This document shows positions 1 to 64,000 of a stretch of DNA of 64,000 nt, piece by piece. Location: contig CM057147.1 in assembly GCA_029964075.1 (NCBI GenBank), forward strand, positions 11,863,513 to 11,927,512. The letters run 5' to 3'. The notes under the pieces are model-generated. The model worked only from the letters and a program-made list of their open reading frames with translations. It ran no database searches and had not been told where the DNA came from. Source of the stretch: Patiria pectinifera (Eukaryota > Echinodermata > Asteroidea > Valvatida > Asterinidae). A program made the position numbers and the translations under genes. Position 1 is the stretch's first letter. Each line of letters begins with the position of its first letter.

Positions 1-901
1 GTGCCCCCACCACACAAAAACTTGGTGTGCGTGTGCAAAAAAAGACGGCGCTGTCAAAGTGAATCCATGCGTGCGTGCTGCAGGCGGGGATCACAAAACG
101 TCTTTAAACCAAGACTACAGTGCGCGTTGTCAATATCAGTGAAGTCACCATCAGCGATACGTGAATTTCAACCTGTGAACATTGCTCCACATTTTGAGGC
201 CTCATTTTCTCACTTTTTTGAAAGGTAAGAATTAATACACCGATAGTGTTCGTGTCTTCCTTGATCCTTAGCGCTTTGTGGGGGCAAGCAGCAGTTTTGT
301 AAGCGGCCGTTTTCCGTGACTTTTTGTGGCGATTAGTGTGGTAGATCATGGGGGGTTCGATGTGCAGACTTTTTGAACAACATCTCGTAGGGCTCTTGCT
401 TGGACCCTACTAACTATCACCCGACCATGTCCAAATATTAAAAAGGTGATAAGTTGGGTCCAAGTTACGCGGACTACGATATTGTTGATGTATCGGATAG
501 CATGCAAAATGTCGTTTGAAAAAAATTGACTCCCTTTGGAACATCAGAACTTTCAAAAAAAAAAGGTGTAATTTCACCAAATTTTCAACGTGTTGTAAAG
601 TTCACATAGGCCCTAACTCGTAGGTGGGTGATTCCATAAATTTGGGGTCCACTTTGGTGTCCCAGTTACATCTGACATAATGTAAGATTTTGTAATTCAG
701 TACACATGTCTCTAAGCGTGATTGCAGTTGTACAGCATTATGGAGAAACACGTTGCATCGTAGAGTCGTAGCTTTTTCGACAGTGGGATTTTGGACTTCC
801 TGATCCAGATTTTCCAAAAGGACTGGAAGGCTATGTTGCCAATTACATGACGTGCAGTACATGTAGGTAAATGTACTACCGGTACATGTAGGTCTAATAC
901 T

Positions 902-1895
902 AGTCCGAGTAACTTGGCCGCACAAATCGCCTTTTTTAACATTTGGACAGGTTTGGCGATAGTAGCGTCCAAGCGCAAACTCGCATTGAAATCCCTGTGT
1001 GTGACACGCGTCCACAAAAAAAACAAAAAAAACCTTGATCATTTTCAGCCCCCAAATAGCCGTAAAACGACAAGATATGCAGCCTAAGACATGTAAGATA
1101 TCTGTAGACTTCCCTGATTAAGTGGGTGGTATACTGGTTGACTTACCATCTGGACGGAAAGTTGAATTTGCAGCTATATTCCGACAAGTTATTCTCACCG
1201 TACCACTGCGTCGCGTCGTTCACATAAAATTTATTTGAATTGTCAGCTACATTGTTGTTATGTTATTGTCATGTGACCCCGGGGCTCACGTGACGTGACG
1301 TGCATAATCCCATTTAGGGGGGGGGGGAACAATTTTCTCATGCGATAAAAAGGAGTTTTTGGGCATCCAATCTTAACATCTTGTCTTTTATAGTTGACAA
1401 AAAGGTTGTTACTTCTAAAGATGTTTAGATTGGATGCCCAAAACTCCTTTTTATTGCATGAGAAACTTTTGTCCCCTATTTTAAGAATGGGATTATGCAC
1501 GTCATGTCACGTGAGCCCCGGGATCACATGACAATAACATAACAACAGCTGACAATTCAAATAAATTTTACGTGAACGACGCGACGCAGTGGTACGGTGA
1601 GAATAACTTGTCGGAATATAGCTGCAAGTTCAACTTTCCGTCCAGATGGTAAGTCAACCAGCATACCACCCACTTAATCAGGGAAGTCTACAGATATCTT
1701 ACATGTCTTAGGCTGCATATCTTGTCGTTTTATGGCTATTTTGGGGCTGAAAATGATCAAGGTTTTTTTTGTTTTTTTTGTGGACGCGTGTCACACACAG
1801 GGATTTCAATGCGAGTTTGCGCTTAAGGACTCTACTATCGCCAAACCTGTCCAAATGTTAAAAAAGGCGATGTGTGCGGCCAAGTTACTCGGACT
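902..1895. repeat. ~1-kb near-perfect palindrome (fold-back element)
   Basis: The left arm (902-~1385) and right arm (~1413-1895) are inverted copies with few mismatches, for example GAAATCCCTGTGTGTGACAC at about 988 and GTGTCACACACAGGGATTTC at about 1790. The centre is near 1399. No coding sequence; the open frames in it are shadows. A diverged related copy seems present at about 400-480. Confidence 0.88.
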
Positions 1896-1940
1896 CGTCT
1901 AATAAGGGCCTAATTTTGACAAACTTACCTTATGCAATAT

Positions 1941-2252
1941 TTAGAACGATAGACAGCCATATAATTGTACTAAAGCAACGAATGTACCCAGCAGCAAGCC
2001 AATCAATAGGGTGACACAACAATAATTTAAATTGTTTGCATGTTGCAGTTCTGATTTCAGTTGTTTACACTTGGTACATTCAAGTTTTGGCCTTGTACTG
2101 GTTGTAGTAGAAGCAGAACCCGAGGCTGCAGAAGGTTCCTCATGATCAGAATCATTGTGATGAACTAAAGTGCTGTCCCGGTTGGAGGGCAGTGAAATTG
2201 AGAAATCATCGCTGGATTGTGAGATTACATGTAAATCTCTCAGTGTAGGCAT
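1941..2252 (-). CDS. possible small membrane protein (103 aa)
   Basis: ATG at 2252 in a fair context (AAAAATGC). The first ~70 residues are hydrophilic and Ser/Thr-rich, with a CTKCKQLKSEL segment, followed by a hydrophobic NYCCVTLLIGLLLGTFVALV-type helix at about residues 75-100, then a stop. A GTAAGT donor lies just after the stop, which would place an intron in the 3' UTR or mean the stop is avoided in another isoform. I do not recognise a family; it could be part of a repeat. Real gene status uncertain. Confidence 0.3.
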   Translation of the reverse strand: MPTLRDLHVISQSSDDFSISLPSNRDSTLVHHNDSDHEEPSAASGSASTTTSTRPKLECTKCKQLKSELQHANNLNYCCVTLLIGLLLGTFVALVQLYGCLSF

Positions 2253-2939
2253 TTTTTCAACATGGCTGCACGCCTACCGCCGGTAACGTTAGGATTCATT
2301 TCGTTACAATATAATGTGTATAGCCTAGGCCTACATACATACATGGCCCTAGCCTAGGCATAAAGCAATCAAGTTATCAACTAAATGTGCCAAAAAGTAA
2401 ACTTACTGTTTATATCCACGTCGATCCATGTCCAAAAGTCACTCATAAGTCTGTCCTATGGGTTTTATCTTCAGGGAAAACGCTCCACTTTAGCATCTTT
2501 AGTGGCCATCGAGGCAGACATTTTCACTAAATTGCAGCGCACGCCGTAATCTATGTGTGTGAGCACCACATGTTGTCACTTGTGGGGCACCAGTATTGTG
2601 CCAACAAAAGAGGGCGCTATACTGTGTATGAACATGTAACTAGCACAGCTAATCTAGCCTTATTCTAGTGCCAAAATAACAACACGTTCACAAGACCGCC
2701 TTAAGGGGTATCACTTTTTTTTTATTTCTAGAGGTCATTCAAGGTCAGTGAAGAAAACTGAGAGAATATCTTTATGGGGTACTGATTTTGTACCCCACAA
2801 AGGCATTGTACCCCATATGGGTATGATGGAGTTGACAAGGTACCCCATATCTAGCCCTGCGTGAGAGCATTTCAGGCAACCAGAATAAAGAAACAGCAAG
2901 AAGTGTGTTATAAATATAGATCTATAGGACTTTAAAATA

Positions 2940-3350
2940 TGTAGGGTCCGTCGATATATTGATATTACTCGATACTTGATATCAATGTGATAACATCGAT
3001 ATTATTATTATTATTTTTAAATCACATTGAAAAATCGAAAATTTGATATGAGAAAATGATATCAGCAAAAAAGTCAGGTTATGTGTCTCTGCATGATGGA
3101 ACGTGTTTGGACAATTTGAAAAATAAGGTTTGTGTCAACTAGAAGACAATGCAGGAATTTTTTTCGGTCTTACATACAGTACAGACATTACAAAATAGTT
3201 CCATTGAAGTGACAGTTAGGTTTAAACTCATAATTTTATATAGTCGTCGAAATACATACAGTGTTTATCACCGTGTCGACTTATCCACATCCGAACGTCC
3301 GAAGGCATCGACATTCTGTCTGGTTGTGTGGACAATTTATTTTCAAATGT
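2940..3350. repeat. dispersed repeat, copy 1
   Basis: Shares with 61960-62660 the order TCGATATATTGATATTACTC, CAGGTTATGTGTCTCTGCAT, TGTGTCAACTAGAAGACAAT, CATTACAAAATAGTT and AACTCATAATTT. Family unknown, non-coding. Confidence 0.7.
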
Positions 3351-3834
3351 CCTGACGACAGACACCCTTGCTAAAAAATGATGTGGTTCAAAGCAATATA
3401 ACCAAGCCGAGCTGTAGATTGTCCCCGGTTCTTCCAGCAACAGCTGGGATCATGTTGCTGCCTTCCCCTTGGCGATCCTGTTACTACGCAAGTCACACTG
3501 AAGCAACACCCTGAAGTCTTTCATCGCGATATATTCAGGACGAGCTATCAACAACGAGCTGGTACCTCGTCCTGCGTACTCCAACTAAACCTTGAAGGCC
3601 TTACTCGCTTGAAACAAGATCTGATTCAACATGTTGCTATTACAAGAGAATGGTGTTAACATTATCTGCTTATCTGCTTCTACAAAAAACACTGCGAGAC
3701 AGAAGAACAACTACACATCAAAGGCTTGGATCTGATCTGTTTAATACAACATAAATAGCATGGTATTGCCTCCTCCCGGTATATCAAACATGGCATTAAA
3801 GCATCCACTTTGGCCATATTAGTGTCCTGTTACA

Positions 3835-4740
3835 GCAAACTCCATTGCCTCAGTTGTAGTCAACAATGGGAAGTGGAAAGATCGATCTTCCGCGACCAAA
3901 GCCCCACACCTGCTCAGTTAATGCTGAGATAAAGAAGCTTCTCCAGTCAACTCCAGAATCAAGTTCCATGTCTGAAGCCTTCAACTTGGAAGAGGATGAA
4001 ACAGATTTGCAGTCACTGAAGAATGGTAATTAGGCACCGGGAAATGATAATGTCCATACTAAGTTCCTCCAGAAGTTGAGTCCAGAAGTTACATCCTCGT
4101 GGCAAGTTCTCCTCTCCATCTGCATGACAACCTCCACTATAAATCAAATTTGGTTTTGCCCTTCACCGACGTTCAAACACTGTAAATTCAGTGTGTTACC
4201 TCCTGGGTGAAAAAAATCACTCGGTTGGGACTCAAACCGACGACCTCCTGCTTTCTAGTGCAGACGTTTTACCACTCGACCACCGAGCTAACGATATCAG
4301 CGTCTTTCTAAAGACATTTTACAATGCAAGCTGCTGAGCTGACACTAAGGAGGCCCCCTTTAGCCTCCCCACCTGGATATCAGAATGCTGGTCAGAACAG
4401 TGGAAGTCATCTACCACCAATCTGAAGAAATTCATTACACAGCCCTCTTCAAAATCAAGTTATTGTGACCTTCCAAGAAAGGCCCGGTCAACCTGAATAG
4501 AATCAGAAGCGGATTTGGACGTACGCAATAATTCCTGCACAATATTGGAGTTGGATCATCGCCCAGCTGTGTTTGTGAAGAGATCTAGATAATGGAGCAC
4601 ATCACAAATGCCTGCCCCATCTACAAATCTCCACACAGCGTCCCTGGACTCCTGGAGTTGGATAAAGACACCATGAGCTGGCTGAACTCTGATTTTTCTA
4701 TTTACATGTACTTGAGAAGTGCATATGGATTTCATACAAA
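3835..4740 (+). mobile_element. degraded non-LTR retrotransposon fragment (RTE/Jockey-like)
   Basis: The plus strand gives DETDLQSLKNGN, APGNDNVHTKFLQKLSPEV and, 3' of a SINE insertion, MEHITNACPIYKSPHSVPGL with LDKDTMSWLNSDFSIY. These match the start of a reverse transcriptase region (APGxDNxHPEFL) and the usual last residues of such ORFs. Stops and gaps make it a relic. Confidence 0.65.
4152..4290 (-). repeat. tRNA-derived SINE
   Basis: On the minus strand it reads AGCTCGGTGGTCGAGTGG, AAACGTCTGCACTAGAAAGC, AGGAGGTCGTCGGTTTGAGT, CCCAACCGAG, then a tail ending GAAGGGCAAAACC. A and B box positions fit a tRNA head. It is a SINE, not a functional tRNA, and interrupts a retrotransposon relic. 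Confidence 0.8.
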
Positions 4741-5204
4741 CGATGACAACCAGCAACAGCTACTGGGGAACTATCTTTACAGCGGCGGGACCAAGTCTAC
4801 ATGTATCATTATCGCATGCAAGCCGCATGTACATGTACCATGCATGCATTCACCTGCAGAGCGAAGGAAAGCTTGCCGGGCTTGTCGCAAAATGGGGGTA
4901 TTCTACTGAATCATCAATTATTAAAAAAAAGTTAAAATACGAACAGCAGAAATGTCATTGTTTCTGACAAGAGAAAGTTGTTTAGAGACATGATGGTATG
5001 ACAAATGGACACAAATGATTTTGTACGTACATTTTAATCAGCCTAATACACCTCAGCTTGCCTGGTCAGCAAGAATTAAATTTGAAACGTGCATTGGAAA
5101 TACTATTCATTATATCGAATATTATCGATATAAGTTCAAATATATATCGATTATCAGAATTTCTGATATCGAAGGACTCTACAAATATACACATTTATCA
5201 AGAT

Positions 5205-5480
5205 GACATCACGTGACATATGATGACGTCATCATGACGTCCATCTTTGGGGAACATCTTTGGTATGTGGTCTTTGTCTATTTAAGTATCAAAGGAATAA
5301 GACTGTTTTATGCCAAAAGTGCTGTAGAGAACAAAACATGTACAAAGTCTATGGGATTTGGGTTTAGAAGAACAAAAAGGGAGAACAAAACATGTACAAA
5401 GTCTATGGGATTTGGGTTTAGAACAAAAAGAAGGAGGGGGGGGGGAGAAACAAACCAGAACAAAAACAAAGGCTTTCCGC
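5205..5480 (+). repeat. copy of the 152-bp repeat family 3' part
   Basis: Shares with 51480-51730 the order TGATGACGTCATCATGACGTC, CCAAAAGTGC, AACAAAACATGTACAAA, TCTATGGGATTTGGGTTTAG and AACAAAAACAAAGGCT. A short internal duplication of the AAACATGTACAAAGTCTATG part is present. Dispersed repeat, family unknown. Confidence 0.7.
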
Positions 5481-5674
5481 AACATTGAAAAAAAAGCTGA
5501 TTAAAAAAGTAAACTGATACAAATAAAAGGAACCAAACTTGCCAAAATATATGCAAAAATCAAGATGATTTAACACAATAATACTTGTATTACCCATGGG
5601 TCTATCTTGTGTTCAACAGACTGAATATCTACAAATGGGCAGGCACAAATTATTTTGCGACACTTCGTTTTTAC

Positions 5675-5883
5675 CTCATGAACTTCGACCCCATGACCTT
5701 CAATCTCCTCCAGCAGTTCACATGTGAAGTCCCGATAGTCGTAGTTGATACTCAGACATTTGATTTCTGGGAGGGCCAGGCAGTCCCGTGCACAGAAGTT
5801 GGGATTGCGATGGATGATGGTCGACGTTGGCTTGGAGATGAGGCGGCCTTTCTTGGCAGCGGTGAAGTAGTGAAAGTCATTGA
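5675..5883 (-). CDS. PAN/apple-like domain exon (last confident exon)
   Basis: Encodes about 70 residues: NDFHYFTAAKKGRLISKP, IHRNPNFCARDCLALPEIKC, LSINYDYRDFTCELLEEIEG and HGVEVHE. The Cys pattern CxxxC, then C six residues on, then NYDYRDFTCEL, matches PAN/apple domains, which bind proteins or carbohydrates. Phase 1 to phase 0. Reading through the donor stays open for 34 further codons to a stop at 5570, so this could also be the terminal exon; a PAN domain would normally continue further. Confidence 0.82.
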
Positions 5884-8800
5884 CTGTTTCAGGTAATAAG
5901 GGTACGTTAATTTGAGAAGTGAGTAAAGTGTACAATGAAATTTACTTTTCAGAAACTCTTCACAAGGACTCTGTTTTCTGCTGGATTTGATAACACTAAG
6001 ATGCAACAGTGGCTCAAACACTACTGTTACCATTTCCCTGCATTTTTTTCAAACATTGCTCTTTGTAAATTATTCTCATTGGTATGCCATCGTATCTTCT
6101 AATTTTCAAGGAATGACCACGGCACAATTGCCTTCTCCCCCCATTTCAATTTCAAAAAGCACAAAACCTATTTCAAAGAAGTTGGTTAGCATCATAAATT
6201 AATGCAGAAGGAAAGAAGTAACTCTTCCAGATTCTGCTTACTTGAATCTCCAAGGTTCTGCCTCTCAGTGATATTTATGGTATTCCATGGCACAATCTGA
6301 TCGCCCCAGATTTCAGGGCCGAACCCGACGCCTTCCTTCTGCATCAAGATGACGGAGTCATCATACACCACGGCCGATGCGCGGAGAATGTACGGGTGAC
6401 TGGTGGAGGTGAAGTCTGGTGTGATGCGACCCGTCGGCAAGGTGATGTCAAAGGTCGGCAGGCTGCAGGTAGCTGTGGAAGTGCCTCCTCCGTTGTTCAT
6501 GGCATAAACAGTGAAGTAAAGAGGATGTCCTCCTAGAAGAATCTAAAGACAGAAAAACAATCATTCAGCAAAATGTTCAAATTTGAATGCCCCTAAAAAT
6601 CTACACGTTTAAGTTGTATTAGTAAACGCAATAAACAACAAAGCAATAAGGACTAAAAATTGAAAATTTTTCAAGTTAATTTTATACTCTTTCTTACTTT
6701 CATTATTTATACTTTCATTATTTGTTTTCCTGAGGGCAATAGGAGACAATAGAAAATTGCCATAGGAAACACAACAGTGTCCAACAAATATTTTATGGCA
6801 TAGCTGTCATTTGTCATGTAGGGGTGTGTAATTCTATTATCGCCTTATCCCCCAGAGGGCGCCCTTGCGTCTTACTGTGTTGCATCATTCCTTTTCCCAA
6901 TCAACTGGAACAGACTAGGCCTCGACCTGGATGGCTCTTGGTGAGAAAATCTCTCATAAAATACTCTCCGAGGAGATCTTGGTGGACATCTATATATACC
7001 ATGAAAGCATGCTCATTGTGGAGCAAGAAAATATATTTTATGGCTTGGGTAGAAACCAATTTACATGTATGGCAGATTTTAGCTTGTAATTTTGAGTCAT
7101 GACCGTCACAATTCATCGTGTTTGAGTGCACATGATTTTGCGTGTGGCATACACGTTGCTGTTTGGCAGTTGTGCACGCATTGCATTGGCTCGGCTGGGT
7201 GGGTGAAATTGATAATTTGTAATACATTTTCCTAACTGCTCGACCGTGGGGTTTGTGCTGTGCCTCACGAAAGGTTTTTTTAGGCAAAGTTTTCTGTTTC
7301 GTATACAGCATAAACAGGGCACATAATAGTACATCAGGCATGGGCTGCTAGACTACATGTACACCGGCCATGGGACACAATTTGTCCTGAAACCCTCCAG
7401 CGCTGGGTGAGTGTTGTCAGGCGGACCTGTTATTATTTTGTGAGATACATGTAAATTTAAGTTTAAACTGTGGCTCACTTTAAATAGTGTACTTTAGGCC
7501 CCCCCCCCCCCAAAAATGGTGCCCGACTAAACTTTTTTTTTTTGCCTTATCCATAATGTGATTGTATTCATAAAATGCATGCGAGGGATATATCCATGAA
7601 CTAGTTTTTAAATAATGAAAGGTTTGCGGAAACACCATGTGCGAATAATTTCTCAACTATGAGAATGGTTCTGAAAAGAACCAGAGGTATAAACTCGACG
7701 TTCCGGTCAGTATGCTCTGACCGTCTTCAGGAGAGTGCCTAAACTCTAAGAAAGTGAATACTTAAAAAAGCAAAAGGCGAAGTCAATGAAGTGAAAAGTT
7801 GCATCCTGTGAGGATGCCAAGTAGACAGGATCCTAGAACAAGCTTGGTGCCCACTGAAGTGGAACAGTAGGGTTGCAGTGTCAGTAGAGGGGGGACCTAG
7901 GGTATAGGAGACCCATCAGTCTAAGGTGGTAGCTGAGGACCTAGGGTCCTCAGACTGATGGGTCTCCTATACCGAGATTTTTCCTTGGTGTTTTCCATAC
8001 ACATATGTCGTTGAATTAGTCACTGTTGCATGTTGGTCGACTTTGTATCCAATCTCACTTTGACGTTGGATTTGTAGTTCTTCACAAAGTTCTTTCGTAA
8101 TTCTTCGCAATACGTTTTTTGGACGTCCAAATGTGTTTTAGAAGCATTTTGAGTAAGTTTTTTAATATAACTTTTTTTTCTCAGAATCACTCGGGACAAC
8201 ACAAATACATCGGTGAAGGGCAAAATCTAATACTGAACTTACATCATCTCATTACAATTTAATATCTTATGAATAATTTGGTTGTGGTACCCACTGCTAT
8301 ATCAGATTTGAACCAGCCAGCCGACCCCTGCAGCAAGCTGAGTGGTTAGACGTCTGGCAGTGGCGTACGCAGGATTTTTTCAAGGGGGGTATTTCAAAAT
8401 TGGATGTCATCATTTATGACGCTAGAAATGAAGATGGTAAATTGTGTTGGCGCCAGAAATAAAAGATAGTATCAGTGGGCTAAACTTAACGCTAAAATAA
8501 AAGTCGGGAGTTTGTGTTGGCGCCAGAAATAAAAGAGGGTATATTTGTACGGGTTAAACTCGAAGGGCCGGGAACCCACGACCATCAGTTATCTTTTTGA
8601 GCTAAAGCATAGTAAATCGAAAAAAAAAAACATGTTCTGTTTCTTTAGAGTATATGATGAACATAAGAGTAAAGGGGTCAATGTGGGCAGTCCCCTCCCT
8701 CAACAGGATTTTAACAAACAACAATGAAGAAATTCAAGAGAAAACTAGGGCTGCGGAAGTGCTAGGATCTGTTCTTGTAATTGGCTAAAATTACTCAGCT

Positions 8801-11800
8801 TCGTCCCCTGGATCTCATGATTCTCATCCGTTGGGAATCTTTGTGTAAACCGCCCCCACCCCCCAAGGCCAAACTCCAGACACAGGATACATATGCGCTC
8901 TGGTCACAGGGGCGGATTCAGACTGCCATTTGCCTGGGGGTGGGCCTAGAATTGTAATGAAGGGTCCAGGGAAATTTTGGATCGTAGATGCTCTGTGGTG
9001 CAATCTGAGGCGTTTCCTGGCCACTTTCCCATGATTTTTTTTAGCAGAAGTTTTTAAAAATATGAGGGGATATTTTGTTTCATTTGTTTCAAATACATAT
9101 AGGCCTATATACTCTTGCTCTTATAAAGTGTCTTCTGTATTCAAAGCTTAAAGTTGAGAACATGCACATAATTGGTAATTGTTCCGCGCTCGGTCACATA
9201 ACTCTCTTTTCCCTCCATATTTTTACATGGCAAAGGGGGGTGTTTGACAGCCAAAACACCCCCCTGCGTACGCGCCTGACGTCTGCACTAAAGCAGGAGG
9301 TCGTGGGTTGGAATCCCACCCAAGTGATTTTTTTTCTCACAATACACTTGGGACAACACTGAGAACAAAACCATGCAGGGCAAAACCTAAAATTGAATTT
9401 AAACCACCCCTACACAAATTCCAATTTATGAATAATATAACATCAATTCATAAAGTGTACTACATGTACTTTACAATCTAGACTACAAAATTGAGCAGAT
9501 GACAAATTAATAATAGAAATTAAGCATCCCTACTCGCAGCTGAGAAGCTGAATTGCAAAGGACGCGGCTACAACGTGATCGAGCCGGAGGCATGTAAAGG
9601 CGCCTTTGGCAGCCAGCCACATCGACCCATATACGACCACGGAGCACAGCCTGAGATTGAAAGTGTTTGATTTTTCCGAAGGGCGGAAAACCGGATCGAG
9701 GGCCCGGAGAAAAACCCTCGTGGCACAAAAGAGAACCAACGCACAACTCTACATACATATGGTCCGCATCCGGGAATCGGGGTCACAATGGTGAGAGGGG
9801 AGTGCTTTATGCACTAGCCACTCATGCCACCAAATAGTGAATGTAGTTGAGGCGAAAGTGTACTGTTTTACAATCCAGACTATAACATCAAGTAGATGAC
9901 AAATATTGAATGAGATGACAAATCGCAAATGATCTCAAAATAACATATTCTTACACCATTACTACACATAAAACAATTCCCAGACATGTCTCCCTCAATA
10001 AACCAAGATTTCAGACCTTGGGCAAAAACTTTTTTTGTCCTACTGTAGTTCTTACTTGTGAAATGATAGCTGAGGGTCCACCAAATTCTGTCTTAGAGAC
10101 CACATCACTGCCTCCAGGTGCTGTCCCAACCTGATAGAAGAACTTCACCAAGCTCTTGTCATCAAAAGCTACCATCTCCAGCTGGAAGGCTGGCTCTGTG
10201 TAGTCTAGTCCAGGAACCTGCTCAACACCACACAAGTTAGTGATTGCTGCACTCCTACTGGATCCAGCGGCATCCTTCATGGGACAAAAATTTTAAAGCA
10301 ACTTTACTGAGTTTTGCTATAGAGGAGAATGAGCTTGGAAGGAATAAATTAAATACAGAGATGTAAGTGAACTCTGACTTTTTCACAGATATTTATGTAC
10401 ACATATATTTGGTGCCTAATAATAGACCTTTATCAGGGTACGCCAGGTTGAAAATCAAAGCGAAGCAAATAACACAAACAAACATGGCAGCATAAATAAA
10501 GTGTGCAGTGAAAGAGTGACTCTCGCAAAGTTACAGCAGATTGACAATTTTATAAATGGATGGTAGCTCAAATTCCCTCGAAACATCAAAGTGAATTCTA
10601 GGTAGGTCATGTCTTATTGCATTTTAGAATATAAAGCCTAAAACAGCAGCCAAACTGAAGTTTCCGACTAGTAAACTACAAATTAGTTCAACTAATAGAC
10701 GGGTGTCTCGAAGGCCCGTATCATTTTGCATGTAAACGAGTTGGGGTACAGTGCTCGACCGTTGAGAAATGTCTTCATGTTCGTATCAGGCTCCAGTTCC
10801 TCTTAATTATTTCTGGGAAATGACAGGTCCTGTGTGAATGACAATTCACGGATAGCCTTGTAATGTAAGTAGTTCATACCAAATAAATGCCACGGATGGA
10901 AATGTGAAAACAGAAAGTCTGAAGTTTGAGGGCGGTGCTGCAGCGTTAACTACAATTGAGTACTACACGGAAACTTCAGTTCAGCCACTGTTTTAGGCTT
11001 TTATATTCTACTATCCCGATGCAGCGTAGTATAAACGAGTCCTGTTTATTACGTCACAATTTACTATGTTTTGTTTGCTGCCCCCAACGACGACTTTTAC
11101 ACAAATTGCACTTTCGGGTCGATACAGGACATGACAGACACAATAGTCGTTTTCATTTCATCACACCTTAGGCTACATATACCCGAAAAATGACGGAAAT
11201 GTCTTCCAGCATTCCACAACCTCTTTAAAAATACAATGAGACATGACCTACGTAGAATACGGATAATAAACTGTTTGACACTGGATGTAGAATTTTTAAT
11301 CATGATGCGTAAAAATAAACTGATTTGAATTGAATTGGATTGAAATTGAATTGGATTGGATTGATGCTTAGAGGGAATTTGAACTCTCCATCCATTTACA
11401 AGATTTTCAATCTGCTGTTACTTTGCGAGAATCACTCGTTCACCACACACTATTTACACCGCCATGTTTGTTTGAGTTATTTGCCTCACTATTATTTTCA
11501 AGATGGCGTACCCTGATAAAGGTCCACTTACAGCCCTGTAAGTACTTGGAATTACTTTGAACTTATACTTTGAATTTTTAATACTTGGAATGTAATCACA
11601 AAGCTTCAAACAAATGATACGGGAACAAAGATGTTATCGTTTGAAGGAGAATCAGAGAAACCAGGAACAGTTAGAATGTTTCAAGAGAGATACCATTGTT
11701 TCAAGAGAGCCATGGATGTACAAACTGGAACAAACAGCACATGGAAACAGTCTGGGAAAGCCTGATGTTCCCAAAAATTTCTGTGTAAACACGTTTATTT

Positions 11801-14800
11801 TGTCCCATTAGTAAACTGCACAACATTGTATTAAATTGTGTTTTATCGACCGATGAATTCATAAAACCACAGAGTGCTGTGGCAGTTTTGGGCACTACAG
11901 GGAGTAATTAGACTGGATAATTTATATGCATCAGCGACTAAAGGGTTGACTCATTACAGTATCTTCTAGCCAGGATTTAATTGGATAAAGGCTCTCCCAG
12001 AGATGTTTTTGAGCTGGGTCCATCACAAGTCAATCACAAATCAAATCACAAGTAGGGCCCATAATTTAAAAGGGAATATGTTAGCCACATTTCCTTTGAA
12101 TAGGACTTCACTTGAGACCAAATGACTTGTGATTGATTAATGATTGACATTCCAGGACTTAACTACAACTCTGGAGATTTCTAAAGAGAACATCAGGGTT
12201 TTAAGTTGCCCAAGATCAGGGATGAACCAAAAAATTGCATAGAATTAAATTGTATAACTGTTTTAATACCACTGGTGTTGAGTATGCTTCAATCTCCGGC
12301 GGTGATGTATCGGGGTCCTTGGTGTGAATATCAAATATATTTCTGTGTATAGCAGGAGATGTGTAGCGCCATATGTCCGTCTCGAACAGAGTTTTTTTTC
12401 CAAAGAAGGGGATCTTCAACGTCACCAAACCTCTCAGCCGAATGATCAGAGGAATCATATCAATGTCCATCTTTAATCTGATAATGTGAGGGAAAGAAGG
12501 GTAATTCTCATTTTTTCCCCCGTCTTCTGTGTTTAATTTCTTAAATAATATTCTTGAAAAAGGTGTCATTGGTCTTCAGTGAGGATTATGTCATACTCCC
12601 AAACTGTCCCCATTTACCCCTTCTGTCAAGCCCCCTACACATTGAACTTTATCTTGGGGTCTGACAGGTGTTTTGTTAAAATATTACTTTGAATTTCCCA
12701 TGGCTTTGCAGGATACTTAAACTGCTCATTCCCAATCCACTTACCCAACATCCAGTGGGAACTTGGAGAAGAGAATCTCAGCCACAGTTGGAAAGCTAGT
12801 GTGTAGCATATCAGCAATCAGTTGCAACTCACCATACAGGATGAATCCAACAGAAACACCAGCCTGTGCATATGCACCTACCATAGGTGTTATGCCAGCC
12901 TATGAGGATATCCAACACTTCAAATGAATTCCTTTGTATCAAAGTAAAACTGTTCCTGGACATCTTTAAAGCAATTACACAGAACTTGTTAATATACCCA
13001 GCGTGCTATAGGGTGTTTCAAAAAAGAAGGAAACCCAGGTTCAAAGAATGAGTATGGACAGATGATATGTTTACTGGCTATAAAACTGGTATCATCTGAA
13101 AGCGTAATCTCTATGTTTTTCAATGATACCCTGTTTAGGTTTTCTAAGTCATGCATCACTGAGCATCATTGTCTTGAAAACTGAATGCAAAAATACAGTT
13201 GGTTCACTTTCATGAAAAAAACAAACCACTGAGCACAGTGTGCCTATTATTACGGAAATGTCTGTGAAATGGCTTGAATGTTAATCCTCAGGAAAATGGT
13301 ACATTGTTTTGAACATGGCTTGGTCAAAACGAGAAAATTCATGACAAACAATAAAATCCAGTTTTTAAACCAACCCGCCTTGTTTTGGGGTTTCTTTTTA
13401 TGCATTTGTGTCTTCTTCTTGAATACTTATTCTCATGCACACCATGCACCATTTTCTTTGAAAAGAAGCCTAAAATCAGGAAGGTTGAGGAGGACGTACA
13501 ACCCTTATTTCTTTTTGGATTTTTTAAAATCTTTTCAAGTGTAATTTGGGTCTATGCAATAATAGACTGGGAATGAAATAGTTGTCCATTTTCTAATACT
13601 ACCTGTGCTTTCATGGACACAAAGGCAACAGACAGTGGTATCTCCATGTCAAAGAATCCTCCTGCTTCAATGGCTGAAACAAGAAGGAAACAAGTCAGGT
13701 GTGTTTACAAACACAAATACCCTGCGACTGTGACTGTTCCCATGATCTAACACCACTCTTTTAACATCAACTTACATGTACATGTACTTGGGTAACATGG
13801 GACATTCATTGACATCATTAGTGTTTTCTGTAGGTTTTATATGAATTAATCCCTATAATCGCAGAATAAATACAACATTTCTAATGTTTTTGCCACTGTG
13901 TCCTTGACCTTTGACCTTTCGGCCCCAAATACAATACATGTAGGCTTCTTAGGATTAACAAGAACAATCCTCAAACCAAATTTGCAGTTCACATGTAAAG
14001 TATTTCTCAAGTTTGCAAGCTGTTAAACTTTCTTTTGTTTAAGCCACGGTGACCTTGACCCTTGACCTTTCGGCCCCAAAGCAATAGGCTTCTTAGGATT
14101 AACAAGAACAATCCATAAACCACATTTGAAGTTCACATTTACAGTATTTCTCAAGTTATTGCTCTAACAAAATTTGTTCAGAAACAAAGGGCACTTCTTA
14201 ATAAAAAAGGGTACTCCTATATCGGGTGGTAAGCGCCGGTGAAAAAGGGCATTTCAATGGAAAAGGGCAGTCTTTAGAAACTATTAGGGGGGGGTTAAAT
14301 CTCTCAACTGAACATGCTCTATGATGGTACTTACAAAAACCTACGTAGATAAATCCACCAACCAGCATGCCCCAGCCGGCTCGCAAAAACCTGGCTTGTC
14401 TTCTTGGGAAAGGAATCCTCCCCCTCAGGACGACATCAAACTGCTTGAAGTTGTCATCTGCCTTGCCATTTATGATAACATCAATGAACTCCTCAATCTT
14501 CCAATAAAAAAAAATAGGATTGCATATTAAGGGTTCAACTTGCTGGCTCTGCTACCATTAGCAAAGAATCCAAGCTCGCAACAGCAAAATCTTCCATGCC
14601 AACTGTTAGTGTATTTCACAGGTAAGGAATTTCGGCTTTTGTGCTTGCGTACATCCTATGACTTAAAATTCTTTGTTAAGCACAAGTAAACCACAAAATT
14701 ATAAATGAAAGCTCTATCCAATGATAATGTCTGCAGTTTACGGAAACTAAGCAAAGAGACATGAACTTTAACTTACAAAGGTCCTATAGAGAACACGTAA

Positions 14801-17800
14801 TTCCTTCATCAACTGAACCAAAGTCAATGGGTCGATATTCTGAAGATCCAGCATTGCTTCTAACTCCCCTATGGTCATGTTGGCAATACGTCCACCAAGA
14901 GCATCCAAACCTTTCTCTGTTGGAGGTCAGTGGGTCAACAAAATTAAAATTAAATCTGTAGGATCGGCAAAAGCCGCTACTACTAGGGATATGAACAATT
15001 TGTAACAATCTACATCCCTTAAGGGTTAATTTCATAATAACACAGGGCATTTCAATGTATAAACCTGCACTTTAAAGGTAGTACAATGTATACGTCATTA
15101 GCTTTTGCTGTGATTTTCAGAAGTGGATGGATTTGGGGGTTAGAATGCTATAGCAACTAACACTGACCTGTTAAAAGTTTTGTGTTAATAGACGTTGGAA
15201 AATCAAGAAAAAAAAATGCTGTTCTTGTAGTCTGATTCTCTGACCCTGCTTCACAAAAAAATGAGCTATTTATAGACATCAGGGAATTGTCAGGTCAGAG
15301 GGCCAGACTAGTTGGCTTGTACCCGTTCACACATCTTTGTAAACACCAGCAATCATGGATCCCTTATTGTCCCTAATCCTCATTCCTTTGTACTCAAACT
15401 TTTTAGCAACAGCTCTCATTGGTTTTGTACACAAATTTCAATCATGGGCTATCGGTCAATCGTGGACGTATTGTCTGTGCCCTAACACTTTTGTCCTAGG
15501 TCCGTGATTGCCGGTGTTCACATAGTCACCCATATGTAGACCAATTGCAAACAAAATGTGGGGTAACTAAATTTAGTAAATTGGGGGGAGTATTTCAAAA
15601 AAAAAGTCAGTTACTTTCCAAAGATGGTCAGCAAACCACATTTTGAAATTGATAGAAACATTCCACTTTTCTTGAAAACGCAAGGTGCCATGATTTCACA
15701 GGATGCTTGAGACTATCATAGTGGGGCTGTTGAGTGATACGATTGTGCACTTTGTGACTAAAGCATGAAACTTCGCATGTTGGTTCTTCATGCCATGAAG
15801 AAAATTTTCAGATGTGGAGACATTTCATATTTGACCTCTGGTGACCTTTGAGAGGTCAATGAACTTTACATACATTATTTATACTAATTGTTCTTGCAAA
15901 CACCACTTTCCTATGACCCCAGTCTATATCATAGGTCTTCAGGCAATGGAAATAATGATCAGATGTAAAAAAAAAAATCATACTTGACCTCCGGTGACCT
16001 TTCAGAGGTCAATGACCTATATATATACAGTATTTATAGTAATTTATAAGATTAGCGCTTTAAACCCCAACTTTGTCAAGACCCAATTCTAAAAGTTAGG
16101 TGTTCATGCTATGAAAAGCATTTTCATATGAAGGGCATTTCATATCTGACCTCTGGTGACCTTTAAGAGGTCAATGAACTTTGTATGCCCTATTTATAGA
16201 TATTTATAAGATTTATTATTCAAAACCCAACTATTTCAGGACCCAAGTCTAGACGTTGGCTCTTTGTGACATGAAAAGTATTTTCAGATATGGGGACATC
16301 ATAATCTGACTTTTGTTACCCTTTAATAGGTCAATGAACTTTATACCTTATTTTTCGCAATTTTTTTTATAGTTATTTGTCAAAACACCTTTTTTTGCAA
16401 CCCAAGCCTTAATATTGCAAAAGAAAAGTATTGCACCTATTATTATACAGTCATGTAATGAATTCAAATCCCACAAAAAAAATTGGGGCGACGTTTGACC
16501 TCCATTTCCCTTTTCAATTGGCAGACGCAACATGTTGGGACTGGGATAGAAGACTGTTGGACTTTCTTTACAATGCAATATGTACAAATGTCTAACAATA
16601 GTCACTCTTGGTAATTATTACACTCTGTGGTATCTAGATGGGCTTGGGTCACCACATTTTTTATCTTTTTACCAAGCCCACTGGTCACTGTCAGAGTGTG
16701 ATTCTTGTCCAATGTACCTCTTGTATTATGTTGCGCCCTTATCTGCCAGTCCAAAAGGTAATTAAAGATCAGAGGCCATAACGAAATTGTCCTTGGGGTC
16801 TGAATTCATGACATGCTGTAGAATAATACTTAAAATACACTTGTTTTGAACTATTTAGACTTAAGTCATGAAGAGGTGGCATTTGGAATATTAAATATGA
16901 TAAATAGCGGCAAATAGGGTATGCAAAGTTTATCGACCTCATAAAGGTCACCAGGGGTCAAATAGGAATGTTCACATATCTGAAAATTCTGTTCATGTCA
17001 CTAACAGCCAACTTTTAGACTTGGGTCACAAAAAAGTGGGGTTTTGAATCGTAAATCTTATAAATATCTTAATATAGGGTATACAAAATTCATTGACCTT
17101 TTAAGGTCACCAGAGGTCAGATATGAAATGACCGTCATAGGAAAATGCTTTTCATAGCATGAACACCGAACTTTTAAAATTGGGGCATGAAAAAGTTGGG
17201 GTTTAAAGTATTAATCTTATAAATTACTATAAATACTGTATATATAGGTCATTGACCTCTGAAAGGTCACCGGAGGTCAAGTATGATATTTTTTTCACAA
17301 CTGATCATTATTTCCATTGCCTGAAGACATATGACATAGACTGGGGTCATAGGAAAGTGGTGTTTGCAAGAACAATTAGTATAAATAATGTGTGTAAAGT
17401 TCATTGACCTCTCAAAGGTCACCAGAGGTCAAATATGAAATGTCTCCACATTTGAAAATTTTCTTCATGGCATGACAAGTTTCATGCTTTAGTCACAAAG
17501 TGCACAATTGTATCATATATTTGACCTTAACAGCCCCACTAATATTATTCACTCACAGTCAAGTAAGTTTTTTTTTAGTAATAATTGGTTGTTTAGTTTT
17601 TTTGATGTTTGCAAATGTTGTATATTTACCTTTAATACTACAATACTGATTAACTTTAAATAATTATACTCTTGTGAAAAAAACTCTGTAAAAGAAATTA
17701 GTGCCCAGGACTGGTTTTGATGAGCAATGACTGATGTGACGTTTGAGGAATGATAATATGGGACAAAATGTTGACCTTTAAATGCAAATTTACAAGAAAA

Positions 17801-20800
17801 TGTTTTGGCAACAAGCTTGAGTCTCTGGAAAAAAAATTTGTGGAGGGAAAATCTCACTTTCGTAAACTAGAAATGCATTTTACTTTTTTTTTCGGGAGAA
17901 CTAAAATGTACATACGTGTTAATCCTCCACCAATGATGACATCTCCCTGCCATGTGCCAGAGTCAGCGCCAGGACTAAGAATAAGGTCAAACAAACTAGC
18001 TCCCCCTGAAACAAAACAAGCACACCACTTGGACTGTATATCATTAAAAGTGCCGCCATGAGTGGATTTGAACCTGCAACCTTCCAAGTGGATGTCATAC
18101 ATTTTAATAGGATTTACCAAACTTCAGGTTCATTTCTCACTTCAGGTTCTTTTGTCGCGTCAGCTTTATCTCAGGTTTGAGAATCATTTCAAAGCCCTGC
18201 ACGTCTAACCCAAATGGAAATAGTTTACAAAAAAACATGGTTTGAGGGTTGAGAGTCAATATAAGCTCCCTGAGGTACATGTACTTGAAGTTGATAGACT
18301 TCGCCTCGGGAACTAGTCTGTCAACTTCCAATACCGAGGGGAGGTAATATCAACTATCCACCTAAACTAAACCATGTTTTATTTGTTTTATTATACCTTA
18401 TACATATTCTCAAAAATTTCTTGAAGCTACATATAAGTTTTCTCCAAGTAAGTTTTCTCCGTGTTGTTGTGCCCCATCTTTTCATGTAGCTGCTGCAAAC
18501 TGCTAGAGTGATGCTCAGGCGCTCCAAAATTGATTCCTAAAGCGCACGCGTAGTAGACTAGGGTACTGGTAACCAGTACAATAGTCTACTACGCATTCGT
18601 ATTTAAGCTGTGCGTGAAACCCCGCATGCACACTTAGTAAATAGTAAAACTAGCAGCTGACACGTGATGGTGAATGGACCAGTGAGAACTCAGCTCTCGA
18701 TCATGAATATGTATGAGGTATAGTAATCTTAACTGTGGCATCATGAGACTTGATGTTCCTGGGGCACAAAATGGACTCATATTGAGCTGGAATCCCCAAA
18801 GTCAGGGGTCTAAAATCTCCTGAAGCAAACCAGGAGACAAAGCCAGGGTTAATAGAAAATCCCCATAGAATACAGACTCCTACTTATCACTCACTAGTCC
18901 GTTCATCTTGTAGCATTACCTGTAGTCACTGAGAGTGACAGGTCCCTTCTTCTTCTCCTGGTAACTGGAGTTTCATCTTCATCACCAAAGATGAGAAGAC
19001 CCATGGAGCGTCGGCTTGCTGTACCTGATTCAGCAATCCCTGTAACAATTACACAGCTCGACTGAAATATTCATAAATACCTCAAACAGTTGGGCCATCA
19101 TGATGCATCAGCTTAATCATAAACAATACAAACATCAAGTTTACAACTGCTTCACTTTTATCCCCATATGAGCTCCGTAAATAGAAAGATTTGGGAAGAC
19201 CAAGGGGAGGAACTTGAATGTATTGCTACAGTACTCCTCACGCTCACAAAAAGAAGAGTATAAGTTTGAGTACACACAGAATAAAATTATTAATTCTTCC
19301 TTTGCATCATACAGTCTGAAACCAGTACACACACACTGTGTCTCAGCTCTCACGAGTGGTCCAAAGGCGCCATCTTCTTCTGCTTGTCAGAACTGATGTG
19401 AATTTCCTTTAATTTTATTCTTATTTTGTATGTTTAGCGAATATAACTTTTCCATATCATGTTAAATGTTCCTAAGCGAGACAGGCGAAGTCTATTTTGT
19501 TTGTAAATAAAGATCTATCAATGTAAACACCTGTGTATGTTGTATTTGTTCTTCTTCCCATTGTTTATTAAGCCATGACATGATCCAGTGTGTCAGTGTG
19601 AGTGCAGAAAGTGAAAGCGAGTGATTCTTATGCAAAATAGCGCTTTCACCAGCAGCTTTGGAATGCTGCAGATAGTGCGCGAATGGCAGAGAATAGCTCG
19701 ATCTACCGTGAGTAGTTTTATTGGTTACTATAGATACCATGTTTTTTTATTTTACCGAGTTTTGTTGACATTGGGTTGAGAAAATTAAATTTTGATTAAT
19801 GATATGATTAATGATCTGATGAGACACATTGTTAGCATCGATGTATGTTGCAATTCTTATGACGTCATATTGCTTTCTAAATGTTTAATTAAAAGTTTGA
19901 GATTAACATCAGTCGATTTAATTATGGATTATGTCATTGGATCATGGTTTGAGAATTGATAACTTTATTTTAAGTTTTAAGTGGAATTTTGTGAGTGATG
20001 ACGTCACAGATTGTCATGTTTGTGCAGATGACCTTTTTATGATTTTTTTTGCCAAATACAGAATGTGCTGTGGTAGTTATTATCGTTGCAAAACGCAGAA
20101 AGTTTAGTCTTTGAAATTATAAATTTCAGATGGCTCAGGGTCAGTACGCCAGAGCAAGGCGGAATCTTGCATTGCATGATGGGCCCATTATTGATGTAGC
20201 AACCCCAAGAACCCTACCTCAAGCAAAGTGGGCAGCCAAAGCACGGATGGCGCCTGCTGGGAGATAACTGAGACAGAGAGCTGCCCAGTCTCTGGATGGT
20301 TAGGCATGCAAGTCCAAGGGACAACCGGGAACAAACCGGAGGAGCCAGCAAACGCGTGATTTGCGAATACATTGGTAGGCCCACCTTACTTTGTTAAGTT
20401 TACTAAAGATTTGAGTTGAAGTATTGATTGATTTGAAGATCTGATTTGGAGATCTGAATTGGAGATTTGATTTAAGGAATCAAGCTGAAAAGTTGAAGAG
20501 TTGAAGATTTGAAAAGTCACGTGATCTATTGAGAGGAGATTGTATTATTTGTTTGGTATTTCTGGGTGTTTTGTTTGGATTTAATTTCGCTCTTGTTACT
20601 CCGTTTACTTGATTCATACCCCCAGTTTGTTTACTTTTCATTTAATATTCTGATTGGTTTATTTTTTTGTCTATTTGGTTTAATTGTTTAATTTGATTAA
20701 ATTCTTTTTTGAATTCTATTACTCAGTTTTTCATTGTTTTCTCCATAGTATTTTTGTTGTTGAGAGTGACAAACGGCCCAAAATTTTAAGTTTCGCCACA

Positions 20801-23800
20801 GCCTTTCATTGCGCGCGTTACACTGTTCATACAGTAGACTGTTGTTAATAAGTCAAATCTCAAGGGAATGGATAACAAATTTGAGGTATCTGGAGTTCGA
20901 GCTAAGCAAGGTTCCAGATTTTTCATGTTATCTACATGTACAATGTTCATGTACAAGTATGCACATCAATGGCTTCCACCAGTGTTGTAGTCGAGTCCTC
21001 CTCATCCGAGTCCGAGTCCGAGTCCGAGTCCTTGAGCAAAGGACTCGAGTCCGAGTCCGAGTCCTTGTCAATTTTTGATGTCCGAGTCCGAGTCCGAGTT
21101 CTTGAAAAAAGGACTCGAGTCCGAGTCCGAGTCCTTATGTATCAAATTCAAGTCGCGGTTCACCAATACTATATTAACGTTTTCAAAATGTCACTATCAA
21201 ATGTCAGGTGATAGAGAAGGGGTAATGGTTTTGAAACAACAGTCAACAGTCATGCAGTTCAACACGGTAAACAACACACGCGAACGTGATTAATATTATT
21301 GATTGTGTGTAAAGTGAAGCGAGCGACGCAGATCATTGAGATTTTGGGTGTTTTTTTCGCCCAAACACCCCAAACCCGGAAGTTGTATCGTACATGCAAT
21401 ACGCGGCACGTTGGGCGATATTGATCATATTGGGCGTGTAAAAGCACCCACGTGCGCTAAATGGGTATGAATTCGAGCCCAATTATTGTATGGCGTTGAT
21501 TCCATGCGGCTGAGATAGCTCCTTGTCATTGTGTCAACCATGTTAGTAATATTGAACAAAAAGTCCAACACACCGGCAAGCAACTGAATAACTGATGAAT
21601 CAATTTATTTGGTGGGCAATTGGCTAGGTTAGGTTGGAATGGATCAATTGATCATTGATCAATCGGCAAGTTATTTTTGCGAGCGGCAGAACTGCCTTCC
21701 ACAGCAAAACCAAATCAAGGTGAAAGACATAAAATAATTGAAATAAAACACCTAAAAAAGACTCGATTTTGCCGGACTCGAGCCGGACTCGAAGCCGAGT
21801 CCTCGAGTCCTTGGGGTCCGAGTCCGAGTCCGAGTCCGAGTCCTTGAGCAAAGGACTCGAGTCCAAGTCCGAGTCCTTGAAAAAAGGACTCGAGTCCGGA
21901 CTTGAGTCCGAGTCCCGAGTCCGAGTCCTACAACACTGGCTTCCACCGTAACTTGTTATGGAAATTGACACAATATTTGACACTTCCTTTCTATATTTTC
22001 CATTCCAATGGTGTATTTTTTTGTCACAAATCATCGTTTTACTCAAATTCAATTTTGTTCTTACCTAAAAATGTCTGCTCTATAGATAAACACAACAATT
22101 AACCATTCAAATTGTGTAACTGCGTGTGGCAAATTTATATTTCATGTTGTTTATTTATAGATATTGCCGCACCATGCTCGGGATTTTCAGATGTGCGGTC
22201 ACTTGGTCAGGTCCTGATAAGTTAATCGTTAGAGGACGCACCAGCTGCAGCTGGGAGAGCAGTAGCGATCAGGCTCTGCAACATCACATCTGCAAAGGTT
22301 TCCAATGCGGTCACATGGCTACCGCAAGAGCCAGCAATTGGCCTACCGGCATGCGGGCTACAATTGGGCCTGCGGTAGCAATCAGGCCTACTGGAAAGCT
22401 AGGATTTGTTGCGGTTACGGGCTGGATTCCAATGACAATGGCAGCGTGCATGCTGCATCCACACGTCAAAAGATGCAGTGCCTCTGGCTGCAGTGCAGGC
22501 ATTTCGAGTTACGGGGTTATTCATATACAAAATATCCTATTCTCTTGACGGGGTATGGAGAGTATTACTTTAAGATAAACGGAGATTTGAGTTAATCGAA
22601 TTTTGACTTAACAGGAGTTCACTGTACATGGAGTCTATTGAAACAAATACATTTTCACAGGCATACAACTTGCCATATAATTTTCAAACTCATAAACTTC
22701 ATGTCAGGCAAGACTGTACATGTATGAATGTAGCCATGCAGGTTCTCCTTGAGCCATTAAAAAAATTGCAGCAGTGAATGGCAAAATCTTACACCAAGTC
22801 AATTTAGATCCTCTTTAAGACCTCTGGGTTCAACACCCAATTAAACAACATTTGTAGTTTAATCCAAATTCATTTCAGACTATTAAGAAGAAACTTACTG
22901 GGTTTGACGGCTTTCTCTGGCTGAAGCTTAGTCATGACGTTATCCTCTGCTGAAAACGAGGTGGAGTTTCCATTAAGAATGGTCTTAAAGTAGGCCCTGG
23001 CCTTGTCTATAGCATTAGCTGTCAGGTCTTCCATGCTGTCCATTCCCTCAGCAGATTCACTAACGTTACATGGAGTACACCAAAGAAATTGGTAATAAGA
23101 ATGAGTACCTCCAAATCAGGCAGTGGGTCTGAGATTTGATGGTGAAAAATTGTGTCAAGGCACCTTAACAAAAAGTGTCTAAAACTTCCCTGAAATGACA
23201 TCCTTTACCTTGTGAATGACTGTTATTCTTGAGCTTGTTACATTCTCAATGACCTTTCGCATTAAATTTATTTTTAATATAAAATCTAAAACTTTTTAAA
23301 AATAAGAGCCTTAAATACCAATCACCAATCAACAAAAATTAGTCCACATATCACCCCGAACCACCCTGCCTTTTATTCCCTCTAATCATGCTAATGCCAA
23401 AACCTTCCCAGCACTGTACAATTTATGGATACATCAGGGAATAAATAAAATATAATACAGTGTAATAAAGTTATAATGGCTAAGCCACCTTAACGTTTTG
23501 GTCTTAGCCCGTGACAGAGTAGAAGACTGCGGAGAGATAGTAAAGGCCTATAAAAATGGACTATATCCGTAAAGGTAGGGCTTGACTCCTTATACTTACA
23601 ACAACAATAGCCTCTGAAGAAAAACTTGTTAAGTTCGCAATGTCAGGCCGCACTATTTTTTTTTAGATTCCTTTAACTTGACATATTATTCTCTTGGGAT
23701 GTGATTTTGTCTACCTTACTTTTGAAATGAAAGAGCTTAGTGCTGATTAAACATTGGTTTTTTTTTGGTCTACTCACAGGTCGTCCACACTTCTTCTCTT

Positions 23801-26800
23801 CCTCCTTGTGCTGCTGCCTCCTCCTTGATCAGCACACTCTGATTCTGAGAAAATCGCATCTCTGAGAATGACAATGGGTTCAGCACATGCACCCGGCCAG
23901 CACAAGCTGATGTCTAGATCCACGTCATAGATAGTACTGTGGGGCCGCTCTACATCATACCTACATGCACATGGACAATTGTAGAGGCATGTTCAAATTA
24001 AATGTAGTATGGAAGCCAAGAAACCAAGTGTTCTTTTCTGTGCTGAGGGAAAAAAAGGTACTCAGAGCCTCAGTTTAACTGCTAATTTGTAATGTACAGG
24101 GTGAGTCCAAAAAAACAAAACCCAAATGTCGGGACCATTGTTTTAGTGAAGTTCTAAATGTAGCACTTTAAAAAATCTGAGATATGAAAGCTCAATTCAT
24201 AAGCTTTCTTTTAGTGCAAGAATCATTCAAATCACTCGTACTTTTCAAGTTACGGACTTTTAAACACAACCACCATTTTAAAGTTCTGCCCACGGATCAC
24301 AAATGGTAAGTGTTCTTTCAGCCAAACGAAAACAAATCACATAGGGATGCGTGTGAATTGTTTTTGTTTTGCTGAAAGAAGGTACATCTTTTGTGTGATC
24401 CGTGGACAGAACTGTAAAACGGTGGTTGTGTGTACAATTCCATAACTTAGTACTTCCAAGTACTTGAGTGATTTAAATGATTCTTGCACAAAAAGAAAGC
24501 TTTTGAATTGGGCTTTTATATCCTAGATTTTGAAGGTGCTACATGCAGAAATTCACTAAAACAATAGTCCCGACATTTGGGTTTCGTGGTTTTTTTACTC
24601 ACCCTGTATTAATTATAGCATATTTGTTGTTGAGATCACATGCATTGAGTATTGCACTGTTAAGGATTCTTTGTGTTTTTGGCATGCGCTGCTGTCATGT
24701 ACAGTACACTGAGTGAAGGGTGTCAGCAATGATGTCTGTCACTCATATATCATACAGCAGGCGTGAGAAAGATTTATATTTTTAAGCGACCTTGAATCCT
24801 CTATCCTGATTGGTCGATCCACGGCAAGAATAGTGTGATATTATCCTATTATGATATTATCCTACCATGGTCAATAGCACTCAGTATATTGTGCTTTTCC
24901 AAGATACATGTGTTTACGTGCCATATTTGCACGCCTGTAATTGGATGACCACTGAATAGTGATCCCAGCTTGCATGTTGCGTCTTTACTGTGTGTCAGGT
25001 TTTCTTTAAGATAAGTTTGTCCACTTGGCCTTAGGCTCGTAGCATATGAGACACAGATGCACTACAATATTTTGTGTTCCACTCAAACTCGTGTGATAAA
25101 AATAATCCATCTTTACACTCAAACACCACATCACAAAGTTTTTGCAATGAGCAGAGGTGAGTGAAACTACGGTTTTTAAGCAGTTGCAGAGTTAGACCTG
25201 TTGAAAGGGGATTTAATTTGTTACCCCACAGGACCAACTCCCACTTTCAAGCTTTGATGATTCCTTTAAAAAAGGCTAATCTTACTCAAGCATATTGGTG
25301 CCGAGTTCCGCCAGGAATGTTGCAACTGTGTACTGACAGCTGCCCATCTTGATTACATGTATGCCTGCCCTGTTTACAATTGTTTGGATTTTTGTAACTC
25401 TCTGTTTGGATTTTTGTAACTCTATGTTGTATCATCTACCCCGTAACCAACTTGCTCGTCTGCGAAGTCTCCAAACTTCTGCTGCTTGTATTGTGACCCT
25501 GGCTCCCTCTAGAGCCCATATCACCCCAATTTTGCAGTCTCTGCACTGTCTCCATGTTGCTAACGGGGTTAAGTACAAACTGTTACTGCTTGTTTTTCAT
25601 TGCCTGCATGTTTACGTTTACGTCAGTGACTCAGCAGAATGCATCAGTTTGGATGTAATGCCAAGGGGCTGACTGGTGCTTGTGTGCAGTGCAGACATAT
25701 AAGTGCTTAAAGACAAATATAACTTAAGAAACAAGGGTGTCGAAGAGGAAGACAAAGACGAAGAAAAACGACACTTGGATCCAATGAGGTGCAAGTAAAA
25801 ATCAGCAACTGCTTAGAGGCTGGTCGGTACTCCTCCCTTGAACGCCTCAACAGTCAGGGCAGACAACACCACATCAGGGAGGGTGTTCCATAGTTGAAAT
25901 GTTCTGCAGAAGGAGGGGTACCCGTAGAGTTGGGTGCAGCTGGTGATGATCTGTAGTTAACCGAGATGGGAGACAGATTGAGAGCTGGCTTAATGGCAAC
26001 AATGCTGCGCTGTATCTTGTAAAGCATGACCAAACTTCATGCTGCTTGTCTTCTCCATTCAACGGAGTTCCACTGGAGTTCTTGGCGCACAGTAGTCACA
26101 CTCTCCCTGTGGTGGTATTTTTGGAGCACAAACCTGGCTGCACGGCGTTGAATGCTTTCTTTCGTGGTATACCTGTAGGGGCTCCAAGCTTGGCTGCTGT
26201 ACCCCAGATGTGGTCTGACGAGACCGATGTAAACTTGTTCTTGTATCTTTGGGGAGCAAGTTCTCAAGTTGCGATGCATGAGTCCAAGCATTCTGTTGGC
26301 TTTGGAGGTGATTTTATTCATATCCTTTGACCATGCCATATAGGTGGAAAATGTAAGGCCCAGGTAAGGGTAGTCGGTGACGGAAGTAGCTGGTTGTTGC
26401 CTAGATGGTACTGGATATCTATGATGATGCGACGATGGGTGAACCTCATCAGGTGACACTTGTTTATGTTAAACAACATTTGCTAGTCAAGGGACCATTA
26501 GTGAAGTCGGTCGAGATCTTGCTGTAACTTGACGCTGTCGCTGGTGTTGGAAACAGACTTGTAAATGAGGCAGTCTTCTGTGAACAAGCGCAGTTTGGAG
26601 GCGATGGCCAGGTAGCAAATCATTGATAAATGTGAGGAAAATTAGTGGTCCCAGCACGGTACCCTGGTACCCCAGATGTAACGGGTACCCAGTCAGAAGA
26701 CTGACCATCGTTGCGTTGACAACCCGTTGGGATCGTTGAGTTAAGAAATGTTCTACCCACAACAGGAGAGGGCCTCTGATGTCATAGTTGTCAAGTTTCC

Positions 26801-29800
26801 GAAGAAGCCGTTGATGTGGTACATGGTCAAATGCCTTGGAAAAATCGAGCACAATGGCATCAACCTGTTCATGATCATCGATGGACTTGGCTAGATCTTG
26901 AGTCGTTATTATCAATTGCGTTTCACAGGAACGCCCTGGGCAAAAATCATGTTGGGCTTCGGCACGAATGTGATATTGATTGTAATGTTCCATGATGTTG
27001 CTGAAGATTATGTGTTCCAAGAGCTTGCTTCAGATTGATGTGATTGAGACTGGTCATTGATTGGACGGCACACTCCTATCTCCTTTCGTAAAGATGGGTG
27101 ATATGTTGGTTACACTCCAGTCTGATGGAACAATGCCTGTGTCCAAGGATTTTTGGAAGATGTATGTGAGGACTGGAGAAATCTCATCAGTGAACTGTTT
27201 TAGCAGTCTAGCAGGAATAGTATCAGGCCCAGTTGCCTTTTTGATGTCCAAAGATCGCAAGAGCTTGATAACCCCATCACACGTGACATTTATATGGTCC
27301 ATAGAAGGGAATACAGACTAACTTAGCTCTGGCATGGTGGAGACTTTTTCACATGTGAAAACAGACCGGAATTGGTCATTAAATGCGGTCACATTTCCCT
27401 TGCTATCAAAGATAACTTTGCCACCTGCCTTACGGGAAGAGATGGTAGTAGGCTCCTGTTTTTTTTTACAGTAATACATTTCCAGAATGATTTGTTTGAT
27501 GTATCAGAACTTCAGAAGTATCACTGAACATGTTGTTCTGGAATGACCCATAGTTCCATCTGCATTTCTTCTGTAACTCCTTCTGGAAGGTACGGAAGTT
27601 TGACCAATCACATGATATCTGGGTTGAATTTGCTTTGTTATACAGTCTTTGTTTCTTTTTGACAGCCGTCTCACTTCTTCTGTAAGCCATGGTTTTGACT
27701 GATTTGGCCCTGGACATTTTAGAAGGTATGTGCTTATTTATCAAGCTACATGTAGTTATTTCAGACTCGAACACGTTCCAGTTGTCTTGGACTGATTGTT
27801 GATCAGGATTACTGCTGAAGAAAGAGGCATGAAAGACAGTTAGATCAGAACAGAGGCTATCCATATCACCCTTGCTGTAAAGGAAAATTCTCCTTGGTTG
27901 CTTTCTGCTTGTCTTTGGTTTAAAGTTGATTGTGAAGCAGACCATAAGATGGTAAATGATACCATCGGTGATATGACAATTCTCATTCAAATAGGTGTGA
28001 GTGGTTAGAACTAAGTCCAGGATTTTACGGGCAGCATCCGAAATTCTAGTGGGTTCTTTAACCGTCTGATCCATAAAGAATTTGTTGCATATTTCAAGCA
28101 GGGAAGAGTATTCCTCAATACAACATAAGGTTATTTATTAAACTTCGTACAATCCACCGAGATGTTTGAGATCTTCTAATAATTCTTTGCTTGTTGTCCC
28201 TCACACTAACACTTCCTGGGGAGATCTTTATCTTTATTCCTGGGGAGATCTTTATCTCACGTGAGTCTTTATCTTTGGAACAAACTGCCTCTCATTATTC
28301 CTAATCTCTCATCGGTTTCTCAATTTAAAGTTGCCCTAAAGACTTACTTAATGCAGAATACTCACAATATATTGGTTTGATTATATTCAAATGTGTAACG
28401 GGATGGAATTTTATGGCCCCCATTTTTTAATTTCCTAGACACTACCGGCCTACCGGTAGGTTGATGGGTCATTAAGAATGGGATCGTTGTTTGGCAGTGT
28501 GAGTGGGCAGCAGAACTTGCAGTCACCCACAGGTCCTTGGGGAGGGAATATCTAGTTCAGTGACCGATCCTTTCACTTGGCTACTGGGCTCTGTCAGAGG
28601 CAGACCAATCCAATTAATCTGTCTCTGCCTCCAAATTTGAACCTTCAATACTCATAAAGTTCGTTCCCTGTCCTGCTCTAGGTGAGTCTGATATTATTCA
28701 TATCTTACTTGTTTTCCTAGGTTAAAGGTTTATTCTTTCCTTAAAAGTTTAGACAAAGTCGCCACCTGTCATATGACTGTATCTTTTGCCTTTCATACTA
28801 TGTTACTGTAGTTTCGAACTGAAATTGCTAATTATAAGTTGCCCGCATCACTAGTAGTACCTAAGTTCCACCACAAAGCTTCCAGTAATGAAAAGTCAAT
28901 TTGATTGTTCTTACATGTACTTCTGCAAAGTTTAGACCACCACCATGTGAATTGCATTTTCCTTTGATCTTTGAACTGATCTGTGATCTTACATTATTGG
29001 ATACTGTTTTATCAAGAACGGATGCTGCACTCCAAGAGTGGCACATTTTACTGATTTACTATTTTGCAGGATGTCACAGAACATTGGCTCTTGCGCCATG
29101 ATCATCATTTTTAATTGGATATTGGCGCATTTTAAATTGCAATACCTAAGTACATGTATGAGCGACCTTACCTGATTTTCAGAACGCCCAGGTTTTTCTC
29201 AAAGGAATGAGCTGGGGAGATAAGAAACGAAATAATCATAAAGTTAGTCGTTAAACACTAGCAGGGTTCTCAAACCAATATGCAAGTTTTAGTTGAAAGT
29301 TTCTATTTAAAAAAAAAATCACCTTTAACAGATGCAACATTGGGAACACTTGTATATATCCAACAAAAAAAACAGTCTCAGAATGAATGCATACAGGTTG
29401 AAAGTGTTGTGACATTATGGAAGCAACACAAGCGCCAGGAATATGTCCCAAGAGGACAACAAAAGGCAGACAGGAGACAAATTACGGAGTATTTAGGAGA
29501 AGAATCAACAAAGAACCAAGAAAACAAAGGGAAATGTTTCAAGCAGGATATTATAGCAAATCAGTGAGCGATTTTCATCATATACATGTACATCACTATT
29601 TCAATTATAAGTTATTTTGAGAAATATCAGTTACACTCTTTGAAAAATTTAATGGGGAAAAAACATCTTTTGAAACAAAAAGGTTGACAATGGAATATTT
29701 CTTACTCTGCAGTACTTGTATGGCAATCGTCTCAACATGACTCCATTTCTCAAACCCAAATGAGAAAGTGCGAGCACAGGGATCCAGCTTGACCCAGACA

Positions 29801-32800
29801 GAAAATGACCTCTGAACTATGCCCAGGTCAAAGTTCAAGCAACAACCAACCCCTAGACATGACTGATCACGGGAACAGAACGGTGCGACAGCTGATGGTA
29901 CAGCTAGGAAACTGCAGCCTGTCAACAACAAAAAACAGATGTCCCTAATTATACTGTTTTACAAGATTATGGTTAAAAAGACCAAACTGTGCCCTTGTAT
30001 TGTTGGCTGAAACTAAACGTTTGAACAAAAATAAGAAAAAAATAAGGGCAATGCACTGTAGAGAAGAGTCGTTCTGTACCCTTTGTACACACCCCACGGG
30101 ACTTGCTACCAGATTTGGAAGGAGCACTATGAACATTTATATTCGCTTGGATCAAGAGAAAAATATCCCCACTCTAATAATGGATGCTTCCAACGCAATA
30201 TAGGTGGGCTACCATAGGCCCTCTCTATGGAAACATAACGCAGATGCATTTCGCCAGGTGCATGAATGAATAACCATCCGAATTCATATACGTCAAGTCG
30301 TTAGAAATGTCGAGGCCAGAAATTAAAGATACGCACAAAACACTGCGCCATGCTAATACATATTGGGGGCCCCGCAGACAGGCCACGACTGTCTAGTGAC
30401 TTGTCCTCAAATCTACCTAAAGTTCAGAATGCATGTGCTTTGGTCTGATGTCCATTAACTTGCCTGTGGTTGCTGGTGTGATTTGCTCTGGTGGACCGCT
30501 GCATGGTCGAGGTAGGAGAACATCAGCGCTGACACTTAGACGGTTCACCACAAGGCCACTAGCATAATCTCCAATATCACCTACTCAGAAATAGATTAAT
30601 AGCGATGAGTTCAACTTCAAATTTTGTGTAAGACTGCATAGATAGATAGATAGATTAATAAATGGTTTAAAAATCACAAGTGCTTTCTATGATCACAGAA
30701 TTACCCCAAAGTGTTCTGTCAATATTTTTTTTGTTTTTTGATTTAAATTATTTATTTTGTTTTGCTAGACATCTAGGCAAATGCCTGGTGGTAAAGAGGG
30801 TCTTGAAACTCCTTTTTGTTCACAATTTTTTGAACAAACAAATAAAAATATGCTTTCCACAATCACCTTAAAGGATAAAAAGGTCCCCAATCCCCCCCCC
30901 CCTCCCAAGATCTGTGCCTGCTGAACTATAAGACTTACCCAAGTTTTGAGCCCACTCCAAAGTTCCGTTTGGGTTACAGAATGGTATTGGTGCTGTGAAG
31001 TCCTGAAGGATGACAATGTCAGGAGCACAGCCTCCAGCGATGCAGAGTTGCAGGGAGAGAGAGAGGAGCAAGTTACGGTTGTCTGCGGTCTTGTCGATTG
31101 TGAAGGTGAGCAACACGGCATCACTCAGTCTTTCCCTTGTCACTTTGCCCCACTTGTAACTGCAGACATTTCAAAAATCTTGTATCACAATCACTCACAG
31201 TATTATATCCATGTAGAATTTTGAGTATTTGGAAAAGTAAACTGCATTATTAAAGCAGGCTTCAAAATTGGCCATTTTCGATTGCAATGAAAAGTCCACA
31301 AAACAAGTGGTTCGTGGACCGCATGTGTCGCCCTTTTCCGCGGGCGATCCCTATATTTGTGTTTTGTGTTTAGAAGAAAAGTCGAATGTCTTCCCATCCA
31401 AGGGTAACTGCATCCAAGTTTGTGGAAAACGTAACATTGCTTATGAAGCCCATTTCAACAATGACCTATAATGACCCCTACATGGCCTTTGACCTCAGTC
31501 ATATCCGATGAAGACTTGTGTCTAATTCCCACCCAAGGGTCACTGCATCCATGTTTCATCAAAATCCATGAAAGCATGTAGACGTTATACATGTTTGTAA
31601 AAAATGTAACCTGCACTTCTGTGGATTGCATTATAATTGACCTCATTTGACCTTTGACCTTTAACCTATTATGTATTGCACATTATTTTTGGTACTCAAT
31701 TACCCTTGTGTCTAAGTTTTAATGAAATCCCGGTGAATACTTTGGCAATGACAATATTTGAAAAACTTTAACGTAAACTTTAACATACGGACAGGCGGAC
31801 ATACTGAATTTATGACTTGTACGTGTCTCCCAAAACATTCGTTTGGGCGACACAATAAACTACATACCTTAAAAGGGTGACATTGTAACTCCAGTTCTCA
31901 AATCCAATACTCAGTTTAAAATCACAGGGTTCTACAATCAGCCATGCCCTTAGGGTGCGGCTGATGATGCCGAGGTCTACTGCTAGACAACACTCCACCC
32001 CTAGGCAGGCATCTGAATAGTGACATACACCTCCTGATGGAAGTGTGGGCAGAGAGGGGAGGTGTGGACACACTACAGGAAACAAGAGAAAAAAAAGAAA
32101 CATGGACTATAGTTAAATTAAAATCACAAGTGCTTTTTGTAATGTTTATTCACTGTCTGAGAAACATGAGGCCTGATTCCAGTTAATGAAAATGTGAAAT
32201 TGAAAAAAAAAAATTGAAGCGTGAACAAGGATTTCGATTTTGAAACACCTTTCGTTAAGTTTAATCCAACAGGTAAAAATGAAACCTTATTTCACATCTT
32301 TGATAGGTCATGATTACGAGCACGAATTTGTAAAAAAAACTTGTGACGTCATTACGATGTCATAAAATGTTATTTAAAAAGAACTAAATATCTAATTGTC
32401 ATGGAACTTTTGCCTTGCATGAAACTGATCATTTACGACGCAAAAAAGCCACAAACAGAGAAAAACTCAAAATGTGGAAAAGCCCTATGTTCTGTTCCAC
32501 GAACATACATAGATCTACTTTTTATGTTTATTTTCTTTGTGGGCACAACACAAGGATTCATTTTCTGGCCTGTCAAGGGATGAATTGAAGTAACAGATTT
32601 TCACCCAAAACATGAAAAAGCCGGAATTCTGGCTTAAACTGAAAAATTGGCATCCCTGTAAGGGGTGTGGATGTATAGCTTGTAACTTCGAGCCACAAGT
32701 TTTTAATAATTGATTAAACCATATTTTTTTGTGATGGGTCATTTTCCATGAGATAAAGGGGGAGGGGTGGTCAGTCCACCTTGATGCCCCCTGCATATAA

Positions 32801-35800
32801 GATGCCCTCCTTTTTCTTTTTTTCTAGGTGATTATAGGTGATACAGTTGATAAAATGGACTTTTTTCAGTAATAAAACATAGGGATGGCTATTTGAATAA
32901 ACAGATCCACTTTTGCCATTAGGTCTACTCTGACATTTCTTGATAGCTTAGTAAATGTACAAAAAGGCTTCCACTCCCTAGTGCCAATCGCATGGATCTC
33001 GGATTTCCAGCTAAATGTGCAGTCCTTCATTTAAAGAAAATCAAGGAGTGCTATAAATCGCTCTCCTCAAATATTTGAGGAGAGCAAATCGCTCTCCTTA
33101 AAATCCACGAATAAACAGCGGTGAAACGACGGGTTAACATTGTTTTTCGTTTTATTTTGAGTAACATGATTTATTCAAGGGGCTGCATTATTATTAGTTT
33201 TTGCATAATAACATGCTGAAGTGGCGCTACTTCTTTCGTTTTGTGTAACTGTAAGACAAACTAAATGGAGATTAATAAAAGGTTTGACTACTTCTTAGGC
33301 TTTCATTTTTTAATACAGTTGTCGGTTGGTTCATCACTTGATTATACTTGGAAAATGGAGTTAATAAACGGCACATAAAGCAACTGAATATTTGCTTTCA
33401 TATTTGTTAAAATTAGGCCTAGGCCTATATGAAAATTTTCAGCCTGAACTATTTCAATTGCACTAAGAAAGCTATACAAAAAGGGCCTCAAAATGACAAA
33501 AACTAGCCTAAGTTTTATCGCAAATATCTGCCGTCGATAATCTTAAAAATAATGGAAAATGCAGGTCAAGTATGCCATATACGCAATGCTATTGCTAGTC
33601 ACGACGAGAAACTGGCTAACAACGTCTGAACTTCGCACAAGTTTGAGCGTTTGTGATGCACCATGTGTGGTGGGCCGGCAATGAGCCTCGTTTTACGGTG
33701 TAGGATTTCAGTGAAACACGCTGCATCGTTTCACTTCATATACCAGTAAAACTTCCTCAAAATAAATTCATGAACACGAAAAATACATACGCAGACAAGA
33801 GAGATCAAGTTCTGTGAATAAGCTTGCAAAGATCAAATTCATGAACACGAGAAATACATACACAGACAAGAGAGATCAAGTTCTGTGAATAAGCTTGCAA
33901 AGATCGTCCTTCTCAATCGATGGTTTTTTTGCATTTTTACGATGTCTATTCCGTCCGGCCTGCATGCAGAACACGGTGTGGCAATGCATTGCACCGCGTG
34001 TGACTATTGCTGCATTTCCATCATGCCTTCATTGGGACTTAGTGCGCGGCGCAGCGAAAACCAGTCATTGCTGCACTAGCACGTACGGGCCCACGTGTTT
34101 TCACACATCGATGCAATATACAGATTGTGCACGTACAGTATACAGCCGTTGCACACGCACGATCTTACACAGTACATGCGAACTCGGCGTTCATTCATTT
34201 TTAGCAAAATCTGGTGGAATATAAACGTGAGTTTGGGCATTATACCAACGAATAATACGTGTAGCTCAAGACTTAAAGTCCTTTGTGTTTTTATCACTTC
34301 TTGTTTTTAAACTTTCCATGTTTGATGAGCCCTCTTTTGGATTTCTGAGGAGCGTTTTTTTTTGCGCTCCTTCGAGACAGTCGAGGAGCGAATTAGGAGC
34401 GCCTGCGCGATCGCGCTCCTTAAAAATGAAGGACTGAATGTGTACTTTGTTAGCTTTGAAAATATCAGTAAACAAATGTCACTATTAAAGTACATGCATT
34501 GTGCAACATCTTATGGAAGCAAGCTTTGGATGTTTGGAGCATCACAGCAATGAAGAAACCGACCCAACAATGAGCACCTCAAATTAGCACGGGACAATAC
34601 TAATGCCCCTACCTCCAGACTGACTAGGCTGGATCACAGGTGGGCACGGTGAGGCCGAGACTAGACGAGATGGTAAGCCAAGAGCCTGAGCCACAGCCTC
34701 AAATCCAGCGTCCAGGCTTCCCAGCTGAGAGATGGAGGTTATACCTAGCAGTAAGAAACAAACACTGCATTAGTTGATGTCAGTGAAACACACTTTCAAC
34801 ATACCACAATTGGCTCTGTCTACAAGTGTCCCCTCAATGGTAAATAGGGAGAGGTGAGAAAGACCAACGGGGTTAGACATTTGATTGTCGATGATGCTTG
34901 ACGTTTATGTGAAGATGCTATAGCTTAAATGAACATTCAGAAAAAAATTAGTTGTGCGTACTTCGTGCTATACACACACAAACCGGGGTGCACACGCGCG
35001 TGTGTCCCATCCACTAGGCTCTCAAAAGTAATTGAAAAGCAGCCTCTCTTGTTCGCACACGCAGGCCAAAGGATTGGGTAAAATAATTTAATCTGCGCCG
35101 AAATGTGGACATGTTTTTTTTCTCCGGACACTTGCCCTCCGTAAAATAAAAAAACAGGGGGGGGGGGCGCTCTTCAAAACTGACCATTATTATGTATACT
35201 ATATTATTATATGGACAATTTCACACCACATTAAAAAAATATAAATCATCAACTTTTCCAGATGAACCAGTGGAATTCACATAAACATTCCACTAAAGCA
35301 ATTTTAGTCCTACCTGGTAAATTCTTCCAGGAGATGGTTCCGTTAGGGTAGCACATAGGAAGAGGGGATACTGCACCATCTAAGATCATGAGTTTTCCCG
35401 TACATTGACCATGGATGCATGCATCTATGGACAGACTCATTGATATCTCACCATCCATGAGCTCCAAGGTGTACCTGCATTGTCATAACAAAAAAGAAAG
35501 ATCTTGTGAAAAAAATGTTTTTGTAGAATGGACGAGCACTTTTGACATTATAAATGTTGGCACTCAAAAAGGCTCTGATAGAGTAAAGTGCTAGAGTTAC
35601 AATAACACAAAGTACGGGCAATCAAAAACTACATGTAATTTATATTTTCTCCTGTGCAATAATTTTAGCTTATTATATTTCATTTTATTCAGATAATAAT
35701 TACCGAGAATGGATCACCAGGGAGACATTCCCATAGACTCATGCACCATTGGCATTTTTACTATTAAGGGACTACTTTGGGGTCCCATAATCTCATACAT

Positions 35801-38800
35801 ATAGAACATACAGCTTGAAAATCATTTTCAAAGGTTATGGCCCTCATGATAACAATGGACAGTGAATGCATTCTCTTTTTTTTTTTTGCATTCCTCGCGT
35901 ATTTGGAATACTTCATACCAGTAGAATGATTTATTAAACCCCACTTCTTTCCTTTTATGAACCTGGTAGGGAGGGGCTCAGGTCTTCATCTAATAAATCC
36001 TGCTTACGGACAACTATCACCACCAAGAGTACAATAGAAAAAGCATTTTCCACTGCAGGTCCTAAAGAATGGAACAAGATCTCGTCACACAACAGAGACT
36101 CCCAATCTATCCACATTTTCAAGAAGCTTCTCAAACTCTTCGCTCTTACCACTAGCTCTTCTTGATTGTTTCTTCTCTGTAAAGCGCTTTGATCTTGTTA
36201 AAAGCACAATACAAATCAACAGTTTATTATCATTATTATTACTATTTTGTGAATGAAGCACATGGCTGGGAAATGCCATGTGGCATTGGAGAGGCGTACC
36301 CGTTGTTCCCCACATACAGAGTGGGCGGGGCCTAATGGATCAGTTGATTCTTAAAGAGTTAAAACAGTTTACCTGAGCATGACAAAGTTTCCGATAGTGA
36401 TCTCCCGACTTGTATCAAAATCCAGGTGTGAGAGGGATTTACTGTACTGCCAGTTGCCAAACTGCAGCGTCAGCTGGCCCAGGCATGGATCTACCACCAT
36501 AGAGGTACTGAATGAATGATGTAGCGGTCTAAGGTTCACATCCAGGCAGCACTGTATGCCAAAGCAAGTGTCGAGGATAACACAGTGAGCCAGAGGGGTC
36601 AGGTTACTGGGAAACTGCATGCTGGGACAATCTGGAAGAAAATGAGGTTATAACACTAACATTTGATTGTGTGGTCCAAGGTTCACATCCAGGCAGCATT
36701 GTATTTCAAAGCAATTGTTGAGGATGCCACAGTGAGCCAAAGGACTGGGAAGCTGCATGCTGGGACAATCTGGAAGAAAATGAGGTCGTCATGTCAACAA
36801 TCCTCGCAGTAATATGGAAATTGAACTACTTACATGTACATCATTCGAACGCGTAATTGAAAAACAGGAATATGACATAGAAAGATGGGCAAGTAAAACA
36901 TGTTGTCTCAACTAAAACATTCAATTTTTCAAGTATTCTTTTTCGGTAAAATGTCAGCAAAAGGGTTAAGCACTACTACAAACAGCAACATTCAGTACTC
37001 ATGCGGTTTTACTATAAAACGCCATTTATTTGTTTATATATTTCCTATTTTAACTGGGTAGCCCATTCAGTGGAATCCACTGATCTCCCATGGGTCCCAG
37101 TAAAGAGAAGACAATGTAAAGAAATTACAGTTTTTGAGGTTGGACGAGAAGCCCAGAAGAGTATTCTGAGGAAAACCCACAGAATCAGGTAGGGACTGAA
37201 AACCCAATCCACATATTGGCCCAGGCGTGATTCGAACCCGGGTCACAGCGGTGGAAGGCGAGGAAAGTACCGCTACGCTAACCTGACTCCCCAAATTATA
37301 CCAGTGTATCCCATGCAGCGTGTATGCAGCAAAAAAAAAAACTGTACATGTGTTGCATTCATGGTGCACAGCACCGTGGACAGTACACAGCACCGTGGAC
37401 AGTGCAAGGCAAGCAACTATTATATTAACAATAAGACAGGCGTAACATTGAAAGAACAACACACCCCTGCACATTAACCGTTCCATACGACCAAAGCTCC
37501 CCTGAAAGCAAATGGCAAATGTTGACATTTTTTTTATCTCAAGGTAACTCAGACATGTCAGAAGAAAATGTTTTTCCCACACAAAGCCATAAGCTTAGTG
37601 TATTACTTTATAGAGTCTCAGGGGCACATGTGCACCAGTGATGTAAATAACATCCAATTTAGTGAAGCGGGTTTTGGGTGTCCTTATATTCTGGAGTGGA
37701 ACTCGTTAGATTTGGCTATAATTTCCTGCAATACATATGGATAAATTGGCAGAGTCTCATCAGCCTCATCAATTGTTGTATTTAATAGGAATAGATTACA
37801 AGAAACCTACTGCCATAAGACTGAGGCCCTGTGGGGTTGAGACACGGTTGACTGCTGAAGAAGTATGGGTCGATTCCAAGCTGTGATAGAAGGGCTAACG
37901 ATGCTCCCTGGATGACCTGTCCTGATATCGTCTGTATGAAACCGTCCACTGGAGAAATAAACACCAAAGAAAGTGACCAATTTAGAGTTGCCTTGTGTTG
38001 TGAGGATGAGGACTGTGAGTTATTAAATGTGCCTTTTGCTAGTCACATCTTTTTGAATTTTTAGTCATTTACCGTGTCTGAAACTGTCATTTTGTCTAGA
38101 GGTATGTATTTACTGAAATGTAAAATTTACTGAAGGCACAGCTGTGACAGATTGTAACATAGACTTACGTTGTTTACTTTGGGTAAAAGGGCCTTGAAAT
38201 ACAGCAGGGATAGGCTAATTCCACGTTTGCGGGACAGACGTATCCCCAGCGTTTTGGGCTCTGAAGCAGTGACCTGACTTTATCTCAAAGCTTGTGTCTT
38301 TTCTTGTCTGCTCTAACTTTAAAAGTAATCTCTTGTAATGCGCTTTTGTTATTATAATGTAATGGTCACAATAAAAGTTTATTTATTACTACTATTACTG
38401 TAATAGGGCGACAGATTTTGCGAACTCCGTCCACAATAGGGCGATACACCTTATTAAGGCGACATTTTCACTGTCGCCCTTTTATGAAAATGACCCTTAG
38501 GACAAGGAATTTTGCTGTCGAAAACTATCTAGATCGATTCCTCATGGTCCGATTAGTATAAATACTAAATTTCGTGGAAAAAACATAAGGTAAACTTGGG
38601 TTAGGTGACAGTTTAGGTTTGTGCACAAGTCCGTAGGAAAGTCACCCTATTGGGGCGAAAAGAGTAATTATTATCATTAGTATTATTATCATTAAGTGCT
38701 CATTCTATTTCAGGCTCTCCAAGCTAGTAGGTACATAGAGAAAACCTGAATGGAACATGCCACTCTTGATGTGATTGAATAGTTAATTCATATATAAGTA

Positions 38801-41800
38801 TAGATTAAGTAGTATTAATCAACAGTGGTATTAATTAACAAGTCTTTCCAGTGATTATGGTTATTGTATAAATGGCAATCATAGTTTATAAAAAGTCCTT
38901 AGAATAGGTGACCCATGAGGCACCTTTCTGTAAACTCACCGGATAGATTGTAATTGCTGAAGCCTGGGTTGCATACAGGGATTGGGATGTTATGCTGTAT
39001 GACAATGTCAGTGCACAGTCCATCAATGCAATATTCTAGCATTACGCTCATCTCAAACTCTTGAGTATCATTCTGCTTGTTGATAGAGTATCTGGAAGGG
39101 GAGTTATAGCCATACACTAGTCAAAACCTTGCATACTGTGTTTATACATAAAGCCAAAACTGCTAACACTGATTTAAGTATCGATTTTTTAATCCTTGCT
39201 GGTGAAATTAATTTAACAACATTTACTCAGTGATATCTACAAGCTGTGTGAGAAAAAGTCACATCAAGCAATTAAAGCTGGTGACTATGCAGTGCTTGTG
39301 ACATTATGCTGATTTTTCATACTTACCTCAGATTCATTCCTGAAGCAATTGTGACTGTCATCTCTTTTCCTACAAATAAATAAAGTATCATGCTCTAGCA
39401 TCTGTTAATTTCTTAATGTTGACAAGATCAATTTAGAGAAATCAAATTCAGTACAAACAAATTTTCTTCACACAGCAACGAAAGATACCACATAGTACAA
39501 GAGGTGAGGGCGAAACAGGGAAAAAAACAGGGGTTCAGAATACAAATCTTAAATTTGAATTTGACACACTCAAGTTGTTCCAGTAGTTATTGTAAAGAAT
39601 AAATGGAAATCATAATTTCAAACTCAATGCAATTTGGCACCCCCTTTACTTGATACCCTCCAAACCCTCCAAACACACACAACTAGCTCTTACCCCACTG
39701 ATAGCTAAAGACAGAGCCATGGAAGGACCACTTCTCCAGACCCAATGAGAAGGTGAAGTCACAGGGATCAAACTTGAACCACGCCGTGGCTGAGACATCA
39801 GCTATCTTCAGGTCCAGTTCCAGGCAGCATCGCAGCTCTGTGCAGGTCTCACCAATCACAGTGCAGTTGCCTAGGATACTAGTGGAGCTGACACAGACAT
39901 CTAGAGAGGAAGACAGCCAATTGATTGATCTATAAGACCCTACCCACTGGAAACGAGGGCAACAACAAGTGCACCCCTCCCCTACCAAACTGAATGTTCC
40001 AGGTTTCAACACATACACTACGCATGCACATACATGAATGGTACATGTGAAGTACCGGTAAAATCTTGCCTTAAAGCTACAGTCCATCATTTACATCTAT
40101 CCAAAAAGTAACTGACGTAATTACTGTGGAAAAGCATACTTGGTTGAAAGAAAGTTAGGGGACTAAACTCCCTGTGAAATTATTCTTTCTGGCAAGCTGT
40201 CATTTTGAAGAAATCAACGAAAGAAGGCCTTTCCAATGGTGCGTCTTAAGATGCGCGGTTGCTACAATTCGTTGGATCAATGCCCAACATCGAGTAGCTG
40301 CAATCGGCTCAGTGAGAACGCATCTCGGACGCTGAATTCAGGCCCAATTCAAACATGATTCAGCAACTTTTGATTTGAAATCGAGATCCTAGAATGCTGT
40401 TTTTCTCAAAATATACAGCTGAAGCTGAGCTGAAACTTCATCAGTTTAGCTGTTCAGCACCTTCCGTTACATTTTGAGCACCTCGGTTGCTTCAAACGAA
40501 CAAAATGCACAAATTACAAATGATGGACTATACCTTTAAGAGTTTGCATATACATGTACATAGTACAGACTGACCAAAAACTGTCACATGCACATGTATC
40601 TTCCCCGTGTGCAGAATCAAAATTAGAAATCCAGCAAAACAGACAACCTAGACCAAAAAAACATGGACACTAAATGTGTTTATGAAGCTTTATTAAATAA
40701 GGTGTTTCACGGTAATATGCGCCAATTTACACGCGTTGCTGTGTACGCATCGTCATTGGAAAACTGTGGCAGCTTTCTTGAGCCGGTTCTGAATGCATTT
40801 TAGCTGTACATACCCTGTGTGTGATAGCTGCATGCGTTTCCTGTCAGGAAGCCAGTCAGATGAAGATGACGCAGGGCTGCATCTATGGCAAACTGACCGA
40901 CATTACCACCAAGGTAACTCAAAAAGCCTGACACTGAGCCATCACCTGAGAAGTAGAAAAAGGTTACAAAATGTAACACAGGCATCAGAAAATTCTTAAA
41001 ATGAGAGTACATGTACTTCCAGATTAAGTCCCATGCTATTCAAATGTACGATGATAAGGACTTAAGTGAATTGACTTGTAATTACATTTGACTGAATTTT
41101 TGATACACTTGATTACAACAATGCCTTGAATGCACTAAATGATGCTGTGAGACCACTATAGAGAGTCAGAGTGTAGGATGCCTTGCATTTACTAGATGGT
41201 GCTACGAGACCACTATAGAGAGTCAGAGGGTAAGCCTTGCGTTCACTAGATGGTGCTGAGAGACAACTATAGAGAGTCAGAGGGTAAGCCTTGCGTTCAC
41301 TAGATGGTGCTGTGAGACAACTATAGAGAGATAGAGTGCAGAAAGCCTTCCATTCATTAGATGATGCTGTTAGACAACTATAGAGAGTCAGAGTGAAGGA
41401 TGCCTTGCATTCACTAGATGGTGCTGTAAGACAACTTAGACAGACAAAATGCAGGATGCCTTGCATTCACTAGATGGTGTTATGAGACCACTATAGAGAG
41501 ACAGAGTGCAGAAAGCCTTCCATTCATTAGATGATGCTGTTAGATTTTTCTGTGAGACCACTATAGAGAGTCAGAGTATAGGAAACCTTGCATTCACTAG
41601 ATGGTGCTGTGAGACCACTATAGAGAGTCAGAGTACAGGAAACCTTGCAGTCACTAGACGATGCTGTGAGAACACTTCAGAGAGTGAGACTGCGGGATGC
41701 CTCGCATTCACTATATGATGCTATGAGACCACTTTAGAGAGTCAGAGTGAAGGATGTCTTGCATGCCCTAGATGTTGCTGTGAGACCACTGTGGGGAGAC

Positions 41801-44800
41801 AGAGTGCAGAATGCCTTCCATTCATTAGATGATGCTGTAAGACAACTATAGAAAGTCAGAGTGAAGGATGCATTGCATTCACTAGATGGTGCTGTAAGAC
41901 AACTATAGAGACACAGAGAGCAGAATGCCTTGCATGCACAAGATGATGCTTTGAGAACACTATGGCGAGACAGAGTGCCGAAACCCTTGCATGCACTAGA
42001 TTGTGCTGTGGGACCACTATAGAGATTTAGAGTGAAGAATGCCTTGCATTCACTAGATGGTGATGTGACACCAGTATAGAGAGTCAGAGTGAAGGATACC
42101 TTGCATTCACTAGATGGTGCTGTAAGACCAGTATAGAGAATCAAAGTGAAGGATGCCTTGCATTAATAGATGGTGCTGTGAGACCACTATAGAGAGTCTG
42201 AGTGCAGGATGCCTTGCATTGGCGCTGCGAGTCCACTATAGAGAATCAGAGTAAAGGATGCCTTGCATTCACTAGACAATGCAGTGGGAACACTTTAGAG
42301 AGTGAGACTGCAGGATGCCTTGCATTCACTATTTGATGCTATGAGACCACTATAGTCAGAGTGTAGAGCTTTGCATTCACAAGATGATGCTGTTAGATCA
42401 CTATAGAGAGTCAGAGTGTAGGAAACCTTGCATTCACTAGACGATACTGTGAGACGACTATAGGGAGACAGAGTGCGGAATGCCTTCCATTCATTAGATG
42501 ATGCTGTGAGACAACTATAGAGAGTCAGAGTGAAAGATGCCTTGCATTCACTAGATGGTGCTCTTAGAAAACTATAGAGAGAGAGTGCAGAATGTCTTGC
42601 ATGCACAATATGATGCTGTGAGACCACGATGGAGAGACAGAGTGCAGAATCGCTTGCATGCACTAGATTGTGCTGTGAGACCACTGTAGAGATTCAGAGT
42701 GAAGGATGTCTTGCATTCACTAATTGGTGCTGCGAGACCACTATAGAGAGTCAGAGTGAAGGATGCCTTGCATTCACTATACGATGCTGTGAGACCAGTA
42801 TAGAGAATCAAAGTGAAGGATACCTTGCATGCACTAGATGGTTCTGTGAGACCACTACAGAGAGTCATATTGAAGGATATCTTGCATGCACTAGATGATG
42901 CTATGAGACCACTATAGAGAGTTAGAGTGAAGGATGCCTTTCAGTCACTAGATGGTGCTGTGAGACCACAAGAGAGAGTCAGAGTGAAGGATGCCTTGTA
43001 TTTACTAGATGATTATGTGAGAACACTATAGACAGTCAGAGCTAAGGATGCCTTGTGTGGACTAGATGATGCTGTGAGACCACTATAGACAGAGTGAAGG
43101 ATGCCTTGCATTCACTAGATGATTATGTGAGAACACTAGAGTCGGAGTAAAGGATGCCTTGCATTCACTAGATGATGATGAGCGATCCATTCGATCCTGC
43201 ATACTGGACACAAGGGCAACAACAAGTGCACCTCCCAACTGTCACACTACATGTTCCCAGTGTGAACTTCTTGTGCAAATGCAAACGTTGGACTTTTGTT
43301 GGACAGTTATCTGAGTTGTTATTTGACAAAACATCACGGGAAGGGCTTAATGGATCGATGGGGTGCAATAAAGGAAAATAATACCACTATAGAGAGTCAG
43401 AGTGAAGGATGCCTTGCATTCACTAAATGCTGTCTTGCATTCACTACATGGTGCCGTGAGACATCTATGGAGAGTCAGAGTGTAGGATGGCTTGCATGCA
43501 CTAGGGTGTCAGTGAAGGGACTACAACACACTTGACTATTTTCAAGTGTCTTTCTACATGCAAAGAAGCAATCGTGTTGATGTCCGGTTTAAGGGAACAT
43601 ACACAGAATATATAATATAACCAGTGCCACCAAACTGTTTATTACATGTAATTCCTTCTCATTACTGAAACAAACTTTCGAAAGTATATGTGTAATGCAA
43701 CAAATATAAAATGAAATTGTTAAATTGACTTGCCATCACAATGGAATTTGTGAACTTTACGTTTGATCAATGACAGTATATCACAACAACCCAAAGTCAT
43801 TGGCCATAGAAGTGTGCTGTAAACGTACCAGGCAGAGTGAATGTATCTTGGGTGTTACACAGCGGTATGGGCAGACGACTGCCAGCAAACACTGTCAAGG
43901 TGTCACATGCTCCATCTACACAGAGGACTAGGGACAAGTCTATCTCAAACTGCTTGTCTTCGGTGATCTTAGCCACTCGCCATCTACGTGTTTAAATGCA
44001 AATTACACAGTCAGAAGGAAATGTAACAATGTTAAACTATTAGGAACTAGTGATGTGTTTTTACGGGTAGTACAGGAATCGGGGACCCTATTGAATAAAA
44101 GCACGGGTACCTAGGTACCTCTAAAAAGAAACCCCATCCCAAAATTCAAAGTTGTCTGACGGGCTTTATAGGTCTAAGGTGAAAGCAACTTTTGCGAGCA
44201 TTCTCTGTAGAAATTGCACATAAATGTTAAGGCAGTTTTAGTTCTCCATATATCCCAGTTTTCATTTTGAAAATCGCCACAAACATGACAAATGGCATTC
44301 AAAACCTTCTTTTTCATAATTGTCTGAGAGGTAACCAAGTGATTTGTAAAAAGAGAAGTAAAACCGCATAAAGATTTGTGATTGATTAGACATAAATTAG
44401 TTTGGGAATAACCATTTTCATAAGTATTCTGGTATTAAACTAATTGCCGTGTCATCATCATCTTGCATTGATGGGGAGGGTGACCAAATACACAATACAA
44501 GGGGAGGCGCAGTGGTGCTCTCCGCCTTGGCCCACATGTGGATTGGGTTTTTCCATCCCTACCTGATTCTGTAGGTTTCCCTGGAATAACCCTCCAGGAT
44601 TTTCCTCTGATCTTTTAAACTGAATTTTTCTTCTTGTCTACCATTATAGGTATTTAAGGCTTCCAAGCTACAGTCCTTATGTACGTGTACTTTTGAGGAA
44701 TACTTGGTTTTCAGTGTTGTAGTCGAGGCCACAACCTCCGAGGCCGAGGCCAAGGCCGAGGCCAAGGCCGAGGCCACAACCTCCGAGGCCAAGGCCTAGG

Positions 44801-47800
44801 CCGAGGCCACAACCGCGAGGCCAAGGCCAAGGCCGAGGCCACAACCTCCGAGGCCAAGGCCGAGGCCGAGGCCAGCTATCAAAACACGTAATAAAATATA
44901 AATCACTAAAACAAGGCTAAGATTATGTTGGAGTTTTAACATCTTTTTAGTTGAATTCACTGAGTTTTGGAGTTCCTGGCTTACAAATTTACAGCTGGCA
45001 ATGGGTTTCCTTTTGTAGGGAGTCCGGCGAATTTTATTTTTTTAAAGAAAGAAATCTCAAGTTTTGTATCACTGAAAGCAAATTACACAACAAAATCAAT
45101 GGCGTTTGAATCAGGCTCATAGGTGTTTGCCCTTTGAAGATACAACAATTTAAATGGCCAAATTCTATTCTGTAAGATTTACATCATTTACTTTTAGCAT
45201 GTTTTATAAATCTTATTTTCAAAACCTATCAAAATGCTTAATATCATAGGAATCCCCATTAAATAAACAACAACTTGATTTTTGAATCAGGTTTTTACCA
45301 CTCATAACCAAAAAGTTACGACCCCCCCCCCCCCCGACCTTCGCACTGTCCAGGCGCGCGCCGTGCAAACACCGCGATGCGACCAGACAATGCCAGACGG
45401 CCTGCCGTTGCGCACGGGCAAAGCATAGTTCCAATCCCGCTCCACACAACTGGATAAGTGTCCACGCATTATCACTGTTAATACCGCGGGTACCAGACAA
45501 AGTCTGGCAATGCATGCCAATCCCGCTCCAAACAACACGGCAACACGGAACATGCGTGCATGATATCACTCAGTTCATCAAAATGACCATGAATTCTTGG
45601 ATCATCCGATTTGAATCCAATGGCTTCGAAGAATTTTAAGATCATGGCAAGAGGTAGGGAGTCCAGAGGTTTTGGCCGTGTATCTGTAATCACGCAAAAT
45701 TAGTCAATTTCAAACCATGCTTATAACATGGCTCCAAAAATACAAAAAAAGTATCCTGGTACCACGAGGAATACTGACTCCTATTATTAAAACATTCATT
45801 CAGAACTTTGCATTCATTTGGATGGAAAAACAAATTCTGAAATTGCGCTTTCCATATCCTATTCCATATTTGCGCCAAACCTTACCGTGTGAGCCGGAAC
45901 TTTCATTTAAATCACCGTGTAAAAATAAAATCTACTTGCTAAATCGTAATTGTTTTTACCATATCTTTATTAAAAAAAATGGGACGGACTAGTACAGTTC
46001 AGAATTTTACTGAAACAGTGGCCTATAAAAAGAAATGATTAAGCTTGCCGCACCTTGCCGCAAATCATTTTTAAAGGTCGGGGTACAGAGGCGAAACGAG
46101 AAAATTTTGTACAACACTGCAACCAGACTAGTCTACTAGACTACTACCACATGTTATTGTACGCAAATGGGATTGGTGCCAGACTTATGTAGTCTGGCAC
46201 GCGGTAACAGTTATAACGCTTGCACGCACGTGGAAAGCTGAAGCGCAGGCTAGGCGAAGATGCTACGTACGTGAGTACGTTCAACGCAACCATTTCCAGT
46301 TCATTCGTGCGTACATGCGTTCATTTCACGGAACCCAATGCGGCAGAATCTTGAGGGTTTGATACGGTAAACAATTAAAATTAATTAGAATAGAAAACAC
46401 ATAAAAATGGGCGGCCTCGAGCCGGCCTCGACCGATTCGCCGAGGCCGGAAGGCTCCGAGGCCGAGTCCAAGGCCGAGGCCTTGCACCTCCGAGGCCAAG
46501 GCCGAGGCCATAAAAATCGGCCTCGAGGCCGAGGCCGGCCTCGAGGCCGAGGCCGGCCTCGAGACCTCCAACACTGTTGGTTTCATTGCACAAATAATGA
46601 AAAATAATTAAAGCAAAACTAAAACAACATACATCAAATATTGTAAAGCATAAAGTTAATAAATGTGTACATATAGTGGCAATTTAGTGAACAGTAGATT
46701 AATTCCGATTTGCGTGCACCCGGGGGGGGGGGGCACACGCGTCCACATGCTGCAAGCTCAAACAAAGAAGATTTTGAACCCATTGGCTCGCATCGGCACA
46801 CATCTGCTCGCATCCGCACGGACTTGCACGCAATGGCACACAAACGAACTCAATTGCCAAGCGGTTTACCATAACAAAACATGCACAATACACATCGTCT
46901 ACGGCTGTGGCCTTTGTTCCCCTGTTAATCTTCCCGCTTTTAGTTTTGTGTAAACACTTGGCAAGGATGACTCATCTCTAGTACCAATAATTATTGGAAA
47001 ATGTTCAAACGAACAACACATAGGCCTTCAAACATGTCAAATGGGAAATGGGAAATGGGAATACATGCAGTCACTGACTGCATTCCTTTTCCTTTTTAAT
47101 GAATGGTTAATATTTTTAAAGTAGCTCAAACAAGGGTTGGAAGGTTTACGCGATTTTTCATTTCTTTAAAAACAATTTGCAACGGAATCCTGTATGACCA
47201 TCCAAGTTGACACGCATTGTTGTGGGAAAAACTGATACTTGCAATAACACTAATTTATAATTCAAAATTCTGGGACAGTTGTCAAGGAAACGCACAAAAC
47301 ACGGAATTTAACGATAATGGCATCTCCAAAGATACAAAGATATAATGTCATACCTAACTGTCAGGACACTATTCACAACTTCCTCCATGACATCACCCAG
47401 TGGGTAGTGGAACAAGGTGACACTACGTTCCCACTTCTCAAAGCCCACAGACAGGGTGAAGTTGCAGGGATCCAGGATCACCCAGGCACTGACGCTGCGA
47501 GTCGTTATCTTCAAGTCCATCTCCAGACAGCATCTGATGCCCAGGCACGAGTCAGTGACAGTGCAAGAAAGGAAGTCAGGCAGCTGGGTGACATCAATGG
47601 CTGGACAGCCTTAAAGAGAGTCAAATACAAGGATTACAAAAGACAGTGACAGTGACAACTCGGCATGTAAAAGGTGAAATTGCATGGGAGATAGTCAGGG
47701 AGCTGGGTGACATCAATGTCTGCACAGCCTTGAAGAAAGAGAATTAATTAGAAATATTAGAAATGACAGTGACAGTAAAAATGTAGTCTGTAATTGGTGC

Positions 47801-50800
47801 CATTGCATGTAAGGACGTCAGAAAGCTGCGTGATATCAATAGCTGGGCAGCCTTGAAGAAAGAGAATTAATTACAAATCTTACAAATATGACAGTGACAG
47901 TGACAATTCAGCCTGTAATAGGTGACATTGCATGCGAGGAATTAAGGAAGCTTAACCGATGGTTAAAGAAGCTTAACCAATGGTTGGACACTCTTGAAGA
48001 AAGAGAATCAATAACGAATATTAAAAATGACACCGATGGTGATGAATCAGCCTATAATAGGTGACATTGCATGTGAGGAAGTCAGGAATCTAGGTGACAC
48101 CAATGCCTGACAAGCCGGGAAAGACTGCAATCATGCAGTGTCAAATAACAACAGTGGCAGTGACAATGTACAGATAAGTTTTGGAGATGCTGGCAGATAT
48201 TAAAAGACAATAATTATGAAAAACAAAAACCAAGTCACAATATCCAGCTCTGAGGTGAGTTACAGAGGAAGATTACAAAATTAGCAAATTGAACTTCTTG
48301 GAACCTAAGATTTTGTATGTGGTTCTTGTATGAAATTGTATGGTATACAACAGCAGTGAATGTCAACAGGTCTTTCAGGGGTCTTTCATGGTATAAAGGT
48401 CTGAATGGAGGAAATACCGATACGTTCAGTGCCCTGTTTTGTGCGAGGTTTGTTCTTAAAAGTCCTACTCTTATTTTTGACACCATTTAGGTACCAGATC
48501 AAACTTACCACTCCTCAAAGTGCCTGGAGTTCCCCTGTCACAAGGCACACTCTGCAGATATTGCTGCAGTGGGGTTAAGAGCAGACAGAAATTATACCAA
48601 CTTCACAAAAATGTATGTATTTAGATAAATTTGAAAAGCTACATGTAGGTGTGCACATGTATGAAGCAATGGAACATCGTATTGTGCCAATCTGTGAAAG
48701 GGAAAAACCCTCCACTAACCAGACACAGGGGCGGATCCAGGTTTTACTCAAGGGGGCGGGGGTTAAGCTATGAATGGGTACTGAAGTTGGGCGTCCCTTT
48801 TAGAGGTGATTTGCATTCTGAGGCTATTTAAGAGAACGTATTGATTATGAGTGAAGGATACTAACATTTTTTTTATATATATTTTTTTTATGCGCACCCC
48901 AAGGGGGAGGGGTTTAACCCCTTTTACCTCTATAGATCCACCACTATAATCAATTCAATCCGATCATGGTGGTAGGCTACCCACAATCTTTCCAATTCCT
49001 TTATAATATTTTATGAAAGAGATTAGCCATCTCCAGTAACCTTGGATAGGACAGTGGTTAAAAGCCAATGCGACAACTGAAACACACTATGCACACCACT
49101 GATCTCTATAATAAAGACTGGATAGCGGATAAAGAGCCACACAATGCATTAATTTGACGCCATATTGGTGAGACCGGCTGGTGATCTACAAAGGACAATT
49201 TGCGGTCTTTATAGACAGCATGATTTCTTTTGTAACATCGCGGTTCACTTAACTTACATTTTTACCACCACCACTGACCAAGGTTTACAATTTTTCTAAC
49301 GTCGTAGTTTACTTTTTTAATGCCGCCGTTCACTTTTTCTGCGTTTTGGAAATAATAATCACTACAGAAATGTGACCTTTTTAGAACAACATAATATGTG
49401 TAAGTAACCAAAATGAGCGTCAACTGTTGAAACAACGCGCGCTGTGTATACACGTGGAATGTTCGTAATACACGCAGCCATCTTCGTGAGACCAGGGGCA
49501 AATTGGTCAATATGCAAAGTCTACTGTGTGACTGGTGTATGGATATCCGCTATCCAGTCTTTATACATGTATACATGTAGAGATCAGTGATGCACACTCA
49601 CACTCAGGCCAAACTTCTCCAGCACCAGGTCAATGGCAGAGTTTCCGATGCGACCGCCTAGCTCTCGTTTGAATCCCTCCACTGTGCCATCACCAGGCAA
49701 GGTGAATGATGTAGCATTAGTGTTACACAGGGGTATAGGAACCCAGACGTGGTCAAGTATTGGGTTCATGGTGCAGGTGTCATCAATGCACAACGTGAGA
49801 CTCAAAGTCACAGAGAAGACTCTCTTGGCTGTCAGCTTCTCAATGGAATAGCTGAAAATAGCAATAGCAAATTTGAATTATTAGGGGGACAAATTACACA
49901 AGGTAATTTTCACTGGCATTAAAGTGTCACATTTTTATAGGGACATATAAATTAAAGTAGTGCTCACCAGTAGTTCTCGGCCAAAAGAACTACTTTAATG
50001 AATAGTTTCCTATACTTGTGTATCAGTGCTTCAATTAAGGCCCCCATTTTGTCTTATTTTTATACATGGACATAGTTGAAATGGAATTCATATGCAACAT
50101 TTTAAATGGCTTTTTAAGTTTTATCTTAAATCAGTACCTTATATTTTTCGAGTCCATTTTTACAACTTAAGAAGTGTTTTATTTTCAATTTTTTTTTTTT
50201 CAAATCTCCAATCCTTAACAAACAGAAGAAACATAAGTACCAATCCCACCTCAACATCACAGCGTTTCCAATGTTTACAGTTTCCACCTTTCCCCAAGAG
50301 TAGCTGAAGAGAGTGATGTTCAGTTCCCAGTTCTCAAAGGCCACGTACAGCTGGAAGTTGCAAGGGTCAACTTGAATACTTGCACTCAGCAAGAGCTCAG
50401 TGATGACAAAGTCCAATTGGATGCAGCATTGGATGCCGAGGCAGCGATCATCGATGGAACATTGGACGACATTCTCCAGGAAGGGTAGGGAGATCAATGG
50501 GCATTCTAGTAAAAAAAAAAAAACAACTAGATTTATGTTTGTGGACAAACACAGGGCTGTTTCGGTAACTTGTTGTGACATGTGACATGTAGAGTTTCAA
50601 GTATAAGTTCCATCAAGGAAGGATGTGTACAAAGTTTCTGTTTACAATAAATGGTGGAATATAATAGGTGATTAAATTCTCATAGGGCTTTGAACTATGA
50701 CGTAACATGTCAGGTGATTACGTCATGATGACGTTACATCAATTTTCATCTATAACACATTATGGTCTAGGTACACATTAACATTCAACATAATCAGACC

Positions 50801-53800
50801 TGTAGTTCTGTAGATATTGGCCTTCAAAAAATGCACTTTTAATATGAGGTCACATGTCATGTGATGACATCATCGTGACGTCAATTAAATGTTCATCTTT
50901 AACACACCCCGGTTTAGGTACATACCGTACCTAGTTTCAAACCAATCAAACCTGTAGGTCTGTAGATATTGGCCTTCAAAAAATGCATTTTTAATATGAG
51001 GTCACATGACATGTGATGACATCATCGTGACGTCAATTAAATGTTCATCTTTAATACACCCCGGTTTAGGTACATACCGTACCTAGTTTCAAACCAATCA
51101 AACCTGTAGGTCTGTAGATATTGGCCTTTAAAATATGCAATTTTTAATATGACCTCACATGTCACGCGATGACGTCATCGTGATGTCACTTAAATTTTCA
51201 TCTATAACACATCCCGGTTTAGGCACACACCAAGTTTCAACCCAATCGGACCTGCAGTCATGGAGATACAGGCCTTCAAAATATGCAACTATATTGTGAC
51301 GTCACATGTCACATGATGAAGTCATTGTGACGTCACTTAAATTTTCATCTATAAAACATTCCGGTTTAGGTACATACCAACTTTCAACCCAATCGGACCT
51401 GTAGTTCTGGAGATATAGCCCATTTTGTCAGATCTAGCCGAATTCTGCTAGAAAATGGTCACAACAGGAAAATCGCTTATAATGTGACGTCATGTGACTC
51501 GTGATGACGTCACGATGATGTCAATGTTCGGCACACAACTTCAGACGCTGGTCTAAGTGTGTGCCAAGTATAAAGTCAATCGATTTTAGTGCCCAAAGTG
51601 CCGGTAACAACAAAACGTGTACAAATTCTATGGGCAAAATGACTGAAAAGAAAAAAAAAATCAAAAAAAAAAATCTTAACGAAAACAAAGGCTGTTTCGG
51701 CTGGTTGCCGAAACAGCCAAAAAAAAAAAAAAAAAAGGACGACTACAGGTTACATGGATAATTTCAGCCAGATGATTCCTTGATCGTCATTGCGCATAAT
51801 TTTATAAATGCTTGCTTACTTTGACAGGTAATTGCATTGCAGGATAAGAACAAACAAACTGTGTAGACCATGGATCTCTCCTTCCTGCAAGCATAGATCT
51901 GTTACTTGCTCTATGGTGCAAGCATGCAGATCGAGCACGCCATAGTGGGTCATACATCGCATTTGTACACGTCTTCATGACTCTTTCCATATTGAACTTT
52001 GCCTCTAATGAATTGAAATTTGTCGAGGGGGGGGGGGCTCCTTGTAGCCAAAGGGAAGCAAATTTGTCTCTGACATTTCATAAGGAAATATCAAGCCTGT
52101 TTTTGTTTTGACGGACATGTTTCATACGGAACACTGCTTATTTTTAAAACGTCACATCAATTTTGTAGAATTGTATGCTGCCCCAGGCCGCACGGAGTGC
52201 AACCGAATGTAAATGGAGTCCACTAAAATGCATGACCACCCGTCACATGTACATGTACTGTGGAGCCGTAACGTGGCTCACCATACAGCAAGCTATTTCT
52301 CATCTTGGGGAATTCCCTTGTAGATGAGCACGTGCTTACTGAATGACAGTACTGTCCTTTGATTGGCAAATTGGTCTCAATTTCCTTATTCCACGACTCC
52401 AAGTGATGTTTTAGGTGCAGGGATATAAGTGTCAGCAAGGGGGTGCGGTTTGATTCATATTTATTCATTTGATCGCAATTTACTAACTATTGACTGACAC
52501 AGTCCTGCGAAAATATTCTGAGACTGGTGGATGGGCAAAAGATCAGGAAAATTATATACAAATATTACTGTAAAATTGTGTAGGTAGGGATTCATTGGCA
52601 ATGTACCAACTTCAGAAGCTACTTCCAAAAGTCCAAGATCGGCAGAGTTGTGTTGACATCAAAAGTTTCCAGGATTCGTGTATACATGTACATGCGTTAT
52701 ACAAACATTGTTGATCTTTCGTCTTTTTTATGAAGTGGCTAATACTTGCCGATTAATTGCAAATATACATTTAGTAGCAAATTCGTTTACCAAGGATCTT
52801 GGCCTCGAATTACGTGACGCATTAAAAATGAAAGCACGGAGAGAACTTTGTTAAGGTATCTACAATATCTGAAGACTGCATTCATGCAGCACCTTGGAAC
52901 TGGCACGAATACACGTGCATGTACTACAGAGCACGATACATTCCTGTACCTCCCGTAAATGCATACCTTTAGAAGTCAGCAGCTCAATCTAAGCTCAACA
53001 ATGTGAGCTCAACCAATACCAAGTCACTGTTACAACAATATTGAGTTTACCACTGACTGGGCCACGTTTCAAAATTTGTTTGCTAAGCAGAAACCAATCA
53101 ATCACAAACAGACTTACGGATGCCTGTCGTTTTCTGTGAAGGCAACTGGCATGTCGTTCCAATGATCGTATCCTGAGAAAATGACAGATCAATAAGAAAT
53201 AGAAATAAACTCTACGCATTGAGGAAAAATAATTCAAAAAGGATATTAAGTACAAAAAAGAAAATATGAATATCATCATGTAAGAAATACAACATACATG
53301 TAAGAAATGTCAGTAAAACATGATTACACAGACCTAATGCTAGTACTAGTAGCATTAAGTAGTATCTCAAATATTAAGCGTTTGAATGTGATATTCCTGC
53401 TAATATAACAACAGCCAAATTTGAAAAAAGGTTATTCCTCCATTTTCACTCAAAAGTAAACTTAATAAGACAAATGCACTTGTCAGAATCCAATTTCCCC
53501 TTATACATGGTGGCCCAATAAAAAACAGGAACGGCGTACTTCCACTACTCTGAGATTCAAACAATTGCATGGTGAATTCTGTTAAAAGAAAAATGATACC
53601 AAGATCGCCCGATTCGGTCCAGTAGACAGTTTCACATTCTGTGAAACACAGTTGGGGGTCATTTTGTTCTGATGAATTACGAAACTGTGCCTACGAATCT
53701 CATTTAATTTGATAGAGGGATTAATTGTTATGTAGCAATACCTACATGAAAGATGTTTGCTTCACAAAATAGGACCTGCAACAAAAACTAGTGGACCGAA

Positions 53801-56800
53801 TCGATAGATTTTGGTATCATATTTCTTCTAAAAAGATTCTCCATCCATTGGTACAGGTGGTTTGAGTCTCAATCGAGTGGAAGTACGACGTTCCAGGGGT
53901 TTTTTTTGGCGGGGGTACCAACATGTATATACTTTATTTGGTTGACTTGGTTAAACATCAAAGGTTTCAAAGATAGTCAAGTATAATCCCTATTTTATCC
54001 GGACAGCTGTCAGCTTCTACAAAAGTTCTGATCATTACACCAAAGGGCCCAATTTCATGGTAAGGCTTACCACAGATATTCTGCAAAGAAATTCTCTGAC
54101 TCCGTGGGAATCCTTAGATACAGGGTGCATGTATGCACACAAGCCAAAATTCCTTGACACGTGAAATATGTTAACCGGTAGGTACCCCAGAATATTCTGC
54201 TACAGTTATCAAGAATTCTTACAGTTAGCAGACCTACAACAGGTCCAAGAAGTATACATTTCAGTTGGCAAAGTGTCATTTCAATCTAAAGGTGCACCCA
54301 GGCCTTGTATTTGGGGACAGCCGACCAGGTCATGACAAATTGGAAAAGTAGGAAAGGAGGGGTGGAGGGGGGAGGGTGTGGATCTGATGTGATACTAGGG
54401 GTGTTGCTCATGATATTTTAGCCCCCCCCCCCTTTAATTTAGCCCTTTTTCTGTTTGTTTTTGAAAGACACTCTATCCTCCTTTGGTGTTCCAGTGCATC
54501 AATCTCACCTGTAGGTTGAGTTTTGTCAGTACCAGCTGGATAGCTGCCTGTCCCACATTGTCTCCCAGCTCCTTCAGGAAACCTTTGACCGAGCCATCCC
54601 CAGGCAAAGCCAGGGAGAGGTTAGCATTGCACAAAGGTATTGGGATTCTCTGGTCTGCCATGATGGGGAAGTCTGTAGCGATGCCATCGATGAGGAGAGA
54701 GAAGGCCAGATCCACTTCATACTCCTTGGTGGCATCAAGCTTGTCAATGGAAAACCTGGACAAAATGAATCCAATTTGTACTTATTTGTCAGAATTCTTT
54801 AAATTCCACTGTTAAAATTGACTGAAAACACAAAGCGGTCAAGATTTTGTCCTCAGTATACATGGTGTCACAACAACAATCAGTCTCAGGAAACAAAACC
54901 AAATTGCAAAAAAAAAGGGTTGGGTGGGGGCAGGGATTTGAATCAAGGTACATTGTACCTGAATTTACCTCATCAAACACTCCAACTTTCTGAACAGGAA
55001 GAACACTGTTTGAGGTCATACAAACTACCAGTACAAACTTTAACCCTTAACATAGTGTTTTTATGCAATGTTATAAAGAGGATGTCAACTATGGTGTCAG
55101 TGAGGGTATTAACTTCTTCTCTACAATTATCATTCTGGTGTTAAATTTGGTCTTTCGATTTCTTTTTGCTAGTTTATTGGCTTAGATGTCACAGTTATGA
55201 AAACATTCACAGAGCTCAGAGAAAATCACCAGTTGTAATTTAGTTTGGAAATATATTCTTATGCATATAAACTCACCTGACACTCAGGGCATCTCCAATC
55301 ATGAAACGTTCCATCATTCCCCACTCGTAAGAAAACAGCGAGACATTGAAGAACCACAACTCTAGCCCGACAGACAGCGTATAGTCACAGGGGTCAATGA
55401 TGAACCAGGCCTTGGAGCTGATCTGAGTCACCTTCAAGTCTAGATTCAGACAGCAATGGAGACTTGTGCAACGACTGCTGATGTAACAGGACAAGTTGGG
55501 AAGGCTGTCAGGAATCTGCACAGGGCAACCTGAAACAGGAATTTAAAATCTGGGAGTTAAACAAGAGTACTCATGCAAATGTAAAAGTATACATTGGAAG
55601 GTTTTAACCAGGAAAACTGTAAATTGCACTAGGTGAACACCTCAAAAACAGGATTTACTGCGGCTGTTGTTACATGTAAGTCCTTGCAAGTCATCATCAG
55701 CCAATCACAAGTGGTTTGAACAACGTTGAGATGACTGCCGCGCCAGACCAAAAAACTCCTCACAAAGTAAAAACAAATCAAATTTGATGGTTGGAATGTT
55801 TTTTATCAGTCTGTAGTTTTTTATACTTATTCTTCCAGTTGAGCATTTTATACGAGGATTCAAGTGCGGGAAATAAAAACCTGTCAGGTAACTAGAACAA
55901 ATTAAATGAGTAATTTAGGTTATATAAGTTCAGCATAATATAATTCCTTTTGTAAAAATATTTGTCTTGTTAATGTCTTACATTTAGATTATTTATGTCC
56001 TGCTTTGCCTATTTACTAATGTAGGTGTGTGTGTTCTCAGGTTTGTGTACACAAAGTTAATGTAGCCTATGATTTCCACATTTTCATGCCTTAAATTTGT
56101 ACTTGATCTTTTTATTTGTCAAGCCAATGTTTCAGTAGTAATTAAGCTATATGCCCTACCGATAGTTCAAGTCGCCAACTGGTTCAGCAAGTCATTGCCA
56201 GTCTGAGATATTTGAGAGAAACACACTTTTTTGTTATCTTTTTAGAACAATATTTAACCTTGATTAATCTAGAGTCAAGAAATTTGTTGTGGAAAGTATT
56301 ATACGATTGTACAAGTTCTTATTTAGATGTCTAATTGAGTGTTTCTATGTTCTGTTATCAAAATTTTATTCACACCTGTATGCTTGCAAATAAATGCAAG
56401 AATAAGTTAAATTAGAAGATTTTTGACTTGAGCTGTACGTATAAATTTGTGGTTGCTCTTCCCGTTCGCACCATGAAGTCATCATCAGTCACTCACAAGT
56501 CATCATCAGTCATTCACAAGTCATCATCAGTCACTCACAAGTCAATCATCAGTAAATCACAATGCGATCATCAGTCAATCGCAAGTCAATCATCAGTAAA
56601 TCAAAAGTCAATCACAAGTCAATCATCCGTTAATCACACATCATCATCAGTCAATCAAAAGTCAATCATCAGTCAATCATCAGTCAATCACAAGTCAATT
56701 ATCAGTCAATTATCAGTCAATCAAAAGTCAATCACAAGTCAATCATACATTCACAAGTAAATCATACGTCAATCACAAGTCAATCATCAGTCACTCACAA

Positions 56801-59800
56801 GTCAATCACAAGTCAATCATACAATCACAAGTAAATCATACGTCAATCACAAGTCAATCATCAGTCAATCACAAGTCAATCATCAGTCAATCACATGTCA
56901 TCAATCACAATTCAATCATCAGTCAGTCACTAGCTACTCATAGTAGGAAAGCCATTCCTTTGCCTTTTAGATTGACCCGTCTACAGGTCTGTAATTATGG
57001 AGGTGTGTCATTTACTTCAATTTTTGAATAATACTGGTACTTGCAATGACAAGTACAGTACTGAATTCAGGTTTTGTTTGAATTGACTATTATTTCCAAT
57101 GGCTGTGGCTATTCATTATTTTGCACCAATGGAAAAAGTAGAAGCTGAAACCATAAAATATAAGTTCAGACATTAAGGAGGCTTTGGCATGGGAAAACTA
57201 TGGCAAAAATGTCCATTGACTACTTTAGGGGTATCTTTCTGTCAGAGTTTTTCAAAATTAACCCCAACAGTCCTGAATTCTCCAACTCTAATATGAATTG
57301 TCACACACCCTAGGGGTTTACTCACGACCCTCAGAAAACGTTTGTCGAAGTCTTTCTATTGCATTACAACATGTCAGTACTTACTGTCACTACCAACCGG
57401 GAGTGCTGCAGGAAGAGAACAGGTATCTCTGGACAGGAAGTTCTAGATGAAAATGATGGGAAAAACAGTTAAATCTACTCACATCCATGATGTATTAATA
57501 CCATTGAGAATTCAATGTTAACATATTTGGTGAACTACATTCTTCTATTTTCAATACAGTCTGTATTCGTTCAGCTATGTTAAGGTTTCTTGTGTATACT
57601 TGGCACATTTCCTCTCACTTCTTTAAATAAAATTGGAACAGATATTGTGGGAGACAAAGGTGTTCATTTTTAAGTTCTCACAAATGCTAAAAGCCTTTAG
57701 TTTACTAGCCTAGGGACGGTACCGGTAGTCAGTTCTTTTCAGGATTGTTTTCAGCACTATTAATTGAAAGAACTTAGGTTTACAAGAAATAGCTGGAACT
57801 GATATATCTCAATACATTAAGGATGAGCATGTGTATTGAAATTGGAGCACAATTTGTTTGTCTAAAGCATTCACTTTAGCAGTGACAAGAGAGAGAGTAA
57901 GAGAACAAAGAAGACAAACTAACACAAATGTGTGAATGTGTTTAGTATGGACTCTGTGCACAAGTACCCTTAGACAATACAAAGACACAGTTGCAAGGCA
58001 TCACTGGGATGGACTCTTGAACATATTTATGGTACCTGATGCTCAAGTGAAGATGTTACAGGTTTGCACAATATGCCATACACGGGCACGCAACTTTTAA
58101 CTAACAAATGAGGAAACTCCACTCCTTATGGGACTTTGTAGAATGTTTTTCCAAATTTAATAGCATAAATGTGAAGTGAAAAGTGAGGAAATCGGCTGAT
58201 TCGAGGAAAGATTGCAGGCATGCCTACAGACCAGTAAACTTACTGGTGAGTCACTTCAATTGATACTCATGTGAAGATGCTATACGTTTGTGTGCTTCCA
58301 TGAATCATGAGTGGTGTGTCCCTCAAATTGATGCTCATTGTTACAATAGGTTTTTGTACTTCCATAATATCTATACCGGTACATGCGCAAACCGTGAGTG
58401 GTGTGTCCTTCCATAGAGCAAGGACCCAAGGAGTCAGAACTCTTGGGCGATTTACATTTTGACCATTAACATACCAATCCCTCGGGAATGTCTATAGCTA
58501 CAGCACTGTGACCGCAAGCCTCGACCATTCAAAGCGTGAATGCCAGTGGCCTTTGAATACGATAATCGTCGCCACCTTTTCAGTTGGTAACCAACAACCT
58601 CCCTATATGCTGCATAATAAGTCATGTCACATCGCTGCTCTTTTTTGAAAAATATATTTTACGACAAGATAGGTTTTTACAACTGCGCAGTTGTTAGATG
58701 CGAGTTATGAACTCAAGTTAGCAATGTGCAGTTGTTGGTGCTTAAAAGCGTTATCTGCATGTCCCTGTAATTTGGAGATAAATTGGATTTCTTTCAGATA
58801 AGTTTTCATGTATTTTCAGACATTTTAATTGGCAATATATCATTGATGAAATGTGTTTTTTTGGAAAATTTCACAAGTTTTCACACTAAAGGTACAGAGC
58901 ATTTTGTTCTTCATGAATGATTGTTCCAGTGATGTTGACCACATTTATATACAGTATCATCCAACTGCGAACAAACACTTCAAAATCATTCATTTTTAAT
59001 GTATGACAACTGCGCATGCATATTTACCATGGTACTGTCTACGAAGCCATGCAAACTCCTTTTCTGGCATTAGTGAGCGCGGATCTCTATTGTGTCGAGA
59101 TTAGCGTAGTGAGCAACTGAGCAAGCTGGCCGCCAGGGGCTTTCTATTGTAGCTTTCGAGCGCGGCGACCATCATTTTACTTTTGAAGTCTGGGAAGACG
59201 AACTCCTTGGGTCCTTGCTCTATGGTCCTTCCCACTGCACTGATGCTCATGTAAAGATGCTAGGTTTGTGTACTAGGCTTGCAAAATATGTCATACATGC
59301 ACAAACCATGAGTGGTGTGTCCCTCGATCCCACTGATGCTCATGTGAAGATGCTATATGTTTCTGTACTTCCATAATCATGATAATATGCCATACATGCA
59401 CAAACCATGAGTGGTGTGTCCCTCCCACTGATGTACTTGCATAATATGTTATACATGAACAAACCATGAATGGTGTGCCCCTCCCACCGATGCTCATGTG
59501 AAGATGCTATAGGTTTGTGTACTTGCATAATCTGCTATACATGTACAAACCATGAGTGGTGTGTCCCTCCCACTGATCATGCTCATGTGAAGATGCTACA
59601 CATGTACCGGTAGGTTTGTGTACTTGCATAATATGCCATACATACTTAAACCATGAGTGGTGTGTTACTTCCACTGGGACTTTTATCAGTGGCTATGAAG
59701 ATGAAGTGCCAATACTGTTCATACAAGGCATTGATAAATCACTAACAGACCAATACTTGTAGGTCAGACATCTCACCTTCAGACCCAAATAGTCTAGTAC

Positions 59801-61690
59801 CAAGTCTACAGCTGCATCAGTGACGTGGCCCGCTAAGCTATCCAGGTAGCCAGAGATGGTACCATCCCCAGGCAGGGTGAAGGTAGCATTGGGATTGCAG
59901 ATTGGTATGGGTATATGAGCTGCCTGCAGCAGGTGGATGGGTCGACAGGTGCCGTCTATGCACAGGGTTACTGACAGGTCAATCAGGAACTCCTTCTGCT
60001 CACTGAGCTTGTCAACATTATATCTGAACCAAAAAAACCAAGATTTCCAAAAACAATTAGGGAAATTATAATGTCCTGGTTCCTTCTGGTTTTCAAAGAT
60101 TAAAAATACCATTCTTAATTTCTTCCAAATACATGCAAGGGCATTAACACATTTTCCAGTATTAAAATTCTGACAATTTGCATTCCAAGATAGTTTCTAA
60201 TAATAAGCTGGCATAACAGAATATGAAACAAACAAGCCTTGAATTTTTAAGTTTCAATAAGTCTCAAGCTCTAGATATCTTGACAATGAGGCAAATCATT
60301 TCCAGCAATTGACAACCTCTTTAATGAGTATCTATGTTTACAATTAATATAAACAGGGATGTTAAGTTAATGTACACTGTGTCTTTGGAGTTTCATCACT
60401 CCTTCACTGTAAAACAAAGAAAATCTCCAAGACTGTGGTGTATCCAGCGGGGAGGTGAGGGGGGGGGGAGATTGGGGCAAGGGACATGAAAAGAAAGCAC
60501 CAGCATCTTACAACTGAGAGCGACACCTTCCCCTTTTTTTTATCACTTTTACGAATGAAAAAATAAACATAAAAATTTGGCAACTTTTTTACCAAACAAT
60601 TACCAATGTTGGTCCCCTCCCCTGCAGTGCCAATACATGCATATGCTACTGTGTATCAAATCCTACTTTAAATTTTCTTCCAGTGACTTTAGGATTGGAA
60701 TCCTCATGTGCATATATACTCACTCTATACGCACAGAATCACTGATATCCAGCACCTTATCCACTCCCAAGTCGTATTCAAAGAGCGTCAGATTCTTAGA
60801 CCAGGACCCCAGCCCGACAGACAGCTGGAATTCACAGGGGTCTAGGAGGGCGTAAGCGGTGGTGGACAGCTGAGTGAAAATCAGGTCAAGGGAGGCACAG
60901 CATGTCAGGTCCAGGCAGCGGTCATCCACTGTGCAGGTCAACAGGCTGGATGGAGGTGGTGGCCTTAAGAGCGGACATTCTGACAACGAATTTTTTGTAC
61001 AGGTTGCAAATTACAGAACATCTCTGCTGATGCATTAATGTAAGAGATTATTAGGGGAATAAACGTGTGCTTAGCCGGTTTTAAAAATTATGTTTGACAC
61101 CGGCGGGAATCTGGATGATTGATAATTATCTGAGCCTCAGGCAAGGGTAATTATCATTATCCAGACTCCAACTGGTCTTAAACATAGTGTTTAATACCAG
61201 CCAAGCACATTTTATTCCGATTCATAAATACCTTTTCGATAAAAAAAAACAACATTTGTCACTGGTAGTATTGCGCATGCCTACGTGAGGATTGTGAATG
61301 TTCAACCAATAAAACGGTAAAAGGCACCAAATTTCAAAGGAGTCCAAATTTCACGTAACACTAGTTAAAAGTGTTGTTTAATCATCCTTTGAAGACCGAC
61401 CACGTGATGGGCTCTCGACCAATAGGTATGGGTAAACTGTCTTAGGTATTTATGATTGTACATTACTTTTAACAGCTACAAGTAGTCTTATACCTTAAAG
61501 AAATCAGGCACTTTAATTTTCCAAAACTGGTAATATTAGATGTAGGTATGTGACAATTTGAAAATTATATAATATAATTAAATGCATATAAAAGTAATGA
61601 AACAGGGGTAATTATTATTTTACAAGGTCACTTACTGTTTTCACTTGGTGCAAGTATCTCCATGTCACATTGCTGGTTCCAAACATATCT
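5675..61690 (-). CDS. large modular cysteine-rich extracellular protein gene, 37 visible exons, 5' and 3' incomplete
   Basis: Seen: 37 minus-strand exons with canonical splice sites (one GC donor) sum to 6,183 nt, exactly 2,061 codons, and every exon-exon phase agrees. Visible residues 1-1449 are eight tandem modules of about 180-190 residues, each with about ten Cys. The beta part carries CC and DPC, a LSVGFExW-like strand, an NxT/S-LF strand and a SYxWG strand. The gamma part carries CIDGxC, IPIPxCNPN and LPGDGTVxGFL. Residues about 1440-1542 hold two furin-type sites. Residues 1543-2061 are non-repetitive and end in a PAN/apple-like domain. Inference: a secreted or surface glycoprotein, given the even Cys count, recurrent N-glycosylation sequons and furin sites. 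No signal peptide or transmembrane segment is in the visible part, so the true N-terminus is upstream of 61690 and the C-terminus lies below 5675. I cannot assign a name or a reaction. Each exon is listed separately. Confidence 0.85.
6242..6542 (-). CDS. C-terminal region exon, beta-sandwich-like
   Basis: Encodes about 100 residues: ILLGGHPLYFTVYAMNNGGG, TSTATCSLPTFDITLPTGR, TSTSHPYILRASAVVYDDS, VGFGPEIWGDQIVPWNTI, and TERQNLGDS. The VYAMNNGG strand followed by TATC resembles the last strands of an FN3-like repeat (inference). Phase 0 to phase 1. Confidence 0.85.
7893..7976. repeat. hairpin, ~28-bp stem
   Basis: GGTATAGGAGACCCATCAGT and its inverse ACTGATGGGTCTCCTATACC enclose CTGAGGACCTAGGGTCCTCAG, itself palindromic. 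Function unknown. Confidence 0.75.
8180..8280 (+). repeat. SINE tail fragment
   Basis: CACTCGGGACAACACAAATA, CATCGGTGAAGGGCAAAATC and TTATGAATAATTTGG match the 3' tail of the neighbouring SINE at 9330-9437. The head is missing or diverged. Confidence 0.65.
8330..9437 (+). repeat. tRNA-derived SINE, split by the hAT-like insertion
   Basis: The 5' part (8330-8357, CTGAGTGGTTAGACGTCTGG) rejoins at 9279 with ACGTCTGCACTAAAGCAGG, then a B-box-like GGTTGGAATCCC, then the tail with GGGACAACACTGAGAAC and GGGCAAAACC. It matches the SINE at 4152-4290 on the other strand. Confidence 0.8.
8358..9278. mobile_element. 921-bp nonautonomous hAT-like element inserted in a SINE
   Basis: Termini CAGTGGCGTACGCAGG and CCTGCGTACGCGCCTG, flanked by ACGTCTGG (8350-8357) and ACGTCTGC (9279-9286), a 7/8 match to an 8-bp target duplication. 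The surrounding sequence is one split SINE. It has no transposase frame. Confidence 0.85.
9525..9835 (-). repeat. tRNA-derived SINE, second family
   Basis: On the minus strand the head reads GTGGCTAGTGCATAAAGCAC, CATTGTGACCCCGATTCCCG, followed by a body with GGTTCTCTTTTGTGCCACGA, GGGTTTTTCTCCGGGCCC and TCCGGTTTTCCGCCC. B-box-like GACCCCGATTCCC. The body differs from the first SINE family. Confidence 0.6.
10056..10274 (-). CDS. C-terminal region exon, beta-sandwich-like
   Basis: Encodes exactly 73 codons: DAAGSSRSAAITNLCGVEQV, PGLDYTEPAFQLEMVAFDD, LVKFFYQVGTAPGGSDVVS, and the end GGPSAIISQ. Phase 0 at both ends, acceptor CATGAAG, donor CAA|GTAAGAAC. The strand pattern resembles an extracellular Ig/FN3-like fold (inference). 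Confidence 0.83.
10425..11524. repeat. ~1.1-kb fold-back element
   Basis: Ends GACCTTTATCAGGGTACGCC and GGCGTACCCTGATAAAGGTC, with homology over about 150 bp or more. A second inner inverted pair (AGCCTAAAACAGCAGCC near 10640 and GGCTTTTATATTC near 11000) is off-centre, suggesting an insertion in the right arm. No coding region seen. Confidence 0.8.
12270..12477 (-). CDS. C-terminal region exon
   Basis: Encodes about 69 residues: LKMDIDMIPLIIRLRGLVTL, KIPFFGKKTLFETDIWRY, SPAIHRNIFDIHTKDPDT, and EIEAYSTPV. It closes the hydrophobic beta-rich segment and leads into a Pro/acidic linker. The donor GTG|GTATTA was chosen because it restores phase 0 with the next exon. Confidence 0.78.
12745..12899 (-). 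CDS. C-terminal region exon
   Basis: Encodes about 52 residues: AGITPMVGAYAQAGVSVGFI, LYGELQLIADMLHTSFPTV, AEILFSKFPLDVG. Hydrophobic and glycine-rich, with no Cys. Phase 0 to phase 2. Acceptor CTCATAG, donor GG|GTAAGTGG. Confidence 0.82.
13603..13673 (-). CDS. C-terminal region exon
   Basis: A 71-nt exon encoding IEAGGFFDMEIPLSVAFVSM and KAQ. It continues the GGFIYVGFS strand of the preceding exon. Phase 1 to phase 0. Acceptor TGTTTCAG, donor CAG|GTAGTA. Confidence 0.8.
13895..14165. repeat. ~140-bp direct duplication
   Basis: Two copies of TTGACCTTTCGGCCCCAAA, GGCTTCTTAGGATTAACAAG, AACAATCC...AAACCA and AGTATTTCTCAAGTT, starting at about 13900 and 14045. Dispersed repeat of the GACCTTGACCTTTGACC type. 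Confidence 0.8.
14335..14497 (-). CDS. C-terminal region exon, start of hydrophobic beta-rich segment
   Basis: Encodes about 54 residues: IEEFIDVIINGKADDNFKQF, DVVLRGRIPFPRRQARFL, RAGWGMLVGGFIYVGF. Alternating hydrophobic residues suggest beta strands rather than a transmembrane helix. Phase 0 to phase 1, donor T|GTAAGTAC. Confidence 0.8.
14777..14916 (-). CDS. C-terminal region exon
   Basis: Encodes about 46 residues: KGLDALGGRIANMTIGELEA, MLDLQNIDPLTLVQLMKELR, VLYRTF. A leucine-rich amphipathic helical segment with one sequon (NMT). Phase 1 to phase 0, donor TTT|GTAAGT. Confidence 0.8.
15335..15535. repeat. ~200-bp inverted-repeat element
   Basis: GTAAACACCAGCAATCATGG near 15339 and its inverse CCGTGATTGCCGGTGTTCAC near 15510 enclose about 150 bp. 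MITE-like; target duplication not clear. Confidence 0.5.
15721..17539. repeat. 1.8-kb fold-back element with internal AGGTCA-rich tandem repeats, TA flanks
   Basis: Inverted ends GTGGGGCTGTT / AACAGCCCCAC flanked by TA on both sides. Each arm has about three ~230-bp repeats with TGACCTCTGGTGACC, AGAGGTCAATGAAC. The centre near 16620-16690 is non-repeated. Consistent with a Tc1/mariner-type nonautonomous element; no transposase. Confidence 0.82.
17916..18005 (-). CDS. C-terminal region exon
   Basis: A 90-nt exon encoding GASLFDLILSPGADSGTW, then QGDVIIGGGLT. Phase 1 to phase 1. Acceptor TTTGTTTCAG, donor C|GTATGTAC. It follows directly after the second furin-type site, so it would form the new N-terminus after cleavage. 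Function not recognised. Confidence 0.78.
18920..19039 (-). CDS. linker exon with second furin-type site
   Basis: Encodes about 40 residues: IAESGTASRRSMGLLIFGD, EDETPVTRRRRRDLSLSVTT. The RRRRR-D run is a strong proprotein convertase motif, about 85 residues after the RRKRR motif. Phase 1 to phase 1, acceptor TGTTACAG, donor G|GTAATGC. Confidence 0.82.
20980..21938. mobile_element. 959-bp nonautonomous hAT-like element with subterminal GAGTCC repeats
   Basis: Termini CAGTGTTGTAGTCGAG and its inverse, flanked by a perfect 8-bp duplication GCTTCCAC (20972-20979 and 21939-21946). An 8-bp target duplication and CAG...CTG ends are hAT hallmarks. Both ends carry arrays of GAGTCC/GGACTC hexamers. 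It has no transposase frame. Confidence 0.88.
22899..23059 (-). CDS. linker exon (post-module, acidic)
   Basis: Encodes about 54 residues: ESAEGMDSMEDLTANAIDKA, RAYFKTILNGNSTSFS, then KLQPEKAVKP. It has no Cys and one sequon (NST). It is predicted to be soluble and partly helical, between the two furin-type sites. Phase 2 to phase 1. Confidence 0.8.
23778..23960 (-). CDS. M8 gamma-like exon ending in a furin-type site
   Basis: Encodes about 61 residues: YDVERPHSTIYDVDLDISL, CWPGAC, EPIVILRDAIF, then SECADQGGGSS and TRRKRRSVDD. The CxxxxC pair aligns with CIDGxC. IPIPxCNPN and LPGDG are replaced by a linker ending in RRKRR, a furin-type cleavage motif. Phase 2 to phase 2, donor CT|GTGAGT. Confidence 0.83.
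24095..24608. repeat. ~510-bp palindromic MITE, TA flanked
   Basis: Inverted ends TACAGGGTGAGT / ACTCACCCTGTA with arms matching through most of their length (CCCACGGATCACAAA near 24290 with TTTGTGTGATCCGTGG near 24390). Tc1/mariner-like ends. No coding sequence. Confidence 0.82.
25355..25670 (+). mobile_element. CR1/L2-like LINE, 3' ORF part, 5' piece of a nested pair
   Basis: The plus strand gives LDFCNSMLYHLPRNQLARL, RSLQTSAACIVTLAPSRAHI and TPILQSLHCLHVANGVKYKL. This is the typical reverse-transcriptase C-terminus of CR1/L2 elements. The homologous continuation is at 28130-28420. Confidence 0.75.
25690..28100 (-). mobile_element. degraded CR1/Jockey-like non-LTR retrotransposon (endonuclease end and RT)
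   Basis: Reading down from 28100: end of endonuclease (ILDLVLTTHTYLNENC, HLMVCFTINF), then SLDIKKATGPDTIPARLLKQ, PSDWSVTNISPIF, then RT motifs DAIVLDFSKAFDHVPHQRLL and GTVLGPLIFLTFINDLLP, then a C-terminal YLGLTFSTYMAWSKDMNKI, LVRPHLGYSSQAWSPY. Several frameshifts and the missing YADD-like motif show it is dead. It lies inside another LINE fragment. Confidence 0.85.
28130..28420 (+). mobile_element. CR1/L2-like LINE, C-terminal end (continuation of 25355-25670)
   Basis: Translation gives SYNPPRCLRSSNNSLLVVPH, then a shifted frame with the LWNNLPLIIPNLSSVSQFKV-like end of CR1/L2 ORF2. A short duplication of CCTGGGGAGATCTTTATCT is present. Together with 25355-25670 it brackets the minus-strand LINE. 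Confidence 0.65.
29172..29211 (-). CDS. M8 beta second part, micro-exon
   Basis: A 40-nt exon, phase 1 to phase 2, encoding HSFEKNLGVLKI between the split codons. Its phases fit exactly between the M8 beta and gamma exons. Acceptor CTCCCCAG, donor CAG|GTAAGG. It is too short to be certain from sequence alone. Confidence 0.68.
29706..29918 (-). CDS. M8 beta exon
   Basis: Encodes about 71 residues: CSFLAVPSAVAPFC, SRDQSCLGVGCC, LNFDLGIVQRSFSVW, LDPCARTFSFGFEKW, then VETIAIQVLQ. Six Cys. The donor A|GTAAGA follows CTGCAG. The N-x-T and SYxWG strands are absent, so beta is shortened. Confidence 0.86.
30464..30580 (-). CDS. M7 gamma second part fused to M8 alpha, GC donor
   Basis: Encodes about 39 residues: DIGDYASGLVVNRLSVSADV, LLPRPCSGPPEQITPATT. 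The frame and phases (1 to 1) match the M4-M6 fused exons. The donor is ACAG|GCAAGT, a GC-AG intron with an otherwise perfect donor consensus. Confidence 0.82.
30939..31159 (-). CDS. M7 end of beta fused to gamma first part
   Basis: Encodes about 74 residues: YKWGKVTRERLSDAVLLTF (end of beta), TIDKTADNRNLLLSLSLQL, CIAGGC, IPFCNPNGTLEW and NLG. In M7 the beta-gamma intron is missing and a different intron splits beta. Phase 2 to phase 1, donor G|GTAAGTC. Confidence 0.86.
31324..31854. repeat. 530-bp MITE with TGTGTCGCCC termini
   Basis: Ends TGTGTCGCCC and GGGCGACACA. The interior carries GTCACTGCATCCA, TTGACCTTTGACC and AACATACGGACAGGCGGAC. Widespread repeat type; no coding sequence. Confidence 0.75.
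31868..32072 (-). CDS. M7 beta exon
   Basis: Encodes about 68 residues: CPHLPSLPTLPSGGVC, SDACLGVECC, LAVDLGIISRTLRAW, VEPCDFKLSIGFENW, the sequon NVT and the end LLR. Six Cys. It stops before the WG strand, which has moved into the next exon. Confidence 0.9.
33020..34436. mobile_element. 1,417-bp TIR element with subterminal AGGAGCG-type repeats
   Basis: Ends CAGTCCTTCATTT and its inverse, flanked by perfect 6-bp duplications AATGTG (33014-33019 and 34437-34442). Both ends hold inverted CGCTCTCCT/GAGGAGCG motifs. An internal ~70-bp tandem duplication (33765-33905) is present. hAT-like ends, but the 6-bp duplication is unusual for hAT; family uncertain. Confidence 0.75.
33765..33905. repeat. 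70-bp tandem duplication
   Basis: Two nearly identical copies of TTCATGAACACGAAAAATAC, GCAGACAAGAGAGATCAAGT, TCTGTGAATAAGCTTGCAAA, differing at a few bases. It lies inside the 33020-34436 element. Confidence 0.9.
34613..34744 (-). CDS. M6 gamma second part fused to M7 alpha
   Basis: Encodes about 44 residues: ITSISQLGSLDAGFEAV, AQALGLPSRL, VSASPCPPVIQPSQSG. It has the same position and phases as the fused exons of M4 and M5 but is strongly diverged. Acceptor CTGCTAG, donor G|GTAGGGG. Confidence 0.83.
35314..35474 (-). CDS. M6 gamma exon, first part
   Basis: Encodes about 53 residues: YTLELMDGEISMSLSIDA, CIHGQC, LPMCYPNGTISW, and KNLPG. Phase 2 to phase 1, donor G|GTAGGACT. Confidence 0.87.
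35955..36245 (+). mobile_element. CR1/L2-like LINE 3' end fragment
   Basis: The plus strand gives LRTTITTKSTIEKAFSTAGP, KEWNKISSHNRDSQSIHIFK and KLLKLFALTTSSS followed by a stop, an AAGCGCTTTGATCTTGTTAA tail and an ATT-rich microsatellite end. Matches CR1/L2 ORF2 ends. Confidence 0.7.
36373..36631 (-). CDS. M6 beta exon
   Basis: Encodes about 86 residues: CPSMQFPSNLTPLAHC, DTCFGIQCC, LDVNL, VVDPCLGQLTLQFGNW, and the end TIGNFVMLR. Six Cys; the SYxWG strand is degenerate (SHLDFD). Phase 1 to phase 2. The first part of this exon is duplicated about 140 bp upstream. Confidence 0.88.
36681..36768 (-). pseudogene. partial duplicate of the M6 beta exon start, with acceptor
   Basis: About 100 bp repeat the first third of the M6 beta exon together with its TTCCAG acceptor. 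Translation gives CPSMQLPSPLAHC, NNCFEIQCC and LDVNLG, then runs to a stop with no donor. It is probably an intronic exon-fragment duplication, not used, or at most a cryptic acceptor. Confidence 0.7.
37060..37300 (-). repeat. tRNA-derived SINE, third family
   Basis: On the minus strand it has an A-box-like TTAGCGTAGCGGTA and a B-box-like CGGGTTCGAATCACGCCTG, then GGATTGGGTTTTCAGTCCCT, ACCTGATTCTGTGGGTTTTC. The same body appears at 44490-44640 on the plus strand. Confidence 0.75.
37811..37948 (-). CDS. M5 gamma second part fused to M6 alpha
   Basis: Encodes about 46 residues: VDGFIQTISGQVIQGASLAL, SQLGIDPYFF, SSQPCLNPTGPQSYG. It is fused as in M4. The usual GDG is reduced to VDG. Acceptor CTCCAG, donor A|GTAGGTT. 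Confidence 0.85.
38400..38670. repeat. ~270-bp MITE-like repeat with AATAGGGCGAC motifs
   Basis: AATAGGGCGACAGATTTTGC at the left, CACCCTATTGGGGCGAA at the right, and internal GGCGACATTTTCACTGTCGCC hairpin. Exact ends not defined. Confidence 0.45.
38940..39091 (-). CDS. M5 gamma exon, first part
   Basis: Encodes about 51 residues: YSINKQNDTQEFEMSVMLEY, CIDGLC, IPIPVCNPG and the end YNLSG. The LPG of other modules is LSG here. Donor G|GTGAGTTT, phase 1. Confidence 0.88.
39327..39369 (-). CDS. M5 beta exon, short second part
   Basis: A 43-nt exon encoding KEMTVTIASGMNLR after the split glycine codon. It aligns with the VETVNIGNAVMLR end of the undivided M3 beta. Phase 1 to phase 2. The acceptor is TTTGTAG and the donor AG|GTAAGT. 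Confidence 0.82.
39694..39900 (-). CDS. M5 beta exon, main part
   Basis: Encodes about 69 residues: CVSSTSILGNC, GETCTELRCC, LELDLKIADVSATAW, FDPCDFTFSLGLEKW, and VFSYQWG. Six Cys. Unlike in other modules it ends early, at WG with a phase-1 donor G|GTAAGAGC; the end of beta is in the next 43-nt exon. Confidence 0.9.
40814..40945 (-). CDS. M4 gamma second part fused to M5 alpha
   Basis: Encodes about 44 residues: DGSVSGFLSYLGGNVG, then AIDAALRHLHLTGFL, TGNACSYHTQG. The junction with the previous exon rebuilds LPGDGSV. The gamma end and the next alpha linker share one exon, unlike in M1-M3. Phase 1 to phase 1. Confidence 0.88.
41103..43505. repeat. 57-bp minisatellite, about 40 units
   Basis: Units read GATGCCTTGCATTCACTAGA, TGGTGCTGTGAGACCACTAT, AGAGAGTCAGAGTGAAG with moderate divergence. 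The period of 57 is a multiple of three, which produces long repetitive open frames on both strands (ECKASFTLTLYS-like); these are not genes. Non-repeat sequence interrupts the array at about 43180-43385. It lies in the intron that splits M4 gamma. Confidence 0.9.
43829..43983 (-). CDS. M4 gamma exon, first part
   Basis: Encodes about 52 residues: WRVAKITEDKQFEIDLSLVL, then CVDGAC, LPIPLCNTQDTF, and TLPG. It is interrupted after LPG by a phase-1 intron that does not exist in M1-M3. The donor is G|GTACGTTT. The following intron holds the 57-bp minisatellite. Confidence 0.88.
44490..44640 (+). repeat. SINE of the third family, 5' degraded
   Basis: GGGGAGGCGCAGTGGTGCTC followed by GGATTGGGTTTTTCCATCCC, TACCTGATTCTGTAGGTTTC matches the body of the SINE at 37060-37300. 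The B box is lost. Confidence 0.65.
44712..46576. mobile_element. 1,865-bp nonautonomous hAT-like element with subterminal GAGGCC repeats
   Basis: Termini CAGTGTTGTAGTCGAGGCC and an inverse end ...CCAACACTG, flanked by TTGGTTTT (44704-44711) and TTGGTTTC (46577-46584), a 7/8 match. Both ends are arrays of GAGGCC/GGCCTC. It has the same terminus as the element at 20980 but a different hexamer. It has no transposase frame. Confidence 0.85.
47354..47609 (-). CDS. M4 beta exon
   Basis: Encodes about 85 residues: CPAIDVTQLP, LSCTVTDSCLGIRCC, ILDPCNFTLSVGFEKW, VTLFHYPLG, and the end NSVLTVR. Six Cys. The usual sequon is lost (SVT). It starts in phase 1 and ends in phase 2 (AG|GTATGAC). Its 5' boundary has seeded a tandem array in the upstream intron. 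Confidence 0.9.
47540..48125. repeat. tandem array of about 5 units (~125-140 bp) seeded by the M4 beta exon boundary
   Basis: The real exon 5' end and acceptor (near 47560-47640) is followed by four diverged copies near 47690, 47815, 47930 and 48060. Each keeps a GTCAGGNAGCTGGGTGACATC-like core, a decayed CAGCCTTGAAGAAAGAGAAT acceptor region, and a GACAGTGACAGT run with GGTGACATTGCATG. Confidence 0.75.
48509..48563 (-). CDS. M4 alpha exon
   Basis: A 55-nt exon, phase 0 to phase 1, encoding QYLQSVPCDRGTPGTLRS plus one base. It is the last alpha part that is a separate exon; later ones are fused to the end of the preceding gamma. The acceptor is ACTGCAG and the donor G|GTAAGTT. Confidence 0.78.
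48723..48950. repeat. ~230-bp MITE, hAT-like ends
   Basis: Starts CAGGGGCGGATCCAGG and ends near TAGATCCACCACTA, roughly inverted. Contains G-rich and T-rich runs. The target duplication is not convincing. Confidence 0.4.
49110..49565. repeat. ~455-bp TIR element (MITE) next to an exon
   Basis: Inverted ends TAATAAAGACTGGATAGCGG / CCGCTATCCAGTCTTTATA with TA at each edge. It ends about 37 bp from the donor of the M3 gamma exon. No coding sequence. Confidence 0.7.
49602..49851 (-). CDS. M3 gamma exon
   Basis: Encodes about 83 residues: YSIEKL, LSLTLCIDDTC, VPIPLCNTNATSFTLPGDG, then TVEGFKRELGGRIG and the end LEKFGLS. Undivided, phase 2 to phase 0. The donor AGT|GTGAGTG is about 37 bp from the end of a terminal-inverted-repeat element. 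Confidence 0.9.
50250..50505 (-). CDS. M3 beta exon
   Basis: Encodes about 85 residues: CPLISLP, VQCSIDDRCLGIQCC, a QVDPCNFQLYVAFENW strand, the sequon NIT, LFSYSWG, and the end NIGNAVMLR. Six Cys. It starts in phase 1 and ends in phase 2 (AG|GTGGGATT). It is close to the consensus of all beta exons. Confidence 0.9.
50690..51545. repeat. ~152-bp tandem array rich in TGACGTCA-like sites
   Basis: Four to five units carry CACATGTCATGTGATGACAT, CATCGTGACGTCA, CATCTTTAACACACCCCGGT, TTAGGTACATACC and CTGTAGGTCTGTAGATATTG. Units start about 152 bp apart (for example GATGAC at 50863, 51015 and 51168). It is followed by a 51545-51730 segment shared with the copy at 5205-5480. Confidence 0.85.
53118..53172 (-). 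CDS. M3 alpha exon
   Basis: A 55-nt exon in phase 0 to phase 1, encoding DTIIGTTCQLPSQKTTGI. It has the single Cys followed by LP, as in M2. The acceptor is TTCTCAG and the donor C|GTAAGTC. Confidence 0.78.
53513..53911. repeat. ~400-bp palindromic element
   Basis: AACGGCGTACTTCCACTACT near the left end pairs with CGAGTGGAAGTACGACGTTC near the right end, and CCGATTCGGTCC pairs with GGACCGAATCGA inside. A long imperfect hairpin with no coding sequence. Confidence 0.7.
54509..54755 (-). CDS. M2 gamma exon, lacking the Cys pair
   Basis: Encodes about 82 residues: FSIDKLDATKEYEVDLAF, then LLIDGIATD where other modules have CIDGxC, IPIPLCNAN, LPGDGSVKGFLKELGDNVG, and the end LTKLNLQ. Both cysteines of the CxxxxC pair are replaced (L and A) while the PxCN cysteine is kept. 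The frame and splice sites are intact, so it is probably functional. Confidence 0.9.
55277..55529 (-). CDS. M2 beta exon
   Basis: Encodes about 84 residues with the CP start, LSCYISSRCTSLHCC, LNLDLK, IIDPCDYTLSVGLELW, the sequon NVS, SYEWG, and the end ALSVR. It has six Cys. It starts in phase 1 and ends in phase 2 (AG|GTGAGTTT), the same pattern as M1, M3 and M4. Confidence 0.9.
56466..56940. repeat. 11-bp minisatellite (TCAATCACAAG / TCAATCATCAG)
   Basis: Two alternating 11-bp variants, TCAATCACAAG and TCAATCATCAG, with TCACTCACAAG and TCATCATCAG forms at the start. There are about 40 units in the M1/M2-side intron between the M2 alpha and beta exons. The open frame it creates is low complexity. 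Confidence 0.9.
57385..57442 (-). CDS. M2 alpha exon
   Basis: A 58-nt exon encoding NFLSRDTCSLPAALPVGSD. It starts in phase 0 and ends in phase 1, with acceptor TCATCTAG and donor A|GTAAGTACTG. It joins in frame to the CPVQIP start of the next beta exon. Confidence 0.82.
58010..59670. repeat. ~85-100-bp minisatellite, interrupted by a transposon
   Basis: Units contain TGATGCTCATGTGAAGATGC, TAGGTTTGTGTACTTGCATA, ATATGCCATACATGCACAAA, CCATGAGTGGTGTGTCCCTC. Copies occur at about 58030-58410 and 59230-59670. The gap between them is an insertion with inverted termini (separate entry). Confidence 0.82.
58411..59225. mobile_element. 815-bp nonautonomous TIR element with 5-bp target duplication
   Basis: Terminal inverted repeats CCATAGAGCAAGGACCCAAG and its complement, flanked on both sides by TCCTT (58406-58410 and 59226-59230). 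It lies inside the minisatellite. It has no transposase frame. Family not assigned. Confidence 0.82.
59777..60023 (-). CDS. M1 gamma exon
   Basis: Encodes about 82 residues: YNVDKL, a LSVTLCIDGTC strand, IPIPICNPNATF, LPGDGTISGYL, then an amphipathic helix-like segment ending DLVLDYLGLK. It starts in phase 2 and ends in phase 0 at AAG|GTGAGA. It is the clearest example of an undivided gamma exon, with all three gamma Cys present. Confidence 0.9.
60724..60979 (-). CDS. M1 beta exon
   Basis: Encodes about 85 residues. It starts with the CP pair, has a proline-rich stretch, then TCTVDDRCLDLTCC, a LLDPCEFQLSVGLGSW strand, the sequon NLT before LF, and ends VRI. It contains six Cys, as in every other beta exon. 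It starts in phase 1 and ends in phase 2 at GA|GTGAGT. The acceptor is CGTTGTCAG. Confidence 0.88.
61055..61218. repeat. ~165-bp hairpin (MITE-like)
   Basis: GGAATAAACGTGTGCTTAGC pairs with GCCAAGCACATTTTATTCC, and the arms continue inward through ATCTGGATGATTGATAATTA. Nearly the whole element can fold into one stem. Confidence 0.65.
61636..61690 (-). CDS. M1 alpha exon (linker with one Cys)
   Basis: First visible exon of the modular gene. It has an acceptor TTTTGCAG and a donor A|GTAAGTG, starts in phase 0 and ends in phase 1. It encodes about 18 residues starting RYVWNQQC, matching the FLSRDTC-type linkers of later modules. Because it starts in phase 0 like every alpha exon that follows a gamma exon, an earlier gamma exon should lie upstream; I do not find one before position 64000. 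Confidence 0.75.
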
Positions 61691-61959
61691 CTGCAAAATT
61701 AATAAACATTAGGTTTCTAAAAAAAATAACAAATCTGCTCATTTTCTCTTCACAAGACTTGACATTAGTCAATACCTGCAACAGAAAATTTGATAATTTT
61801 GTTCAATTTCACAAGAAATAACTTGTCAATTTGCTGTATAAATCTTGTAGAACTCACAAATCTAGCACCTAAGAATGGAGAGAGATGGATGTAATCAGTC
61901 GATGTAGTATATGTTGCAGGTTGCATAGTGAGGCAAGCATACGACCCTGTCTGTGGACT

Positions 61960-62660
61960 CTAGAGTCCATCGATATATCATATTACTTGATTACTCGATA
62001 TCAACGTGATATTGAGTAATCAAAAATAATGCCGAAATCTTTATCATTATGAAATATATCAAATGTCAGGCGATGTGTCTGTGTATGAGAGCATAGGCAC
62101 ACACCGTGGGAGGGGGGGGGGCCTCAAGGGCTTGGTTCCCCCCTCCCAAGAGGTTGTTACATCATGTAATTATTTTTTTGGGCATGTTTGGAGGGGGGGG
62201 GGCCCATTTTGTTATTTACTCCCACAATGGTACTGTGGTGATATGTACCGGAATGTGGCCAATCATAGGGGTGTAAATGGTACCACTTTTATAAAAATAG
62301 TCTCCCCCCCCCCCAACAAAAAACGAACACTTTCTGCGGCCACAAAATTTGGGCAACATTTTTTGAAAAAAGTCAAACTTCTAAAAATAATTTGGAAAAA
62401 AAAAAGTGAGCCCCCCCTTTCAAATCCTGGGTGCGCCACTGCATGAGCATGGTTTGGCTACTGAAAATCAAAGCTTTGTGTCAACAGACGACAACACAGG
62501 AAATGTTTTTTTTTGTCTTCAATACAAACATTACAAAATAGTTTCCTCGAAGTTACAGGTAGGTTTCAACTCATAATTTCAGTAAGTCGTAATGTCAAAA
62601 TACATACGTGTTTATCACGATGTTTACTTATGTACATTCTTTCTGGTTGTGTGGACAATT
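61960..62660. repeat. dispersed repeat, copy 2, with a G-rich insertion
   Basis: Same order of blocks as 2940-3350, but with about 350 bp inserted at 62090-62450. The insertion ends in GGGTGCGCCACTG, hAT-like, but its left end and target duplication are unclear. Confidence 0.65.
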
Positions 62661-63090
62661 CATTTTTTTTCAGGGGGTGTGGGAAAGCGTCCCCGCCACC
62701 AGAGCGCACAACAGCGCCCTCTTGTGATTCACTGTTATAATCGTCAAATCCTTTAATCGAATCACGTTGTTTACAGTCAATTCTTGGTCAGTAAAATCCT
62801 TGTTTATGACTCCTCATCATCATTTGCCTTAATTATCCAATTACCAGGTTAATTATAAACAACCCCTGTGCATGAATTACAGAAAGTGAGTGCAATTTTG
62901 GTTGATTAAGATATGATATGTGGGGGGATTTACTTCATGTTTACGTCTATTTTTGGTTGCAATTTACGCTGTAATAACGTATACATTATGGGAATTACAT
63001 GTCATGCAATACGCGTGTTTATACACGTTTGTGGGCACTTTACTGGGTATATGTAATGTGTCCTGAGAGTATTTCTCCACCCCCCCCCCC

Positions 63091-63374
63091 CCACAGAAGT
63101 GTGGGACGAGTCTACGAGTGATACTTACCCAAATAGCTACTACATATGCATATTTATTCAGCCGACAGGCTCACTCGCTAAAAGATTTAATCAACCAACG
63201 AGCGCCCTCTCGGGGCCTACCCATTATGCTACGTCATGAATCCGCCATTATACTTCCTCTTTTTTCTCACGCACTAAAGGTGAAAAACCATCGTAACGCG
63301 AGCCGAGAGTGGGGAGGAGGGCGGGAAGCTATTTGGGTAAGTATCACTCGTAGACTCGTCCCACACTTCTGTGG
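63091..63374. repeat. inverted repeat with 48-bp arms
   Basis: CCACAGAAGTGTGGGACGAG, TCTACGAGTGATACTTACCC and AAATAGCT at 63091-63140 are repeated in inverse at about 63327-63374. A third partial direct copy (ACTTACCAAAATAGCTACTA) follows at about 63390. Confidence 0.8.
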
Positions 63375-63695
63375 GGAGTCTACTTCATTTACTTACCAAA
63401 ATAGCTACTACATGTACATATGCATAGAGTGGCACCGACAACTGGTGGCCGGGTAGGCGAGACGCCCTTCAACCAAATGGTTAAACAACAGTGTATATAT
63501 ATATACATCATGATTTAAACCATTTAGGTTGAATATACATGTAATGTATTACCTGCTTAGTTGGTCTCCTGGCCAGGCCGGGAAAGACTACTGTGCAGGG
63601 TAGGGTTCTTAGACGAGGACTGGTGAGATATCAGTATCGTCTTCCCCATGTTACCCCCAGTCTGGAGTATGTCACGTACATGTACACGTAGGTAG

Positions 63696-64000
63696 CAAGA
63701 TGTGAATGTCGAGGCCGACTTTCAGCATGCTGCCTGTGAAATTTCTGAGATAGGGACCCCGCTAAAAAATGTCCAGGACGTCGCTACGGCGCGTACGTCA
63801 TGGGCCCGGACAAGGCCTCGGACAGGCGCATCCCTCTTGGACGGCCAGTCCGAGTTAGCGAATTTGATTGCTGATACTACTCAACGCGAAATGGTGTCCC
63901 TTGAGTCGGGGCCATGCGGCTGCATGGTTGTAATAAAAAGCCGCATGCAATCACCCCTGAGTGGTTTCGCGCGTGCCAAATACCATTTTAGGGATCGCAC
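63696..64000 (+). CDS. unrecognised open frame at the right edge
   Basis: A frame of about 101 codons opens after a GTAGGTAG acceptor-like site and runs off the window. It begins QDVNVEADFQHAACEISEIG and includes TARTSWARTRPRTG. It is GC-richer than its surroundings. The composition is compatible with an exon or an old mobile element; I cannot identify it. Confidence 0.25.

Follow-up and report, generated by a model that had tools for sequence, protein, structure and literature searches.

A twelve-module cysteine-rich repeat gene with a PAN_1 domain, one of eleven paralogs in the sea star Patiria pectinifera

Giant modular extracellular matrix and coat proteins are a known class, and are the closest described counterparts of the gene analysed here. 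Likenesses to this class include tandem Cys-rich modules, a furin-type site, an adhesive-type domain and a multi-exon gene; the difference lies in the repeat unit, which matches none of Pfam's 24736 models credibly. Two smaller units also offer points of comparison: PAN is a binding fold, and SAP is normally an intracellular, nucleic-acid-binding motif. The gene was found in a 64,000-nucleotide stretch of P. pectinifera DNA (contig CM057147.1, positions 11,863,513 to 11,927,512), referred to as the window, in which a motif scan of all six frames placed the named motifs of the module on the minus strand only. On sequence evidence the genome is very probably that of a sea star, perhaps Patiria: a 24-residue query for the A chain of the P. 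pectinifera relaxin-like hormone matches at 24/24 residues on C2. According to a review, this A chain is 24 residues long, was purified from P. pectinifera and has valvatid orthologs. Sea stars have 22 chromosomes, with which contigs numbered up to C22 at coordinates above a million agree. A GFP search bearing on an amphioxus source gave no match, although no control genome matched either, and COX1 was not found in the assembly. As a giant modular protein, the predicted product is of a known kind; judged by sequence comparison, its repeat unit is without a name in the copies of Pfam, NCBIfam and PDB that were searched.

The exon set was assembled by reading from stop to stop, by comparing the sequence with two paralogous loci, A and B, and by running a simple script that chains exons; because this script demands phase consistency, the phase consistency of the resulting chain is no proof of joining. 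The full gene comprises twelve modules, named M0 to M11, of which M4 to M11 lie inside the window. The exons read there are as follows, in window positions:

60724..60979, minus strand, M4 beta exon (CP...CC...DPC)
59751..60023, minus strand, M4 fused gamma-alpha exon, donor approximate
57385..57442, minus strand, short exon holding a single Cys, perhaps the tail of M4, moderate support
55277..55529, minus strand, M5 beta exon
54498..54755, minus strand, M5 gamma-alpha exon, without Cys 7 and Cys 8, donor approximate
50250..50505, minus strand, M6 beta exon
49602..49851, minus strand, M6 gamma-alpha exon
47354..47609, minus strand, M7 beta exon
43829..43983, minus strand, M7 gamma exon
40814..40945, minus strand, M7 alpha exon
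39694..39900, minus strand, M8 beta exon
38924..39090, minus strand, M8 gamma exon, 5' boundary approximate
37800..38012, minus strand, M8 alpha exon
36373..36631, minus strand, M9 beta exon
35314..35474, minus strand, M9 gamma exon
34613..34744, minus strand, M9 alpha exon
31868..32072, minus strand, M10 beta exon
30939..31159, minus strand, M10 gamma exon
30464..30580, minus strand, M10 alpha exon, GC donor
29706..29918, minus strand, M11 beta exon
23778..23949, minus strand, M11 gamma exon with the furin-type site RRKRR at its end; exon present in 11/11 paralogs, no stops
22899..23059, minus strand, exon following the furin-type site, either a degenerate alpha or a linker
18920..19061, minus strand, exon with a second basic run, RRRRR
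17916..18080, minus strand, C-terminal region exon
14777..14916, minus strand, C-terminal region exon
14345..14497, minus strand, C-terminal region exon
12745..12899, minus strand, C-terminal region exon
12270..12477, minus strand, C-terminal region exon
10017..10280, minus strand, C-terminal region exon, 5' boundary approximate
6242..6542, minus strand, C-terminal exon, one match per paralog in 11
5675..5883, minus strand, PAN_1 domain exon, donor GAG/GTAAAA, probably not the last

A sequence-only reading of this stretch had described eight module copies in register, over positions 5675–61690, and a total of 37 exons. Eight beta copies are indeed present on the minus strand of the window, as part of a whole-gene array of twelve; M0 to M3 lie upstream of the window (loci L009–L013) together with SAP motifs, and the gene therefore begins beyond 61690. 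Conserved coding sequence was traced as far as ~38 kb past the window end, and the first SAP exon lies ~31 kb past it; the upstream search located neither a signal peptide nor a clear first exon. The count of 37 exons was not reproduced: among 32 listed boundaries, 27 follow AG and 28 precede GT. At the 3' side, the exon ending at 5675 is followed by the splice donor GAG/GTAAAA, which probably implies at least one further 3' exon; none was found 3' of 5675. By this rough model, the encoded protein would be roughly 3,500–4,000 residues long.

Each module, ~185 residues long by the count of the sequence-only reading, is built from a beta, a gamma and an alpha part. The beta exon carries, in order, CP, two single Cys, CC and DPC, followed by a Trp and usually an SYxWG-like stretch; its six Cys, as first noticed in the unaided reading, are exon-encoded in each of the eight window copies, and Cys occupies five of the seven columns that are invariant among them. 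The gamma part carries a C-I-D-G-x-C-like stretch and then PIPxC, and its usual complement of three Cys was recovered in seven of the eight window copies, M5 having one. The alpha part consists of an LPGDGT-type turn and a helix, and the single Cys ascribed to it was seen after the helix where alpha has an exon of its own in M7 to M10. M3 to M6 have gamma and alpha fused in one exon; M2 and M7 to M10 have them on different exons. The recurrence of SYxWG, IPIPxCNPN and LPGDGTV was borne out, with the motifs degenerate in some copies.

In each of the window gene, A and B, profile searches recovered 12 beta exons with E < 1e-20, values that are partly circular. A single-copy M6 query, to which the other window beta copies are 28–44% identical, recovers all seven of them at E 3.5e-5 to 7.1e-18, and thus excludes chance without recourse to a profile. 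In the window gene, A and B alike, the M5 gamma part lacks Cys 7 as well as Cys 8, and three Cys are present in ten other gamma parts per gene; the M11 gamma, which the profile missed and which stands outside this count, has three Cys when read directly. The joint loss in M5 suggests that Cys 7 and Cys 8 are bonded to each other. NxS/T sites, possible points of N-glycosylation, occur in 35/36 module rows (beta plus gamma, some intron read-through included). The idea that beta and gamma are internal duplicates of each other was rejected (hhalign probability 0.1%, E 0.51). A structure model of gamma-alpha, made from the window letters, gave three strands and a 23-residue helix (residues 56–78; mean pLDDT 71.6, pTM 0.45). 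That of the beta exon gave six short strands (mean pLDDT 52.8, pTM 0.41) and is too poor to use, so that the module fold is not established; each module probably consists of a beta unit braced by disulfides, with one helix as its cap.

Searches for a named domain agreed with the initial impression that the module is no recognised one, yielding no credible match in Pfam, NCBIfam or PDB at the level of sequence. Seven beta/gamma frames, among nine window frames scanned, had no Pfam match at E up to 10, single-sequence Pfam scans being weak for short exons. Ten module rows gave a single match against Pfam (24736 models; E 0.19, one member) and a single match against NCBIfam (E 0.054, one member), neither of them credible. 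A profile of the ten rows returned 0 PDB matches at E up to 10. Literature searches with the module motif strings found none of them, and the parts seen of the literature on SAP plus PAN, on ARIS and on giant starfish proteins contained nothing describing this protein.

Turning to the region beyond the array, the sequence-only reading had placed a furin-cleaved linker and a PAN-like domain on the C-terminal side. The furin-type site RRKRR is present, inside the gamma exon of the last module rather than in a linker. Both RRKRR and RRRRR are kept in the three genes read (the window gene, A and B), RRKRR conforming to the furin substrate motif R-X-K/R-R; for the other eight paralogs, what was recovered is the exon of RRKRR, at 84–88% identity. 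The PAN-like domain proved to be a PAN_1 (PF00024) match of 27.8 bits, above the Pfam gathering cut-off of 21.4 (E 2.3e-06), spanning profile positions 6–54 of 76 within one exon. The likeness to PAN_1 thus consists of an exon (5675–5883) scoring above the Pfam cut-off, with one match in each of 11 paralogs; the difference is that there is one match only, on the C-terminal side, and none in the beta/gamma parts scanned. SAP-like motifs are placed before, and inside the start of, the module array. The first SAP exon, upstream of the window, scores 25.7 bits against SAP (PF02037; cut-off 23.9) when queried alone and drops to 21.6 bits, below the cut-off, inside a longer joined query; the second scores 17.5 bits, below the same cut-off of 23.9. 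Whereas SAP is familiar from intracellular nucleic-acid-binding proteins, here it stands beside Cys-rich, probably secreted modules. This pairing is odd, and would mean either that the motifs have another binding role outside the cell or that the protein's place has been misjudged.

The gene belongs to a family of 11 paralogs, six on C19 and five on C16, identified by pairing SAP and C-terminal exons, with SAP-to-C-terminal spans of about 40–121 kb. The M6 beta query gave 132 matches genome-wide, a lower bound like the other genome-search counts, all of them inside the 11 genes: 12 in each of nine genes, 13 in one (C16, 4.36–4.41 Mb, the extra one partial) and 11 in one (C16, 6.13–6.21 Mb). 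All but one of these (131/132) are stop-free, and the sole stop, in M8 of the window gene, falls outside the exon, past its splice donor. Of 100 matches to a gamma query, 99 belong to the family; the other is a lone gamma-like fragment (C19:12143750-12143878, in L032; 71% identity over 42 residues), a possible relic of a twelfth copy. Queries with the furin-site exon and the PAN exon each gave 11 matches, one per gene and without stops. The C-terminal exon query likewise gave 11 matches, one of which has an internal TAG (C16, 4.41 Mb); this paralog may be broken, or its exon may end early. The SAP exon query gave 15 matches, 11 strong and four weak neighbours of strong ones. Four of the five C16 paralogs show, ~40–60 bases after the first SAP-like match, another that is weaker and interrupted by stops, perhaps the decayed product of a tandem duplication. 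In 11/11 genes the four marker exons (SAP, furin-site, C-terminal and PAN) keep one order and one strand, with one main match apiece; this shared travel is indirect evidence that the exons are joined, and points to one long gene, as originally proposed from the letters.

A tree was built of 36 beta exons taken from three genes on C19; in it, all twelve module positions were monophyletic (12/12), with 11 label changes, the minimum possible. The modules thus cluster by position, and the array predates these three gene copies. The M6 query has 11 matches at 84–100% identity and the rest at ≤ 49%, match identities from which the C16 genes appear to share the positional plan. Across the beta and gamma-alpha parts, dN/dS is 0.247 against A (1550 codons) and 0.262 against B (1551 codons), with dS near 0.12, so that the array is constrained in the three genes compared. 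Locally, dN exceeds dS in the M8 gamma in both comparisons (0.103 versus 0.082), and slightly in the M7 gamma against B (0.033 versus 0.025).

From the modules, paralogs, architecture, constraint, PAN_1 match and basic sites observed, we put forward, with somewhat more confidence than doubt, that the window holds one of 11 paralogs for a secreted, furin-processed giant protein of matrix or coat type, composed of twelve modules and a C-terminal part with PAN_1. The chain is most likely secreted, a proposal with which the even number of Cys per typical module, the PAN domain and the furin-type site fit. A furin-type convertase would cut after the twelfth module, at RRKRR at the end of the M11 gamma exon, parting a twelve-module rod from the C-terminal PAN part. 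The twelve modules would then make up an extended rod outside the cell, as part of a matrix, coat, mucus or adhesive, and the PAN-bearing part would act in binding or assembly. A matrix, coat or adhesive role is our best guess, at about an even chance. The signal peptide that was not located counts against this reading, as do the SAP motifs, which fit secretion poorly.

Other explanations can be weighed against the same observations. Several neighbouring genes might be involved, with the SAP exons, the array and the PAN region not forming one protein, since exon joining is predicted from genomic DNA and the N-terminal and last exons were not located; the four marker exons nevertheless co-travel in all 11 paralogs, over 40–121 kb each, and we consider such a split very improbable. 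An unlikely but more serious prospect is that the module belongs to a known family but has diverged too far for profiles to detect it, such as a known beta-sandwich or DUF4773 (PF15998), given the weakness of single-sequence Pfam scans for short exons and the CC pair that the eye picks out in one first exon of a DUF4773 gene here. DUF4773, with 13 matches above cut-off on C1 and C17, resembles the module in being Cys-rich, in its adjacent Cys pair and in matches split over two DNA stretches. It was rejected as a parent family: it has no match in the 11 genes (C16 and C19) at E up to 10, is absent from the scans of ten module rows, and its second exon, the half that was compared, shows no profile likeness to the module (hhalign probability 0.1%). 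The absence of any PDB match for the module profile and of any credible Pfam match likewise argues against a known family. The DUF4773 clusters themselves (C1:20804333-20819634 and C17) include several equal scores, as in recent tandem copies.

A recognition or immune protein, of which the 11 copies would recognise a variety of microbial or non-self surfaces, each module being a binding unit, could account for the paralogs in two chromosomal groups, for a binding fold on the C-terminal side and for modules as diverged as the window beta copies are from M6; yet a paralog dN/dS of ~0.25 and a near-fixed module number are unlike diversifying recognition repertoires, and we think this rather improbable. 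There is also a slim chance that the protein belongs to the sea star's egg coat or gamete surface, for which a large repetitive chain with NxS/T in nearly every module row would be suitable, although the average constraint among paralogs is not rapid evolution, and the ARIS review, in the part seen, gives sugars rather than protein domains and provides no link to a known egg-jelly protein. On this evidence a matrix role cannot be told apart from an immune, egg-coat or carrier role.

For the favoured reading of a secreted, furin-processed matrix- or coat-type protein, the consequence would be a large, constrained echinoderm gene family whose main building block is nameless in the libraries searched. 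Some 130 beta exons of the genome would gain a label from a domain entry, and the retention of about twelve modules by all 11 paralogs suggests a role that depends on length or order. A bolder version, which we hold as a doubtful though real possibility, is that the module represents a novel alpha/beta disulfide fold of extracellular type and founds a domain family, with ~130 copies in 11 genes, and that SAP has been recruited into a secreted, furin-processed protein.

Several repeats and relics accompany the gene. No RNA families or tRNA were found in the window. A ~2.9 kb repeat with internal inverted arms (window 4–2869) has four nearly full copies on C20, C15, C21 and C8 at 98–99% identity and looks recently mobile. 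It carries an open frame with a hydrophobic end (1944–2273, minus strand), which was dismissed as a conserved membrane-anchor exon: the best E in paralog A is 0.037, and it sits in a multi-copy repeat. Broken retroelement frames (26040–28134; RVT_1, E 1.6e-11) occupy the intron between the M11 beta and gamma exons, and pieces that look by eye like reverse transcriptase lie in the M3–M4 intron (locus L009), ~0.1–2.2 kb past the window end. The intron between the M7 gamma and alpha exons holds a 57-base tandem array of 36 copies (41121–43177). A partial second M9 beta exon (36651–36767) lies upstream of the real one, and two partial beta copies are also found beside M9 in paralogs A and B; these are probable relics of exon duplication. 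Finally, a 123-base tandem repeat of 4.4 copies (47555–48109) has units that resemble a decayed start of the M7 beta exon.
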